A stretch of 64,000 nucleotides of DNA from Burkholderiaceae bacterium (GCA_027493945.1 JAOSJU010000001.1:2848484-2912483), one strand, 5' to 3'; shown: positions 1 to 64,000, counted from the stretch's first letter. Notes: generated from the sequence alone by a model not told the origin. Program-made: numbers and translations.

Positions 1-28
1 CGGAAGCGGCTCGCGTGGTGTCGCCCAT
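1..28 (-). CDS. 5' start of next gene in the amino-acid ABC operon (probably ATPase AapP), truncated by window edge
   Basis: ATG on minus strand at 26-28 directly downstream of the aapM stop; only ~9 codons visible, so assignment rests on operon context. Confidence 0.3.
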
Positions 29-47
29 TTGCGTTCTCCGTGCGTGC

Positions 48-1091
48 TCAGCGGTGCTCGCCGCGCGCGAGGTCGCGCTCGAGCCACTGGCTGTATTTCG
101 ACATCGCGAAGCAGAAGACCCAGTAGACGACGATCGAGAACAGGAAGGCCTCGATGAAGTACTTCTTCCACGAGAAGTCGGTCTCGACCGACTTCTTCAC
201 CGCGTAGGCGAAGTCGTAGATCGCGATGATCACCACCAGCGAGGTGTCCTTGAACAGCGCGATGAAGCTGTTGACGATCGACGGGATCGCCACCCGCAGC
301 GCCTGCGGCAAAATCACCAGCGCCATCGCTTTCCAGTAGGACAGGCCGAGCGCCTCGGCCGCCTCGTACTGGCCGCGCGGCACCGCCTCCAGGCCGCCGC
401 GCACCGCCTCGGCGAGGTAGGCCGCGACGAACAGGATGATCGCGATCTGCGCGCGCAGCAGCTGCTCGATGCGCATGCCCTCGGGCAGGAACAGCGCGAA
501 CATCACCGAGGCCATGAACAGCACGGTGATCAGCGGCACACCGCGCACGACCTCGATGTAGATGACCGACAGCGAGCGCACCATCGGCAGCTGCGAACGC
601 CGGCCCAGTGCAAGCAGCACGCCCAGCGGAAACGCGAACGCGACGCCGAAGATCGCCAGGATCAGCGTGACCGGCAGCCCGCCCCACTGCTCGGTGCGCA
701 CCGGCACGAGCCCGGCGCCACCGCCCATCAGCCAGAACGAGACGACGATGCCCAGCGCCCAGACCGCGGCGAGCCAGGGCCGCCAGGCACGCCGCATCGC
801 CGACACCACGAGCAGGGCGCACAGCACGGCGATCACGATCGCGGGCCGCCATTGCTGTTCGTACGGATAGACCGCGAACAGCATGAAGCGGAACTTCTCC
901 GTGACCACCGCCCAGCAGGCGCCCTGGCCGCGCACCGCGTCGCAGGCCGAGGCCGGGGCATGGCCCCAGACCGCGTCGAAGAACAGCCAGCGCAGCGCCG
1001 GCGGCAGCGCCCAGCCGAGCAGCGCAAGCATCGCGATCGTCATCGCCGCGTTGGCCGGCGACGAGAACAGGTTGGCGCGGAGCCAGCTCAT
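48..1091 (-). CDS. aapM: General L-amino acid ABC transporter permease AapM
   Basis: 347 aa; HisM-type permease motif EAAEALGLSYWKAMALVILPQALRVAIPSIVNSFIALFKDTSLV. Confidence 0.85.
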   Translation of the reverse strand: MSWLRANLFSSPANAAMTIAMLALLGWALPPALRWLFFDAVWGHAPASACDAVRGQGACWAVVTEKFRFMLFAVYPYEQQWRPAIVIAVLCALLVVSAMRRAWRPWLAAVWALGIVVSFWLMGGGAGLVPVRTEQWGGLPVTLILAIFGVAFAFPLGVLLALGRRSQLPMVRSLSVIYIEVVRGVPLITVLFMASVMFALFLPEGMRIEQLLRAQIAIILFVAAYLAEAVRGGLEAVPRGQYEAAEALGLSYWKAMALVILPQALRVAIPSIVNSFIALFKDTSLVVIIAIYDFAYAVKKSVETDFSWKKYFIEAFLFSIVVYWVFCFAMSKYSQWLERDLARGEHR

Positions 1092-1113
1092 CGTGTCGTC
1101 GCCGCGCCGGTGT

Positions 1114-2256
1114 TCAGCGCTCGACCAGGCGCGTGCGCGCCGCGTACCAGTTCATCAGCAGCGAGATCGCCGGGCTGATGCTCAGGTAGACCGCCATCAG
1201 GATCGCGATCGCCTCGATCGCCTGCCCGGTCTGGTTCATCGTCGTGTTGGCTACCGCTACCAGGTCGGGGTAGCCGATCGCGACCGCCAGCGACGAGTTC
1301 TTGGTGAGATTCAGGTACTGGCTGGTGAGTGGCGGAATGATCACGCGCAGCGCCTGCGGCATCGTCACCAGGCGCAGGCGCTGGCCCGGTTTCAGGCCGA
1401 GCGCGATCGCCGCCTCGGTCTGGCCGTGCGGCACCGACAGGATTCCGCCGCGCACCACCTCGGCGATGAAGGCCGCGGTGTAGGTGGACAGGCCGACCAG
1501 CAACGCGATGAACTCGGGCGACAGCGATCGCCCGCCCTGGAAATCGAAGCCTCCGAGTTGCGGCACGTCGAGCCCGGTGGGCGCGCCGCCGGCCAGCCAG
1601 GCGGCGGCCGGCAGCAGCACCAGCAGCGCCGCCGAAGGCCAGAACACCGGCCACTGCGCGCCGGTCGCGCGCTGGTGGCGCGCGGCGAGCGTGCGCCACG
1701 CGAAGACCAGCGCGATGGCGGCGGCGAACGCCCAGCCTGCCGCACTCCAGCCGGGCGCGGCTTGCGGCCATGCGTAGCGCAGGCCGCGCTGGCTCAGGAA
1801 CGCCAGGTCGCCGAAGGCGATCGCCTCGCGCACCGGCGGCAGCAACTCGGTGATCAGCCCGTACCAGACGAACAGCTGCAGCAGCAGCGGAATGTTGCGC
1901 AGGAACTCCACGTACGCGGACGCCAGGCGCGCCACCAGCCAGTTCGACGACAGACGCGCGATGCCGACCAGCGTGCCGATGACGCTCGCGGCGACGATGC
2001 CCAGCGCCGAGACCCAGAGCGTGTTCAGCAGCCCGACCAGGAACGCGCGGCCGTAGGTGTTCGACGGGTCGAACGCGACGTGGCTCTCGGCGATCTCGAA
2101 GCCGGCTTCGCGCGACAGGAAGCCGAAGCCGACCTGGATCTGGCGCGTGGAGAGGTTGTGCAGCGTGTTGGAGACCAGGAACCAGCCGACGCCGACGACG
2201 GCGGTCAGCAGCAGCGCCTGGTAGAGAATCCCGCGGACGCGCTCGCTCGCGAACAT
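1114..2256 (-). CDS. aapQ: General L-amino acid ABC transporter permease AapQ
   Basis: 380 aa; EAAIALGLKPGQRLRLVTMPQALRVIIPPLTSQYLNLTKNSSLAVAIGYPDLV. Confidence 0.85.
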   Translation of the reverse strand: MFASERVRGILYQALLLTAVVGVGWFLVSNTLHNLSTRQIQVGFGFLSREAGFEIAESHVAFDPSNTYGRAFLVGLLNTLWVSALGIVAASVIGTLVGIARLSSNWLVARLASAYVEFLRNIPLLLQLFVWYGLITELLPPVREAIAFGDLAFLSQRGLRYAWPQAAPGWSAAGWAFAAAIALVFAWRTLAARHQRATGAQWPVFWPSAALLVLLPAAAWLAGGAPTGLDVPQLGGFDFQGGRSLSPEFIALLVGLSTYTAAFIAEVVRGGILSVPHGQTEAAIALGLKPGQRLRLVTMPQALRVIIPPLTSQYLNLTKNSSLAVAIGYPDLVAVANTTMNQTGQAIEAIAILMAVYLSISPAISLLMNWYAARTRLVER

Positions 2257-2326
2257 TTGCGATCGGCCGGATGAGCGCGCGGCCGCGGGGGCGGTGTGGG
2301 CAGGTCCCGAGCGGAGGCGCCCGCGT

Positions 2327-3341
2327 TCAGCGGATCGGCGGCGCGTACATCAGGCCGCCGTCGCGCCACTGCGCGTTGATCCCGCGCGAGATGCCGATCG
2401 GGCCGACGTTGCGCTGGTACATCTCGCCGTAGTTGCCCACCGCCTTGATCGCGCGCACCAGCCAGTCGTTGTCGACCCCCAGGCCCTTGCCGATGTCGCC
2501 CGAGGTGCCGACCAGCCGCTGGATCGTCGGCTCCTTGCTCTCGGCCTTCAGCTTGTCGACGTTGGTGGAGGCGACGCCGTACTCCTCGGCCTCGATCAGC
2601 CCGAACAGCGTCCATTTGACGATGGTGAAGTATTCCCAGTCGCCGCGGCGCACCAGCGGGCCGAGCGGCTCCTTCGAGATCGCCTCGGGCAGGATCACGT
2701 AGTCGTCCTTGTTCGGCGCCTTCAGCCGCGTCGCCGCCAGCCCCGAGATGTCGGTGGTGAACACGTCGCAGCGCCCCGAGAAGAACGCCTGCTCGACCTG
2801 CTGCAGCTCGTTGACCACCACCGGCCGGAAGTTCATCTTCTTCGTGCGGAAGTAGTCGCTCAGGTTCAGCTCGGTGGTCGTGCCCGGCTGCACGCAGACC
2901 GTGGCGCCGTTGAGCTGGGTGGCGCTCTTCACGTTCGACGACTTCTTCACCATGAAGCCCTGTCCGTCGTAGAAGATCGTGCCGGCGAAGACCGCGCCGA
3001 GCGTCGAGTCGCGGCTGGAGGTCCAGGTGGTGTTGCGCGACAGGATGTCGACCTCGCCCGACTGCAGCGTGGTGAAGCGGTTCTGCGTGTTGGTCGGCAC
3101 GAACTGCACCTTGTTCGCGTCGCCGAGGATCACCGCGGCCACCGCGCGGCAGAAGTCGACGTCGATGCCGTGCCAGACGCCCCTGGCTGTCGGGGGCCGA
3201 GAATCCGAGCAGGCCGGTGTTCACGCCGCAGCGCAGCGCGCCCCGCTGCTTGATCGTATCGAGGGTGGGGCCGGCCGAGGCCAACGATGGTGCGAGCACC
3301 GCGGCCGCTGCCAGCAGCGCGGCAAGATGGATCTTCTTCAT
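2327..3341 (-). CDS. aapJ: Amino acid ABC transporter substrate-binding protein AapJ, interrupted by an apparent 1-nt frameshift near 3180
   Basis: Signal peptide MKKIHLAALLAAAAVLAPSLASAGPTLDTIKQRGALRCGVNTGLLGFSAPDSQG in one frame; mature domain AAVILGDANKVQFVPTNTQNRFTTLQSGEVDILSRNTTWT in another. Confidence 0.85.
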
Positions 3342-3453
3342 GTCGGGAGCCTCGTGATGGAATATCGCGCGAGTCTACGCAGAAGGCCGAGCCCGATACA
3401 AGGCGGGGCGTGCGCGCCGAGGGGAAACCCCGAGGGCGCGCGCGGTCCCTGCA

Positions 3454-4605
3454 TCAGCGCTTGTAACGCTTGGGAACGAACGGCAGCGGCGTGGGCGTCA
3501 CGCCGGGGCGGCGATCGCGCACCACCGCGCGCAGCGGCGCGCGCGCCGCGTCGTCGAGCGCCGCGCGGTCGACGCGGGCGAGCATGACCGGATGGCCGAG
3601 CGACGGAGAGATCGTTCCGCTGGTGACTTCGCCCACGACGCGATCGTCGGGCCCGACGATCGCCGCGTGCGCGCGGATCGGCACCGTCTCGCGCGAGATC
3701 AGCCCGGCCAGCGTGCGCGGGGTGCTCTCGGCGAGCTGCGCGAGGATCGTCGCGGCGCCCGGAAAACCGCCGGCTTTCGCGCCGCTCGCGCGGCGCGACT
3801 TCGGGATCGCGAAGGCCAGCCCCGACTCGACCGGCGTGGTCGCGGCGTCGATGTCGCTGCCATGCAGCGGCAGGCCCGCCTCGAGCCGCAGCGTGTCGCG
3901 CGCGCCCAGGCCGGCCGGTTGCACCGCCGGGTTGGCGAGCAGGCGCCGCACGATCGCCTCGGCCTGCGCGAGCGGCAACGAGATCTCGTAGCCGTCCTCG
4001 CCGGTGTAGCCCGAGCGGGTGGCGAAGCAGTCGGCGCCGAGCAGCCGCAGCGTGGCTGCCTGCATGAAGCGCAGCGACGCCGCCGCCGGGTCGAGGGCGG
4101 CGAGCGCCGCCTCGGCCGCCGGGCCCTGCAGCGCAACCAGCGCCGCGTCGACCCATTCGATGCGCAGCTGCGGGCAGCGGCTGCGCAGCGCGCGCAGGTC
4201 GGCGTCGCGATTGCCGGCGTTGACCACCATCCGCACCTCGGCGTGCGCGCCGTCGACCAGGTGCACGAGCATCAGGTCGTCGTCGATGCCGCCGCGCTCG
4301 TTCAGCAGCAGCGAGTAGCGCTGCGCCGCGTGCGTCCAGCCGTCGAAGTCGACCGGCAGCGCGGCTTCGAGCTGCGCGTACAGTGTCTGCGGCCGGTCGT
4401 CCGCGGCGCGGATCCGCAGCTGCCCCATGTGGGAGACGTCGAACAGGCTGGCGCGCTCGCGGGTGTGCAGGTGTTCGGCCTTCAGGCCCGCCGGATACTG
4501 GATCGGCATCTCGTAGCCGGCGAAGGCGCCGAACTTCGCGCCGTGCTCCGCGTGCAGCGCATGCAGCGGAATGTGCCGCAGGGTCTCGTGCGCAGGCTGG
4601 CTCAT
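3454..4605 (-). CDS. gcvT: Glycine cleavage system T protein (aminomethyltransferase)
   Basis: MSQPAHETLRHIPLHALHAEHGAKFGAFAGYEMPIQYPAGLKAEHLHTRERASLFDVSHMGQ; adjacent to gcvP/gcvH. Confidence 0.95.
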   Translation of the reverse strand: MSQPAHETLRHIPLHALHAEHGAKFGAFAGYEMPIQYPAGLKAEHLHTRERASLFDVSHMGQLRIRAADDRPQTLYAQLEAALPVDFDGWTHAAQRYSLLLNERGGIDDDLMLVHLVDGAHAEVRMVVNAGNRDADLRALRSRCPQLRIEWVDAALVALQGPAAEAALAALDPAAASLRFMQAATLRLLGADCFATRSGYTGEDGYEISLPLAQAEAIVRRLLANPAVQPAGLGARDTLRLEAGLPLHGSDIDAATTPVESGLAFAIPKSRRASGAKAGGFPGAATILAQLAESTPRTLAGLISRETVPIRAHAAIVGPDDRVVGEVTSGTISPSLGHPVMLARVDRAALDDAARAPLRAVVRDRRPGVTPTPLPFVPKRYKR

Positions 4606-4641
4606 CGCGTGCTCCCTTCGTCGGCGTAGTGTGAACACGCT

Positions 4642-7589
<2,948 letters not shown>

Positions 7590-7681
7590 GGACAGGTCTC
7601 CGGCGCGGCTCGCGAAATTGCGGCCCGCGTGGGGGTGGATCGATGGGTTGCGGCGCGCGGGACACGCGCGCCGCCGCGCGT

Positions 7682-8068
7682 TCAGCCGGCGCCGGGGCCG
7701 GCCGCGTAGGCGTTGGCGTCGAGCAGCGCGTCGATCTGGGCCGGCTCCGACGGGCGCATCCGGAACAGCCACCCCTTGTCGAACGGCGACTCGTTGACCG
7801 TCTGCGGCGCTTCGGCGAGCGCCGGGTTCACTTCGAGCACTTCACCGGTCACCGGCGCGTAGACATCGGAAGCCGCTTTGGTCGACTCGACGACGACACA
7901 GGATTCGCCCTGAGCCAGCCGGCGCCCGACCTCGGGCAGTTCGACGTAGACCAGCTCGCCCAGCGCATCCTGGGCATGGAAGGTGATGCCCACGGTGGCG
8001 CTGCCGTCGGTTTCGAGGCGAAGCCACTCGTGCGACGAGGTGTAGCGGAGGTGGGTGGGGTTGTCCAA
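7682..8068 (-). CDS. gcvH: Glycine cleavage system H protein (TTG start likely)
   Basis: [81 protein letters not shown]; lipoyl-lysine ESTKAASD. Confidence 0.92.
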
Positions 8069-8116
8069 GGCAGGGCTCCGAAGGCGGCCGCGTCGCGGCC
8101 CATGGTTGATCGGGAG

Positions 8117-8339
8117 CCCCCTCTGTCCGTTTGCCTGAGATATTCGGCGCCCGCGTCGGCGCGGAGGCCTTTTTCCTTCGGCGAGGCGCGTGCCGCGGTC
8201 GACACGACCGCCTGCCGCGCACCTTCTCTCCAGAGAGCCGAACCGCTGAGGTCCTTTTGCCTGAGAGTTTCCGGGGCGATACACCTTCGGCGCCGCGCCG
8301 CACCGATCTGCTGCCTCGGTTCGCGCGGTCTCTCCCACA
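8117..8339 (-). ncRNA. Tandem glycine riboswitch
   Basis: On minus strand: GTGGGAGAGACC...CGCCGAAGGTG...AACTCTCAGGCAAAAGGACC followed by CTCTGGAGAGAAGG...CGCCGAAGGAAAAAGG...ATCTCAGGCAAACGGACAGAGG, immediately 5' of gcvH. Confidence 0.93.
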
Positions 8340-8448
8340 GCGGTTATCCGGCTGGCGCACAGAGTGCCAATCCGCCGCCCGGGTGTCAAATCGCGCGAAC
8401 CCCGGCCCAGCCCGTGGGCCGGTGTCGATTCGCGTGGGAGCGCCGCGA

Positions 8449-8733
8449 TTATTGTTGGCGCGGCGCAGTGGGCAGCGAGGCGGTGAGCGGGATGTGGTAT
8501 TGCGGCGGATCGCGCAGCCACAGTTGCTGGTTCACCGCGACGGTCAGCGGGTCGACGCCCTGGCGATCGAGCTTCGCGAGGTTGATCGGCGCCATCGGAG
8601 TCGGCTCGTGGTTCAGCATCCGCTCGAAGCTGGCGAGGATCGGGTCCTCGCCCTGCGGCGGCGCCGCAAGCACGGTCCCGCAGGCAAGACTGGCGAGCGC
8701 CAAGCCAAGCAGGGATTTCATCGGAGTCTTCAT
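8449..8733 (-). CDS. Small exported hypothetical protein
   Basis: 94 aa with Sec signal [31 protein letters not shown]. Confidence 0.55.
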
Positions 8734-8907
8734 GTCATGCTCCTCGCGAGGTGGAACGCCCGGGCGTCGTGTCCCGTACCCGACATCAAGCGAGATCCGT
8801 GCCAGCGCGCCCAGGTTGCTGTATCGACGACGTTTTCGGCAATGTGCCGGCGCAGCGAGGCACCGGGGTGCTGTGGCGGGGCCCCAGCGTGCTTGTCGGT
8901 GTTCAAG

Positions 8908-8930
8908 TGAACGTCCATACTGGACGTTCA
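8908..8930. promoter_or_regulatory. Inverted repeat TGAACGTCC-N5-GGACGTTCA, candidate operator
   Basis: Perfect 9-bp arms with 5-nt spacer in the divergent intergenic region between the 8449-8733 gene and the sigma-54 regulator. Confidence 0.5.
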
Positions 8931-9000
8931 ATCGCGGGGCGCACCGTGACGCTCCGTTTCCAACACCCAGTACCCGCATACCGCCCTGGTCACGATCGCC

Positions 9001-10404
9001 ACCCTCGGCAGCCTGCTCGACAACCTCGAGGAAGGCGTCCTGTTCCTCGACGCGCGGCAACGGGTCGTCGGCATCAATGTCGCGGCCGGCCGCCTGCTGG
9101 GTCACGAAGGCGAACGGTTGCTGGGCGAGGAGTGCCCGGTCGTGTTCGCCGGCACGCGTTGCGCGCGCGATTGCGCGGCGCGCGGAAACTGTTCGCTCGT
9201 GCCGCTCCCGTCGGCTTCGCGCAAGACCGAGGACATCGCTCTGAAGCGCCCCGACGGCAGCGAGGTGTCGCTGCGCATGTCGGCGATGCTGCTGCCGGCG
9301 AACGACAGCGGCATCCACTGCGCGATCGTGCTGCGCGATCGTTCGCGCGAAGTCGCGCTGGAGGCCGAGATCCGCGAGCGCTGGCGGCTCGGCGGACTGG
9401 TCGGCCGCTCGCCTGCGATGCAGGCGCTGTATGCGCAGATCCTGCGCGCGGCCGCCAGCGACGCGAGCGTGCTGATCACCGGCGAGAGCGGGGTGGGCAA
9501 GGAACTGGTCGCGCGCGCGCTGCACGACAATTCGCCGCGCGCGCAGGGGCCATTCGTGCCGCTCGACTGCGGCGCCCTGCCCGAGAGCCTGCTCGAGTCC
9601 GAACTGTTCGGTCACGCCAAGGGGGCCTTCTCGGGCGCGAGCAGTGCGCGCGTGGGGCGCTTCGAGGCGGCCAGCGGGGGCACGCTGCTGCTCGACGAGA
9701 TCGGCGAGATCTCCCCGGCGATGCAGACCAAGCTGCTGCGGGTGCTGCAGGAGCGCGAGGTGGTGCGCCTCGGCGAAAACTTGCCGCGCAAGGTCGAGGT
9801 CCGGGTGGTGGCGGCGACGCATCGCGACCTGGCGGCGATGGTGCGTTTGGGCGAGTTCCGCGAAGACCTGTACTACCGGCTGCGGGTGCTGCCGCTGCAC
9901 GTCGCGCCCTTGCGCGAGCGCGTCGCCGACATTCCGCTGCTGGCGGCGCACATGCTGGGCGAACTGGCCGAGCGCTATCGCCGTGCGCCGCTGCGCATCG
10001 CGTCCGAGGCGATGACGGCGCTGGAGGCGTATCCCTGGCCGGGCAACGTGCGCCAGCTGTTCAACACGCTCGAATATGCGACGGTGCAGGCCGACGGCTC
10101 GGTGATCCTGCCGCATCACCTGCTGCCCGAGATCCTCGCGCCCGAGGCGGCAGCCGGCGCGCCCGATTCCGGCCGTCCGCTGCTGCCGGGCGCGGGTGCC
10201 GCTGCCCGTGTCGATGCCGGCGTCTCTGCCGGCGCGGCAGCGGCATCCGCGCGCTTCGTCCGGCAGCGTCTGCCGCAGGCCGATGCGCGTGCGCTGATCG
10301 AGCGGGTCTTGCGCGAATCGGGCGGCAATCGCGCCGAAGCCGCGCGCCGCCTCGGCATGTCGCGCACCACGCTGTGGAAGAAGCTCAAGGGGGAGCGCAG
10401 TTGA
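9001..10404 (+). CDS. PAS domain-containing sigma-54-dependent Fis-family transcriptional regulator; 5' start unresolved
   Basis: PAS-like [45 protein letters not shown]+ [35 protein letters not shown] (GAFTGA variant), Fis [26 protein letters not shown]. Confidence 0.88.
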
Positions 10405-10454
10405 CTCACGATGGGGGCGCTCCGGAAGCCGCGCCGGGTTCGGGCACAATCGCG

Positions 10455-12059
10455 ATGCGAGCCATGAATCCGTCCGGCGCATCTCCGTTGCAGCCCCTGT
10501 CCGCCAGCTCTTCCGCCGCCGACCCGGCCGCCGCCAACCCGGCCGACACGGCCGCGCGAGCCGCGATCGACCGCCATGCGGACCTCGCCGCGCGGCCCGG
10601 CCCGGCGCGCCAGCGCGAGGTCGTCGAGCGGCTGCGCGTGATCGTTCCGGCGCATTGCCTGCTCTACCGCGAGGAGGACACGCGGCCCTACGAATGCGAC
10701 GGCCTGTCGGCGTATCGCCAGTTACCCATGGTGGTGGTGCTGCCCGAAACCGGGGAACAGGTCCAGGCGCTGCTGAAGGCCTGCCGCGAACTCGACGTGC
10801 CGGTGGTGGCGCGCGGCGCCGGCACCAGCCTGTCGGGCGGATCGATGCCGCATGCCTCCGGCGTGGTGCTGTCTCTGGCCAAGTTCAACCGCATCCTGTC
10901 GATCGACCCGCTGGCGCGCACCGCGCGCGTGCAGCCGGGCGTGCGCAACCTGGCGATCTCGGATGCCGCGGCCGCGCACCGCCTGTACTACGCGCCCGAC
11001 CCGTCCTCGCAGATCGCCTGCACGATCGGCGGCAACGTCGCCGAGAATTCCGGCGGCGTGCATTGCCTGAAGTACGGGTTGACGGTGCACAACGTGCTGC
11101 GCGTGCGCGCGCTCACGATCGACGGCGAGTTCGTCGAGTTCGGAGCCGAGGCCCTCGACACGCCGGGCCTCGACATGCTCGCGCTGACGGTCGGTTCCGA
11201 GGGGATGCTCGCGATCGTCACCGAGGTCACCGTGAAGCTGGTGCCGGTGCCGCCGCTGGCGCGCGTCGTCATGGCCTTGTTCGACGACGTGGTCACCGCC
11301 GGCGACGCGGTCGCGCGCATCATCGCGGCCGGCATCATTCCGGCCGGCCTCGAGATGATGGACCGCAAGGCCACCGTCGCGGTCGAGGAGTTCGTGCACG
11401 CCGGCTACGACCTGGATGCGGCGGCGATCCTGCTGGCGGAGTCCGACGGCACGCCCGAGGAGGTGGCCGACGACGTGGCCCGCATCGTGCAGGTGCTGCG
11501 CGAGTCGGGCGCCACCGGCATCCGTGTGTCGGAATCCGAAGCCGAGCGGCTGCTGTTCTGGTCGGGTCGCAAGAACGCGTTTCCGGCCGCCGGGCGCCTG
11601 TCGCCCGACTACTACTGCATGGACGGCACCATCCCGCGCAGGAACATCGGGCGCATGCTCGCGGCGATCGCGGCGATGGAAGACAAGTACCGGCTGCGCT
11701 GCATGAACGTCTTTCACGCCGGCGACGGCAACCTGCATCCGCTGATCCTGTTCGACGCCAACGACCCCGACGAATGGCAGCGCGCCGAGCATTTCGGTGC
11801 CGAGATCCTCGCGCTCAGCGTCGAGTTCGGCGGCACGATCACCGGCGAGCACGGCGTGGGCATCGAGAAGATCGACTCGATGTGCGTGCAGTTCTCGCGC
11901 GACGAGCTCGACGCCTTCTTCGCGGTCAAGCGCGCATTCGATCCGCCGGGCCTGCTCAATCCCGGCAAGGCGATTCCCACGCCGGCGCGCTGCGCCGAGT
12001 ACGGCAAGATGCACGTGCACGGCGGGCGGCTCGCGTTCCCCGAGCTGCCGCGCTTCTGA
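10455..12059 (+). CDS. glcD: Glycolate oxidase subunit GlcD / FAD-linked oxidase
   Basis: RGAGTSLSGGSMPHASGVVLSLAKFNRIL...GGNVAENSGGVHCLKYGLTVHNVL...HAGDGNLHPLILFD; followed by glcE and glcF. Confidence 0.9.
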   Translation: MRAMNPSGASPLQPLSASSSAADPAAANPADTAARAAIDRHADLAARPGPARQREVVERLRVIVPAHCLLYREEDTRPYECDGLSAYRQLPMVVVLPETGEQVQALLKACRELDVPVVARGAGTSLSGGSMPHASGVVLSLAKFNRILSIDPLARTARVQPGVRNLAISDAAAAHRLYYAPDPSSQIACTIGGNVAENSGGVHCLKYGLTVHNVLRVRALTIDGEFVEFGAEALDTPGLDMLALTVGSEGMLAIVTEVTVKLVPVPPLARVVMALFDDVVTAGDAVARIIAAGIIPAGLEMMDRKATVAVEEFVHAGYDLDAAAILLAESDGTPEEVADDVARIVQVLRESGATGIRVSESEAERLLFWSGRKNAFPAAGRLSPDYYCMDGTIPRRNIGRMLAAIAAMEDKYRLRCMNVFHAGDGNLHPLILFDANDPDEWQRAEHFGAEILALSVEFGGTITGEHGVGIEKIDSMCVQFSRDELDAFFAVKRAFDPPGLLNPGKAIPTPARCAEYGKMHVHGGRLAFPELPRF

Positions 12060-12092
12060 TGTGAAACTCATGGGGGTTCGCCGCTACGTACG

Positions 12093-12138
12093 GATGCGTT
12101 TTCGCCGGTGGAACTCGTTCCACCGGCGAAAACGCATC
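12093..12138. repeat. 46-bp perfect palindrome (22-bp arms, TC loop) in the glcD-glcE intergenic region
   Basis: GATGCGTTTTCGCCGGTGGAAC-TC-GTTCCACCGGCGAAAACGCATC. Confidence 0.9.
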
Positions 12139-12173
12139 ATTTCGTTGCGAACGCTGTATGCCGGAGGGTCGCA

Positions 12174-13265
12174 ATGACCACCGCCGCCGCCGATGCCGCA
12201 CTTGCCGAGCTGCGCGACCGCGTGCGGGCAGCGGCCGCGGCGCGGAGCGGCCTTTGCATCCGCGGCGGCGGCACCAAGGACTTCTACGGCGAGGCGCCAG
12301 CGGGCGAGCTGCTGGACATGCGCGGCTATCGCGGCATCGTCAGCTACGAGCCGACCGAGCTGGTAATCACTGCGCGTTGCGGCACGCCGCTGGCGGAGGT
12401 GCAGGCCACGCTGGCCGAACGCCGGCAGATGCTGGCGTTCGAGCCGCCGTCGTTCGGTGCCGCGGCGACGGTCGGCGGAGTGGTGGCGGCGGGGCTGTCG
12501 GGGCCGCGTCGCGCGAGCGCAGGCGCCGCGCGCGACTTCGTGCTCGGCGTCACGCTGCTGGATGCCGGCGGCCGGGCCCTTGGCTTCGGCGGCCAGGTGA
12601 TGAAGAACGTGGCTGGCTACGACGTGTCGCGGCTGGCCTGCGGAGCGCTCGGAATCCTCGGGCCGATCCTCGAAGTGTCGCTGAAGGTGCTGCCGCTGCC
12701 GGCGGCCGAATGCACGTTGCGCATGTCGCTCGACGAAGCCACCGTGTTGCGCGCGATGAACGAGTGGGGTGGGCAGCCACTGCCGATCTCCGCCACGCTG
12801 TGGCGTGCCGACGAGTTCTTGCTGAGACTGTCCGGCGCCGCCGCGGCGATTGACGCCGCGGCGCTGCGCTTCGAGCGCGAGCACGGTGCGGTGCGGCTGG
12901 ATGCGGGCGCAGCCGCTGCGCTGTGGACCCGAGTGCGTGAGCAGACCGACGCGTTCTTCGACGGACTGCAGCCGCTGTGGCGCCTGTCCGTGCCATCGGT
13001 CGCGCCGTCGCTCGCGCTGCCCGGTGCGCAGGCGATCGAATGGGGCGGTGCGCTCCGCTGGCTGCGCAGCGACGCGGACGCGACGACGATCCGGGACGCG
13101 GCGGCCCGCGCCGGCGGCACCGCGACGCTGTTTCGCGGCGGCGATCGTTCGGCCGGCGTGTTCCATCCGCTCGCGCCGGTCAACGCGGCGCTGCAGCGGC
13201 GGCTGAAAGACGCGTTCGACCCGGGCCGGATCTTCAATCCGGGTCGCATGTATCCGGACCTCTGA
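12174..13265 (+). CDS. glcE: Glycolate oxidase FAD-binding subunit GlcE
   Basis: 363 aa; FEPPSFGAAATVGGVVAAGLSGPRRASAGAARDFVLGVTLLDAGGRALGFGGQVMKNVAGYDVSRL. Confidence 0.92.
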   Translation: MTTAAADAALAELRDRVRAAAAARSGLCIRGGGTKDFYGEAPAGELLDMRGYRGIVSYEPTELVITARCGTPLAEVQATLAERRQMLAFEPPSFGAAATVGGVVAAGLSGPRRASAGAARDFVLGVTLLDAGGRALGFGGQVMKNVAGYDVSRLACGALGILGPILEVSLKVLPLPAAECTLRMSLDEATVLRAMNEWGGQPLPISATLWRADEFLLRLSGAAAAIDAAALRFEREHGAVRLDAGAAAALWTRVREQTDAFFDGLQPLWRLSVPSVAPSLALPGAQAIEWGGALRWLRSDADATTIRDAAARAGGTATLFRGGDRSAGVFHPLAPVNAALQRRLKDAFDPGRIFNPGRMYPDL

Positions 13266-13271
13266 ACCCGA

Positions 13272-14531
13272 ATGGAAACGCATCTCGCCGACTGGCTGAA
13301 GGGTACCGCCGACGGGGCCGAGGCCGAACTGAACCTGCGCCGCTGCGTGCACTGCGGCTTCTGCCTGGCGACCTGCCCCACCTACCAGTTGCTCGGCGAC
13401 GAGCTCGACTCGCCTCGCGGGCGCATCTACCTGATGAAGCAGGTCGCCGAGGGTGTCCAGCCCGGCGCCGCGACGCTCGCGCACCTCGATCGCTGCCTCA
13501 CCTGCCGCAACTGCGAGACCACCTGCCCGTCGGGCGTCGAGTACGGGCACCTGGTCGACGTCGGCCGCAAGCTGGTCGAGGAACGGGTGCGCCGGCCGCC
13601 GGGCGAGCGCCTGCTCAGGTTCGCGCTGCGCGAGACGCTCACGCGCCGCTGGCTCTTCGATCCGGCGATGCGCATCGGCCAGCTGCTGCGTCCGCTGCTG
13701 CCCGCGGCGCTGCGCGACAAGGTGCCGGAGCGCCGGCCCGCGGGCGCCTGGCCGCGGGGTGCGCACGCGCGCAAGGTGCTGATCCTGAACGGCTGCACGC
13801 AGCCGGCGATGATGCCCGTGATCGACGCGGCGAGCGCGCGCGTGCTCGACCGCCCGGGCATCGAAACGGTGCTCGAGCAGCGCTCGGGCTGCTGCGGCGC
13901 GATCCGCCACCACCTCGCCGACCCCGAAGGGGCGCTGGCGCAGGCGCGTCGCAACATCGACGCCTGGCTGCCGCACCTGGAGCGCGGCGCCGAGGCGATC
14001 GTGATCAACGCGTCGGGCTGCGGCGCGATGGTCAAGGAGTATGCGCACCTGCTGCGGGAAGACGCGGCTTACGCGGCGAAGGCGCAGCGCGTGGTCGCGG
14101 CCACGAAAGACCTCGCCGAGTGGCTGCCTGCGCAGCTTGCCGGCTCGATCGACACGATTCGCGCGCGCATCGATGCACGCAAGGACGCGCGCGCGGGCGT
14201 GCCCGAGCGCGTTGCCTTCCATCCGCCGTGCACGCTGCAACACGGCCAGAGGATCCGCGGCGAGGTCGAGCGGCTGCTCGACGCGCTGGGCGTCGAGCGA
14301 CTGGCGGTGGCCGAGTCGCATCTGTGCTGCGGATCGGCCGGCACGTATTCGGTGCTGGAGCCCGCGCTTTCCCTTCAGTTGCGCGAACGCAAGCTCGACC
14401 ACCTGCAGGCCGGCAGGCCCGACCTGATCCTGTCGGCCAACATCGGCTGCCTCGCGCACCTGCAGGCCGGCACCGGGACGCCGGTGCGGCACTGGATCGA
14501 GTGGCTAGACGAGGCGATGGCGGGGCGCTGA
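13272..14531 (+). CDS. glcF: Glycolate oxidase iron-sulfur subunit GlcF
   Basis: CVHCGFCLATCPTYQLLGDELDSPRGRIYLMK...CLTCRNCETTCPSGVEYGHLVDVGR; CCG motifs. Confidence 0.95.
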   Translation: METHLADWLKGTADGAEAELNLRRCVHCGFCLATCPTYQLLGDELDSPRGRIYLMKQVAEGVQPGAATLAHLDRCLTCRNCETTCPSGVEYGHLVDVGRKLVEERVRRPPGERLLRFALRETLTRRWLFDPAMRIGQLLRPLLPAALRDKVPERRPAGAWPRGAHARKVLILNGCTQPAMMPVIDAASARVLDRPGIETVLEQRSGCCGAIRHHLADPEGALAQARRNIDAWLPHLERGAEAIVINASGCGAMVKEYAHLLREDAAYAAKAQRVVAATKDLAEWLPAQLAGSIDTIRARIDARKDARAGVPERVAFHPPCTLQHGQRIRGEVERLLDALGVERLAVAESHLCCGSAGTYSVLEPALSLQLRERKLDHLQAGRPDLILSANIGCLAHLQAGTGTPVRHWIEWLDEAMAGR

Positions 14532-14556
14532 CCCCGCCCCGGCATCCCGGTTCGCC

Positions 14557-17500
14557 TCAGCGCGTCAGTTCGCGCCAGTTCAGGCGTCGCACGTTGGCGG
14601 CGAACGGCGCCGTCGGATTGCCGAAGACCGGATACTTCGCATCCGACGTCGTGACGATCGTCACCGTCTTCCCGCTGGGAAGCTTGACGATGTTGATGCC
14701 GACGATGAGCGTGTTGCCGATGTTGACGGCCCAGCCGGTGTCCGCAGCCCTGGTCCTGGTCGGCCACGGATCGACGAAATAGAGCCAGCTGGTGCCGCCG
14801 ATGTTGCAGACGTTCGGGTCCGGGATGTTCGACGGCACGACCCACCAGCCCATCTGGTACTTCGGATCGACGTTGACGCGCTCCCCGTCCTTCACGTCGA
14901 AGTCCATGTACCAGCCGGCCTTGTCGGGTGCCATCGCCGAGTACGACAGTTGCCGCGTGCCGACGTCTCCGGAGAGATCCTGGACGACCACGTCGGGGCG
15001 ACTGCGGAAGTTGCCGTACGGCGGCGAACTCAGGTCGTCCTTGATCGCATACAGGGACATGCGATCCGTCGAGCCGACGTCGCTGTTGCCGAGGTATTTT
15101 CCTGCGCCCAGCAGGATGACGCGCCTCTGCGCGCCGCCGATCCTGACTGCGGCCAGTTCCGGCTTGGTGGTGATCGGTTGGGTCGGAACACCGTTCGTCT
15201 TGCCGATGGTCGTGATCTTCGTCGCCGTATTCGCGACGACGTCGAAGCGCCAGACGTTGCCGTCGAGGTCGCCTCCGTAGGCGTGCTGGGTCGAGTTGTC
15301 CAGGTTCGTGTCGCTCACCCAGTTGTTGATCTTTGCGATGCCGCTCTTCGACGGGTCGGTGACGGCGTTGTCGGTCACGATCTCGGCGAGTTTCGAGCCA
15401 TCGGAGGCCTTGAGCACGAACAGTCGTCCCTTGCCGTCTCCGGGCGACGCGTTGTTGTAGCCCGACGCGACGATCACGACCCACTGGCCGTTCACCTTGG
15501 TGATGACGGCGTTGCCGAAGGTGTGGCCGAGGTTGGTGTCGGCGAACTCCCAAAGCAGTTTCGGGCTTGCCGGGTCGGTGACGTCGAGGGCGTAGTAGGC
15601 GCGCCCGCCCTTGCCCAGGCCGCCCACGAGAATCGTCTTCCACTGGTTGGCGTTGCAGGTGGCCGAGGGGCAGACGTCGCCGACCACGATGGGGCCGTCG
15701 ACGTAGAAGCGGTGGTTGGTCGCGTAACTCTTGTCGGCAAGCTTGTAGAGCTGCGGGATCACCGCGGTCGGCACGTAGGCCCAGAGCTCGTCGCCGGTGT
15801 CGCCGTTGAAGGCGTGCAGCATGCCGTCGTTGCCGCCGGCATAGACCACCGATTGACGGCTCTTCTTCTGCTCGGCGAACTGCGCGTAGTTGCCGTCGGC
15901 GTAGGCGAACGGGGGCTTGCGCACGTACACCGGCGCGGCGTCGACGATGTCGCCAAGCGCGTGCTTGCGGTCGCGGTAGAGCTTCCAGGTGTTGGCGCCT
16001 TCGTCCTCGTGCTGGGTCTGGCCGCGGATGAAGCCGATGATCGATGCCTGCGTCGCCTGCGCCTGCTCGGTGGCCGTCAGGTCCGGATACTGGGAGAGCT
16101 GGCCGCCGCCAGGGTTCGTCGGCCCGGGCTGGAAGTAGTTCGCCGCGATTTGCGTCGCCAGGTTGGCTGCCGTGAAAGCCTCGAGCGTGCCACCGCCGTT
16201 GAAGTAGATGTTGCGCGTGTCGCTCGCTGTCGACACTTTCGCGTCCAGTCTGGCCTGGGCCGACCAGATCGCGGTGTCGGACACGGTTCCGACCGAGAGA
16301 TCGATCTCGCGCGCGGTGATGTCCCCGTCCCAGTCGACCGTCGTGTACATGGCGATGTAGGCGTAGTTGTCGCCGGCCACGGGCTCCGGGTTCGAGGTCG
16401 CCGCCGCGGCAGCAGACGCGGTTCGGGCGGACACCCCGGAGAGCGCCTTCTGGATGCCCTTGGCGAGGGCCTCGGGCGACTTGGCGCTGAAGTACTTGCC
16501 GCGGCCGTTCACCGCGGCGTGCCACAGGTCGTCCACGCGATGCAGGTCTTCGTCGTCCATCGGGTCGGGCCAGTTCTTCGTGCCCTGCTTGAGCGCCTCG
16601 AAATCGGCGCAACCGCCCGAGTCGTAGTTCTCGCAGTACTTGAGCGAACCGTCGATGCCCGGGCCCAGCGTGAAGGTCGTCATGTGCTGGTGAGTCGCCT
16701 TGTCGGTGCCGGCACCGGGCACGTTGTTCTCGCAGACCTGGTAGGTCGTTGCGCCGACCGTTGCGCCGGTGCAGTTGCCCAGCGCAGGGGTACGCAGGTC
16801 GGTCTGGTAGTAGTACATCGCGACGTCGGCGAGCGAGTTCTCGGTTCCCCCAGTGGTCGAGGCCGTCGTGGACACCAATGCGGCGGCAGTCGGATTCGGA
16901 TCGGGGACCAGGCTGGACCAGTTCGCCGCGCATTCCTCCACGAGCGTGGTACTGCCTTTCTTGGTCCACGCACTGGTTGACGGCGAACCCGGGGGCTCGA
17001 TCGGTGTCGTGACGGTCTGTTCCTCCCGAGTGCGCGACACCGTCCGCCTGCCGCTGGAGCAGTTCTTGTTCGACTGCCATCGCTTCGTCGAGGTCGAATA
17101 CGAGTAGCGTTGATAGGTCGCGACTGACTGGCTGATGGTTCCGTCCCACATCGGTCGGGGGAGCCGAGCCGTCCTGGTTGCCGATGTCGCTGGACCCGTC
17201 GAGCCGGTAGCCGGCGTTGCCGTTCCAGAACCCGTCGGTGGTCAGGATGGAGAAATTCTGCTGGCAGGAATACTGGACCGGATCGTTGCCCAGCTTGCCT
17301 GCGTAGATGCGGCCGACCTTCGAGAGGGCTGCGCGCAGCGGCGTGCCGCCCGACGCGCTGGTGCCGTAGAGCTTGCTGAAGATCTTCGTGCGCTGGTCGC
17401 AGCCCGGGGCAGCGGCGCAGAAATCGTCGATCGCCTGGAACGAGTTGCTGCTGTTGCTGGTGCCCGTGTAGCTGTGGGTGGTGAATCCGATGCGATAGCT

Positions 17501-18175
17501 CGACGGCTCGGAGATGCTCGCGAGCGCGCGGCCGATCGCCGTCTTGGCCGTCAGGATCCGGATGCGGTAGTAGCTGTACCAGTTGGCGAAGTTCTGCCGC
17601 TCCGCGGTACCCACGGTGACCTTGGCGAACTTGCCGGAGACGTCTCCGTTGCACTCCTTGTAAAAGGCGGTCGAGGTGTCGACGCTGCCGTCGGCCTTGT
17701 ACGTGTAGGACATCGCCGGCTGCGTGCCGCTGTAGGTGTAGTAGTAGGCCGCCTGCGCGCTGTCGTTGCCGCCGTTGTAGCTGGTTGTGTCGTCGTAGGC
17801 CCTGAAAGAGGTCGAGAGATTCACCCTGGACGACGCCGCATCGAAGCCATCGTACGGCGCGTTCGTGAAGGCGACGTCCGGGAAGCTCGTGCCATCGACC
17901 CTGACCGGCGGTGCATAGGTGACCGCGGGGTTGTAGTACACGCCGTTGCACTGGGCCGACTTGTAGCCGACCTTGCTGCGAAGATCCCTGACGTGATCCG
18001 GCAGGTGTGTCCACCCCATCGAGCCCGAGTCGTCGAAAATGATCGTCACGTTCGGCTTCACCTCGCCGCTCGTGCCGGATGCGAGTGGCTTGTCGGTGAG
18101 ATCGACGCTGGCGCCCCAGGCCAACGGGGTCACCGCGAGCCACAGGGCTAGAAGACGAGACGATTTCCTGACCAT
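14557..18175 (-). CDS. pilY1: Type IV pilus tip-associated protein PilY1, interrupted by an apparent 1-nt frameshift near 17157-17161
   Basis: VWA-like NVTIIFDDSGSMGWTHLPDHV at N-term; C-terminal beta-propeller YAGGNDGMLHAFNGDTGDELWAYVP...KGGRAYYALDVTDPASPKLLWEF; adjacent to pilX/W/V. Confidence 0.9.
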
Positions 18176-18191
18176 GGCCAGACTCTCCGAT

Positions 18192-18833
18192 TCAGAACCC
18201 GATGACCGCCTGCACGACGCTCTCGGTGTTGCGCGGGCCGACGACGCGGGTGGTGACGCGGTAGTACTGCTGCGTCGTGCCGGTGAGGGGCAACTGCCCG
18301 TACGAGGCGCCGCCCTTGGTGCTGCCGGAACCGCCTCCCGAGGACTGGAACGCGGAACAGAAGACGGCGGGGTCGTTCGGCTGGCCTTCGCTGTCGCAGA
18401 TCCGGTTCACGACGTACGTCGCCGCATAGCCGTCCGGCAGCCTGTCGGAAGCCACGGCCGCCGCCACCATGCCGCAGGTGGGCAGTGCACTGCCGCCGGC
18501 CGCCCAGACCACGTCGTCGTCGGGGTTCGGGGTCCGGCTTCCCGACAGGTCGCAGGCCGCGCGCGACGTCGCGTAGTAGCCGGCCGCTGCCACGTCGTTC
18601 GCGAGCTGTTCGCTGTTCGCCGTCATCCATTCGATGGCCGCTTCGGTGCCGGTGTCGCCGGCCTGGGATGCCGTCTGCTTGAAGGCGAGGTTGCCGGCGA
18701 TCATGACGCCGGTGTCGACCATGCGCATCAGCGCGATGCCTCCCAGCGAAATCGCAACCAGCGCGATCAGGGCGATCAGCAGGGTGATGCCGCGCTGCCA
18801 GCGCATCGGCCGAGGGGTTGGAGTCTTCCGCAT
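18192..18833 (-). CDS. pilX: Type IV minor pilin assembly protein PilX
   Basis: RWQRGITLLIALIALVAISLGGIALMRMVDTGVMIAGNLAFKQTASQAGDTGTEAAIEWM; position in minor pilin operon. Confidence 0.82.
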   Translation of the reverse strand: MRKTPTPRPMRWQRGITLLIALIALVAISLGGIALMRMVDTGVMIAGNLAFKQTASQAGDTGTEAAIEWMTANSEQLANDVAAAGYYATSRAACDLSGSRTPNPDDDVVWAAGGSALPTCGMVAAAVASDRLPDGYAATYVVNRICDSEGQPNDPAVFCSAFQSSGGGSGSTKGGASYGQLPLTGTTQQYYRVTTRVVGPRNTESVVQAVIGF

Positions 18834-19924
18834 CAGCCCCCCCAGATCACGTTGCGGATCGGCACGATGGTCGTGAAGACCTTGTACCGGTAGTGCCGCT
18901 CGTCGCCGGTGAGGGCCCGGCTGGGCGGGGTGTCGCCGGGATCGCCGGTTTCCCACAGCGCCAGGCTCGCCGGGCTGACCTGCTCCTTCTCGTACTGGGC
19001 GCTGCGTGCCACCACCGCGATGCGCACCGCGCGAATCCGCGAGACGTCGGCCGCGAGCGGGTTGCTCCAGTCTCCACAGATGGAGCCCGCGGTCGCGTCG
19101 CACCACTGGCTGACCTGCACGCTGCCGGCCGCGGCGATGCCGTATTGCGCCTGCAGGTCGACGATCTCGTCGACGAGAGGCGTCGTGTTCGCGCATCCGT
19201 AGGGCGCGGCGGTCGTCGTCGGATTGACCTCGGTCAAGCGGTCACAGAGCACCTGGTAGCGCCCGTGCACGAAGTTGCCCATGTTCACGACGGCATCGCC
19301 GATCTCGTAGGTGGGTGCGACCGTGAAGACGTTGTTCGGGTTGGCCGGGTTGTACGGATGCTGCCCGGAGTTGTGCTGCAGGTTCCAGCCGTTTCCCGTC
19401 TTCTGCGGATCCTGCGACATCTGCATCAGGGTGCAGACCTTGCTGCCCTCCTTGCCGACGACGAGGAATGTCTGGTTCAGCGCGAGCCCTGCGTTGTTGT
19501 CCGCCGTGATGATCGAGGAGGCATTCGGCATGTTCTTGATGATCGACGTCGGGATGGCGGCGAAATCGGTATCCGATCGGAGGAATTCGATTGCGTCCGG
19601 ACCCGCTCCGCCATCCAGGACGACGACTGGCCTCAGGGTGCCGCCATTCGAGACCGTCGTGCCGTTGTAGTGGATGTTGATCCCGAGCGGACAAAGCGAG
19701 CCGCTCCCCCCGAACAGGCCATACCCCGCCTGCCTGACCTCGCGTTCGATCGAGAAGAGCGCGACCGCGCCGTTGACCTGGGCATCCGATCCGCCGGCGC
19801 TGGTCCGCTTCTGTCCTTCGAACACCGCCATCACCTGCTGGATGACGAGCACCGCAATCGAGCCGATCACCGGGGCGACCATCAGTTCGACCAGTGTCAC
19901 GCCTGTCTGTCGGGCCGGCTTCAT
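18833..19924 (-). CDS. pilW: Type IV minor pilin PilW
   Basis: MKPARQTGVTLVELMVAPVIGSIAVLVIQQVMAVFEGQKRTSAGGSDAQVNGAVALFSIEREVRQAGYG. Confidence 0.88.
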   Translation of the reverse strand: MKPARQTGVTLVELMVAPVIGSIAVLVIQQVMAVFEGQKRTSAGGSDAQVNGAVALFSIEREVRQAGYGLFGGSGSLCPLGINIHYNGTTVSNGGTLRPVVVLDGGAGPDAIEFLRSDTDFAAIPTSIIKNMPNASSIITADNNAGLALNQTFLVVGKEGSKVCTLMQMSQDPQKTGNGWNLQHNSGQHPYNPANPNNVFTVAPTYEIGDAVVNMGNFVHGRYQVLCDRLTEVNPTTTAAPYGCANTTPLVDEIVDLQAQYGIAAAGSVQVSQWCDATAGSICGDWSNPLAADVSRIRAVRIAVVARSAQYEKEQVSPASLALWETGDPGDTPPSRALTGDERHYRYKVFTTIVPIRNVIWGG

Positions 19925-19937
19925 GGCGATGGCGGCT

Positions 19938-20309
19938 TCAGTTGTCGACGTTGATGCGGGCTTCGGCGACGAACTGGTGCTCGTCGCCCCCAGGCAGTTG
20001 CCAGCGGATCGTCACCACCGCCCGGTCGCCGTTGATCGCGATCGAGCGCTTGCCGTTCGGCAGGCCCGCGACGTCGACGTCGGATTCGGCGTGGAGGCCC
20101 AGGTTGGCCGGGTCGCCCCACAGTCGCCCGAGGGCCTGGTTGGCCAGGAAACTGGCGTCGGCACGGTATTTCGCGTCGGTGACCGTGGTCACCGCGAAGG
20201 CTTGCATGGCGACGACGGCCAGGACGCCGATCGAGAAGATCAGCACCGCCACGAGGGCTTCGACCAGGGTGGCGCCCTCCTGCAGGCGCAAGGGTTTGGC
20301 TACGGGCAT
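19938..20309 (-). CDS. pilV: Type IV minor pilin PilV
   Basis: MPVAKPLRLQEGATLVEALVAVLIFSIGVLAVVAMQAFAVTTVTDAKYRADASFLANQALGRLW. Confidence 0.85.
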   Translation of the reverse strand: MPVAKPLRLQEGATLVEALVAVLIFSIGVLAVVAMQAFAVTTVTDAKYRADASFLANQALGRLWGDPANLGLHAESDVDVAGLPNGKRSIAINGDRAVVTIRWQLPGGDEHQFVAEARINVDN

Positions 20310-20842
20310 TTTCTGACGTCGCCGGTCGCGAGCACGTTCGGATCGCACATCGTGATCTGCCCCCCCGGACCGAACTGAAGGCGCAGGTCCCGGGTCTTGT
20401 CGGCGGCCAGCACGGTGGCCGGCAGGTCGAGATCGAGCCTGTCGATCGGGCTGCTCGCATCGATGTTTGCCGTGCGACGGCCCAGGCCGTCGAAGCTGAT
20501 CCGGGTGGCGCCGGCCGGCGTGACCGCCACGGCCACGTCGGAAGTGCCTTCGCCAGCGGCCCTGGTCTGGATTTCCTCGCCCGACAGCGCGACACGCACG
20601 GTCCAGCCCGCCGTGAGAGCGGCGTCGAGAACGAATTCGACCGGAACGTTGCGTTTCACGGCCTCGGCCCGGGCAAGTTGCAGCCCGGCCAGCATGCTCT
20701 CCGCCGCCGTGCGGATGCGGCTGTTCGCGAGCCATTCGACGCTCATCGGCGCCGAGAGGACCATCATGATGGCGATCACCGTCACCACGATCATCGCTTC
20801 GATGACCGAGAAGCCGCGCTGCCGCCGAGGCGCCGTCAGCAT
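20300..20842 (-). CDS. fimT: GspH/FimT family pseudopilin
   Basis: MLTAPRRQRGFSVIEAMIVVTVIAIMMVLSAPMSVEWLANSRIRTAAESMLAGLQLARAEAVKRNVPV. Confidence 0.88.
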   Translation of the reverse strand: MLTAPRRQRGFSVIEAMIVVTVIAIMMVLSAPMSVEWLANSRIRTAAESMLAGLQLARAEAVKRNVPVEFVLDAALTAGWTVRVALSGEEIQTRAAGEGTSDVAVAVTPAGATRISFDGLGRRTANIDASSPIDRLDLDLPATVLAADKTRDLRLQFGPGGQITMCDPNVLATGDVRKCP

Positions 20843-21240
20843 GAGTCCCCCTTGCGTCCGACCCAGCAGGATGCGCCGTTGCCCCACGGTGTCGTCGAGG
20901 TGCGGCCGTTGTTCTGGTTGATCGTGTAGCTGAAGCCGGCCATGGTGCCGGTGCCTGTCGCCGTGATCTGGAAAGTGGTCGCGGCCGTGTCGCAAGCGAA
21001 AGTGAAGTGTTTGCCGTTGCCCGGGCAGGCCGCGCCGGCGTAGGTGCGGTTGTCCTGGAACCATTGCTCCATCGCGATGCGGCCCTGGCCCAGCGCCGCG
21101 GTGGCTTCGGGGATGTTGCCGCGACGCACGTAATCCTGATATGACGGCAGCGCCACCGACGCCGGGATGGCCGCGACAGCCACGGCGATCATCAGTTCGA
21201 TCAGGGTAAAACCGGCATTGGCGACAGACCGGATGTGCAT
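20836..21240 (-). CDS. pilE: Type IV pilin PilE
   Basis: NAGFTLIELMIAVAVAAIPASVALPSYQDYVRRGNIPEATAALGQGRIAMEQWFQDNRTYAG. Confidence 0.88.
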   Translation of the reverse strand: MHIRSVANAGFTLIELMIAVAVAAIPASVALPSYQDYVRRGNIPEATAALGQGRIAMEQWFQDNRTYAGAACPGNGKHFTFACDTAATTFQITATGTGTMAGFSYTINQNNGRTSTTPWGNGASCWVGRKGDSC

Positions 21241-21474
21241 GATTGCGTCCTCCCCGAAATAACCTAGGTGCGCGTCGAGCGCCTACCTAGCGTCGGGCGA
21301 CGAGCGCGCGGTTCGTCTCGACAAGTGGCGTCGGGTGTCGAAATCCGGCAGTTCAGGACGAGCGAGTGTATGGAGGCGTCTGCCTCCGGGCGTGGGCGGA
21401 GCGACGGAAGGTGGCTCGCAGGCGACGAAGGACGCTATGCGCAGGAAAGCGTGAAAAAGATCACGCTGCGTTGC

Positions 21475-22234
21475 TCAACCCCGGTGCCAGTCGATCAGCC
21501 GCCAGCGCACCCGGTCTTCGTACGCGACGACCGGGCGCCGCCCGCCGGGCCAGCGATACTCGCCGGTCCACTCGCGCTGCACCCAGCGGTGCACGCCGGG
21601 CGCATACCAGATCGTGTCGAAGCGCTGCGGCCACTCGCGCCAAGGTGTCGACGTGGCGGAAGTCGATCACTCGCTCGACGCGCAGCGCGACGAACTCCCC
21701 GGCGGGCACCCTGACGCGCTCCCAGCCCGTCGCGGTCAGCCATTGCCGCCACGGCAATCGGCCGCTGGCCTGCGGCACCCGGTACCAGGTCGCGTCGCTG
21801 CGGCGCGCGCCGGCCTCGAGCCGGTCGGGCAGAAGCGGCATCGGCCGGGTGAAGGTCTGCACCGCGTCGTAGGCGGGCTCGACGATCACGTCCCAGGGCC
21901 GCGCCCAGCGCTCCTCGCCGGCCGCGGCGCCGTTCGCGTCGGCGAGCGTCACCACGATCGGCGCGCCCTCGGGCGTGTCGCCGACAGATCCGGGCTCGGA
22001 CGGTGGCCCGGCGCGCACCACTTCGGCGTTCAACTCGCCGACCTTCGCGCCCCGGTACAGGTCGATCGTCTCGTAGCGCCAGCGCTGGCCGAGTCGCACC
22101 TGCGGCGTGGCGATCGGGCCCGGCGGCGGCGCCACGAACTGCGGCGCGGCGCAGCCGATGGGCAGCAGCCCGGCGGCGGCGACCAGCAGGCGACGGCGAT
22201 GCGGCGACGGCGGCAATACAGGCAGGCGGGTCAT
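21475..22234 (-). CDS. Putative lipoprotein, interrupted by an apparent 1-nt frameshift near 21640-21645
   Basis: MTRLPVLPPSPHRRRLLVAAAGLLPIGCAAP lipobox; removing one T at CCTTGG continues as DTWREWPQRFDTIWYAPGVHRWVQREWTGEYRWPGGRRPVVAYEDRVRWRLIDWHRG*. Confidence 0.65.
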
Positions 22235-22271
22235 GGCGACTGCGGCAGGCCCGGCGAGCGCGGCGCGGCGG

Positions 22272-22619
22272 CTACGGAATCGCGCGCCCGTCGTTCAGCC
22301 GCAGCCAGCCCTTGATCATCCGGTAGGCGAACCAGACCTGCGCGATCACGAAGAACGGCACGAAGCCGATCGTGAGCACGGTGGGCACGAGCAGCAGCAC
22401 GAACCAGAGCAGGCCCCACCAGAACGAGCGCGTCTGCCAGGCGAAGTGCGACTCGTAGAACGTGCCGCGCGCGTCCTCGCGCTCGAGGTACGCGAGGATC
22501 AATCCCACCACGAAGCCGATGATCGACACCAGCCCGAGCAGGTGCATCGCGTAGCCGAGCATCGCGTACTTGCGCAGCGATTCCAGCCGGGCCGAGTCGA
22601 GTTCGACGACGCTGTTCAT
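22272..22619 (-). CDS. Small integral membrane protein (DUF4870-like)
   Basis: 115 aa with multiple TM segments; LRKYAMLGYAMHLLGLVSIIGFVVGLILAYLEREDARGTFYESHFAWQTRSFWW. Confidence 0.65.
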   Translation of the reverse strand: MNSVVELDSARLESLRKYAMLGYAMHLLGLVSIIGFVVGLILAYLEREDARGTFYESHFAWQTRSFWWGLLWFVLLLVPTVLTIGFVPFFVIAQVWFAYRMIKGWLRLNDGRAIP

Positions 22620-22621
22620 GC

Positions 22622-23272
22622 TCAGATCCCCGAAACGAAGGTGCGGATGCCCGAGGCGACGAACTGCACGCCGATGCAGATCAGCAGGAAGCCCATCAGC
22701 CTCGTCATGACCTCGATGCCGTTGGGGCCCAGTCTATTCGAAATCGACCGCGCGCTGCGCAGCACCACCCAGGTGAGCAGGCTGGCGCAGGTGATCGCCG
22801 CGAGCGTGGCGATCCAGGCCAGCAGCGCATCGGCCCAGCCGCCGAGTTCGCGGATCTCGGTGGAGATGCCGATGATCACCGCGATCGAGCCCGGGCCGCT
22901 GATGCCGGGCAGCGCCAGTGGGAAGAAGGCCGGGTTCTGGCCGGCGCCGGGACCGCGTGCGCCGCGCTCGTCGCGGCCGAAAAGCATGCCGTGGCCGAGC
23001 AGCGCGACGACGATGCCGCCGGCGATGCGCAGCGCGCCATACGAGATGCCGAAGGAGCTGAGGATCAGGCCGCCGGCGAACAGGCTGACCGTGAGGATCG
23101 CGAAGACGTAGATGCTCGCGTCGCGTGCCAGGCGAGCGGTGCCGCGATCGTCCAGCGGCGCGCTGAGCGCGTTGAACAGCGGGATCGCCGACGGCGGATT
23201 GATGATCGTGACGAGGCTGAAGAACGAGCCCAGGAAGAAGCTCGCGAACAGCCCCGCCGCCGAGCCGGCCAT
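22622..23272 (-). CDS. MarC family integral membrane protein
   Basis: FFSLVTIINPPSAIPLFNALSAPLDDRGTARLARDASIYVFAILTVSLFAGGLILSSFGISYGALRIAGGIVV. Confidence 0.85.
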   Translation of the reverse strand: MAGSAAGLFASFFLGSFFSLVTIINPPSAIPLFNALSAPLDDRGTARLARDASIYVFAILTVSLFAGGLILSSFGISYGALRIAGGIVVALLGHGMLFGRDERGARGPGAGQNPAFFPLALPGISGPGSIAVIIGISTEIRELGGWADALLAWIATLAAITCASLLTWVVLRSARSISNRLGPNGIEVMTRLMGFLLICIGVQFVASGIRTFVSGI

Positions 23273-23316
23273 GGGTCAGGGCGCGTGCGCGCTGCGAACG
23301 ATCACGCGCCGGGCCC

Positions 23317-24752
23317 CTATTCGATCGCCTTTGCCATGTCCTCGACGACCTTCTTCGCGTCGCCGAACACCATCATGGTGCGGTCCATGTAGAACAGCTC
23401 GTTGTCGAGCCCCGCGTAGCCCGAGGCCATCGAGCGCTTGTTCACGATGACCTGGCGCGCCTTGTAGGCCTCGAGGATCGGCATGCCGGCGATCGGCGAC
23501 TTCGGGTCTTTCGCGGCCGGGTTGACCACGTCGTTGGCGCCCAGCACCAGCACCACGTCGGTGTCGCCGAACTCGGAGTTGATGTCTTCCATCTCGAAGA
23601 CCTGGTCGTAGGGCACCTCGGCCTCGGCGAGCAGCACGTTCATGTGGCCCGGCATGCGCCCGGCCACCGGGTGGATCGCGAATTTCACGCTGACGCCACG
23701 CTCGATCAGCTTGTCGGCGAGTTCCTTCAGCGGGTGCTGCGCGCGGGCCACCGCCAGGCCGTAGCCGGGGACGATGATCACGCTGTCGGCGTTGGTGAGC
23801 AGGAAGGCCGCGTCGTCGGCCGAGCCCGACTTCACCGGCCGCTGTTCCTTCGCGCCGCCGCCAGCCGCGGCAGCGGTCTCGCCGCCGAAGCCGCCCAGGA
23901 GCACGTTGAAGAACGAGCGGTTCATCGCCTTGCACATGATGTACGACAGGATCGCGCCCGACGATCCGACCAGCGAGCCGGCGATGATCAGCATGCTGTT
24001 GTTCAGCGAAAAGCCGATGCCGGCGGCCGCCCAGCCCGAGTAGCTGTTCAGCATCGACACCACCACCGGCATGTCGGCGCCGCCGATCGGGATGATGATC
24101 AGCACGCCGAGCACGAAGGCGAGGATCGTCATGATCCAGAACGGCGTCCACTGCTGCGTGAGGAAGAACCACAGCCCGAAGCCGAGCATCGCGAGCGCGA
24201 GCACCAGGTTCAGCATGTGCTGGCCGGCGAACACCACCGGCGCGCCCCGGAACAGCCTGAACTTGTACTTGCCCGACAGCTTGCCGAAGGCGATCACCGA
24301 GCCCGAGAAGGTGATCGCGCCGACGAAGGTGCCGATGAACAGTTCGAGCCGGTTGCCCATCGGGATCGGCTGGCCGTGCTCGACGATGTTGAACGCCCAC
24401 GGTTCGGCCACCGCCGCGATCGCGATGAACACCGCCGCCAGGCCGATCATCGAGTGCATGAACGCGACCAGCTCGGGCATCTTGGTCATCTCGACCCGCC
24501 CGGCCATGATCGTGCCGGCGGTGCCGCCCACCGCCACGCCCAACGCGACCCAGCCCAGCCCGAGCGCGCCTTCGCCGCCGGTGAGCTTCACGATCAGCGC
24601 GATCGTGGTGACGACCGCGATCGCCATGCCGACCATGCCGAAGGTGTTGCCGATCCGCGAGGTGGTCGGGTGCGACAGGCCCTTCAGCGCACGGATGAAG
24701 AAGACCGACGCGACCGGTACAGCAGGACGACGACGTTCAGGCTCAGACTCAT
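23317..24752 (-). CDS. pntB: NAD(P) transhydrogenase subunit beta PntB, apparent 1-nt frameshift near 24714-24717
   Basis: RALKGLSHPTTSRIGNTFGMVGMAIAV...IIVPGYGLAVARAQHPLKELADKLIERGVSVKFAIHPVAGRMPGHMNVLLAEAEVPYD; true N-term MSLSLNVVVLLY lies in another frame. Confidence 0.93.
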
Positions 24753-25000
24753 TTGGCGTCTCCGCGCTCTTCCGTGGCGCCGCCGCGGCGGCTGCCCAGC
24801 TTCGAAAAATCGAGTTCACCCTTGATCCAGCCGCGGTGCTCGGCGAATTTCGCCGCCGGGAACACCGTCAGCGCGGCGAAGATCGCGACGATCAGCGTGC
24901 GGCCGATACCCGGCTCGGCGAAGCGCTCGGCGATGCTCGCGCCGATGCCGATCGCCGCAACCGTCAGCAGCAGCAGGACGACGAAGCCGTTGCGGCTCAC
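24749..25000 (-). CDS. Small membrane protein encoded between pntA2 and pntB (GTG start)
   Basis: VSRNGFVVLLLLTVAAIGIGASIAERFAEPGIGRTLIVAIFAALTVFPAAKFAEHRGWIKGELDF; stop overlaps the pntB start (tcat, 24749-24752). Confidence 0.6.
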   Translation of the reverse strand: MSRNGFVVLLLLTVAAIGIGASIAERFAEPGIGRTLIVAIFAALTVFPAAKFAEHRGWIKGELDFSKLGSRRGGATEERGDAK

Positions 25001-25314
25001 GATCGCGCCTCCGCCTTCGCCTTCGGCTCCTTCTTCCTGAACATCTCGAGCATGCGGCGGGTGACCAGGAAGCCGCCGAACACGTTGACCGCCGCCAGCG
25101 CCACCGCGGCCACGCCCATGAACTTGCCCAGCGGCGTCTCGGTGAGCGCCGCGGCGAGCATCGCGCCGACGATCACGATCGCCGAGATCGCGTTGGTGAC
25201 CGCCATCAGCGGCGTGTGCAGCGCCGGGGTGACGTTCCAGACCACGTGGTAGCCGACGTAGATGGCCAGCACGAAGATGATCAGGTTGATGATAGTCGGT
25301 GAAATCGCTTCCAT
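24997..25314 (-). CDS. pntA2: NAD(P) transhydrogenase subunit alpha part 2 (membrane)
   Basis: NLIIFVLAIYVGYHVVWNVTPALHTPLMAVTNAISAIVIVGAMLAA. Confidence 0.92.
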   Translation of the reverse strand: MEAISPTIINLIIFVLAIYVGYHVVWNVTPALHTPLMAVTNAISAIVIVGAMLAAALTETPLGKFMGVAAVALAAVNVFGGFLVTRRMLEMFRKKEPKAKAEARS

Positions 25315-25380
25315 GTCGCTGCTCCGGCGCCGGGCTCGCCTGCTGATATGTGGATGTCGATGATGGGCCGCGCGCCCGGC

Positions 25381-26502
25381 TCAGGCGCGCAGCAGCTGTC
25401 CGTCGCGGCACATCAGGCAGGCCTTGACGATGTCGTCTTCGGGGTCGATCGCGAGCGCGCCGTCCTTGCCGACGATCAGCTTCAGGAAGTCGAGCACGTT
25501 GCGCGCATAGAGCGCCGACGCGTCCGCGCCCACTCTCGCCGGCAGGTTGGTCTCGCCGACCAGCGTCACGCCGTGTTTCACGACCGTCTTGCCGGTCTCG
25601 GAGAGCGGGCAGTTGCCGCCCTGCTCGACGGCGAGGTCGACGATCACCGACCCCGGCTTCATCGACTTCACCATCTCCTCGGTGACCAGCACCGGCGCGC
25701 GCCGGCCCGGGATCAGCGCGGTGGTGATCACCACGTCGGCCTGGCGGATGCGCTCGGCCACTGCCGCCGCCTGGCGCTTCATCCAGCTCTCGGGCATCGG
25801 CCGCGCGTAGCCGCCCACGCCCTGCGCGATCTCGCGCTCCTCGTCGGTCTCGAACGGCACGTCGATGAACTTCGCGCCGAGCGACTCGATCTGCTCCTTC
25901 ACCGCCGGGCGCACGTCGGAGGCCTCGATCACTGCGCCGAGGCGCTTGGCGGTGGCGATCGCCTGCAGGCCGGCGACGCCGGCCCCGAGAATGACGACGC
26001 GCGCCGCCTTGACGGTGCCGGCCGCGGTCATCAGCATCGGGAAGAAGCGCTGGTAGGCGTTGGCGGCCATCATCACCGCCTTGTAGCCGGCGATGTTGGC
26101 CTGCGAGGACAGCACGTCCATGCTCTGCGCGCGGGTCGTGCGCGGCGCCGCTTCGAGCGCGAAGGCGGTCAGCCCGGCGTCGGTGAGCCGCTGCAGGCCT
26201 TCGCGGTCGAACGGGTCGAGCATGCCCACCAGCACCGTACCGCGGCGCATCGAGCCGAGCTCGGCGGGCGACGGGGCGCGCACCTTGAGCACCGTGTCGG
26301 CGCCCAGCGCGTCGGCGGCGGTGCCGATCGACGCGCCGGCTGCCGTGTAGGCGTCGTCGGTCTGGCTGGCGGCCAGCCCGGCGCCCGTCTCGACGACGAG
26401 CTGGTGGCCGGCTGCCGCGAGCTTCTTGACGGTTTCCGCCGTCGCGGCGACCCGGGTCTCGCCCGGACGGGTCTCCGCAGGTACACCGATGCGCATGCGC
26501 AC
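25381..26502 (-). CDS. pntA1: NAD(P) transhydrogenase subunit alpha part 1
   Basis: MRIGVPAETRPGETRVAATAETVKKLAAAGHQLVVETGAG...VVILGAGVAGLQAIATAKRLGAVIEASDVRP. Confidence 0.93.
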   Translation of the reverse strand: MRMRIGVPAETRPGETRVAATAETVKKLAAAGHQLVVETGAGLAASQTDDAYTAAGASIGTAADALGADTVLKVRAPSPAELGSMRRGTVLVGMLDPFDREGLQRLTDAGLTAFALEAAPRTTRAQSMDVLSSQANIAGYKAVMMAANAYQRFFPMLMTAAGTVKAARVVILGAGVAGLQAIATAKRLGAVIEASDVRPAVKEQIESLGAKFIDVPFETDEEREIAQGVGGYARPMPESWMKRQAAAVAERIRQADVVITTALIPGRRAPVLVTEEMVKSMKPGSVIVDLAVEQGGNCPLSETGKTVVKHGVTLVGETNLPARVGADASALYARNVLDFLKLIVGKDGALAIDPEDDIVKACLMCRDGQLLRA

Positions 26503-26729
26503 TCCCCGAAGTTATCGTGATAGGTCACTGTGCATCAGCGTCTTGCGCAACGCTGGCACGACGTTCGAATCACCGCAGCGATTCAATTACGTCCGATTGA
26601 ATGACGCAGGATTTACTTGACGCTCATCTTCGGCGAATGCCTCGGCGCGTTTTCAGGAAGCTGCGCGGACGGCGGCAAACATTCGGAGCACGATAGCGAT
26701 TGCCAGCAGTATCGACTACGCCGAACTCA

Positions 26730-27032
26730 TCAAATTCCCGGGGCGCGGTCGATTCTCGACAGCGGCACGTTGATGTCGAAGGTTCGCACGCGGGGATTCG
26801 TAATACCTGCTTCCTTGATCCGGACCTCATGCATTCGCCAGTACGCCATGAGGCTCGCCTCGTCCTGAAAGCAGTAGATCCCTCCAGCTTCACCGGTATC
26901 GGCGTTCTCGGTCCAGATCTTCCAGATGAGTCCTGGCTCCCTCGCAATGCTCTCTGCCAATCCGATGAGCCTCTCGCTCATCTCGGCTCCGAACGGCCCC
27001 ACAGTGCGAAAATCGACCTGCAGCAGCTTCAT
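26730..27032 (-). CDS. YdhR-like monooxygenase
   Basis: MKLLQVDFRTVGPFGAEMSERLIGLAESIAREPGLIWKIWTENADTGEAGGIYCFQDEASLMAYWRMHEVRI. Confidence 0.75.
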   Translation of the reverse strand: MKLLQVDFRTVGPFGAEMSERLIGLAESIAREPGLIWKIWTENADTGEAGGIYCFQDEASLMAYWRMHEVRIKEAGITNPRVRTFDINVPLSRIDRAPGI

Positions 27033-27897
27033 GCACTCCTCCTTTCACGTCGCCCCTTCTGCATCACCGGAACCCCGCGGCGCGTCGAGCCGATGCCGTA
27101 CCCCTGTTGGTAGGACGCGCGCGCGATGATCCAGTACTTGGCCAGCCACCCGGCGCCTGTTCCGGACAATGCCGCGGCGATGAACGCAATCGCACCGAGC
27201 GTCGGGATCGAGATCCCGAGGATCAGCAATGCGATCGGCAGTGCATGGCCTGCCAGCAGGTACAGCGGCTGGAGCCTTGACAGTTCATCGCGCGCCGCGA
27301 GCGGCGCCCCGGATAGGTGCAGTCGTCCGCAGTAGTGCGACCACGTATACGCGCGTAACGTCAGCAGCGCGATCAGCAGGTAAGGAAGCCATCCGGTGCT
27401 CTGTCCGCCTGCGCCGAACGCAAGCGCCAGCGCCGCGCCTTCGGCGAGTCCGGTCGACACGATCAGGGGCGTGAGCGCGGGTTCGCGCCACGCGACGATT
27501 CCCTTGGCGGCGCGAAGCATGCGCGCCTGGCAGTACAGGAATACCAGTCCGACCAGTGCCGAAGCCTGCACGAGCCCCGGCACCCGGGCGGCAACCCCGG
27601 CCAACGCCAGGGCAAACAGCAGGACGGCTGCCGCCGCCTCACGCGTCATCCACGAGGTCTCGGCATGAAAGAACACATTGGGCGCCCGCAGCGGTCGGCC
27701 AAGTTCCAACCCGACGAGCGCCAGGCCCGCGGCGATCATCGCCAACGCGAGCAGCGTCATCGCAACCGTCGGTGCGGCCGGGTACGACTTTCGAGCACTG
27801 CGACGGCCAGAAGCCCGCAGCCGGCCCCGCCGAGCACGAAGTTCCCGGCGGCGCGCCAGTCCCAGTGCGTCTGGACTCGCGACAGGACATGCTTCAT
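27029..27897 (-). CDS. DMSO reductase anchor subunit (DmsC-like), apparent 1-nt frameshift near 27778-27781
   Basis: N-term MKHVLSRVQTHWDWRAAGNFVLGGAGCGLLAVAVLESR and C-term VAMTLLALAMIAAGLALVGLELGRPLRAPNVFFHAETSWMTREAAAAVLLF in different frames; start overlaps ferredoxin stop. Confidence 0.82.
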
Positions 27898-28541
27898 TTC
27901 TCGTCCCACAGGTAGAAGAAACCCGGTTCCGTACCCAGTTCTTCGTGCATCCGGAACCAGTCGTTCTCCTCGAGCAGTCGGGCAACGTTGCTCTTCGGGT
28001 CTTCGATATCGCCGAAATGCAGCGCGTCGCCGATGCAGGCGTTGACGCAGGCGGGCGTGGCGTCGGAATCGACCCCGGGCACGAGACCCCTGGCCTTGCC
28101 CTCGTCGATGCGATCGGCGCAGAACGTGCACTTCTGCGCCACACCGATGCGCTGCTGATCGAACACTTTCGCTTCGCTGTCGAGCGGATCATCTCCGTAC
28201 GCGAACCGCGCTTCGCTCACCTTGTAGCGGGCCTGATAGGGACAGGCGACCGCACAGTAGGCACAGCCGATGCAGAGGTCGTAATCCATCGTAACGATGC
28301 CGTCTTCGCGCTGACCGGTTGCCGTGGTCGGACACACCTCCATGCACGGCGGATCCGCACAATGCTGGCAGCCCACCGGCATGAAGGTACGGCGGACATT
28401 GGGGTAGTCACCCCATTCGACGTCGATCACCTTGCGCCATTGAACGCCCGGCAAGGTGGCATTGGTATGTCGACACGCAGCGGTGCAGGTCTGGCAACCG
28501 ACGCAGCGCCGAAGATCAGCGACCATCACGTAGCGGGTCAT
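27894..28541 (-). CDS. 4Fe-4S dicluster electron-transfer subunit (DmsB/PhsB-like)
   Basis: CVGCQTCTAACRHTNATLPG...CQHCADPPCMEVCPTTATG...CIGCAYCAVACPYQ...CTFCADRI motifs. Confidence 0.93.
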   Translation of the reverse strand: MTRYVMVADLRRCVGCQTCTAACRHTNATLPGVQWRKVIDVEWGDYPNVRRTFMPVGCQHCADPPCMEVCPTTATGQREDGIVTMDYDLCIGCAYCAVACPYQARYKVSEARFAYGDDPLDSEAKVFDQQRIGVAQKCTFCADRIDEGKARGLVPGVDSDATPACVNACIGDALHFGDIEDPKSNVARLLEENDWFRMHEELGTEPGFFYLWDEK

Positions 28542-31291
28542 CGAGTGGCTCCCAGACGACGTATGCGCACCTTGATCGCATCTACGCTCGACCCCGTCCC
28601 ATCCATGAGGTCGGTCGCCATCGGCACCAGGCTGTTGAGGCTCGGCGTCTTCAGATCCTTTGCATAGGGCGTCTTCCAGTGGCCGAACTGACCGATCATC
28701 ACGATGACGTCCGGACGCACTCCCTGGCGCAGAATCGCCCTGCCCGCGGTGCTTCCGATCGGCGAACTCACCTCGATCTCGTCCCCGTCGGAAATGCCGA
28801 GCTCGCGCGCCCGGCTCGCGTTGATCTGGATGCCGCCGTGACCAATGACGTTGTCGGCAACCTCCTTCATGAGCTGGATCGAGACGTTGTTGCCCCACGA
28901 GTACTGCATGCTGCGTGAGGTAAGCACCCAGAAGGGATAGTCCGAAGCCTTGACGTCGAAGTTCCGCTCCAGGATCTCGTCCCAAAGGGCATTGAGGTCC
29001 TTGAATTCCGGCAGCGGTTCGTACTCCTCCAACTGCCGATCCCACCACGTCACGCCCTGCTCGTGCAGACGGTTCGCGAGTTGTCGACCGATGCGCAACA
29101 CGCGTTCCTGGTACGGCAGTTCGTAGCGAAGCCCTTGGTCGACCATGCGCGGATGCAGGTACCACTTGATTCGGGGAAACGGCTTCACGCGGAATCCGTG
29201 CTGCTTGAAGTACTCCAGGCCATCGCTTTCGCGGCCGTCTGTGACTTCCCAACTGGCGGCCCGGCACACGGCGTCCCAGATCGCTTCGGCGTCGTGCTGC
29301 CGATCGAGCGCGAGCGAGAAATCGTAGCCCTCGCCCTTGAGCGGGATCGGAAAGACGCCGAACCCGGCGTTGAGCATCGCGTTGAATTCGCCGAGCAGGC
29401 CGATACGCCGGGCGAGTTCACCGGCGATCCAGCTGAAATCGCGCGCCTCCCCACGCGGTGCCGCGACAGGCTGACGCAGCACCCACCCCTGATGGTCGTA
29501 GTACTGCTCGAAATCCTGCGTGCCCCCCATGCGTGTCAGTTGCAGCCCCTCGAGATCCATGCAGTCGGGCAGCAGGACATCCGCAAAATGGCTGGTCTCG
29601 TCGATGGTGTAGACGAAGGACAGTTGGAACGGGAACTCCGCGATGGTTTCCGCCAGACGCTCGGTGTCGGAGAACGAGATCAGGGGGTTGCACCGATAGA
29701 CAATCCATACGTCCGGCGGTTTCGGCTTGCCCCAGGTCTGCGCCGCCCTGCCCTGCAGCCGCATCCGGGCGAGCGTGCTGCTCCCGAGCGGCTGGCCGTA
29801 CGGGCCGGTTCCGGTGTGCGGTATCAGCGTCGTGTGGCCGTGCCGCACCTCCGGGGTCGCCTGCCAGTGGGCCTTGTCGGTGGGATTGAACGGATGCGCC
29901 ATGAATCCGTCTTTGCCCGGCGTACACGACGCCATCCGGTCGATTTCCGGCCCGACGATCATCGACTTGGTGCCCGGGAGGCTGCCCGGAACCTCCAACG
30001 CGCCGACCAGCACCTGCAACACGGTGCGCGCCCAGACGCACTCGTAGGAACCCCACCCGTTGTTGACCGTCTTACCCAGCATGATCGCGACCGGCCTGAG
30101 CGGCATCACCCTGCCCTCGATCTCATGCGTCTGGCCGATGCACGCTTCCGACAGGAAGTCGTTGGCAACGCGGCGAATCTGGTCGGCGGGTACGTCGCAA
30201 ATGGTCGCCGCCCACTCCGGCGTGAAACCGCGGACATGCTCGACCAGCAGTTGATGTGCCGTTCCGACCTCCGCGTCGACATGGTTCCAGGTCTGGTCGT
30301 CCGCGCCCGTCTCCACGCCGCTGGCCTTGAAGCGGCCGACGAGGGACGGCTCCACGCCCGGCGTGTCAAAGGGCACGGCCCGCCCGCTCCTGCGATCCCA
30401 AAGCAACGGCTTGCCACTGTCCGGGGCGCGCAGGTAGTAGCCATTGGGTGCCACCAGATACGGGGCCGCAGTGCGATCCGCAAGGAACGCGGTATCGAGA
30501 TCCGCGACGCTGTGCTCATGAAGCAGCACGTGGATCATCGCGAACAGGAATGCCGGATCGGTCTTGGGCCGGATCGGTATCCACTCCGCCGCCGTGGCGC
30601 CCGTAACCGAGAGATGCGGTTCGATCTGGATACGACGCAAGCCTCGGACACGTGCATCGGCCTGGCGGCGCACGCCGGTCACGCCACCGGATGCGTCGAT
30701 GTTGTGTCCGAACGAAACGATGTAGTTGCACAGCGGCGTATCGGGAGCCACGATGAAGCCGCGGTGCCAAAGCTCCCCATACGAGTGTTCGGCGTGTTCG
30801 CACTTGACGGTCGCACCGCCCCCCAGGCTGAAGTCGATCGGCCCTCCCCAGGCAGCGAAGAGCGCCGGGAATGCGCCCATGAAGAAGAGCGGTGTGCGCG
30901 CCCCGCCGGTCGTAAACGCCAACCGCGGGTCGCCGTTCTCGTCGACCAGTCCACGATCCCGAATCGCGCGCATCCGGCCGGCGACGATTTCCAGCGCCTC
31001 GTCCCAGCCGATCTCCACCCAGCCCGGATCCTCGTTCCTGCCCTTTCGCGGATTGGTCCGCTTCATCGGCCTGAGAATGCGGTTCGGGTTGTATAGCTTC
31101 TGGATCAGTCCGTACGGCTTGACGCATACCTTGCCGTCGGCCGGATGCACGCCCTTGGCGCCGAAGTTGGGCTCGACGCGGGTCGCGACACCGTCGACCA
31201 CCTCGACGGTAAGCATGTCGGGACCATTGAAGCACTGGAAACAATAGGTCGGAACCTTGCGCTTTCCCTGCCCGGAAGCTGTCACCATCGG
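28538..31291 (-). CDS. Molybdopterin (DMSO reductase family) oxidoreductase catalytic subunit
   Basis: MVTASGQGKRKVPTYCFQCFNGPDMLTVEVVDGVATRVEPNF...KVCVKPYGLIQKLYNPNRILRPMKRTNPRKG; C-terminal molydopterin-binding domain INASRARELGISDGDEIEVSSPIGSTAGRAILRQGVRPDVI. Confidence 0.92.
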   Translation of the reverse strand, partial: PMVTASGQGKRKVPTYCFQCFNGPDMLTVEVVDGVATRVEPNFGAKGVHPADGKVCVKPYGLIQKLYNPNRILRPMKRTNPRKGRNEDPGWVEIGWDEALEIVAGRMRAIRDRGLVDENGDPRLAFTTGGARTPLFFMGAFPALFAAWGGPIDFSLGGGATVKCEHAEHSYGELWHRGFIVAPDTPLCNYIVSFGHNIDASGGVTGVRRQADARVRGLRRIQIEPHLSVTGATAAEWIPIRPKTDPAFLFAMIHVLLHEHSVADLDTAFLADRTAAPYLVAPNGYYLRAPDSGKPLLWDRRSGRAVPFDTPGVEPSLVGRFKASGVETGADDQTWNHVDAEVGTAHQLLVEHVRGFTPEWAATICDVPADQIRRVANDFLSEACIGQTHEIEGRVMPLRPVAIMLGKTVNNGWGSYECVWARTVLQVLVGALEVPGSLPGTKSMIVGPEIDRMASCTPGKDGFMAHPFNPTDKAHWQATPEVRHGHTTLIPHTGTGPYGQPLGSSTLARMRLQGRAAQTWGKPKPPDVWIVYRCNPLISFSDTERLAETIAEFPFQLSFVYTIDETSHFADVLLPDCMDLEGLQLTRMGGTQDFEQYYDHQGWVLRQPVAAPRGEARDFSWIAGELARRIGLLGEFNAMLNAGFGVFPIPLKGEGYDFSLALDRQHDAEAIWDAVCRAASWEVTDGRESDGLEYFKQHGFRVKPFPRIKWYLHPRMVDQGLRYELPYQERVLRIGRQLANRLHEQGVTWWDRQLEEYEPLPEFKDLNALWDEILERNFDVKASDYPFWVLTSRSMQYSWGNNVSIQLMKEVADNVIGHGGIQINASRARELGISDGDEIEVSSPIGSTAGRAILRQGVRPDVIVMIGQFGHWKTPYAKDLKTPSLNSLVPMATDLMDGTGSSVDAIKVRIRRLGATR

Positions 31292-31338
31292 TTTCTCCTT
31301 CGCACAGGCCGGCGGATGCATCGACGACGGACTGTCGG

Positions 31339-32493
31339 TCAGAACGAGGTTTCACCTCCGTGGTAGATCTTGATTGGTACGCCGGACAAGGGCTCGCCGC
31401 CATCGCTGCCGACCCTGTAGGTTTCCTGGAAGTACAACGAATGCGTGCGATCCTCGGTCATGATGTGCGGATGCATCGAGCACACCATGTTCTCGGGAAG
31501 CACGAAATCGTGCCCCTCGCCGATGCGAGGCATCTCGATCATGGTCATGCCGATCGAATGGCCAGAAACGTGGCCGGGGCGATACCCGCGCTCCTCGAAT
31601 GGCCTGGTGCAGACCCTGTGCACTTCTGCCGCCGTGGCACCCGCCTTCATGTGGATCCGGGCCAGCTCATGGAACTCCTGGTAGGCCACGAACATTTCCT
31701 GCGTGACGGCGTCGATGCCCCTCGGCGCCATGACGCGGGAGAACTCGACCCAATGTCCGCCTTCACCCGCGACCTCGAGACCGTACAGCACAGCATCGGT
31801 ATCTTCGAGCCTGCGCCCGGTCGGAAATACCATTTGCGGCTTGATCGACCCGTTCGGGCCCCAGCAGATCATGTCCATTGTCTTGCGGGCAGTACCGGCA
31901 GCCGCGAAATGATTCTCGGCCACCCCCATCAGTTCCGCCTCCGTCCTTCCCGGCCGGTAGGCGCCCAGGACAGCCAGCACCCCCGCCTTGTTGATGGCCA
32001 TCGAATGACGCACCGACACGAGTTCCTCTTCGCTCTTGCAAGCGCGCGCATAGTCGAAGGACGTGTCGAAGTCGACGGTCTCGATGCCGGCACTCCGAAG
32101 CGCCGCATAGTCGCGAACGTTCATCACGTAGTCGAGGCCGTAGACGCCGGTCCTGCCTGCACCTCGGGCTTTCAGGTAGCCCGCCATCCATTCGCCGCAA
32201 TGCGGCGGAAACTCGCGCGTCTCGACGAAGGTCGCGCTGTGGTCGCCGACCCAGGTCGCCTCGCGGGGGAACACGGCGACCGGATCACCGTCGAGCGGCA
32301 CGATCACATACGCGTACCGATGCAGGATATGGAAGCCGCACAGGTAGCGCACAGCGCCCTCGAACCCGGTGTACTCACTGCCGCTGACGACCAGGTAGTC
32401 CAGGCCGGCCTTCTGCATCGCGCCGCGAACATTGGCATAGCGGCGCTCGATTTCCGCACGGGTCGGAGCGTAGCGATTGACGTACTTGCTCAT
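31339..32493 (-). CDS. M24 (pita-bread/creatinase-like) family protein
   Basis: RYANVRGAMQKAGLDYLVVSGSEYTGFEGAVRYLCGF...PGHVSGHSIGMTMIEMPRIGEGHDFVLPENMVCSMHPHI. Confidence 0.82.
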   Translation of the reverse strand: MSKYVNRYAPTRAEIERRYANVRGAMQKAGLDYLVVSGSEYTGFEGAVRYLCGFHILHRYAYVIVPLDGDPVAVFPREATWVGDHSATFVETREFPPHCGEWMAGYLKARGAGRTGVYGLDYVMNVRDYAALRSAGIETVDFDTSFDYARACKSEEELVSVRHSMAINKAGVLAVLGAYRPGRTEAELMGVAENHFAAAGTARKTMDMICWGPNGSIKPQMVFPTGRRLEDTDAVLYGLEVAGEGGHWVEFSRVMAPRGIDAVTQEMFVAYQEFHELARIHMKAGATAAEVHRVCTRPFEERGYRPGHVSGHSIGMTMIEMPRIGEGHDFVLPENMVCSMHPHIMTEDRTHSLYFQETYRVGSDGGEPLSGVPIKIYHGGETSF

Positions 32494-32501
32494 GATGTCG
32501 G

Positions 32502-33416
32502 TTAGTCCTTCAGTGTCCACGAGTGTTCGAGCCCCTTGATCATCGTGGCCATGGCCTCGTTGAACGGGGTTGGCACGCCGATCTCGCGCCCGATCCTGGC
32601 GATGCCACCATTGAGCGCGTCCACTTCGGTCGCACGATGCGCAAGAACGTCCTGGAGCATGCTCGGCTTGTGCAGGTAGGCAACTTTCTTGCCATACTCG
32701 AGAAGTGCAACCGGATCGCCGTCCAGTTCGACTTCCAGCGCTTCGGCTACGGCGATTCCTTCCTTCGCCAGTGCCAGCATGACAGGCCAGACTTGCTCGC
32801 AAGCGACACCGTGCGGCAGCCGGGTCAGAGCCCCCATCGCATTCGAAGCCGAGTTGAAGATCAGCTTGGTCCATAGCGCACCACGCGCATCGGGCATCGC
32901 CGGGCACGTCATGCCGGAACGATCGATCGCATCGGCGAGCCGCTTGACCTCTTCCATGGACGCAGGCTTCGGCGCGAAGGGCCCGATCCAGGTCTTGCCG
33001 CCTGTGTCCTGGTTAACGACCCCCGGTGCAGTCACGTGTCCGGCAGGAAACGTGGTGCCGAGGATTACCCGCGGCACGTACTCGGCAATCACCTCCTCGT
33101 TGCCGACGCCGTTCTGCACCGAGCAGACTGCGCCGTCCCGGAACACCCCGGCGGTAGTTTCTATGGCCCGTCTCGTGTACAAGGTCTTGGTGGCAACGAT
33201 TCCGAACTCGCACTCCGGAATCTGACTCGCGTCAGTGTACGCGCGCACCGGCGACACGAAATCGCTCAGACCGGTCAGGCGCAGGCCATCCCGGTTGATG
33301 GCGTCGACATGTGCCGCGTCGGGATCATAGGCCCAGACTTCAACCTCCGGCAGACGAGCGAGATGCGCGCCGAAGAGGCTGCCGATCGCTCCGCATCCGA
33401 CAATGCAGACTCTCAT
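32502..33416 (-). CDS. Ketopantoate reductase (PanE/ApbA) family protein
   Basis: MRVCIVGCGAIGSLFGAHLARLPEVEVWAYDPD...VQNGVGNEEVIAEYVPRVILGTTF...ALWTKLIFNSASNAMGAL. Confidence 0.9.
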   Translation of the reverse strand: MRVCIVGCGAIGSLFGAHLARLPEVEVWAYDPDAAHVDAINRDGLRLTGLSDFVSPVRAYTDASQIPECEFGIVATKTLYTRRAIETTAGVFRDGAVCSVQNGVGNEEVIAEYVPRVILGTTFPAGHVTAPGVVNQDTGGKTWIGPFAPKPASMEEVKRLADAIDRSGMTCPAMPDARGALWTKLIFNSASNAMGALTRLPHGVACEQVWPVMLALAKEGIAVAEALEVELDGDPVALLEYGKKVAYLHKPSMLQDVLAHRATEVDALNGGIARIGREIGVPTPFNEAMATMIKGLEHSWTLKD

Positions 33417-33607
33417 GCAAGGACTCCATTCACGGTTCTTCGGTCGATCCGCCCGGCCATTGGCCGGTACGGGCCACGCCGGATCGACGATTCGCTCCCG
33501 ACCGGGAGCGCCCAATGGGTGCCAGCATAGGCGGGGCACCGCTGCATTTCTTGCCTGCAAGAGCGGCGCGCGTTGATTGGCAGCGCGCTCGACGAAGCGG
33601 GGTACCT

Positions 33608-34264
33608 CTAGCTACAACCACCCACGACGGAACTGAGCGGACGGCGTCCCTTCCGCTCGCGTATGGCGGCCGGCTTGCCGAGCACCAGCAGCATCTGGGC
33701 CTGCCACGTGTCCGGAACGCCCAACGCATCACTGACTACGTCGGGACAAAAGAGAGGCGCGCACATGACGCAGGCACCCAATCCCTCCGCATGCGCACCA
33801 AGCAGCAGGTTCTGAGCGGCCATCGCAGTGCTTTGAACTGCCATTGAATGTTCCGCCGCTCGGCGCTTTGCATCCGGGTACTTGTCCATGTCCTCGAGAC
33901 TCATGAACACGAAGATGCAGACAGGTGCTTCGAGTATTCTAGCCTTCGAACGTTCAACGTCCGCGTCGACGGCACCGGATTCATCCCCGTCCGCAAGTCG
34001 TGCCGCCCGGAGCCGATTACCCATTGCGCATGCAACTGTCATCTTTCGTGTCGGCTCCGTGACGATCAGGAACCGCCATGGTTGCCGGTTGTGCGCCGAA
34101 GGTGCCCATGTTGCGGTCTCCAAGACGCGGTCGAGAACAGCTTCGCTTATCGGTTCTTGCAAGAAGCGACGAATTGACTGTCGAGATCGCAGGAAGGCGT
34201 GCAACGAAGCCGACACGCGATCGCCGGAAATGACATGATGGGATTCGAAGACAATGGACTGCAT
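33608..34264 (-). CDS. Nitroreductase-family protein resembling FbiB C-terminal domain
   Basis: SRQSIRRFLQEPISEAVLDRVLETATWAPSAHNRQPWRFLIVTEP...RSKARILEAPVCIFVFMSLEDMDKYPDAKRRAAEHSMAVQSTAMAAQNLLLGAHAEGLGACVMCAP. Confidence 0.78.
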   Translation of the reverse strand: MQSIVFESHHVISGDRVSASLHAFLRSRQSIRRFLQEPISEAVLDRVLETATWAPSAHNRQPWRFLIVTEPTRKMTVACAMGNRLRAARLADGDESGAVDADVERSKARILEAPVCIFVFMSLEDMDKYPDAKRRAAEHSMAVQSTAMAAQNLLLGAHAEGLGACVMCAPLFCPDVVSDALGVPDTWQAQMLLVLGKPAAIRERKGRRPLSSVVGGCS

Positions 34265-34737
34265 TTGAGAGAATATGGTCAAAACGGTCTGTCGCTCTCT
34301 ACGAAGATTCGCAACAGGAATCGCGATCCCGGGATGTATCGGACGAAGAGGCGAAACGAGGCTCCGTGCTTTGCGCGAGCAACTCGGGATAATCGAGGCG
34401 AGCGCATGGGCGAATGTCAAGTTTCCGTTTCACGTCATCATGAGTCTGCTCCGGTATCGCAAGATGTCCTACCGAGGCGTGGAGAAGAGCGAGGCACAGC
34501 CCTAGGCGCCATTCGAACCGGCCAATCCGGGACTGGCGTGCGGACGTTTACCTGCGTCTGACGCCCGAAATCCATTCGGAGCGGTCCAGGCAAAGTGCGC
34601 CGTGAAGATGCTGAGTCCCAGTCGTCTCCGGTACCTAGTTGGCGCTTTCGGTGGCGGTGGCGCGCGATCGTTGCTCGAGGCATTGCCTTCGGCTGCGGAA
34701 GCGCACCTGATCAGGGTGTTCCGGAAGATGAACGCTG

Positions 34738-35687
34738 CTAGTCCGCGCCGTCTTTTCGGGTCTGGGCCCTGAACTGATTGGGCGACATGCCGAACCGCGC
34801 CTTGAAAGCTCGGCTGAAATGCGCGGAATCACTGAAACCGCGCTGATAGGCGATCTCGCAAATCGTCAGTCCAGACATCGCGCGATCGAGCAGGTCGTCC
34901 CGCCCCGCTCGCAGCCTTCGCTCCCAGAGGGCCTTGCTGACAGTCGCCCCGGATTGCTGGAACAGACTATGCAGGTGCCGAACGGAAACGTGATTCGCTA
35001 CCGCAAGTTTCGCAGGCGTCAGCTCGTGGTCGCAGAAATGCGAATCGAGATAGGCGAGAATCCGCGAAAGGCGAACAGACTGGTTTTTCTCGTTGCGATC
35101 GGCAATGGTTTGGCCGCGCGACCTGACCACCGATCCGAGCAGCGACAGAAAACTGTCCGCAAGCGCGAACTTCTCAATGACGGATAGACAGCCCCCTGAC
35201 CGACCGTCAGCGATTTGAGCATGCTGATGACCACGGGCACAAGACCATCACTCCCAAAGGCCATCGCGCATATCTCGTAGTCTTCGCGACCGACCACCCT
35301 TTCGTGAAAGACGCGATGCGGGATCCGCAGAATGATCTTGCAGCCTTTCTCGGGGTAAGCGACCGCGTACGGAATGCCGCCCGGGACAATCGCAATTGCG
35401 TCGCGCTCGAGTGTGAATGCCTGGCTGCCCTGGCGGAATTGAGCCGTCCCGTCGATCTGCAAGTGCAGTAGAAAGTCGGAGATCTGATCGGCATGAATGT
35501 CTTGATCACGTCGATAGATTGTCACCGGATCGCTCTCGATACGGTGCATGATCAGCCCGGAGAAATCGAAACGGTTCACAACGTAGTGGTGGAACCGTTC
35601 GCCGTGCTGCTCCGGCAGGACGCGCACCACCGCATTCGATACCGTCTGGAACAAGTGCGGCGGGTCTGCGACAGGAACCGCAACCAT
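34738..35687 (-). CDS. AraC-family transcriptional regulator, apparent 1-nt frameshift near 35192-35196
   Basis: N-term AraC_binding-like; C-term HTH VRLSRILAYLDSHFCDHELTPAKLAVANHVSVRHLHSLFQQSGATVSKALWERRLRAGRDDL...GFSDSAHFSRAFKARFGMSPNQFR in another frame. Confidence 0.85.
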
Positions 35688-35824
35688 GGCTACATATTCC
35701 TCCGATGACCGGATGCCCGCTCACACCGTAGGATCCGGGGCACGACAAACGTCATCGGCACTCCTCCAATGCAATAGTAACCCAATCAGCGCAGGATTCA
35801 AACGCCCGACCCGGCTCGGCCCGA

Positions 35825-37027
35825 TCACCGGGAGGCCGCAACGATGTTCCGGAATTCTTCGTCGGTGACCAATCGGCGTGTACGGGTCGACAGATTCTTG
35901 ACCTCGGCAAGGATCGCCGGAAACCGCTCGGCGGCGATGGAGAGCCCGAGTTCCTTGACCTTGATCTCGATGTTCGCCAAACCACTCTTCTTGCCCAGCA
36001 CGATTCCGCGTCGTGCGCCGACGATTTTGGACGAATACGGTTCGATCGCATCGGGCATATGAAATTGGGCAGCCACGGCGCCACTCTCGCGCACGAAGAG
36101 CGACTCGCCTACCACTGGCTTCCAGCGATCCACCGAGTAACCGCCTGCCCTGCATACGGCTTCGGACACTGCGCGCGCCCTGGAAAGATCGATCTCGACC
36201 GGAACGTTGTAAAGCACCTGCAGCGCCAGCGCCACTTCACAGATATCGGCATTGCCGGCACGCTCGCCCATGCCGTTGATCGTTCCCTGAATCCACGAAG
36301 CACCGCCACGTACCGCTGCAATTGCAGCGGCCGTCGCCAGACCGAAGTCATTGTGTCCGTGCCAATGGATCGGCACCTCTGACCCGACCCATGATGCGAC
36401 CCGCCGGACGAGCAACTCGACCGCCTCGGGCGCGCATGCGCCGATGGTGTCCACGACCGACACCTCCGCAGCACCCGCAAGCAGCGCTGCCTCGTAGACC
36501 CTCTGAAGGAAGGCAGGATCCGATCGCGTAGCGTCCACGGGAAAGAAGTTCACCCGCATTCCGTTGGCGCACGCGTGGCCGATCGTGTCCGTCAGGCGCG
36601 CGATCACCGTCTCGCGCGTGAATCCGTAGGCCGCCATCTTCGGATCGCTCGTCGCAATTTCGATCAGCACCGAAGAGGTTCCTAGCTCCACGTGCGCATC
36701 GATGTCAGCCTTCACCGCCCGCGAGAAGCCCCAGATTTCCGCTTCCAACCCTGCGTCCAGGATCCGGCGAACGGCATCGGTGTCCTCGTCGGAGACACGG
36801 GGAAAGCCCGACTCGATCCTTCCTACACCGAGATCGTCGAGCCGTCGTGCGATCTCGACCTTGGCATCTGGCGAGAAGACGATTCCGACGGCCTGCTCGC
36901 CGTCGCGCAAAGTGGTGTCATAGAAGCGAACCGGTCGGCTGCGATCGAAGCCCGACTGAACCTCCTCCCGCCGATTGACGTCGCCGATCCAGATCGATTC
37001 GGAGGTAATTGCACTGGCAGCAGTCAT
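35825..37027 (-). CDS. 2-isopropylmalate/homocitrate synthase-like (HMGL-like) enzyme
   Basis: RPVRFYDTTLRDGEQAVGIVFSPDAKVEIARRLDDLGVGRIESGFPRVSDED...VPIHWHGHNDFGLATAAAIAAVRGGASWIQGTINGMGERAGNAD. Confidence 0.88.
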   Translation of the reverse strand: MTAASAITSESIWIGDVNRREEVQSGFDRSRPVRFYDTTLRDGEQAVGIVFSPDAKVEIARRLDDLGVGRIESGFPRVSDEDTDAVRRILDAGLEAEIWGFSRAVKADIDAHVELGTSSVLIEIATSDPKMAAYGFTRETVIARLTDTIGHACANGMRVNFFPVDATRSDPAFLQRVYEAALLAGAAEVSVVDTIGACAPEAVELLVRRVASWVGSEVPIHWHGHNDFGLATAAAIAAVRGGASWIQGTINGMGERAGNADICEVALALQVLYNVPVEIDLSRARAVSEAVCRAGGYSVDRWKPVVGESLFVRESGAVAAQFHMPDAIEPYSSKIVGARRGIVLGKKSGLANIEIKVKELGLSIAAERFPAILAEVKNLSTRTRRLVTDEEFRNIVAASR

Positions 37028-37042
37028 GTTCTCGCTCTGCGC

Positions 37043-37858
37043 TCAAGCGAGCGCGATGGGTCGAACCAGGGAGGCCTCGCCGCCCTTGATCTTCAACGGC
37101 AATACGACGACCGTGGTGACGTACCGCCTGTCCGCCGCGAGAGTCTCCAGCGTCAGGTTCTTCATCACGTAGATTCCGCGCTCGACCAGGATGATTCGGT
37201 GGCTGGAAAACGGCTGGGGCACGCCGAGCGAAAGGTTGTCGATGCCGACAAGCTTCAGGTTGCGCGCCGCAATCCAGCGCGCGCCATCGTCGCTGAGTCC
37301 GGCCCACTTGTTCAGGTAGGTATCGCGATCGGTTTCGAAGAACCGGCCGTAGCCCGTGCGCACCAGCAGGCAGTCGCCGTCGCGCAGCGTGACGCCCTGC
37401 GCGCCACAGGCACCCTCGAGATCTTCCGGCGTGATGGCATAGCGCTCGGACAGGATGTCCAGGCCCTTGTACGCGGCGATATCGAGCAGAACCGCCCGCA
37501 ATACGAGCGGGGGCACCTTCTCCGGGCTGTGCAGCGGATCCGGCAAGTCCTTGAATCCAGTGTCGCGCTGGTAAGGCCTGACGTCGATGCCCATTACCTC
37601 GTTGTTCTGCGACATATGGATCGGCAGATCGAGATGTGTGCCGGCGTGCATGGAGGTGACCACGAGGCTGATCGCGTCCGAGAACCCTGGCTCGATTCCC
37701 ATATCGTCGAATGACTTCCGCACGTATTCGTGATACCGATACAGGAAGAACTGGAATGGTGGGTCGAACGGATGCAGTGGCATCGTCGGCCAGTAGCACT
37801 GGCCCAGATCGTAGACCTGCATTCCCGAAATGCTGTCAGAAGGCGTCCGGCTATTCAT
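37043..37858 (-). CDS. Cyclase / kynurenine formamidase-like family protein
   Basis: VTSMHAGTHLDLPIHMSQ (HxGTHxDxPxH motif); RTGYGRFFETDRDTYLNKWAGLSDDGARWIAARNLKLVGIDNLSLG. Confidence 0.87.
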   Translation of the reverse strand: MNSRTPSDSISGMQVYDLGQCYWPTMPLHPFDPPFQFFLYRYHEYVRKSFDDMGIEPGFSDAISLVVTSMHAGTHLDLPIHMSQNNEVMGIDVRPYQRDTGFKDLPDPLHSPEKVPPLVLRAVLLDIAAYKGLDILSERYAITPEDLEGACGAQGVTLRDGDCLLVRTGYGRFFETDRDTYLNKWAGLSDDGARWIAARNLKLVGIDNLSLGVPQPFSSHRIILVERGIYVMKNLTLETLAADRRYVTTVVVLPLKIKGGEASLVRPIALA

Positions 37859-37928
37859 CGTTCTTACCTTCGATCAAGGTGGCCAGGATATGCAGACCGG
37901 CGCAAATGGCCCGAAGCTGCCACCCGAT

Positions 37929-40313
37929 TCAGGAATGTTCCATTGCCTCACGTGAAACCTGCTTCGGCCTCGGCAGGTATTCCCGATACGCGGCGGCACC
38001 ATACAAAGTTGTTCGCCGTTCCGGCAGGCGCCCGACGGATCGGATCGTGTCCTCGAGTTCCTCCGGCGTCATCTCTTGACCGTGCACCGCCCCTGCGGCG
38101 CGACTGATGCTTTCGTTCATCAGCGTGCCGCCGAGATCGTTGGCGCCCGCCTGCAGGCACGCGCGAATGCCCTCGGAACCCATCTTCACCCACGAACTCT
38201 GGATGTTGTCGATCGCCGGGTGCAGGACCGGGCGCGCCACGGCATGCAGCAGGACAGCCTCGCGAAACGTCGGCCCTCGACGTGCCTTGCCCCGTCTGTA
38301 AAGCGGTGCCTCCATGTGCACGAACGGCAGGGGCACGAACTCGGTAAACCCGCCGGTTTCCTGTTGGAGATCCCGCAGGTGGAGCATGTGCCGCACCCAG
38401 TGCACCGGACGCTCGATGTGACCGTACATGATGGTAGCCGTGGTCTTGAGCCCGACTTCGTGCGCCGTCCGGATGACCTCCGACCACTGCGCCACGGTGA
38501 GCTTGTCGGGGCACAACACCTTGCGCACTTCGTCGTCGAGAATCTCGGCGGCGGTGCCCGGCAAGGAGCCAAGGCCGGCGTCGACGAGCTCCGTCAAGAA
38601 CTCGCGCAGCGAGACACCAAGGGTCGTCGCCCCCTGCCAAATTTCCAGAGGCGAAAAGGCATGAATATGGAGCTGGGGTTGAGCCGTCTTGATCGCCTTG
38701 CAGATATCGAGATACGTCTGGCCGGTGTAGGAAGGGTGGATGCCGCCCTGCAGACAGACTTCGATAGCGCCGCGATCCCAGGCGTCGGCGGCCTTGTCGC
38801 GAATCTCCGGGAGGGACAGGTTGTAAGCCTTGCCGCGAAGATCGTCGTTGATTTTGCCCTTCGAGAAGGCGCAAAAACGGCACTTGTACGCGCAGATGTT
38901 GGTGTAATTGATGTTGCAGTTCGGGATATAGGTAACGGTATCGCCCTTCACCGCCACCCGCAACTCGTCTGCAGCCGCGCAAACGATGCGGAACTCGCCC
39001 CCGCGCACATCGAACAACTGGGTTGCCTCCGCCTCTGACAGCCGGGTTCCGCCTGCCGCCCGCTCGACCAGACGGTAGGTTTCGCTCCCCAGGAAATGCC
39101 GGGCCTGAGGGGCCGATGGAAACTCCGGAAGTACCGGCGGCGCGAAAAGGCCGCCCGGGGACCATTCGTCGACACGCGGGAAACCGCTGGCGTCCACGCG
39201 CTTGCGCACCGCTTGCTGCAAACCGGAATCGACCCATCGATCGAGATCCTGTGCGATCGCGGGATAGACGGCCAATCGGGGCAGGAGAAGCTTCCCCGCG
39301 GCTTCGGTCGCGCGACCCAGCATCAGCAGGTCGGGCCAAGGCGCCTCGGGGTTCACGTGGTCTGGCGTTACGGGCGACACGCCGCCCAGATCGTTGATAC
39401 CGGCCTCGATCAGCTCGCGGACTTCGCGCGGAGACAGGTTCGGCGGGGCCTGGATGTTTGCATCGGCACCGAGAACGATTCGGGCAACGGCGATGGTCCA
39501 GTGCAACTCCTCAGACGTGGGTTCCTCGGCGGAAGCCATTTTCGTCCCCGGCTTGCGGCGGAAGTTCTGGACGATCACTTCCTGGATGTGACCGTATTGT
39601 TCGTGCAGGTCTCGAAGCGCCAGCAGCGCCTCGATTCGTTCACGGCGTGTTTCGCCGATTCCGATCAGGATCCCGGACGTGAACGGCACCTGAAGCTCGC
39701 CGGCGGCGGCAATCATTGCGAGCCTGGCCGCAGGAACTTTGTCGGGCGAGCCGTAGTGCGGACCCCCGGGTTGGGAAAGCCTAACTGCCGAGCTTTCGAG
39801 CATCAGACCCTGCGAAACAGAAACCGCACGCAGCGCCCTGATGTCGGCCCGGCTCATCAGACCCGCATTGATGTGCGGCAGCAACCCGGTCTCGCGCTCA
39901 ACCAGGCGCGCCATCGCGGCAAGATACGAGAGCGTCGTGTCGTGGCCGAGAGCAGCCAGCGCGTCCCGGGCGGCCGAGTAGCGCAACTCGGGCTTGTCGC
40001 CGAGCGTGAACAGTGCCTCATGACAGCCGGCTCGTGCTCCCGCTCGGGCGATGGCGAGCACCTCTTCGGGCACCAGGTACGGCGGGATCCCGGAACTCGG
40101 TGCCTTGGCGAAGGTGCAATAGTGGCAGACGTCCCTGCACAGCTGCGTCAGTGGTATGAATACCTTCGGGGAGTAGGTGACGATCGATCCATGGCCGCGA
40201 TCCCGGATCGAGCGCGCACGCGCCATGAGCACCGGCAAGTCTCGACATTCCGCGAGAGATAGCGCGGCGGTCGCGTCGGGGATTCCTGCGTCGAGTAATG
40301 TCTCAGTCAGCAT
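37929..40313 (-). CDS. cofGH: Fused FO synthase CofGH (7,8-didemethyl-8-hydroxy-5-deazariboflavin synthase)
   Basis: Two radical-SAM cores: CRDVCHYCTFAKAP (CofG half) and CAYKCRFCAFSKGK (CofH half); ANIQAPPNLSPREVRELIEAGINDLGGVSPVTPDHVNPEAPWP; EICLQGG-type EVCLQGGIHPSYTGQTYLDICKAIK. Confidence 0.95.
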   Translation of the reverse strand: MLTETLLDAGIPDATAALSLAECRDLPVLMARARSIRDRGHGSIVTYSPKVFIPLTQLCRDVCHYCTFAKAPSSGIPPYLVPEEVLAIARAGARAGCHEALFTLGDKPELRYSAARDALAALGHDTTLSYLAAMARLVERETGLLPHINAGLMSRADIRALRAVSVSQGLMLESSAVRLSQPGGPHYGSPDKVPAARLAMIAAAGELQVPFTSGILIGIGETRRERIEALLALRDLHEQYGHIQEVIVQNFRRKPGTKMASAEEPTSEELHWTIAVARIVLGADANIQAPPNLSPREVRELIEAGINDLGGVSPVTPDHVNPEAPWPDLLMLGRATEAAGKLLLPRLAVYPAIAQDLDRWVDSGLQQAVRKRVDASGFPRVDEWSPGGLFAPPVLPEFPSAPQARHFLGSETYRLVERAAGGTRLSEAEATQLFDVRGGEFRIVCAAADELRVAVKGDTVTYIPNCNINYTNICAYKCRFCAFSKGKINDDLRGKAYNLSLPEIRDKAADAWDRGAIEVCLQGGIHPSYTGQTYLDICKAIKTAQPQLHIHAFSPLEIWQGATTLGVSLREFLTELVDAGLGSLPGTAAEILDDEVRKVLCPDKLTVAQWSEVIRTAHEVGLKTTATIMYGHIERPVHWVRHMLHLRDLQQETGGFTEFVPLPFVHMEAPLYRRGKARRGPTFREAVLLHAVARPVLHPAIDNIQSSWVKMGSEGIRACLQAGANDLGGTLMNESISRAAGAVHGQEMTPEELEDTIRSVGRLPERRTTLYGAAAYREYLPRPKQVSREAMEHS

Positions 40314-40391
40314 ACTGATCGCCGTCAAGTAGCTTGAACGCCCCGACAATCGCCGATTTCCGGAGCTTTCTATCGAACCTTCCTGCTCCGA

Positions 40392-41664
40392 TCAGTCGAC
40401 GACGCCACACAGATTCATCACTACTTCGATGTAGACGCGAACGATATCGAGCATGTCGCCGATGTGCACGTGTTCGCCCTGATGTGTCGAGAACCCGCCG
40501 CCACCTGTGCGAATCCGGCCGGCGGAGCCGTAGTTCACGGTCGGGATTCCATATCGATTCATGTGTGCGGCATCGCTGTACCAGGTTTCGATACCCATTG
40601 CGGGCGGTTTGCCCAACTGGTTAGTGTGAGCCGAGACAATGCTCTCGACCAACTCATGGTCGTTTGGAATCGACGTGCCCGGCGCGGAGAGAAAGATCTC
40701 CGTTTTCGTTCCTTCGAGTTGCTTGTTCGCGCGCACGACCGCGTTGATCATGTCACGAACTTCGTCGAACGCCGTGACCGGAAGTACATCCGGGAGCGTG
40801 CGCACGTCGAGATAGATGGTGCAATTGTCCGGCGTGCGCGCACCACGCCACGGCCAGCCGCCTTCGATGGCCGAAACATTCACGCGAGGTTCGAAGTCGC
40901 CAACGCGATTGCGACGGCAATAGTCCGGGATCCATTCATGAATGGCATCGAGGACGACTCTCGCCTTGTTGATCGCATTGCGGCCGACCTCGGACCATGC
41001 GGTGTGGATCAAGTGTCCCGGAACAGTGATCTTGATCCACGTGGTGCCGCAATGGCGCGGGATCAGCATCATGTTAGTCGGCTCGCCCAGGATGCACGCG
41101 TCAGCGACCGCACCATGCGTGATCGCAAACTTGGTGCCAACCCCCGTATCCCTGATATTGGCGTCCTTCGTACTCGTTGACGGGCGCCTTTTCTATCTCT
41201 CCGGCGACACCGGCGATCACGATGTCGCCCCCGAGTCGGATTCCCGCCTTGCGGATTGCGTCGGACGCAGCGACGTAAGTGGCCAGCGCGCTCTTCATGT
41301 TGAAAGAGCCCATGCCGTAGATCCACTCGTCGTCGATCAGCGTGCCTTCGCAGCGGTAGCCGATGCCACGATGTGCCTGCTCGGGACCGAAGGACGTATC
41401 CAGATGACCGTTGAACATCACCGACTTTCCACCGCCGGCGCCCTGCAGGCGGCCGACGGCGTTGTAGCGCTCGTCGCCGATCGGCTGGAGGGTCGCGTCG
41501 AAGCCGGCGCCCTTCAGGACCTCGCCATAGGCGCGCGCCATGTCTCGTTCCTCGCCGGTGGGACTGGGGATGCTGGTGAGGTCGATCACGAGCTTGACCA
41601 GGCGATCCCTGTCGATCTGATCCGTTGCGCGCCGAACCAGATCCCGATGCACTATCTGTGCCAT
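40392..41664 (-). CDS. M20 family metallohydrolase (ArgE/DapE-like), apparent 1-nt frameshift near 41141-41145
   Basis: VMFNGHLDTSFGPEQ; C-term MMLIPRHCGTTWIKITVPGHLIHTAWSEVGRNAINKARVVLDAIHEWI in another frame; removing one G joins them through VGTKFAITHGAVADACILGEPTNMM. Confidence 0.87.
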
Positions 41665-41679
41665 GTCAGCCTCTTCCGT

Positions 41680-42600
41680 TCAATCCGCGATGAAGGTCGT
41701 CAGCGCGCCGAGCCGATCGACCCTGCAATCGATGCGATCGCCGCTCTTCAGGTAAACGGCATCCTTGCGACCGGCGATCACACCGGGCGGGCTTCCCGAC
41801 GTAATCACGTCGCCCGGTTCGAGCGTGGTATTCGACCACCAGGAAACCATTTCGGCGATCTTGTAGTGCATGTTCGCGCTGCTCGACCGCTGCCTTTCCT
41901 CGCCGTTCAGCGTGAGCACCATGCCGAGATTGTTTACGTCGCCGACTTCGTCCAGCGTGACGAGATACGGCCCGAGGGGGCACGAGCCGTCGAAACTCTT
42001 GCCGAGCAGAATCACCTTGTTCGAATGTTCGCGCGCCTGGATATCGCGCGCGGAAAGGTCGTTGAAGATTGTCAGGCCGGCAACGTAACCGAGCGCGTCT
42101 TCAGGCGATACGCGAAAGGCCGTCTTGCCGATGATGATCCCGATTTCGATCTCGTAATCCAGTTGCCGCGTGAAGTGCGGCACACGGACCGCCGCGTTCG
42201 TGGGAACGACGCTGGAGGGCGCTTCGAGGAAACCCGTCGGGTGCTCGAAGTGAAACTGGCCCCAGTTGTGAGACTGCCACTCCGGCTCCTTCCAGGTGGT
42301 GAGCTCGGACAGGTGTGCCGGAAAGTTGCACGACGTGTGCATGATCTTTCCCGGTCTCGGAACGGGCGCCTGCAAGACGACGTCGTCGGGATGGATCACA
42401 TTGGATCGACCGAGCGCAGCACCGGCGACCAGCGACCGTGCCTTGTGCATCGCATCGTCTCCGAGCGAAAGGAACGCTATCATCGAGGCCGGCAACCCGC
42501 CATTCGTGGCGCCGTGCAGGTCCAGATACCCCCCGTCTTCGAGCACCACCCCGATGGTGGACTTGCCGCTTGATCCGATGATGAAACTTGCAAGCTTCAT
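41680..42600 (-). CDS. Fumarylacetoacetate hydrolase family protein
   Basis: PGKIMHTSCNFPAHLSEL...DYEIEIGIIIGKTAFRVSPEDALGYVAGLTIFNDLSARDIQ...SFDGSCPLGPYLV...LEPGDVITSGSPPGV. Confidence 0.92.
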   Translation of the reverse strand: MKLASFIIGSSGKSTIGVVLEDGGYLDLHGATNGGLPASMIAFLSLGDDAMHKARSLVAGAALGRSNVIHPDDVVLQAPVPRPGKIMHTSCNFPAHLSELTTWKEPEWQSHNWGQFHFEHPTGFLEAPSSVVPTNAAVRVPHFTRQLDYEIEIGIIIGKTAFRVSPEDALGYVAGLTIFNDLSARDIQAREHSNKVILLGKSFDGSCPLGPYLVTLDEVGDVNNLGMVLTLNGEERQRSSSANMHYKIAEMVSWWSNTTLEPGDVITSGSPPGVIAGRKDAVYLKSGDRIDCRVDRLGALTTFIAD

Positions 42601-42632
42601 GTCTTCCTCGCCAAGATCCTGGTCCGCACAAC

Positions 42633-43729
42633 TCAAGCCGCCGCCAAGGGTGCGGGCTTGAGCTTCGGCAGCACTTCGCTACCCATCAGGCGAATGGTGT
42701 TCAGATTGTCGTCGGTGGATTTGCCCACCACCTCCAGCAACGGAAGATTCAGGCCGGCGTCCACGAGTTCCTGGGTGATCTCGAGACAATCGTCGGGCGT
42801 ACCCGAAATGACCGTGAAACGACGCATGATTTCGTCGGTGACAAGATGGCTGACGTGGTCTTGGGTTCCATCCGCGATGGCCTTGCGGAACGGATCCCAC
42901 GTATGATCCGGCAGTCCCGAGCCCGCCAGGATCGTGTCGTTCTTGATGTTCCGGATCTTGTTGACGATGTAGGTGCCGGTGTAGCTGCGTGTGGCCTCGC
43001 GAGCCTTGGCTCCGTCCCGCGAACAAGCGCAGAGGATCACTCCACCAACGGGAAAGTCCGCCGGCAAGACACGGCCCGCCGCCGCTGCGCCAGCCTGCAT
43101 GTTCGAGAGCGCATGACGAACGAATGCGGGCGAAGTGAGTCCGGCGAGCAGCATGCCGTCGCTCTCCCTGCCGGCGAGCTTCTGCATGAACGGGCCAGTG
43201 GCGCCCACATAGATCGGAATCTTCGTCCGGAGCCCGCTTCCCGCCCTGTCGAATGCCGGCATAGACGACTTGAAGTGCTTGCCTTCGTACGCGTACTTCT
43301 CGCCGCTGAAAACTCGACGCATGATCTCCATCGATTCATGATGCACCGGCACCGGGCGCATCTTGTCAATGTCGTACTCGAGATACTCGATACCGACCTT
43401 GCCGACGCCGATGCCCATGATGAAGCGCCCGCCAGACAGCTCGTCGATCGCCGCGGCTTCTGACGCCTGGATGGTCGGATGGCGCATGTATGGCGAAGTG
43501 ATCCCGAGCCCCACCGGAATCTTCCGGGTTGCCTGCGCGACGACCGCCAACGTCGTGAAGCAACCGCGAGCTTCCAGACCGTACTGACGGAACCAGTGAT
43601 ACGCCTCGGCAATCCAGAACCCCCCGTCATGCCGGATGCTTCCGTCTGCTCGGCGTAAGCGCGCATCGCCGATAACGGCTCGTACGATTTGAAGATCACG
43701 CCCATCCTGGGCTGCACTGTCGCGGACAT
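42633..43729 (-). CDS. LLM-class (Mer-like, putative F420-dependent) oxidoreductase, apparent 1-nt frameshift near 43620-43625
   Basis: MSATVQPRMGVIFKSYEPLSAMRAYAEQTEASGMTG then, in another frame, FWIAEAYHWFRQYGLEARGCFTTLAVVAQATRKIPVGLGITSPYMRHPTIQASEAAAIDELSGGRFIMGIGVGK. Confidence 0.85.
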
Positions 43730-43904
43730 CTGTATCGCTCCGGTTAGGGTTGTCGCATGGCCCTCAGCGCGCCTGGCCGTTCGCGGCTCGGCAGCAATGT
43801 CTGTCATCGTACGAACCTGGTGTCACGACGTCTTGCCTCGGGCGGTCGATTCTCTTGACCAGCAGCGCAATCCACGCCGCGGGAAGCTGGCATGCCAGCT
43901 CGCC

Positions 43905-44616
43905 TCAGATCCCCGGGAACCGTGCCTTGATCTCCGGCGCGGAGCTGCAGTTCATCGGCGCTACCGGAATGGACGATCCTGCCCTTACTCATGATGTGGA
44001 CGGTATCGGCGAGCCGCAGCGCCAGGCCGAAGTTCTGCTCGACCAGCAGGATCGCGATGCCGTCGTCGCGCAGCATCTGCAAGACGTCGCCCACCTGCTT
44101 CACGAGCGCCGGCGACAGACCCTCGGACGGCTCGTCGAGCAGCAGCACACGGGGGTTGCCCACCAGCGCGCGGCCGATTGCAACCATGCTTTGTTCGCCT
44201 CCCGAGAGCATGCCTCCGAGGTTGGATAGCCGCCCCCGGAGTGCGGGGAAGGTATCGAGCACGCGTTCCGCCGTCCAACCATGCGCGCCCGCTGCGGCAT
44301 GGCGGGCACCGACGGTCAGATGCTCGCGAACACTGAGCGATCGGAACAGGCGTCGACCCTGGGGCACCAGTCCGACCGATCGCGTGGCCATCAGGTGCGG
44401 TGCCAGGTTGGTGACGTCCTCGCCGGCCAGGCGGACGGAGCCCTCGCGGACCCGACAATGGCCACACAGCGTTCGGATCAACGTGGTCTTGCCTACCCCG
44501 TTGCGACCCAGGATCGCGCAGATGTGACCCGGCCGAAGCGCGACCGAGATACCCTCGAGCACGGTGCTCAGTCCGTAGCCCGCATGCAAGCCGGTGGCGA
44601 CCAGGATCTCAGACAA
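43905..44616 (-). CDS. livF: Branched-chain amino acid-type ABC transporter ATPase LivF, apparent 1-nt frameshift near 43935-43942
   Basis: GRNGVGKTTLIRTLCGHCRV...LSGGEQSMVAIGRALVGNPRVLLLDEPSEGLSPALV; restored C-term PEIKARFPGI*. Confidence 0.88.
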
Positions 44617-45355
44617 GATCCTCTCCGAAATAGATCTGGGCGACCCTGGAATCGCTGCGGATCTCCTCGGGTGATCCGGACACCACCAACCGGCCCTGCT
44701 GCATAACCAGCACCCGATCGGCAAGTCGCAACGCCATGTCGACGTCATGCTCGATCAGCAGGACTGTGATTTCCCGCGAGAAGCGCTTGATCATCGATTC
44801 GACGGTGGCCGTCTCCGCGGCGGACAGGCCCGCGGCCGGCTCGTCGAGAAGCAGGAGTCGCGGCCCGCGGGCAAGCGCCATTACCAGTTCGAGTTGTCGC
44901 TGTTCGCCGTAGGACAGCAACTGGGTCTGCACGTCAGCCTTGCCGACGATCCCCCAGTCGTCCAGGAGTTCCAGCGCACGCCGCCTGACCTTCGGGAACG
45001 ATTCGATCGACCGATGCATCGCGAAGCACCAGCGCTCGCCGGCCTGCACGGCGAGCATCGCGCTCTCGAGCGCGGTCATCCGCGGGAACAGGGTCGTGAT
45101 CTGGAAGGTACGGCCCAAGCCCAACGCCACCCGCTTGCGCGTGGAGAGTTGGGCCAGATCGTTTCCAAAGAGCCGAACTGCACCCGACGAGGGCGCCAGC
45201 AAACCGGTGATTACGTTGAAAAGCGTTGTCTTGCCGGCGCCGTTCGGTCCAAAGATCACCAGCCGCTCGCCGTCGGCGACCTCGAAGCTCAGGCTGTCGA
45301 TCGCGCACAGCGCGCCGTAGCTCAACGTCAGGTTCTCGACCGAGAGCGCGCTCAC
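44609..45355 (-). CDS. livG: Branched-chain amino acid-type ABC transporter ATPase LivG (GTG start)
   Basis: FGPNGAGKTTLFNVITGLLAPSSGAVRLFG...LSYGEQRQLELVMALARGPRLLLLDEPAAGL. Confidence 0.9.
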   Translation of the reverse strand: MSALSVENLTLSYGALCAIDSLSFEVADGERLVIFGPNGAGKTTLFNVITGLLAPSSGAVRLFGNDLAQLSTRKRVALGLGRTFQITTLFPRMTALESAMLAVQAGERWCFAMHRSIESFPKVRRRALELLDDWGIVGKADVQTQLLSYGEQRQLELVMALARGPRLLLLDEPAAGLSAAETATVESMIKRFSREITVLLIEHDVDMALRLADRVLVMQQGRLVVSGSPEEIRSDSRVAQIYFGEDLV

Positions 45356-46329
45356 TGGATGGACCTCCTGACTCGCCCGAGATAGAGTCCGACAAGGCCC
45401 TGCGGCGCGAACAGGGTGACGATCACGTAGGTCACGCCCAGGACCAGTACCCAGCGATCGGTGTAGCCGCTGACGAAGTTCTCCAGGCCGACGATGACGA
45501 ACGCGCCGATCAGCGGCCCTGCGAAGGTCCCGGCCCCGCCGAGGATGACCATGATCAGTGCAGTGGCCGAATAGGCAACACTCAGATAGCTTGGCCCTGC
45601 GAAGCCCGCCTGCCAAGTCATCAGGCCGCCAGCCACGCCGGCAAGCAGCCCTGCGAGAATGCAAGCAACATACTTGTAGAGCCATACGTTGTAGCCGAGC
45701 ACGAGCATCCGGCGCTCGTTTTCCCGGATGCCGACGAGGGCCCGGCCGAAAGGAGAATGGATCAGCACACGCAGGCAGAACATCAGAACGCAGAACACGG
45801 CAAAGACCATGTAATAGAAGCCGATGTCGTCAGTGAGGTTCCATGGGAAGTGCCGCGATGGACGCTTCAGTCCGGGGATGCCGTCGTCGCCACCCGTGTA
45901 GTCGCGCCAACCGTATGCGACTCCCCACAGGATTTGCGCCAGCGCGAGCGTGATCATCAGCAGATACGCCCCTCGGGCGCGCAGGATCAGCAGCCCGAAC
46001 AGGGCGGCCGTAACTACCGCGGCGCAGACCGCCAGACCCATCTGCAGCCAGAACGAATCAACGCCGTGCGTGGCCAACTTTGCCAGCGCATAGGCGCCGA
46101 TCCCAAAATAGGCCGCGTGCCCCAGCGACGCGAGGCCCCCGTAGCCGAGGATCAGATTCAGGCTCGCGGCGAACAACCCGAAGATCATCATCTTGGTCGT
46201 CACCCCGAGGTAGTAGCCGCCGATCAACCAGGGAAGCACGGCCAGCAGGCACGCGGCGCCGACGAGCCACCATGCATCGCTCATCCGGCGCCCCGCCTGA
46301 ACGGACCACGCAGCCGCTACTCGATTCAT
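45352..46329 (-). CDS. livM: Branched-chain amino acid-type ABC transporter permease LivM
   Basis: FGLFAASLNLILGYGGLASLGHAAYFGIGAYALAKLATHG. Confidence 0.9.
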   Translation of the reverse strand: MNRVAAAWSVQAGRRMSDAWWLVGAACLLAVLPWLIGGYYLGVTTKMMIFGLFAASLNLILGYGGLASLGHAAYFGIGAYALAKLATHGVDSFWLQMGLAVCAAVVTAALFGLLILRARGAYLLMITLALAQILWGVAYGWRDYTGGDDGIPGLKRPSRHFPWNLTDDIGFYYMVFAVFCVLMFCLRVLIHSPFGRALVGIRENERRMLVLGYNVWLYKYVACILAGLLAGVAGGLMTWQAGFAGPSYLSVAYSATALIMVILGGAGTFAGPLIGAFVIVGLENFVSGYTDRWVLVLGVTYVIVTLFAPQGLVGLYLGRVRRSIQ

Positions 46330-47180
46330 GCCGATCGCCCGAAAAGTCCATTTGGCCAGATGGCAAGGATCACTGCCATCGGAACGAACAGTGTGAACAG
46401 CGCGAACTCGGGAATCAGCGCCTTGCCGACGCTATCGAGCAACCCCACAACCACGGCCCCGACGAACGCCCCGGGCAGGCTGCCGAGGCCTCCGATAATT
46501 ACCACGACGAAGGACAGCAGCAGCACTTCGAGCTCGGTGCCAACGTGAACGCCGACGATCGGTCCGCCGACGATGCCGCCGAACGCGGCCAGCGCCGCCC
46601 CGAAGGCGAAGGTCGCCGTCGACAGCAGCGAAACATTGATGCCCGTGCTCTGGGCAATCTCCGCGTCGTCCACCGCTGCGCGGATCAGCGCGCCGATTCG
46701 GGTTCGCGCTTGCAGATACCATAGGATCACACCGACGGCCAGACCCACCGCGATCACGAACAGCCGGTAGCTCGGGAAGACAAAGCTGCCAATGTTCACG
46801 GGACCGGAGAGCCAGTCCGGGCGCGGCAGCGTTTGCGGCGTCCCGCCCCACACCCACAGCGCGATGTCACCGAGGATCAGCATCAAACCAAAGGTCAGGA
46901 GCGCCTGCGGCAGTTCCTCGCGCGGCACGCGCCGAAGGAGCCAGCGCTCGATGGCAACGCCGATCGCCACCACCCCAGCGACGCCGACGACCGAGGCGGC
47001 CATGAGGCTTCCGGTGTGCCGGAAGACGGAGATCGCAATCCACACGCCCAGAGCGTAGAAGACTCCGTGCGCCAGGTTCAATACCTGCATCACGCCGAAG
47101 ATCAGCGCCAGTCCGGCGGCGATGAGGAAGAGCAGCATGCCGAAAGACAAGCCATTGAGGATCAGATGCACCCGGGCCAT
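46326..47180 (-). CDS. livH: Branched-chain amino acid-type ABC transporter permease LivH
   Basis: ILNGLSFGMLLFLIAAGLALIFGVMQVLNLAHGVFYALGVW. Confidence 0.9.
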   Translation of the reverse strand: MARVHLILNGLSFGMLLFLIAAGLALIFGVMQVLNLAHGVFYALGVWIAISVFRHTGSLMAASVVGVAGVVAIGVAIERWLLRRVPREELPQALLTFGLMLILGDIALWVWGGTPQTLPRPDWLSGPVNIGSFVFPSYRLFVIAVGLAVGVILWYLQARTRIGALIRAAVDDAEIAQSTGINVSLLSTATFAFGAALAAFGGIVGGPIVGVHVGTELEVLLLSFVVVIIGGLGSLPGAFVGAVVVGLLDSVGKALIPEFALFTLFVPMAVILAIWPNGLFGRSA

Positions 47181-47267
47181 CACCGGCTCACCGTCCCGCT
47201 CGAGAGAGAGGCACACGCCGGCCGGGTGGCCGACTGTGACGCCTTGTCGGCGCTCATAGCGCTGCGA

Positions 47268-48053
47268 TCACCGAACAAGATAGCCTCCATCGGCGACGAC
47301 AACCGATCCGGTCATGAAGCCGGACTCCGGGCCGGCCAGGAAAAACACGACGTTGGCGATCTCGTCAGGTTCCCCGACTCGCCCGAGAAGCGTCTTCTCG
47401 GCGCCTGTGGAGCGCCACATCATGTTTTCCTGTTCAGCGGTGATCCCGGGCACCAGACCGCGCAGCTGCGAGGTTCGCGTCGGGCCAGGCGCGACCGCAT
47501 TGATGCGCAGGCCATCACGCCCATAGCGGCTCGCCAGCGAACGCGTGAGCTGCAGCAGCGCCGCTTTGGTCAGACTGTACAGCCAGGTACTCTTCCCGTC
47601 GAACTCCATCCCGGCCATGCCCGAAATCGACCCGACGTTCACGATCACCCCTTGCTGCGCGGCAACCATGGCCGGGATGACTGCCCGACAGCACAGGTAC
47701 GCGCTCCGGACATTGGCGTCCACGACACGATCGAACTCGTCCTCGGGCGTCTCGGTAATGTCCCGGCAGTGAAGTATCGCGGCGTTATTGATAAGGATGT
47801 CGATGCGCCCGGCGCGCTGGAGCGCCGCCGCAGCCAGCTTCCGTGCGGTCTCGTATGACGAGATATCGCCGGGAACCGAGAGATGCGAGCTTCCGGGTAG
47901 CCGACGCATCAAGGTTTCGAGCGCGTCCGCATCGATGTCGTTCAGCGCCAGCGTCGCCCCTTGCTCGCAAAGGCGCATCGCGGTCGCGGCACCGATTCCC
48001 CTCGCGGCGCCAGTAATAATCGCGGTCTTTCCCTGGAGTGTTCCTGTACCCAA
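47268..48053 (-). CDS. SDR family oxidoreductase
   Basis: GKTAIITGAARGIGAATAMRLCEQGATLALNDID...YSLTKAALLQLTRSLASRYGRDGLRINAVAPGPTRT...VVVADGGYLVR. Confidence 0.92.
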   Translation of the reverse strand: MGTGTLQGKTAIITGAARGIGAATAMRLCEQGATLALNDIDADALETLMRRLPGSSHLSVPGDISSYETARKLAAAALQRAGRIDILINNAAILHCRDITETPEDEFDRVVDANVRSAYLCCRAVIPAMVAAQQGVIVNVGSISGMAGMEFDGKSTWLYSLTKAALLQLTRSLASRYGRDGLRINAVAPGPTRTSQLRGLVPGITAEQENMMWRSTGAEKTLLGRVGEPDEIANVVFFLAGPESGFMTGSVVVADGGYLVR

Positions 48054-48117
48054 CTCGCAACGCCTCGCTCGAAGTGCTCGCCAGTCGCGGATCGGATGCC
48101 GTTACCCGGCAACGCAG

Positions 48118-48867
48118 TCAGTCGACCCGGCGAGCCCGCGACGGACGGTCCCGCGGCGCAGGAACCCCCGCGGGATCGTGTCGATAAGCGCGCTCGGCCT
48201 GCACTGCCTCGTCACCCACCAGCACCTCCGCATCGCCGGCTTCCAATGCGTCCAGCATGATCGCGACCGCCTCGTCCACCGTCATCTTCGGTATCGACAG
48301 GTTGCGGATCATCGCCGTATCGACCGCGCCAGGGAGCGCCGCAAGCACGTGTACGCCCGAAGGGGCGAGTTCGGCACGCAGAATCTCGACGGCCTTCAAG
48401 AGCGCGGCCTTCGAGACACAGTAGGAACCGAGGTCAGGAATGGCGGCGCGCGCCAGCGAGGAAACGACGACCAGCATGGCCGACGGCCGGTGCTGTCGTA
48501 GCATCGGCACGAAGGCCCGGAAGACCCGCAGTGCACCGAGGTAGTTCACCTCGATCTCCGGGGCTGCCGCATCGATCGACGCTCCGGCGAGCAGTCCCTG
48601 GCACGCACTCATACCGGCGTTGCTGACGAGGAGATCGGCATCTCCGAAACGGGCAGCGACACGGTCGATGTCCTCTTGACTGGTAACGTCGCACGTCACC
48701 CAGACGCACCGCGACGCAAGCCCCGTCTCGATCGGTTCGATGTCCGCGAGATCCCGATCCAGTGCATAGACGCGTCGTGCACCGCGCCGCAGAAGGCCCC
48801 GTACGATACCGTGCCCGAGCCCACGAGCCGCGCCTGTTACGATCGCGGTGCTGCGGTCGATCTTCAT
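48118..48867 (-). CDS. SDR family oxidoreductase
   Basis: STAIVTGAARGLGHGIVRGLLRRGARRVYALDRD...LGSYCVSKAALLKAVEILRAELAPSGVHVLAALPGAVDT. Confidence 0.9.
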   Translation of the reverse strand: MKIDRSTAIVTGAARGLGHGIVRGLLRRGARRVYALDRDLADIEPIETGLASRCVWVTCDVTSQEDIDRVAARFGDADLLVSNAGMSACQGLLAGASIDAAAPEIEVNYLGALRVFRAFVPMLRQHRPSAMLVVVSSLARAAIPDLGSYCVSKAALLKAVEILRAELAPSGVHVLAALPGAVDTAMIRNLSIPKMTVDEAVAIMLDALEAGDAEVLVGDEAVQAERAYRHDPAGVPAPRDRPSRARRVD

Positions 48868-48884
48868 CCGACGTGGCTCCGGTA

Positions 48885-50063
48885 TCAGTCGGGGCGGACG
48901 TCGCGCAACACGTCGAGAACCGTGTACCCAGGCTTGCCACCCTTGGAGACGACCTTGACGAAGTAATAGTCGAGATAGGGGAATCGCTTCTCAGGGTCGA
49001 AGCGCAGGCGGCCTTGCGGGGTCTTGATGTCGACTGCCTTCAGGGCGCCGACCAAGGATGCGGGATCGCTCCGTCCGCCGGTCGCGACGAGCGCCGATTC
49101 GATCATCTGGCCGATCGTGAAGCCGAGCGCGGAATAGTAGCTGTTGGGTACCTTTCCGTATTCACGCTTGTACGCCTCGATGAACTGCTTGTTCTCCGGA
49201 ATGTCCAGATCGTCGAAATAGTGCGTGACAGCCACGGCACCGAGAGCTGCGTCGCCCATCGCCGGCAGCAATGCGCCGTCGACTGTGGCGACCACCGCCA
49301 CAAGCGGCATCGAGTCGCGCTGGCCATACTCATGCCTTGCCTTGACGAACTTGATCGCATCGCCCCCTGGGATCGCGGCGAACACCGTCGCCCCCTGCGG
49401 CAAGCCGGTCAGGAAGGGGGCGAAATCCGCAGTTCCGAGCGGCACGTAGACCTCTTTCTTCACCGATCCGCCTGCGGCCGTGAATCCGTCGCGAAAACCG
49501 TCGGAAGCACGCGTACCGAACGTATACTTGGAACTCACGATGACGGCGTCCTTGTACCCGAGCTTCTTGGCGGCGTACTCGCCCATCAGCCGGCCAAGCT
49601 GCACGTAGTTCCAACTCGGCACGAGCATATTCGGCTGTTTGGCGCTCTCCGGTGCCTGTCCCACCAGGGGAATGTTCGGGATGCCCTTGCGCCCGATGTA
49701 GTCCTGGGTCGCCGCGATCACGTGCCCGAGGAACGGGCCGACCACGATATCGACCTGGTCGCGCTCGACGAGCTTCTGGATCTTCGTCACGCCGGTGCTC
49801 GGGTCGCCCGCATCGTCCTCGATGACGAGTTCGACCTTGCGGCCGGCGATCTGATAGCCCGCTTGCTTGAGACGCAGCTTCAGCCCATTCACCTCGTCAT
49901 TGTTGATGTCGGCGACACCGCCTGTCAACGAAGCCAGAACGCCGATCCTGAACGGCGCGGCAGATTGGGCGAACGCGACCAGCGGTGCCAGGGAGACCGC
50001 GATGGTGGCGCCGACAGCACAGATCATCGTCGCGCGTCTCGGACTGAACTTGTTGCTCGTCAT
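48885..50063 (-). CDS. Branched-chain amino acid-type ABC transporter substrate-binding protein
   Basis: PFRIGVLASLTGGVADINNDEVNGLKLRLKQAGYQIAGRKVELVIEDDAGDPSTGVTKIQKLVERDQVDIVVGPFLGHV. Confidence 0.9.
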   Translation of the reverse strand: MTSNKFSPRRATMICAVGATIAVSLAPLVAFAQSAAPFRIGVLASLTGGVADINNDEVNGLKLRLKQAGYQIAGRKVELVIEDDAGDPSTGVTKIQKLVERDQVDIVVGPFLGHVIAATQDYIGRKGIPNIPLVGQAPESAKQPNMLVPSWNYVQLGRLMGEYAAKKLGYKDAVIVSSKYTFGTRASDGFRDGFTAAGGSVKKEVYVPLGTADFAPFLTGLPQGATVFAAIPGGDAIKFVKARHEYGQRDSMPLVAVVATVDGALLPAMGDAALGAVAVTHYFDDLDIPENKQFIEAYKREYGKVPNSYYSALGFTIGQMIESALVATGGRSDPASLVGALKAVDIKTPQGRLRFDPEKRFPYLDYYFVKVVSKGGKPGYTVLDVLRDVRPD

Positions 50064-50147
50064 CTTGACCTCACTGAGAATGGAACGAATGCGTGAACAG
50101 GAACCTTCGAGGGAACGTCGCCCAGCCTGGAGCCCGGAGCTGTTCGC

Positions 50148-51143
50148 TCAGGCTCGACCTTGGGCATCACCGGGAACTTCTGCGCGAATCGCCCAGCTTG
50201 CTTCGCGGGCCTTGACCAGACGGTAGAGAGACTCGCTGATTGGAACCGGCACGCCAATCTCCGACGCCGTTCGGACAATCGCGCCGGTAATCCAGTCGAT
50301 TTCGGTCTTCCGCCGTGCTCTCACGTCCTCGAGCATCGAAGGGGCATGAGCATAATCGTCATTGCCGGTCTGGCCATGGGTGGTCGCCTCGACGTTCATC
50401 GCCCACGGGTCCTCGAACAACCGGATTCCCTTGGCAGCCGCGACCCGTTTACCCTCCTCCATCATTGCAAAGACGAGGTGCCCGAGGTCAGATGGCCTCT
50501 CTCGATCGGCGAATATCTTGACGTGCGGCAGATCGGTCACGGCCGAGACGCTGTTGACCGTCGAATTGAATATCAGCTTCGACCATTGGGCGGGCAACAG
50601 GTCAGGAAACGCACGCGCTCTGAGTCCCGCAGTCTCCAGCAGCGACGCGATCTGCCGTACCTGCTCGTAGCCCGGATCGCTTCCCGCCCACGGCCCCATC
50701 CAGGTCTCGGTGTCGAGCTCGTATTCGACATGAATGTCGGAGTGACGGATTCCACTCATGAACGTGACCGAAGAGACAATCGGCCACGGCCCGTACTTCG
50801 CGATGACGTCTTCGCATCCAAGGCCGTTCTGAACGGTCATCATCAGCGCACCCGGAAAGTGCCCCTCCAGGCTGCGCGCGGTCTCCTCGACTGCGCCTGC
50901 CTTTGTGGCAACGATGACTAGATCCACGTCGCCGAGATCGGACGGGTCGGTCGATGCAAGCACCTTTGCGATGCGATTGCTCTTTCCGCTGACCTCGAGT
51001 CCGTGCCGATTCAACTGGTCGGCATGCTCACAACGCCGTGTCAGGACGGTCGAGACCGCGACGCTCGCCAGATGCGCGGCAAAAAGACTTCCGATCGCAC
51101 CCGCCCCGGCCACACAGGTTCGCTTGATTCGTTTCATCGTCAC
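50148..51143 (-). CDS. Ketopantoate reductase (PanE/ApbA) family protein, second paralog
   Basis: RTCVAGAGAIGSLFAAHLASVAVSTVLTRR...VQNGLGCEDVIAKYGPWPIVSSVTFMSG...AQWSKLIFNSTVNSVSAVTDLPH. Confidence 0.9.
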   Translation of the reverse strand: MTMKRIKRTCVAGAGAIGSLFAAHLASVAVSTVLTRRCEHADQLNRHGLEVSGKSNRIAKVLASTDPSDLGDVDLVIVATKAGAVEETARSLEGHFPGALMMTVQNGLGCEDVIAKYGPWPIVSSVTFMSGIRHSDIHVEYELDTETWMGPWAGSDPGYEQVRQIASLLETAGLRARAFPDLLPAQWSKLIFNSTVNSVSAVTDLPHVKIFADRERPSDLGHLVFAMMEEGKRVAAAKGIRLFEDPWAMNVEATTHGQTGNDDYAHAPSMLEDVRARRKTEIDWITGAIVRTASEIGVPVPISESLYRLVKAREASWAIRAEVPGDAQGRA

Positions 51144-51181
51144 TCGCCGTTACCGCACTCCGGCACGCGGCGCCTGGACTG

Positions 51182-51201
51182 CCTGTCCGACGCCGGACAG
51201 G
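51182..51201. promoter_or_regulatory. Inverted repeat CCTGTCCG-ACGC-CGGACAGG in divergent intergenic region
   Basis: 8-bp perfect arms between panE-like (-) and TRAP dctQ (+). Confidence 0.35.
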
Positions 51202-51439
51202 CCAAGCATTTGCCGCCGCATCGCTGCTCAGACAGTCTAATTCGGCGAGGCCAATGCGCTCTTGATTCGGCGAGCGGTGCTACTTGACTGAGAGTGCAGA
51301 ACAGGACTCCTTCGGCATGGCGGGAGATCCAGCAACTCAGAGCCGGGGCTCGAGCCGATCCGGCACCGCGCCATCACGCAACGGAATCTATCGAAAAAGC
51401 GTCGGCAAAATGAGTCCGCGCCTGCAGCATTGATATAAG

Positions 51440-52030
51440 ATGGCGACCGCAGTCGACCGAGTGCAGCGAATCACCGATCACCGAGAACACTGGTTTGGAA
51501 GGACGATAGTGTCGATCGTCAACGCGTCCGAAAAGGTGCTGGAGGCTCTCACCGCCCTCTTGCTGTTCCTGCTGATGATCGTCACGGTTGTCGACGTCGG
51601 CGGCCGTTACTTTCTTGGGAAGCCGTTGCCGGGATCAGCCGAAATCAGTGCAATCCTGCTCGCGCTGGTCGTGTACGGAGCCTTTCCGCTGGTCAGTCAG
51701 CGGCGCGAGCATATCACCGTCGACCTCTTTTCCTTCGCACCCGGTTCGGTGCTTGGCCGCGCCTCGTCGGCGATCGCACTCACGTTCACCGCGTTCTGCT
51801 CGCTCTGGATCGCCACCGAAGTCTGGCTCCTGGCGCGCGATCTTGCAACACGCGGGGACACCAGCGCGTTCTTGAACATCCCGTATGCTCCGGTTGCGTT
51901 CTTCATGACGATTGCATCCGTGATCAGTGCAGCCTTCGCTCTGCTGCGGCCTATCGTTTCCACGAGCGACTACAGCAGCGTCGTCGACGACGTTGGTGAC
52001 GCCGACGCAAGGCAAGGAGAGCGTCGATGA
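51440..52030 (+). CDS. dctQ: TRAP transporter small permease (DctQ)
   Basis: LLLFLLMIVTVVDVGGRYFLGKPLPGSAEISAILLALVVYGAFPLVSQRREHITVDLF. Confidence 0.9.
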   Translation: MATAVDRVQRITDHREHWFGRTIVSIVNASEKVLEALTALLLFLLMIVTVVDVGGRYFLGKPLPGSAEISAILLALVVYGAFPLVSQRREHITVDLFSFAPGSVLGRASSAIALTFTAFCSLWIATEVWLLARDLATRGDTSAFLNIPYAPVAFFMTIASVISAAFALLRPIVSTSDYSSVVDDVGDADARQGERR

Positions 52031-53320
52031 CAGTCGCGCTGACGGGCTTCGCGCTCGTCTTTTTGCTGCTGTTCGCGGGCGTGCCAATCGGCTTCGGCAT
52101 GCTTGTCGTCGGCGTTGCAGGCTTTGCCTACCTGACCGACTGGGATGCGGCGCGGGCAATGCTGGGTCAACTCGCTTTTGAGACGCCGCTATCATACGGC
52201 CTGACGGTCGTTCCGCTATTCATCCTGATGGGCAACTTCATCACGGCATCGCGGCTCTCAAACGAACTGTATCGTGCTGCGCACGCGCTGCTTGGCCATC
52301 TGCGCGGAGGGCTCGCACTAGCCACGCTGCTCGCGTGCGCAGGCTTCAGCGCAGTCTGCGGCTCGAGCCTCGCGACCGCCGCAACGATGTCGAGAGTTGC
52401 GATGCCATCGATGCGCAAATTCCGCTACGCCGATTCCCCGGCCACCGGCTCGGTGGCCGCCGGCGGCACGTTGGGGATCCTGATCCCGCCGAGCATCGTG
52501 CTGGTGCTCTACGGCATCATGACGAACAACGACATCGGAAAGCTCTTCGTCGCCGGCGTGTTGCCCGGATTGCTTGGGCTCGGCCTATACATGGTCGCCG
52601 TGCTGGTGATGACCACTGTGCGGCCAGATTTCGGCCCACCGGGCCCGCGCGCATCCTGGAGAGAACGCTTGAATGCAGTCGCTGGTGTCTGGGGCGTCGC
52701 GCTGCTTTTCGTTGTTGTGATCGGCGGGATCTACGTAGGTGCGTTCACGCCGACGGAGGCAGCAGGGATCGGCGCTGGCGGCGCGTTCGTATTCGCGCTC
52801 GCACGCCGTACGTTGACTGTGCGCGACATGGTATGTGTGCTGCTCGAGACAGCACGCATGACGACTGCGATCTTCGTCATCCTGATCGGCGCATTGCTTT
52901 TCGCCAACTTCGTGAATATCGCAGGCCTGCCCGATGCGCTGATCGGATGGGTGAACGCGATGGGTACCTCGTCGACGGCGATCATCGTCACGATCACCAT
53001 CATCTATATTTTTCTGGGCTGCATTTTAGAAAGCATGTCGATGCTGCTGCTCACTGTACCGATCTTCTATCCAGTCGCGATCGGCGCCGGGTTCGATCCA
53101 ATCTGGTTCGGTGTGCTGATCGTCGTCGTCATCGAGATCAGCCTGATCACGCCGCCGATCGGGATGAACGTCTTTGTAATGAAGTCGACGGCTGCCGGAC
53201 GTGGCTACGTCGACAATCTTCCGAGGGGTCGTCCCGTTCATCGTCGCCGACCTCGTGCGCGTCGCGACCCTGATCGCCGTCCCGTCGATCGCACTGTTCC
53301 TACCTTCCTTTATGAGATGA
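52027..53320 (+). CDS. dctM: TRAP transporter large permease (DctM), apparent 1-nt frameshift near 53195-53201
   Basis: AGFSAVCGSSLATAATMSRVAMPSMRKFRYADSPATGSVAAGGTLGILIPPSIVLVLYG; restored C-term VATSTIFRGVVPFIVADLVRVATLIAVPSIALFLPSFMR*. Confidence 0.9.
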
Positions 53321-53333
53321 CAAGGAGAACCCT

Positions 53334-54362
53334 ATGCGAAAATTGCCCCTGCTGACATTGCTCGTCTTGGGGTGTGCCTCGAGCCTGCCCGCATCGGCCC
53401 AGACCGTGCTGCGCGTCAGCAACTGGTTGCCGCCGACGCACTTGATCACCACCGAGATCCTCCAGCCATGGGCGCGAAACGTCGAAAAGGAAACCGAGGG
53501 TCGCGTCAAGGTGCAGATCATCCCGGCGCTCGGAAAGCCGGAAGCACACTTTGATCTGGTGCGCAAGGGCGTCGCTGATGTCGCGATGAGTGTCGACGCA
53601 TACACCGCCGACCGCTTCAAACTGCCCGATGCCGCGAAGCTGCCGTTCCTCTCGGACGATGCCACGTCAACGACAGTCGCGTACTGGCGCATTCACCAGA
53701 AGCACTTCGCCAAGCACGGCGAATTCGACGGCGTCAAGCTGCTCACGCTATGGACGCACGGACCTGGCTACCTCCATACGTCGACCAAGCCGGTAAGGGC
53801 GCTCGGCGACGCGAGCGGCCTGAAGATTCGCGCTTCGGGTGGTATGGGGCAAAAGATCGCCGTCGCACTCGGGGTCTCACCGGTATTCGCACCTGCCAGC
53901 CAGGCGTACGAGATGCTCTCGAACGGTGTCGTCGACGGTGTGCTCTTCAACAACCAGTCAATTCCCGCGTTCAAGATCGACAAGATTCTCAAGTACGCGT
54001 TGGTTGTCCCGGGCGGGCTTTATCGCGACACGCATTACGTGATCATGAACCAGAAGAAGTACGACTCGCTATCGGCCGAGGACCGTGCAGCGATCGACCG
54101 AGTTTCGGGCGAGACATTCGCGTGGCTCGCAGGGCGGGCATGGGACGCGGGGGAGCAGAGTGCCAGCAAGGTCATGCGCGATTCCGGCTACGAGTTCATC
54201 TCTCCCTCGCCTGAGTTCGCAAAACAGCTCGCGGATCGACTGAACCCGCTGGAACAGGAATGGATCGAACGCGTCAGGCCGATGGGCATCGACGGCAAGG
54301 CAGTGCTCGTCGAACTCCGTGCCGAGATCGAGAAAGTCAGGGCCGAGAACGCGAAGAAGTGA
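53334..54362 (+). CDS. dctP: TRAP transporter substrate-binding protein (DctP)
   Basis: Signal peptide; LRVSNWLPPTHLITTEILQPWARNVEKETEGRVKVQIIPALGKPEAHFDLVRKGVADVAMSV. Confidence 0.9.
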   Translation: MRKLPLLTLLVLGCASSLPASAQTVLRVSNWLPPTHLITTEILQPWARNVEKETEGRVKVQIIPALGKPEAHFDLVRKGVADVAMSVDAYTADRFKLPDAAKLPFLSDDATSTTVAYWRIHQKHFAKHGEFDGVKLLTLWTHGPGYLHTSTKPVRALGDASGLKIRASGGMGQKIAVALGVSPVFAPASQAYEMLSNGVVDGVLFNNQSIPAFKIDKILKYALVVPGGLYRDTHYVIMNQKKYDSLSAEDRAAIDRVSGETFAWLAGRAWDAGEQSASKVMRDSGYEFISPSPEFAKQLADRLNPLEQEWIERVRPMGIDGKAVLVELRAEIEKVRAENAKK

Positions 54363-54397
54363 AGTCGGTGCGCACGGACGGCGGCCGGGCTGGGCGG

Positions 54398-55808
54398 ATG
54401 AGCGACGACCGAACCTTGCTGGCACAGGCGCTCGCCTCGGTCGTCGGCCCCGCCGGCCTGTTGCGCGGCAACGAAATCGGTCCTGCGTATCATGAGGACA
54501 TCAGCCACGACCGCTGTGGCCGACCGTGGATGGTACTGCGTCCTTCGTCGACTCACGAGGTCGCCGAATGCCTGCGCCTGTGCCACAGCTTCGGGCAGCC
54601 AATCGTCCCGCAGGGTGGGATGACCGGGCTCGTTTCGGCGGGTACACCAGAGGACGGGGAAATCGTCCTGTCCACGCAGCGTCTCGCGCGCATCGAGGAG
54701 ATCGATCGCGCTGCGGCGGCGATCACTGCCCAGGCCGGCGTCACGTTACAGCAGGTGCAGGAGGCAGCCGATGAAGCGGGCTTCTTTTTTTCCGCTGGAC
54801 ATCGGGTCACGGGGCTCATGCACCGTCGGCGGGAACGTGTCGACAAACGCGGGCGGCAACCGCGTGCTTCGATACGGCATGATGCGTAACCTGGTCCTGG
54901 GTTTGGAGGCGGTACTTGCCGACGGTACGGTAATTGACGCCACGCACAAGATGACGAAGGACAACGCGGGCTACGACCTGAAGCAGTTGTTCGTTGGCAG
55001 CGAGGGCACGCTCGGCGTCGTCACGCGCGCGGTGCTTGCGTTGCACCCAAAGCCATCGAGCCAGGCGGTTGCCTTTTGCAGCGTGCCGGACTTCTCCTGC
55101 GCGATTGAGTTGCTGCTGTTTCTGAAGGGTGCGCTCGGCGGGCGGTTGAGCGCCTTCGAGGCGCTCTGGAGCAATGCCTACGCGCTGATCCTCGAGTCCG
55201 TACCTCGGGTACGCGCACCGCTACCGGTCGGGAGTCCGCTGTATGTGCTCGTGGAGAGCCTCGGCTCGGATCCACGAACCGATGTACCGGCATTCGAGAA
55301 AGCACTGGAGGTGGCCCCGGAGAACAACTGGGTCACCGACGTCGTGATCGGCCGGTCGACACGCGAGATGCGTGCCCTGTGGGAAGTGCGCGACGCGGTG
55401 TCCGAGGCGGTTCTCAAGCTGCGCCCATTCATTTCATACGATGTCAGCATGCCAGTCGGCGCGATGGACTTGTTTGCTTCGTCGATCGTAGAGCGCACCG
55501 CACGTGACTGGCCAGGCGCGAAGATCGGACTATTTGGTCACATCGGTGACGGGAACATCCACATCGTCACCGACATCGGTGCCGACGGGACACCGCGCAC
55601 TGTTGTCGATGAATTCATCTATGACGCGACACGCGCGGCAAGAGGCTCGATTTCAGCCGAGCACGGCATCGGCTTCCAGAAGCGCGCCTGGATTGGTCAT
55701 ACACGAAGCCCGCAGGAAATCGCCTTGATGCGGGCGATCAAGCGAACGCTCGACCCTGACTGTCTGTTGAGCCGCGGACGGATCTTCCCAATCGATGCGG
55801 CTGGCTGA
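54398..55808 (+). CDS. FAD-linked (GlcD/D-lactate dehydrogenase-like) oxidase, apparent 1-nt frameshift near 54785-54791
   Basis: LRPSSTHEVAECLRLCHSFGQPIVPQGGMTGLVSAGTP; second frame TVGGNVSTNAGGNRVLRYGMMRNLVLGLEAVLADGTV...HIGDGNIHIV. Confidence 0.88.
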
Positions 55809-55861
55809 ATCTTGTTCGGCAGCGCCGCGGGTTTCCCGAAGCCGGCGCCGGGATGGTGTGT

Positions 55862-57295
55862 TCAACGCCTGGACTGCGGCAGCAGCGCAGGCAATCCACA
55901 GCGCAGGAAGCGGCCGTTACCCGGCCGCCCGATGAACTCCAACCCGTCCCAGACAACCTCGCCGCGCAATAGCGTGTACGCCGGCCACGCCGACAACGCC
56001 ATTCCCTCGTAGGGTGTGTAGTCGCACGCATGGTGCAGCATCTCATTGCGCAACACGATTGGGCGCTCGTCCCAGACCACGATGTCGGCGTCCGCGCCCG
56101 GGGCGATCGTGCCCTTGCGTGGGTACAGTCCATAAGCCTTCGCCGGATTCGTCGCCGTCAGCTCGACGAAGCGACTGATCGTGATCCGCCCTTCCAGCAC
56201 ACCTTTCGAGAACAGCAGCGGCAGACGCGTCTCGATGCCCGGGATGCCATTCGGGATATACGGAAACGCCACCTCCTTCCCGCCCGGCCGCTTCCCGCTG
56301 GTACCGTCGAACACGAACGGCGAATGATCGGACGAGAACACCGTGAATAGCCCCTCAGCCAGTCCGTTCCAGATCGCCTGCTGGCTCGAAGAGTCGCGTG
56401 GCGGCGGACTGCAGACGCATTTCGCGCCTGAATAATCATCATCAATGCCGAGGTCCTCTGCCGTCAGCAACAGATACTGTGGGCATGTTTCGGCGAACAC
56501 CTTCAACCCACGCGCGCGCGCGTATCGGATCTGCTCAACCGCCTCCGAGCTCGACACGTGTACGATCAGAATCGGGACGTCTACCAATTCGGCCAGCGAA
56601 ATCGCTCTGTGGGTCGCCTCGCGCTCGACGAGCATCGGGCGCGAAGCAGCGTGAAAGCGCGGAGCAGTCAGCCCTGCGGCCGTGAGGCTCTCGGTGAGCC
56701 GGGCGATGGAGTCCGAGTTCTCGGCGTGGACCATCGCCATCGCACCGTGCTTCTTCGCGACGGCCAGCAGTTCGAGCAGCTGTCGGTCGTCGAGCCTGAG
56801 TCCTGGATACGTCATGTACAGCTTGAATGAACTGTAGCCTTGCGCCACCAATCGGGGGATCTCCTCGTTGAGCGCCTCCTGCGCGGGGTCGGCGACAATC
56901 AGATGGAACGCGTAGTCGATGCTGGCGCGGCCCTCGGCGCGCGCGTGATAGTCCTCGAGCGCGTGCGTCAATGTTCCGCCACGCTTCTGCTCAGCGAACG
57001 GAATGATAGTGGTGGTTCCACCGCAGGCGGCGGAGCGCGTTCCGCTCTCGAAATCGTCAGCAAGCCGAATCGGCGGGGTCATAGGCTGAGCGAGGTGACA
57101 ATGCGTATCGACGCCACCCGGGGTCACGAAACGACCCGCCGCGTCGATCTCGCGTTCCCCTCGCGGCAGGTTCTCACCGAGAATCACGATGCGGCCGTTG
57201 CACACGCCGATATCGCAACGTATTGTGTCGCTCGCCGTGACGACAACTCCGTTGCGTACGACGAGTTCGAGAGGAAGGGGCAGATGCGGGCTCAT
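55862..57295 (-). CDS. Dihydropyrimidinase/hydantoinase-type amidohydrolase
   Basis: GRFVTPGGVDTHCHLAQPM; GYSSFKLYMTYPG (carbamylated-lysine region); VHVSSSEAVEQI; AETCPQYLLL; SSDHSPF. Confidence 0.9.
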   Translation of the reverse strand: MSPHLPLPLELVVRNGVVVTASDTIRCDIGVCNGRIVILGENLPRGEREIDAAGRFVTPGGVDTHCHLAQPMTPPIRLADDFESGTRSAACGGTTTIIPFAEQKRGGTLTHALEDYHARAEGRASIDYAFHLIVADPAQEALNEEIPRLVAQGYSSFKLYMTYPGLRLDDRQLLELLAVAKKHGAMAMVHAENSDSIARLTESLTAAGLTAPRFHAASRPMLVEREATHRAISLAELVDVPILIVHVSSSEAVEQIRYARARGLKVFAETCPQYLLLTAEDLGIDDDYSGAKCVCSPPPRDSSSQQAIWNGLAEGLFTVFSSDHSPFVFDGTSGKRPGGKEVAFPYIPNGIPGIETRLPLLFSKGVLEGRITISRFVELTATNPAKAYGLYPRKGTIAPGADADIVVWDERPIVLRNEMLHHACDYTPYEGMALSAWPAYTLLRGEVVWDGLEFIGRPGNGRFLRCGLPALLPQSRR

Positions 57296-57370
57296 GGGGG
57301 ACCGCTCTCGGGACGATCGGAAACTTGAACTGTAGCCCACTCCGCGCCGGTCGCGCGACACCGAAGCAGC

Positions 57371-57782
57371 GTGCGTAAACGCTACTGCTGCCGATAGTTG
57401 ACGCGCCGGAAAGGGTCGCTCAGATCGTGCGCAGCATGCGGTGCCCGTCGGAGGGCGTGCGCGGCAAAGCCCGGGTGCGCCTCGCGGTGGGGCCGCTATA
57501 TCGACGCCCGAAGGAAGCCAACGCCCCCGGGCGTGCCTACTGGTGCATGTGGAAACCCACCAGGCCCCGGACAGCCTGGATGAACTTCGGGGCTCCGATC
57601 GCGACAAGCCCAAGGCGTGGAAGACGATCTGGGGCTGCGGCCAGGGCATCGGCGCGGTGCACGACGTCCCGGGCGCCGCCGAACTCGTCGAGCGCCTCGG
57701 CCGCGAGTACGAAGCGGCGTGGGAGGAGATGGCAACTCTGCGCGCCGCGTGGCTGCCGGCCGCGAAGCGTCGCGCCGCCTGA
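57371..57782 (+). pseudogene. Chimeric pseudogene: internal HpcH/HpaI aldolase fragment joined to C-terminus of a nitronate monooxygenase
   Basis: 57371-57590 aligns with 61420-61610 of the intact hpaI-like gene (e.g. GAAGGAAGCCAACGCCC; CLLVHVETHQAPDSLDEL vs [18 protein letters not shown]); 57591-57781 encodes KPKAWKTIWGCGQGIGAVHDVPGAAELVERLGREYEAAW typical of NMO/2-NPD C-termini. Confidence 0.8.
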
Positions 57783-57796
57783 GCGCGCGGCCGGGG

Positions 57797-59017
57797 TCAG
57801 GGACCGGCGGCGCGCTCCGGCGCCACGGCCTGCGGCCGCGCGCCGAGTGGCCGCTGGCGCCAGGCCAGCACGGCGCCTGCGGCCAGCACCAGCGCCGAGG
57901 CGGCCAGCCCGTGCCGCAGCCCGCCCGCCACGTCGGCGATCCAGCCCACCGCGCTCGGCCCGACGATCTGTCCGATCGCGAACACGATCGTGAACGCGCC
58001 GATGCCGCCGGCCCACATCGGCGGCGGCAGGTTGTGACGCACCAGCGCGGTGGTCGAAGCCACCAGCGACAGGAACACGCCACCGAACAGCAGGCCCGAT
58101 CCGTACACCACGAGCGGATGAGCGCCCAACACGGGGAGCAGCGTCGCCAGCGCCAGCAGGCCGTTGAGCAGCGCCAGCGCCTCGCCGCCGCGGCTGCGCT
58201 GCAGCAGTCCGGCCCACAGCCACGGCGAAGCCATCACTCCCGCGCCGAGCAGCACGAAGAACCCGACGATCTGCACCGCACCGAGCTGCAGTTCGCTCAG
58301 CAGCGTGATGACGAAGGTCATGTAGCCGATGTAGCCGAGGCCGAACATGAAATATCCGGCCAACCCGAAGCCGAACGGCCGCCAGTGGAACGGCGCGCGC
58401 TCGCCGGCGCGCGCCGCAGGCGCGACCAGCGCGCGCGTGCTGGCGGCAATCGGCACACTGGCCAACGCGGCGGCCAGGCCGAGCGCGACCCAGGCCCACT
58501 TCCACGCGTGCGCGGCCGGCAAAGCGATCAGCGGCGGCACCAGCAGCGCCGAGGCGACGATGCCCGCGCCGGTGCCGCCGTAGTAGATGCCCAGCAGTAA
58601 TCCGGACGACTGCGGATGCGCGGTGCCGAGGCGCGCGGCGAGCAGGCCGCCCGACACGAAGGTGGCGGCGCTCGCCACGCCGGTAGCCAACCGCAGCGCG
58701 TACAACGCCGCGTCGCCGGTGACCGCACCATGCGCAGCCAGCAGCAGCGCCGCGACGGCGCAGCCTGCCAGCAGCACCGTCCGCGCATCGTGGCGCGCGA
58801 GCCAGCGCGGCGCAAGCAGCGCGCCGAGCAGGTAGCCGCCGGCGTTGGCGGTGTTCATCGCGCCTGCCGTCAGGTAGCTCCAGCCGAGGTCGGCGCGCAT
58901 CGGGCCGAGCAGCAGCGCATACGAGAAGCGCGCCAGCCCGAGCGAGATCGCCGAGCCGAGCGCGAGCGCGATCGCCACGCGCAGCGCGGCGCCACGGTCG
59001 TCGAGGCCTGCGATCAT
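57797..59017 (-). CDS. MFS transporter (YbfB/YjiJ-like)
   Basis: ALGSAISLGLARFSYALLLGPMRADLGWSYLTAGAMNTANAGGYLLGALLAPRW. Confidence 0.85.
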   Translation of the reverse strand: MIAGLDDRGAALRVAIALALGSAISLGLARFSYALLLGPMRADLGWSYLTAGAMNTANAGGYLLGALLAPRWLARHDARTVLLAGCAVAALLLAAHGAVTGDAALYALRLATGVASAATFVSGGLLAARLGTAHPQSSGLLLGIYYGGTGAGIVASALLVPPLIALPAAHAWKWAWVALGLAAALASVPIAASTRALVAPAARAGERAPFHWRPFGFGLAGYFMFGLGYIGYMTFVITLLSELQLGAVQIVGFFVLLGAGVMASPWLWAGLLQRSRGGEALALLNGLLALATLLPVLGAHPLVVYGSGLLFGGVFLSLVASTTALVRHNLPPPMWAGGIGAFTIVFAIGQIVGPSAVGWIADVAGGLRHGLAASALVLAAGAVLAWRQRPLGARPQAVAPERAAGP

Positions 59018-59096
59018 CGTCGCTGCAGAAGGTTCGCGATCGGGCCGTCGAAGGGCGCGACGGCGGCGCCGCGGCCCGCGATAGCCCGCGGGCGGA

Positions 59097-59336
59097 TCAG
59101 AGCGTCTTGTGCGTGCCGTCGCAAAGCGGCTTGGTCTTGCTGTGCTTGCAGCCGCAGAAGTAGACGGTCTTCGACGCTTCGGCCTTGTACTCGATCGGCG
59201 TGAACGGCGTGGTCTTGTGCGAACCGTCGCAGAATGGCTGCTTCTTGCTCAGCCCGCAGGCGCACCACCAACAGGTCTTGCCGGCATCCACTTCGACGGG
59301 ATACGGCGCCTTCTGGGCAATGTTCGGTTCGCTCAT
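59097..59336 (-). CDS. CDGSH iron-sulfur domain protein (two CDGSH-type motifs)
   Basis: CACGLSKKQPFCDGSHKTT and CGCKHSKTKPLCDGTHKTL. Confidence 0.93.
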   Translation of the reverse strand: MSEPNIAQKAPYPVEVDAGKTCWWCACGLSKKQPFCDGSHKTTPFTPIEYKAEASKTVYFCGCKHSKTKPLCDGTHKTL

Positions 59337-59473
59337 CGATTCTCTCTCCGAAGATGCGCCCGCGCCGGGTGGGCACGCACGCCTTACAATCATCGCATGC
59401 CGAGGCATGCCCCGCACCGGAGCGCATCGGCGGTCCGGCAACGGCAACGGCTTCGCTGTCCAACGGAGCGATC

Positions 59474-60154
59474 ATGGCTGCACTGGTTCGTCTCGTGCTC
59501 GAAGGCGCCGTCGGGCCGCTCGGGAACACGACCAGCGGCATCGACAAGCACCCGGTCGACGGTCCGCGACCGGTGCAACGGCTGGGCTTCGTCGGCGACG
59601 CGCAGGCCGACCTGCGCTCGCACGGCGGCCCCGACAAGGCGGTGCACTGCTACGCGTGGACGCACTACGCCTGGTGGCGCGAGGTGCTGGCTCCCAAGCC
59701 CTTGCTCGACGCCCCCGGAGCCTTCGGCGAGAACCTGAGCCTCGACGGCATCGACGAGCACGACGTGTTCATCGGCGATCGCTGGCGCATCGGCAGCGCC
59801 GTCTTCGAGGTGAGCCAGGGCCGCCAGCCCTGCTACAAGCTGAACCTGAGGTTCGGCGTTGCCGACATGGCCGCCCGCGTGCAGCAGAGCCTGCGCGCCG
59901 GCTGGTACCTGCGCGTGATCGAGCCCGGCTTCGTCTCGGCCGGCGACCGGCTCGAACTGCTCGAGCGCCCCTGGCCGACGCACAGCGTCGCGGCGCTGCT
60001 CGCGCTCATCCGCGACCGCGAAGTGAGCGCCGAGCGCCTCGCGCCGGTACTGCGGCTGCCGCTCACGCCGAGCTGGCGCCGACTGTTCGAGGGTCGGCTG
60101 GCCAGTGGGCGCACGGAAGACTGGTCGGCACGGCTGGACGGCCACCCGGATTGA
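59474..60154 (+). CDS. MOSC domain-containing protein (YiiM-like)
   Basis: GFVGDAQADLRSHGGPDKAVHCYAWTHYAWWRE...GAFGENLSLDGIDEHDVFIGDRWRIGSAVFEVSQGRQPCYKLNLRFG. Confidence 0.92.
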   Translation: MAALVRLVLEGAVGPLGNTTSGIDKHPVDGPRPVQRLGFVGDAQADLRSHGGPDKAVHCYAWTHYAWWREVLAPKPLLDAPGAFGENLSLDGIDEHDVFIGDRWRIGSAVFEVSQGRQPCYKLNLRFGVADMAARVQQSLRAGWYLRVIEPGFVSAGDRLELLERPWPTHSVAALLALIRDREVSAERLAPVLRLPLTPSWRRLFEGRLASGRTEDWSARLDGHPD

Positions 60155-60187
60155 GCGCGCTGCGGCGCCTTCCGCAACGCCCGCCGC

Positions 60188-60976
60188 TCATTTCATCCGG
60201 AAGTCGGGCTTTCGCTTCTGCAAAAACGCTTCGAGCCCTTCGCGGAAGTCGGGCTCCGCGAAGCACTGCTGGAACGCGTTCATTTCGTCGACGAGGCCCT
60301 GCTCGATGCCCTGCCGGGTCGCATCGATCGTCGCCTTGATCCGGCGCGCCACGGGCCCGGAATGGCCGGCGATCCGTTCGGCGACCTGCCTGCCGACCTC
60401 GAACAGGTCGTCGTCGGCAACGACTCTCGACACCAGTCCGGCCGCATGCGCTTCGCTCGCGCTGAGCGCCCTTCCGGTGAGCATCACGTCCATCGCGACG
60501 TGCCTGCCCGCCACCCGGGCGAATCTCTGGATGCCGCCGGCGCCGGACATCGCCGCCAGCGTGATCTCCGGATGCATGAACCGGGCCGACTCGGCGGCGA
60601 CGACGACATCGCACATTTCGACCAGTTCGCAGCCTGCACCCGCCGCAATGCCGTTGACCGCCACGACGACGGGCTTCTTCGCCCTCGACACTTCCCTGAC
60701 ACAGCCGACGAAAGCGGTCGCCTTCGCCTGCGCGGCGGTCATCTTCGACATCTCCGCGATGTCGGCACCCGCGCAGAAGTGCTTCAGCATCGACGAGATG
60801 TGCAGGACCTTGATCCCGGGATCGCGCTCGAAGCGCAGGACCGCGCTGTCGATGGCCTCGCAGAAGGCGATGTCGAGCGCGTTGAGCGAACCGGCGCGGT
60901 TGAGCTTGATGTAGCCGACGCTGCCGAGCGCTTCGGTGATCACTTCGTCGCCGACGGAACGCGTTGCGCTTGCCAT
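60188..60976 (-). CDS. Enoyl-CoA hydratase/isomerase family protein
   Basis: [26 protein letters not shown]...[16 protein letters not shown]...[35 protein letters not shown]. Confidence 0.92.
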
Positions 60977-61107
60977 GCTGCCATCTCCGGGTGTGCCCGC
61001 AGGCATCAGCATCGCCTTGCTCCGCACTGCCCGCAAGCCATCGGCGACAATGCCGACTGCGGCCGGCTCGGCCGCTTCGAGTTCCGGTTCACCTGAAGGG
61101 CTCGCGC

Positions 61108-61926
61108 ATGCAAACCCCCGTCAACGCGTTCAAGCAGGCCCTCGCCGAACGCCGCCCGCAGATCGGCCTGTGGCTGGGCCTGGCCAGCGCCTACAGCGCC
61201 GAGCTCTGCGCCGGCGCCGGCTTCGACTGGCTGCTGATCGACGGCGAGCACTCGCCCAACGACCTCGCCAGCGTGCTGCAGCAGGCGCAGGCGATCGCCG
61301 CGTACCCCGGCACCCATGCGATCGCGCGCGTGCCGATGGGCCACGGCCACGTGGGCCAGATGCTGATCAAGCAGTACCTCGACCTGGGCGTGCAGACGCT
61401 GCTGGTGCCCATGGTCGACACGCCCGAACAGGCCGCGGAGATCGTGCGCAGCACGCGCTACCCGCCCGACGGCGTGCGCGGCATGGCCGGCGCGCGCGCC
61501 TCGCGCTGGGGCCGCTACCCGGACTACCCGAAGGAAGCCAACGCCCGGATGTGCCTGCTGGTGCAGGCCGAGACCCGCCAGGCCCTCGAAAACCTCGATG
61601 CGGTCGCGGCGCTGGACGGCGTGGACGGCGTGTTCATCGGCCCCGCGGACCTGTCGGCCTCGATGGGCCACGTGGGCAATGCCGCCCACCCCGAGGTGCA
61701 GGCGGCGATCGAGCGCGCGATTACGCGCATCAATGCGGCCGGCAAGGCCGCCGGCATCCTGACCACCGACGAGGCGCAGGCGCGCCGCTACCTGGAGCTG
61801 GGCGCGCTGTTCGTGGCCGTGGGGCTGGACACCGGCCTTCTGGCCCGCGCCACCTCGGCGCTCGCAGCCAGGTTCAAGGGCGCCGCCGCGGTGCCGGAGG
61901 CGCCGCGGGGCGGCAGTCCTTGCTGA
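61108..61926 (+). CDS. hpaI: HpcH/HpaI aldolase family protein (4-hydroxy-2-oxoheptanedioate aldolase-like)
   Basis: [49 protein letters not shown]...[41 protein letters not shown]. Confidence 0.93.
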
Positions 61927-61956
61927 CGCGCAGCGCGGCCAACACGCAGCGCGCGG

Positions 61957-62807
61957 TCAGGGTTTCCGGGCGCGAATGAACGCACTGAAGAACTTGCCGT
62001 CGATGTCGTCGCCGACGGCGGACGCATCGAGCCCATTGGCGCCGAGGAACTCGCGCGCGTCCTCGGCCGCGTAGATCCGGGTCGGCTCGATGTCGATGTC
62101 GACGAAGCCGGCTCGCGCGAGCTTGTCGCGATACTCGTCTTCGTCGAGGGCACCGGCGACGCAACCGACCCAGGCCAGCACGCTGCGCCGGATCTCCGGG
62201 CGAATCTCGCCGCGGGTGACCACGTCGGAAACCGCGAAGTGGCCCCCGGGCCGGAGCACCCTGAACGCCTCGCGCAACACCGGCCCTTGTCTGCCGAGAG
62301 GTTGATCACGCAGTTCGAGATGATCACGTCGACCGACGCATCGGGCAGCGGAATGTGCTCGATCTCGCCCTTCAGGAACTCGACGTTGGCCGCGCCGGCC
62401 TTGCGCCTGTTCTCGTTCGCGAGCGCGAGCATCTCGTCGGTCATGTCGAGCCCGTACGCCTTCCCGGTCGGACCGACGCGCCTGGCCGACAGCAGCACGT
62501 CGATGCCGCCGCCGGAGCCGAGATCGAGAACCGTCTCGCCGGCCTTCAGCTCGGCGAGCGCGGTCGGGTTGCCGCAGCCGAGCGACGCGAGCACCGCGGC
62601 TTCGGGCAGCTGCCCGGTCTGCACGGAGTCGTAGAGGTCACGGGTGATCGGATCGGTGCCGGCCAGCGCGCCGGTCGAACAACACGATGTCGCGGGAGCC
62701 GGAGCCGCTCCTCCGCAACAGGACGTCGCCGCGCCGGTCTGGACGACCCGGCGAGCCGCCTCGCCGTACTTCTGCATGATCACGTGCTTGATGTCTGCTT
62801 CGCTCAT
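61957..62807 (-). CDS. arsM: Arsenite methyltransferase, apparent 1-nt frameshift near 62280-62283
   Basis: [21 protein letters not shown]...[56 protein letters not shown]...[14 protein letters not shown]-term [28 protein letters not shown] in another frame. Confidence 0.92.
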
Positions 62808-62850
62808 GGAATGCCTCGGTTTCGTTCGGGAACGGGGAGATGCGGCGCCG

Positions 62851-63173
62851 TCAGCAGGCACAGGCCGAGCCCGCACGCGCCGGGCGCGGCTCGCCCCGGC
62901 AGCAGTTCTCGGTCAGGTAGGCGAGGAGCTCGCCCATGCGCTCGAATTCGGCGCGGTAGACCGGTGGCGGCCAACGCGCTCCTGGGTGACGAGGCCCGCG
63001 TTCGTCAACTCCTTCAGATGGAAGGACAGCGTCGCCGCGGGCACCTGGAGTCCGTCCGCCATCGTGCCGGGCGTCAGGCCCGCCTTGCCGGCCACCACGA
63101 GCGCCCGGAAGGCGCGAAGCCGATGGGGTTGGGCCAGGGCGGCCAGGGCCTTGACGACGGTGCTTTCTTCCAT
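62851..63173 (-). CDS. arsR: ArsR-family transcriptional regulator, apparent 1-nt frameshift near 62961-62964
   Basis: [61 protein letters not shown] then, in another frame, [23 protein letters not shown]. Confidence 0.88.
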
Positions 63174-63241
63174 TGTTCGATAATTCCAGAATTAACAAAA
63201 ACTCTAGCGCACCGGATAGGCAAACGCAAGCGGAGTGTGCA

Positions 63242-63319
63242 ATGAGGCGGCTATCCGCGCAGTACCCGCGCTACGGCTATCGCAGGATCCGGATCTTCCT
63301 TCGCCGGGAAGGCTGCCGA
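63242..63319 (+). mobile_element. IS3-family transposase OrfB remnant
   Basis: MRRLSAQYPRYGYRRIRIFLRREGCR* resembles the HTH_21 segment of IS3-group OrfB (YPRYGYRRI); truncated at both ends. Confidence 0.7.
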
Positions 63320-63464
63320 TGAGCGTGAGCCGCTGCGCCAACGGCCAACAGATCAAGTGCCTGTCATCGCAGTCCGAGTCCGTGCGTTGGGGGTCTTCTC
63401 GTTGATTGGATCAGACCGCGGCGACCGCGAATGCCCGCAGCCACGGATCGAGGTGGGCGACGTC

Positions 63465-63665
63465 AAAACGGATGGTTGATCGCCAGACTCTCCATCAGCG
63501 CCGCTGCCTCGGCCACGATGTCCTCGTAGTATCCGGTCTGCGGCCTGAACAACGCCGCTTCCAGCGCGCCGGGTCACGCACGCCCAAGGCACCGCCGCAG
63601 CGCTGCACCAGCGCGGTGTGCATTCCGAGCACATCGTGACCGAGCCCGCGGCGCGACGAGGGCGA
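63465..63665 (-). pseudogene. Death-on-curing (Doc/Fic-like) toxin remnant
   Basis: VRDP..LEAALFRPQTGYYEDIVAEAAALMESLAINHPF* - typical Doc central segment, ends just before the expected DGNKR motif. Confidence 0.6.
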
Positions 63666-63684
63666 TGACCGGTTCGGAAACGAA

Positions 63685-64000
63685 TCACTCGCCGACCGGC
63701 GACAGCGTCCATGTCATCCTGTACAACGGGGATTCCGGATCGTGCCTGACACTGCTGTTCCCGCGCGCCGTGGGGAAGCGCTTGCCGGTTTCGAGCGTGC
63801 CCATCGCTCCGTCCTCGCCGATCACGCTCTCCGGCCTGGGCAAGGTCTGAAACACCAGCGGCACCTGCGTGATCGCCGTGTTGTTGCAGCTGGCGATGCC
63901 GATCGTCACCGGCGGCTGCCTGGCTGCGGAGATCAGCGAGCCGACGAGGATCTGCCCACCCGGTGCGGGCACGTCGAGCTTGAGGAAGCTTTGCTGCCGA
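63685..64000 (-). CDS. Hypothetical protein, C-terminal part, truncated by window end
   Basis: Open frame RQQSFLKLDVPAPGGQILVGSLISAARQPPVTIGIASCNNTAITQVPLVFQTLPRPESVIGEDGAMGT...LSPVGE* running off the window. Confidence 0.45.
   Translation of the reverse strand, partial: RQQSFLKLDVPAPGGQILVGSLISAARQPPVTIGIASCNNTAITQVPLVFQTLPRPESVIGEDGAMGTLETGKRFPTARGNSSVRHDPESPLYRMTWTLSPVGE

Follow-up and report, generated by a model that had tools for sequence, protein, structure and literature searches.

The window analysed here is a 64,000-nt stretch of DNA from a Burkholderiaceae bacterium (GCA_027493945.1, JAOSJU010000001.1:2848484-2912483). A preliminary description of it had set apart positions 26730-57295 as a candidate deazaflavin-linked catabolic island, and these limits coincide with a compositional island in the GC3 of genes in and around the block. 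Genes on the left side have a GC3 of 0.93-0.95 and those on the right side 0.91-0.95, against 0.64-0.82 for the genes measured from 27.0 to 57.3 kb; the 27.0-57.3 kb block is foreign by composition. Pfam and NCBIfam scans, by which gene families were assigned, recovered every family named in that description, and the near-single-strand run it reported is correct for the minus strand from 27.0 to 51.1 kb. The genes are as follows.

27029..31321, minus strand: Mo enzyme of the DMSO-reductase family, with Fe-S and DmsC-like subunits; accessory to the core and not conserved with it
31339..32490, minus strand: M24-fold hydrolase, start placed by alignment
32502..33560, minus strand: PanE1, ketopantoate-reductase family, annotated start too early
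33608..34420, minus strand: protein of nitroreductase fold resembling the C-terminal domain of FbiB; candidate dehydro-F420-0 reductase
34738..35687, minus strand: AraC-family regulator, split by a frameshift; its orthologue precedes LLM in other clusters
35825..37027, minus strand: HMGL-family (homocitrate/isopropylmalate synthase-like) acyltransferase or aldolase
37043..37858, minus strand: cyclase/kynurenine-formamidase-type amide hydrolase, in the slot of a PuuE-like hydrolase in most other clusters
37929..40349, minus strand: CofGH, fused FO synthase
40392..41664, minus strand: M20 metallohydrolase, relative of 5-nitroanthranilate aminohydrolase, with a frameshift
41680..42603, minus strand: FAH-family C-C hydrolase/decarboxylase
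42633..43738, minus strand: Mer-like LLM oxidoreductase, predicted to be F420-dependent, its N-terminal part in another frame
43804..50063, minus strand: Liv-type ABC transporter (F, G, M, H, K) with a pair of SDRs; accessory to the core and not conserved with it
50148..51143, minus strand: PanE2, ketopantoate-reductase family
51440..54362, plus strand: accessory TRAP transporter (DctQ, DctM, DctP)
54771..55808, plus strand: accessory GlcD-like FAD oxidase, an open frame without its N-terminus
55862..57295, minus strand: accessory dihydropyrimidinase-like hydrolase, the last low-GC3 gene and right end of the island

LLM, M20 and AraC are each split by one frameshift, which lies in a run of G near 43620 in LLM and at or near a G homopolymer near 41150 in M20. 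The housekeeping glycine-cleavage gene gcvP (window 4642-7589) is likewise broken into two overlapping frames, and cofD of the same genome is broken in the same way. Because gcvP and cofD show this kind of break, assembly indel errors are likelier than true gene decay as its cause in the three island genes. The host genome assembly (G000) is 4.28 Mb and an estimated 89% complete. A 102-nt direct repeat, 77% identical between its copies, lies at window positions 57379-57480, where the island ends on its right side, and 61396-61497. About 11 kb to the right of the island is an open frame resembling a serine recombinase (L130 4007-5326), a possible mobility gene.

The CofGH protein scores 1110.7 bits against the NCBIfam model for bifunctional FO synthase (PRK09234; curated cutoff 1018), and its search of the genome returned one match. 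A search for cofC, cofD and cofE elsewhere in the genome, suggested in the preliminary description, found all three together with Fno. They lie in a second low-GC3 locus about 440 kb from the island (G000:C1:3327600-3335140; L127 1635-9135), which also holds a TRAP transporter and has the order cofC-cofD-cofE. Fno scores 178.8 bits against a TIGR01915 cutoff of 149.8, and cofC was identified by BLAST to its L085 counterpart at 32% identity. F420 synthesis in this genome thus appears to be divided over two foreign stretches. The nitroreductase-fold protein has its top likeness, under cutoff, to the FbiB C-terminal domain, and its gene adjoins CofGH in two other Burkholderiales loci (L031, L037). 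It more likely belongs to F420 synthesis, and its resemblance suggests a dehydro-F420-0 reductase.

Since Fno, CofC, CofD and CofE are also encoded, the predicted product is F420 and not FO alone. Of these enzymes and CofGH, only CofGH lies within the island, and FO is a known photolyase antenna, which would fit FO being the working cofactor, or CofGH serving a photolyase. We regard either as highly improbable: the genome encodes CofC, CofD, CofE and Fno, and each of the nine cluster genomes tested has CofE or cofC/cofD (CofE in eight; in the ninth, cofC and cofD adjoin cofGH).

The best solved relatives of the island LLM protein, by comparison with PDB sequences, are all F420-dependent methylene-tetrahydromethanopterin reductases (Mer). 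Its predicted fold (mean pLDDT 80.6) gives the same picture, the eight top matches being Mer, followed by luciferase and F420-dependent glucose-6-phosphate dehydrogenases. The protein retains the Mer stretch GxGITxPYxRHP, which is suggestive only as a sign of F420 binding. Because its 158.2 bits against the Mer equivalog TIGR03555, obtained on a partial frame, fall below the curated cutoff of 348.7, we class the protein as Mer-like and not as Mer. The genome has two PF00296 genes, the island LLM and one at 1.93 Mb that, by eye, reads like an FMN-type YhbW relative; the island gene would then be the sole Mer/F420-type LLM of the genome. From its relatives by sequence and fold we infer that the LLM protein uses F420 rather than FMN. 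A PF04075 profile run on the genome gave no match, but the controls were equally silent, so the result does not speak for absence of the family.

Comparison with other genomes delimits the conserved part of the island. A core with the order LLM-FAH-M20-CofGH-(cyclase or PuuE-like hydrolase)-HMGL-PanE2-PanE1-M24, plus AraC, was found whole or in part in 13 other gammaproteobacterial lineages. We grouped the loci as 14 lineages, the window included; because a number of contigs are short, the lower of these counts are minimum values. LLM, M20 and FAH occur in all 14. CofGH occurs in 12, normally adjoining M20; it is cut by the contig end in G307 and absent from the 20 kb examined in G418. HMGL is found in eight lineages, the PuuE-like hydrolase, M24 and AraC in seven each, and each PanE in six, and a cyclase takes the PuuE-like slot in the window and in L088. 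The usual CofGH place holds a CofG-only gene in L085 and L131 (in L131 at 10886-12238, a paralogue of 450 aa and 44% identity), with a full cofE-cofD-cofC-cofGH set a few kb off. In L088 and L134 the genes cofC, cofD and cofE are found close to the end of the cluster that bears M24. An alphaproteobacterial locus (L087) has the order cofD-cofC-cofGH-LLM-PanE-FAH-M20 at lower identity, about 55% for LLM.

This arrangement is sparsely distributed. A query with CofGH only returned 80 loci from named genomes, seven of which have an LLM of at least 400 bits; the same seven also hold FAH, M20, HMGL and other core genes, with varying completeness. The other 73 have no core neighbours at that level, and their best LLM score is 118 bits. 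With the LLM protein as query, the order of L056 yielded 12 carriers in 53 genomes and the order of Thiodiazotropha 4 in 195, while 369 genomes of the class gave two in addition to the window's own. CofGH was absent from the same-genus and same-family genomes searched. Proteobacterial F420 synthesis operons, in which fused CofGH stands with CofC/D/E, share the CofGH family and the cofC/D/E genes with the clusters described here; they differ in that the other CofGH loci examined are without the LLM-FAH-M20-HMGL-PanE-M24 set.

Since other lineages have the core too, and keep CofGH at an unchanged position in it, the association of cofGH with catabolic neighbours is more than chance. The preliminary description had proposed a search for such co-occurrence of cofGH with a Mer-like LLM, FAH, M20 and PanE, the absence of which would have counted against it, and the synteny was found. 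Its picture of a catabolic island stands in the F420 link and the catabolic look, and has to be narrowed in extent. The course of reactions it put forward, with reduction ahead of ring opening and hydrolysis, is plausible as a hypothesis. The Mo-bisPGD complex, Liv ABC transporter, SDRs, TRAP transporter, GlcD-like gene and dihydropyrimidinase do not recur with the core in the other lineages. We take the genes for TRAP, Liv, the SDRs, dihydropyrimidinase and Mo-bisPGD as local additions, and the conserved pathway is the core from M24 to LLM, plus PanE2. In a tree of 101 CofGH proteins, built by a quick method with SH-aLRT support and no bootstrap, 14 of the 15 cluster-associated sequences, the window's included, form one group (SH-aLRT 99). 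The window's CofGH is in this group though the window belongs to a different order, and CofGH from other families of its order fall outside. The single CofGH clade and the foreign composition say that cofGH travelled together with the catabolic genes. One tree member, from a genome labelled Klebsiella pneumoniae (L079), groups with uncultured Gammaproteobacteria; that genome is probably a misnamed or mixed MAG.

These data bear on whether the LLM might work with FMN, cofGH being a chance insertion of mobile F420 genes. Many LLM-fold proteins are FMN enzymes, and CofGH evolves faster than LLM and M20 in the clusters (60-68% vs 73-87%). However, the position of CofGH is kept in most lineages and its sequences form one clade, cofC/D/E lie within the same locus in some lineages, and the nearest relatives of LLM by sequence and by fold are F420-dependent Mer, all of which make the FMN alternative distinctly unlikely. 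The F420 link of the cluster is well supported, and we are highly confident that the core is a conserved, F420-linked operon.

The remaining core proteins give indications of the chemistry. With the intact L088 homologue as query, the nearest match of M20 in a PDB search is NaaA, 5-nitroanthranilate aminohydrolase (5k8m, E=4.9e-58), a relationship that makes activity on aromatic amines a candidate only. FAH matches FAH-family hydrolases and decarboxylases, and HMGL is closest to synthases (homocitrate, isopropylmalate). M24 has a distant match to aminopeptidase P and a poor structure model (mean pLDDT 51.9). The PuuE-like hydrolase of other loci (PDA) scores 113.4 bits against TIGR03212, below the curated cutoff of 424.6. 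PuuE-like hydrolases and cyclases both belong to families that hydrolyse amides, frequently cyclic ones.

Further hints come from variable neighbours. CoxL/M/S-type molybdenum hydroxylase subunits are encoded in five lineages, adjoining the cluster in three (L056, L159, L124) and near F420 genes in two (G307, L134). Among solved relatives, the L159 large subunit is nearest to CO dehydrogenase, with quinoline 2-oxidoreductase second. The window has no orthologue of the cluster-adjoining hydroxylase, and its relatives in the window's own genome are about 35-40% identical or less. In four related lineages (L156, L157, L158, L164) a pair of Rieske oxygenase genes stands close to the cluster instead, and three of these lineages also have a DMSO-reductase-family enzyme. 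Molybdenum hydroxylases of the CoxL/M/S kind often oxygenate N-heteroaromatic rings, and oxygen on such a ring would make it a better hydride acceptor. The variable neighbours hint at a substrate and name none.

We consider it reasonably likely that the core is a catabolic operon, F420-dependent and gained by horizontal transfer, through which an activated, probably N-heteroaromatic ring is reduced with F420H2, opened and cleaved. Three points are evident at the level of sequence: the core genes share one origin, the F420 route is complete, and the LLM is of Mer type. Along that route, FO would be made by the island's CofGH and converted to F420 by CofC, CofD and CofE of the second foreign locus; Fno would reduce F420 using NADPH, and the resulting F420H2 is expected to be used by the island LLM. 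In some lineages a molybdenum hydroxylase may first activate an aromatic acid, probably an N-heteroaromatic one, after which hydride addition by LLM would abolish aromaticity. The cyclase or PuuE-like hydrolase could then open a cyclic amide, the NaaA-like M20 could take nitrogen off as an amine, C-C bonds could be broken or made by FAH and the HMGL enzyme, and the PanE enzymes could reduce keto or aldehyde products, with AraC presumably governing expression. How the steps that follow reduction are ordered is guesswork. Against this scheme, a molybdenum hydroxylase near the cluster is not universal, and HMGL, PanE and M24 are absent from the sequenced stretch in some lineages.

We hold a catabolic role to be probable. 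Alternatively, the cluster could be biosynthetic, with LLM, HMGL (by chain-extending condensation), PanE and the hydrolases making a secondary metabolite with F420H2. HMGL is nearest to synthases, some carriers are sponge- or bivalve-associated bacteria (hosts inferred from names), and F420-dependent LLM reductases act in actinobacterial antibiotic pathways (PMC8498797). Yet assembly enzymes such as NRPS or PKS were not seen in the annotated loci, and most lineages do not share a dedicated exporter. The several hydrolases, the AraC regulator and the uptake systems are what a catabolic cluster typically has. We therefore think biosynthesis unlikely.

That the substrate of the catabolic operon is N-heteroaromatic is somewhat less than an even bet. 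A purine, hydantoin or dihydropyrimidine, degraded via Mo hydroxylase, PuuE-like allantoinase, M20 and dihydropyrimidinase, would agree with the PuuE-like PDA and with the XdhA-like enzyme and NCS1-type permease near the Thiodiazotropha clusters, whose loci carry XdhABC-like genes. This substrate class is nevertheless quite improbable, because M20 is NaaA-like in the PDB search, a nearby aminotransferase is a SufS-type desulfurase and not a ureidoglycine aminotransferase, and the breakdown of purines offers no role for FAH, HMGL or PanE. A purine pathway was dropped as the main reading on account of the desulfurase and M20. The dihydropyrimidine or hydantoin chemistry raised in the preliminary description gained no specific support, as the dihydropyrimidinase does not recur with the core.

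Several known systems resemble parts of the proposed operon. In Actinobacteria, picrate degradation likewise has LLM enzymes pass hydride from F420H2 to an aromatic ring (PMC8498797). The npd systems for picrate and dinitrophenol catabolism in Rhodococcus and Nocardioides are alike in using an F420H2 LLM hydride transferase catabolically on an electron-poor aromatic ring, but they are actinobacterial, whereas here the first enzyme of cofactor synthesis is within the operon. An npd system groups npdG and two LLM hydride transferases in a single cluster; the island has a single LLM, and Fno is about 440 kb away. To our knowledge, and comparing by description, npd systems lack the CofGH, FAH, M20, HMGL and PanE set. 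The reductive nicotinate pathway proceeds through 6-hydroxynicotinate, tetrahydro-6-oxonicotinate and 2-formylglutarate with a ferredoxin-linked reductase and an enamidase. It shares the proposed logic, in which a Mo hydroxylase acts, the ring is reduced, a cyclic amide and an enamine are hydrolysed and a formyl acid is reduced, and is set apart, by description, in its other protein families, with F420 LLM plus PuuE-like hydrolase and M20 here. Degradation of 5-nitroanthranilate is similar in that M20 is nearest to NaaA, a hydrolase of an aromatic amine, and different in that a NaaB-type ring dioxygenase was not seen in the cluster.

A literature search with little reach into subscription journals found no description of the LLM-FAH-M20-CofGH gene set. 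We tentatively propose an undescribed proteobacterial F420H2 pathway, mobile between distant bacteria with its own FO synthase, in which hydride transfer dearomatises a hydroxylated N-heteroaromatic acid ahead of hydrolysis and cleavage. According to a 2021 review, no F420-dependent enzyme had been studied in bacteria outside Actinobacteria, and the role of F420 there needs experiments (PMC8498797). A small conserved set with its own FO synthase, carried by genomes that make F420 as well, points to one defined F420 pathway in Proteobacteria, which makes the question testable. The identity of the substrate would tell what carrier bacteria use F420 for and, if the proposal is true, this would be the first defined job for F420 in Proteobacteria.

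The carriers are distantly related, partly animal-associated marine bacteria. Because they include lucinid-clam symbionts (Thiodiazotropha) and probable sponge symbionts, their distribution suggests that marine animals may commonly contain the compound. Homarine (N-methylpicolinate) was considered as a candidate substrate because of the marine hosts; a homarine pathway paper (Nat Microbiol 2026) is cited in PMC13390433.

Some lineages show other local variation. The Thiodiazotropha loci (L029, L165, L166) have 3-hydroxyacyl-CoA dehydrogenase and enoyl-CoA hydratase genes after HMGL, where others have PanE. Three of the four lineages with a Rieske oxygenase pair also encode a squalene/oxidosqualene-cyclase fusion protein. 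An acyl-CoA dehydrogenase recurs near the cluster or near cofCDE in L085, L133 and L139, as does a metallo-beta-lactamase-fold pair, which is found in L056 as well.
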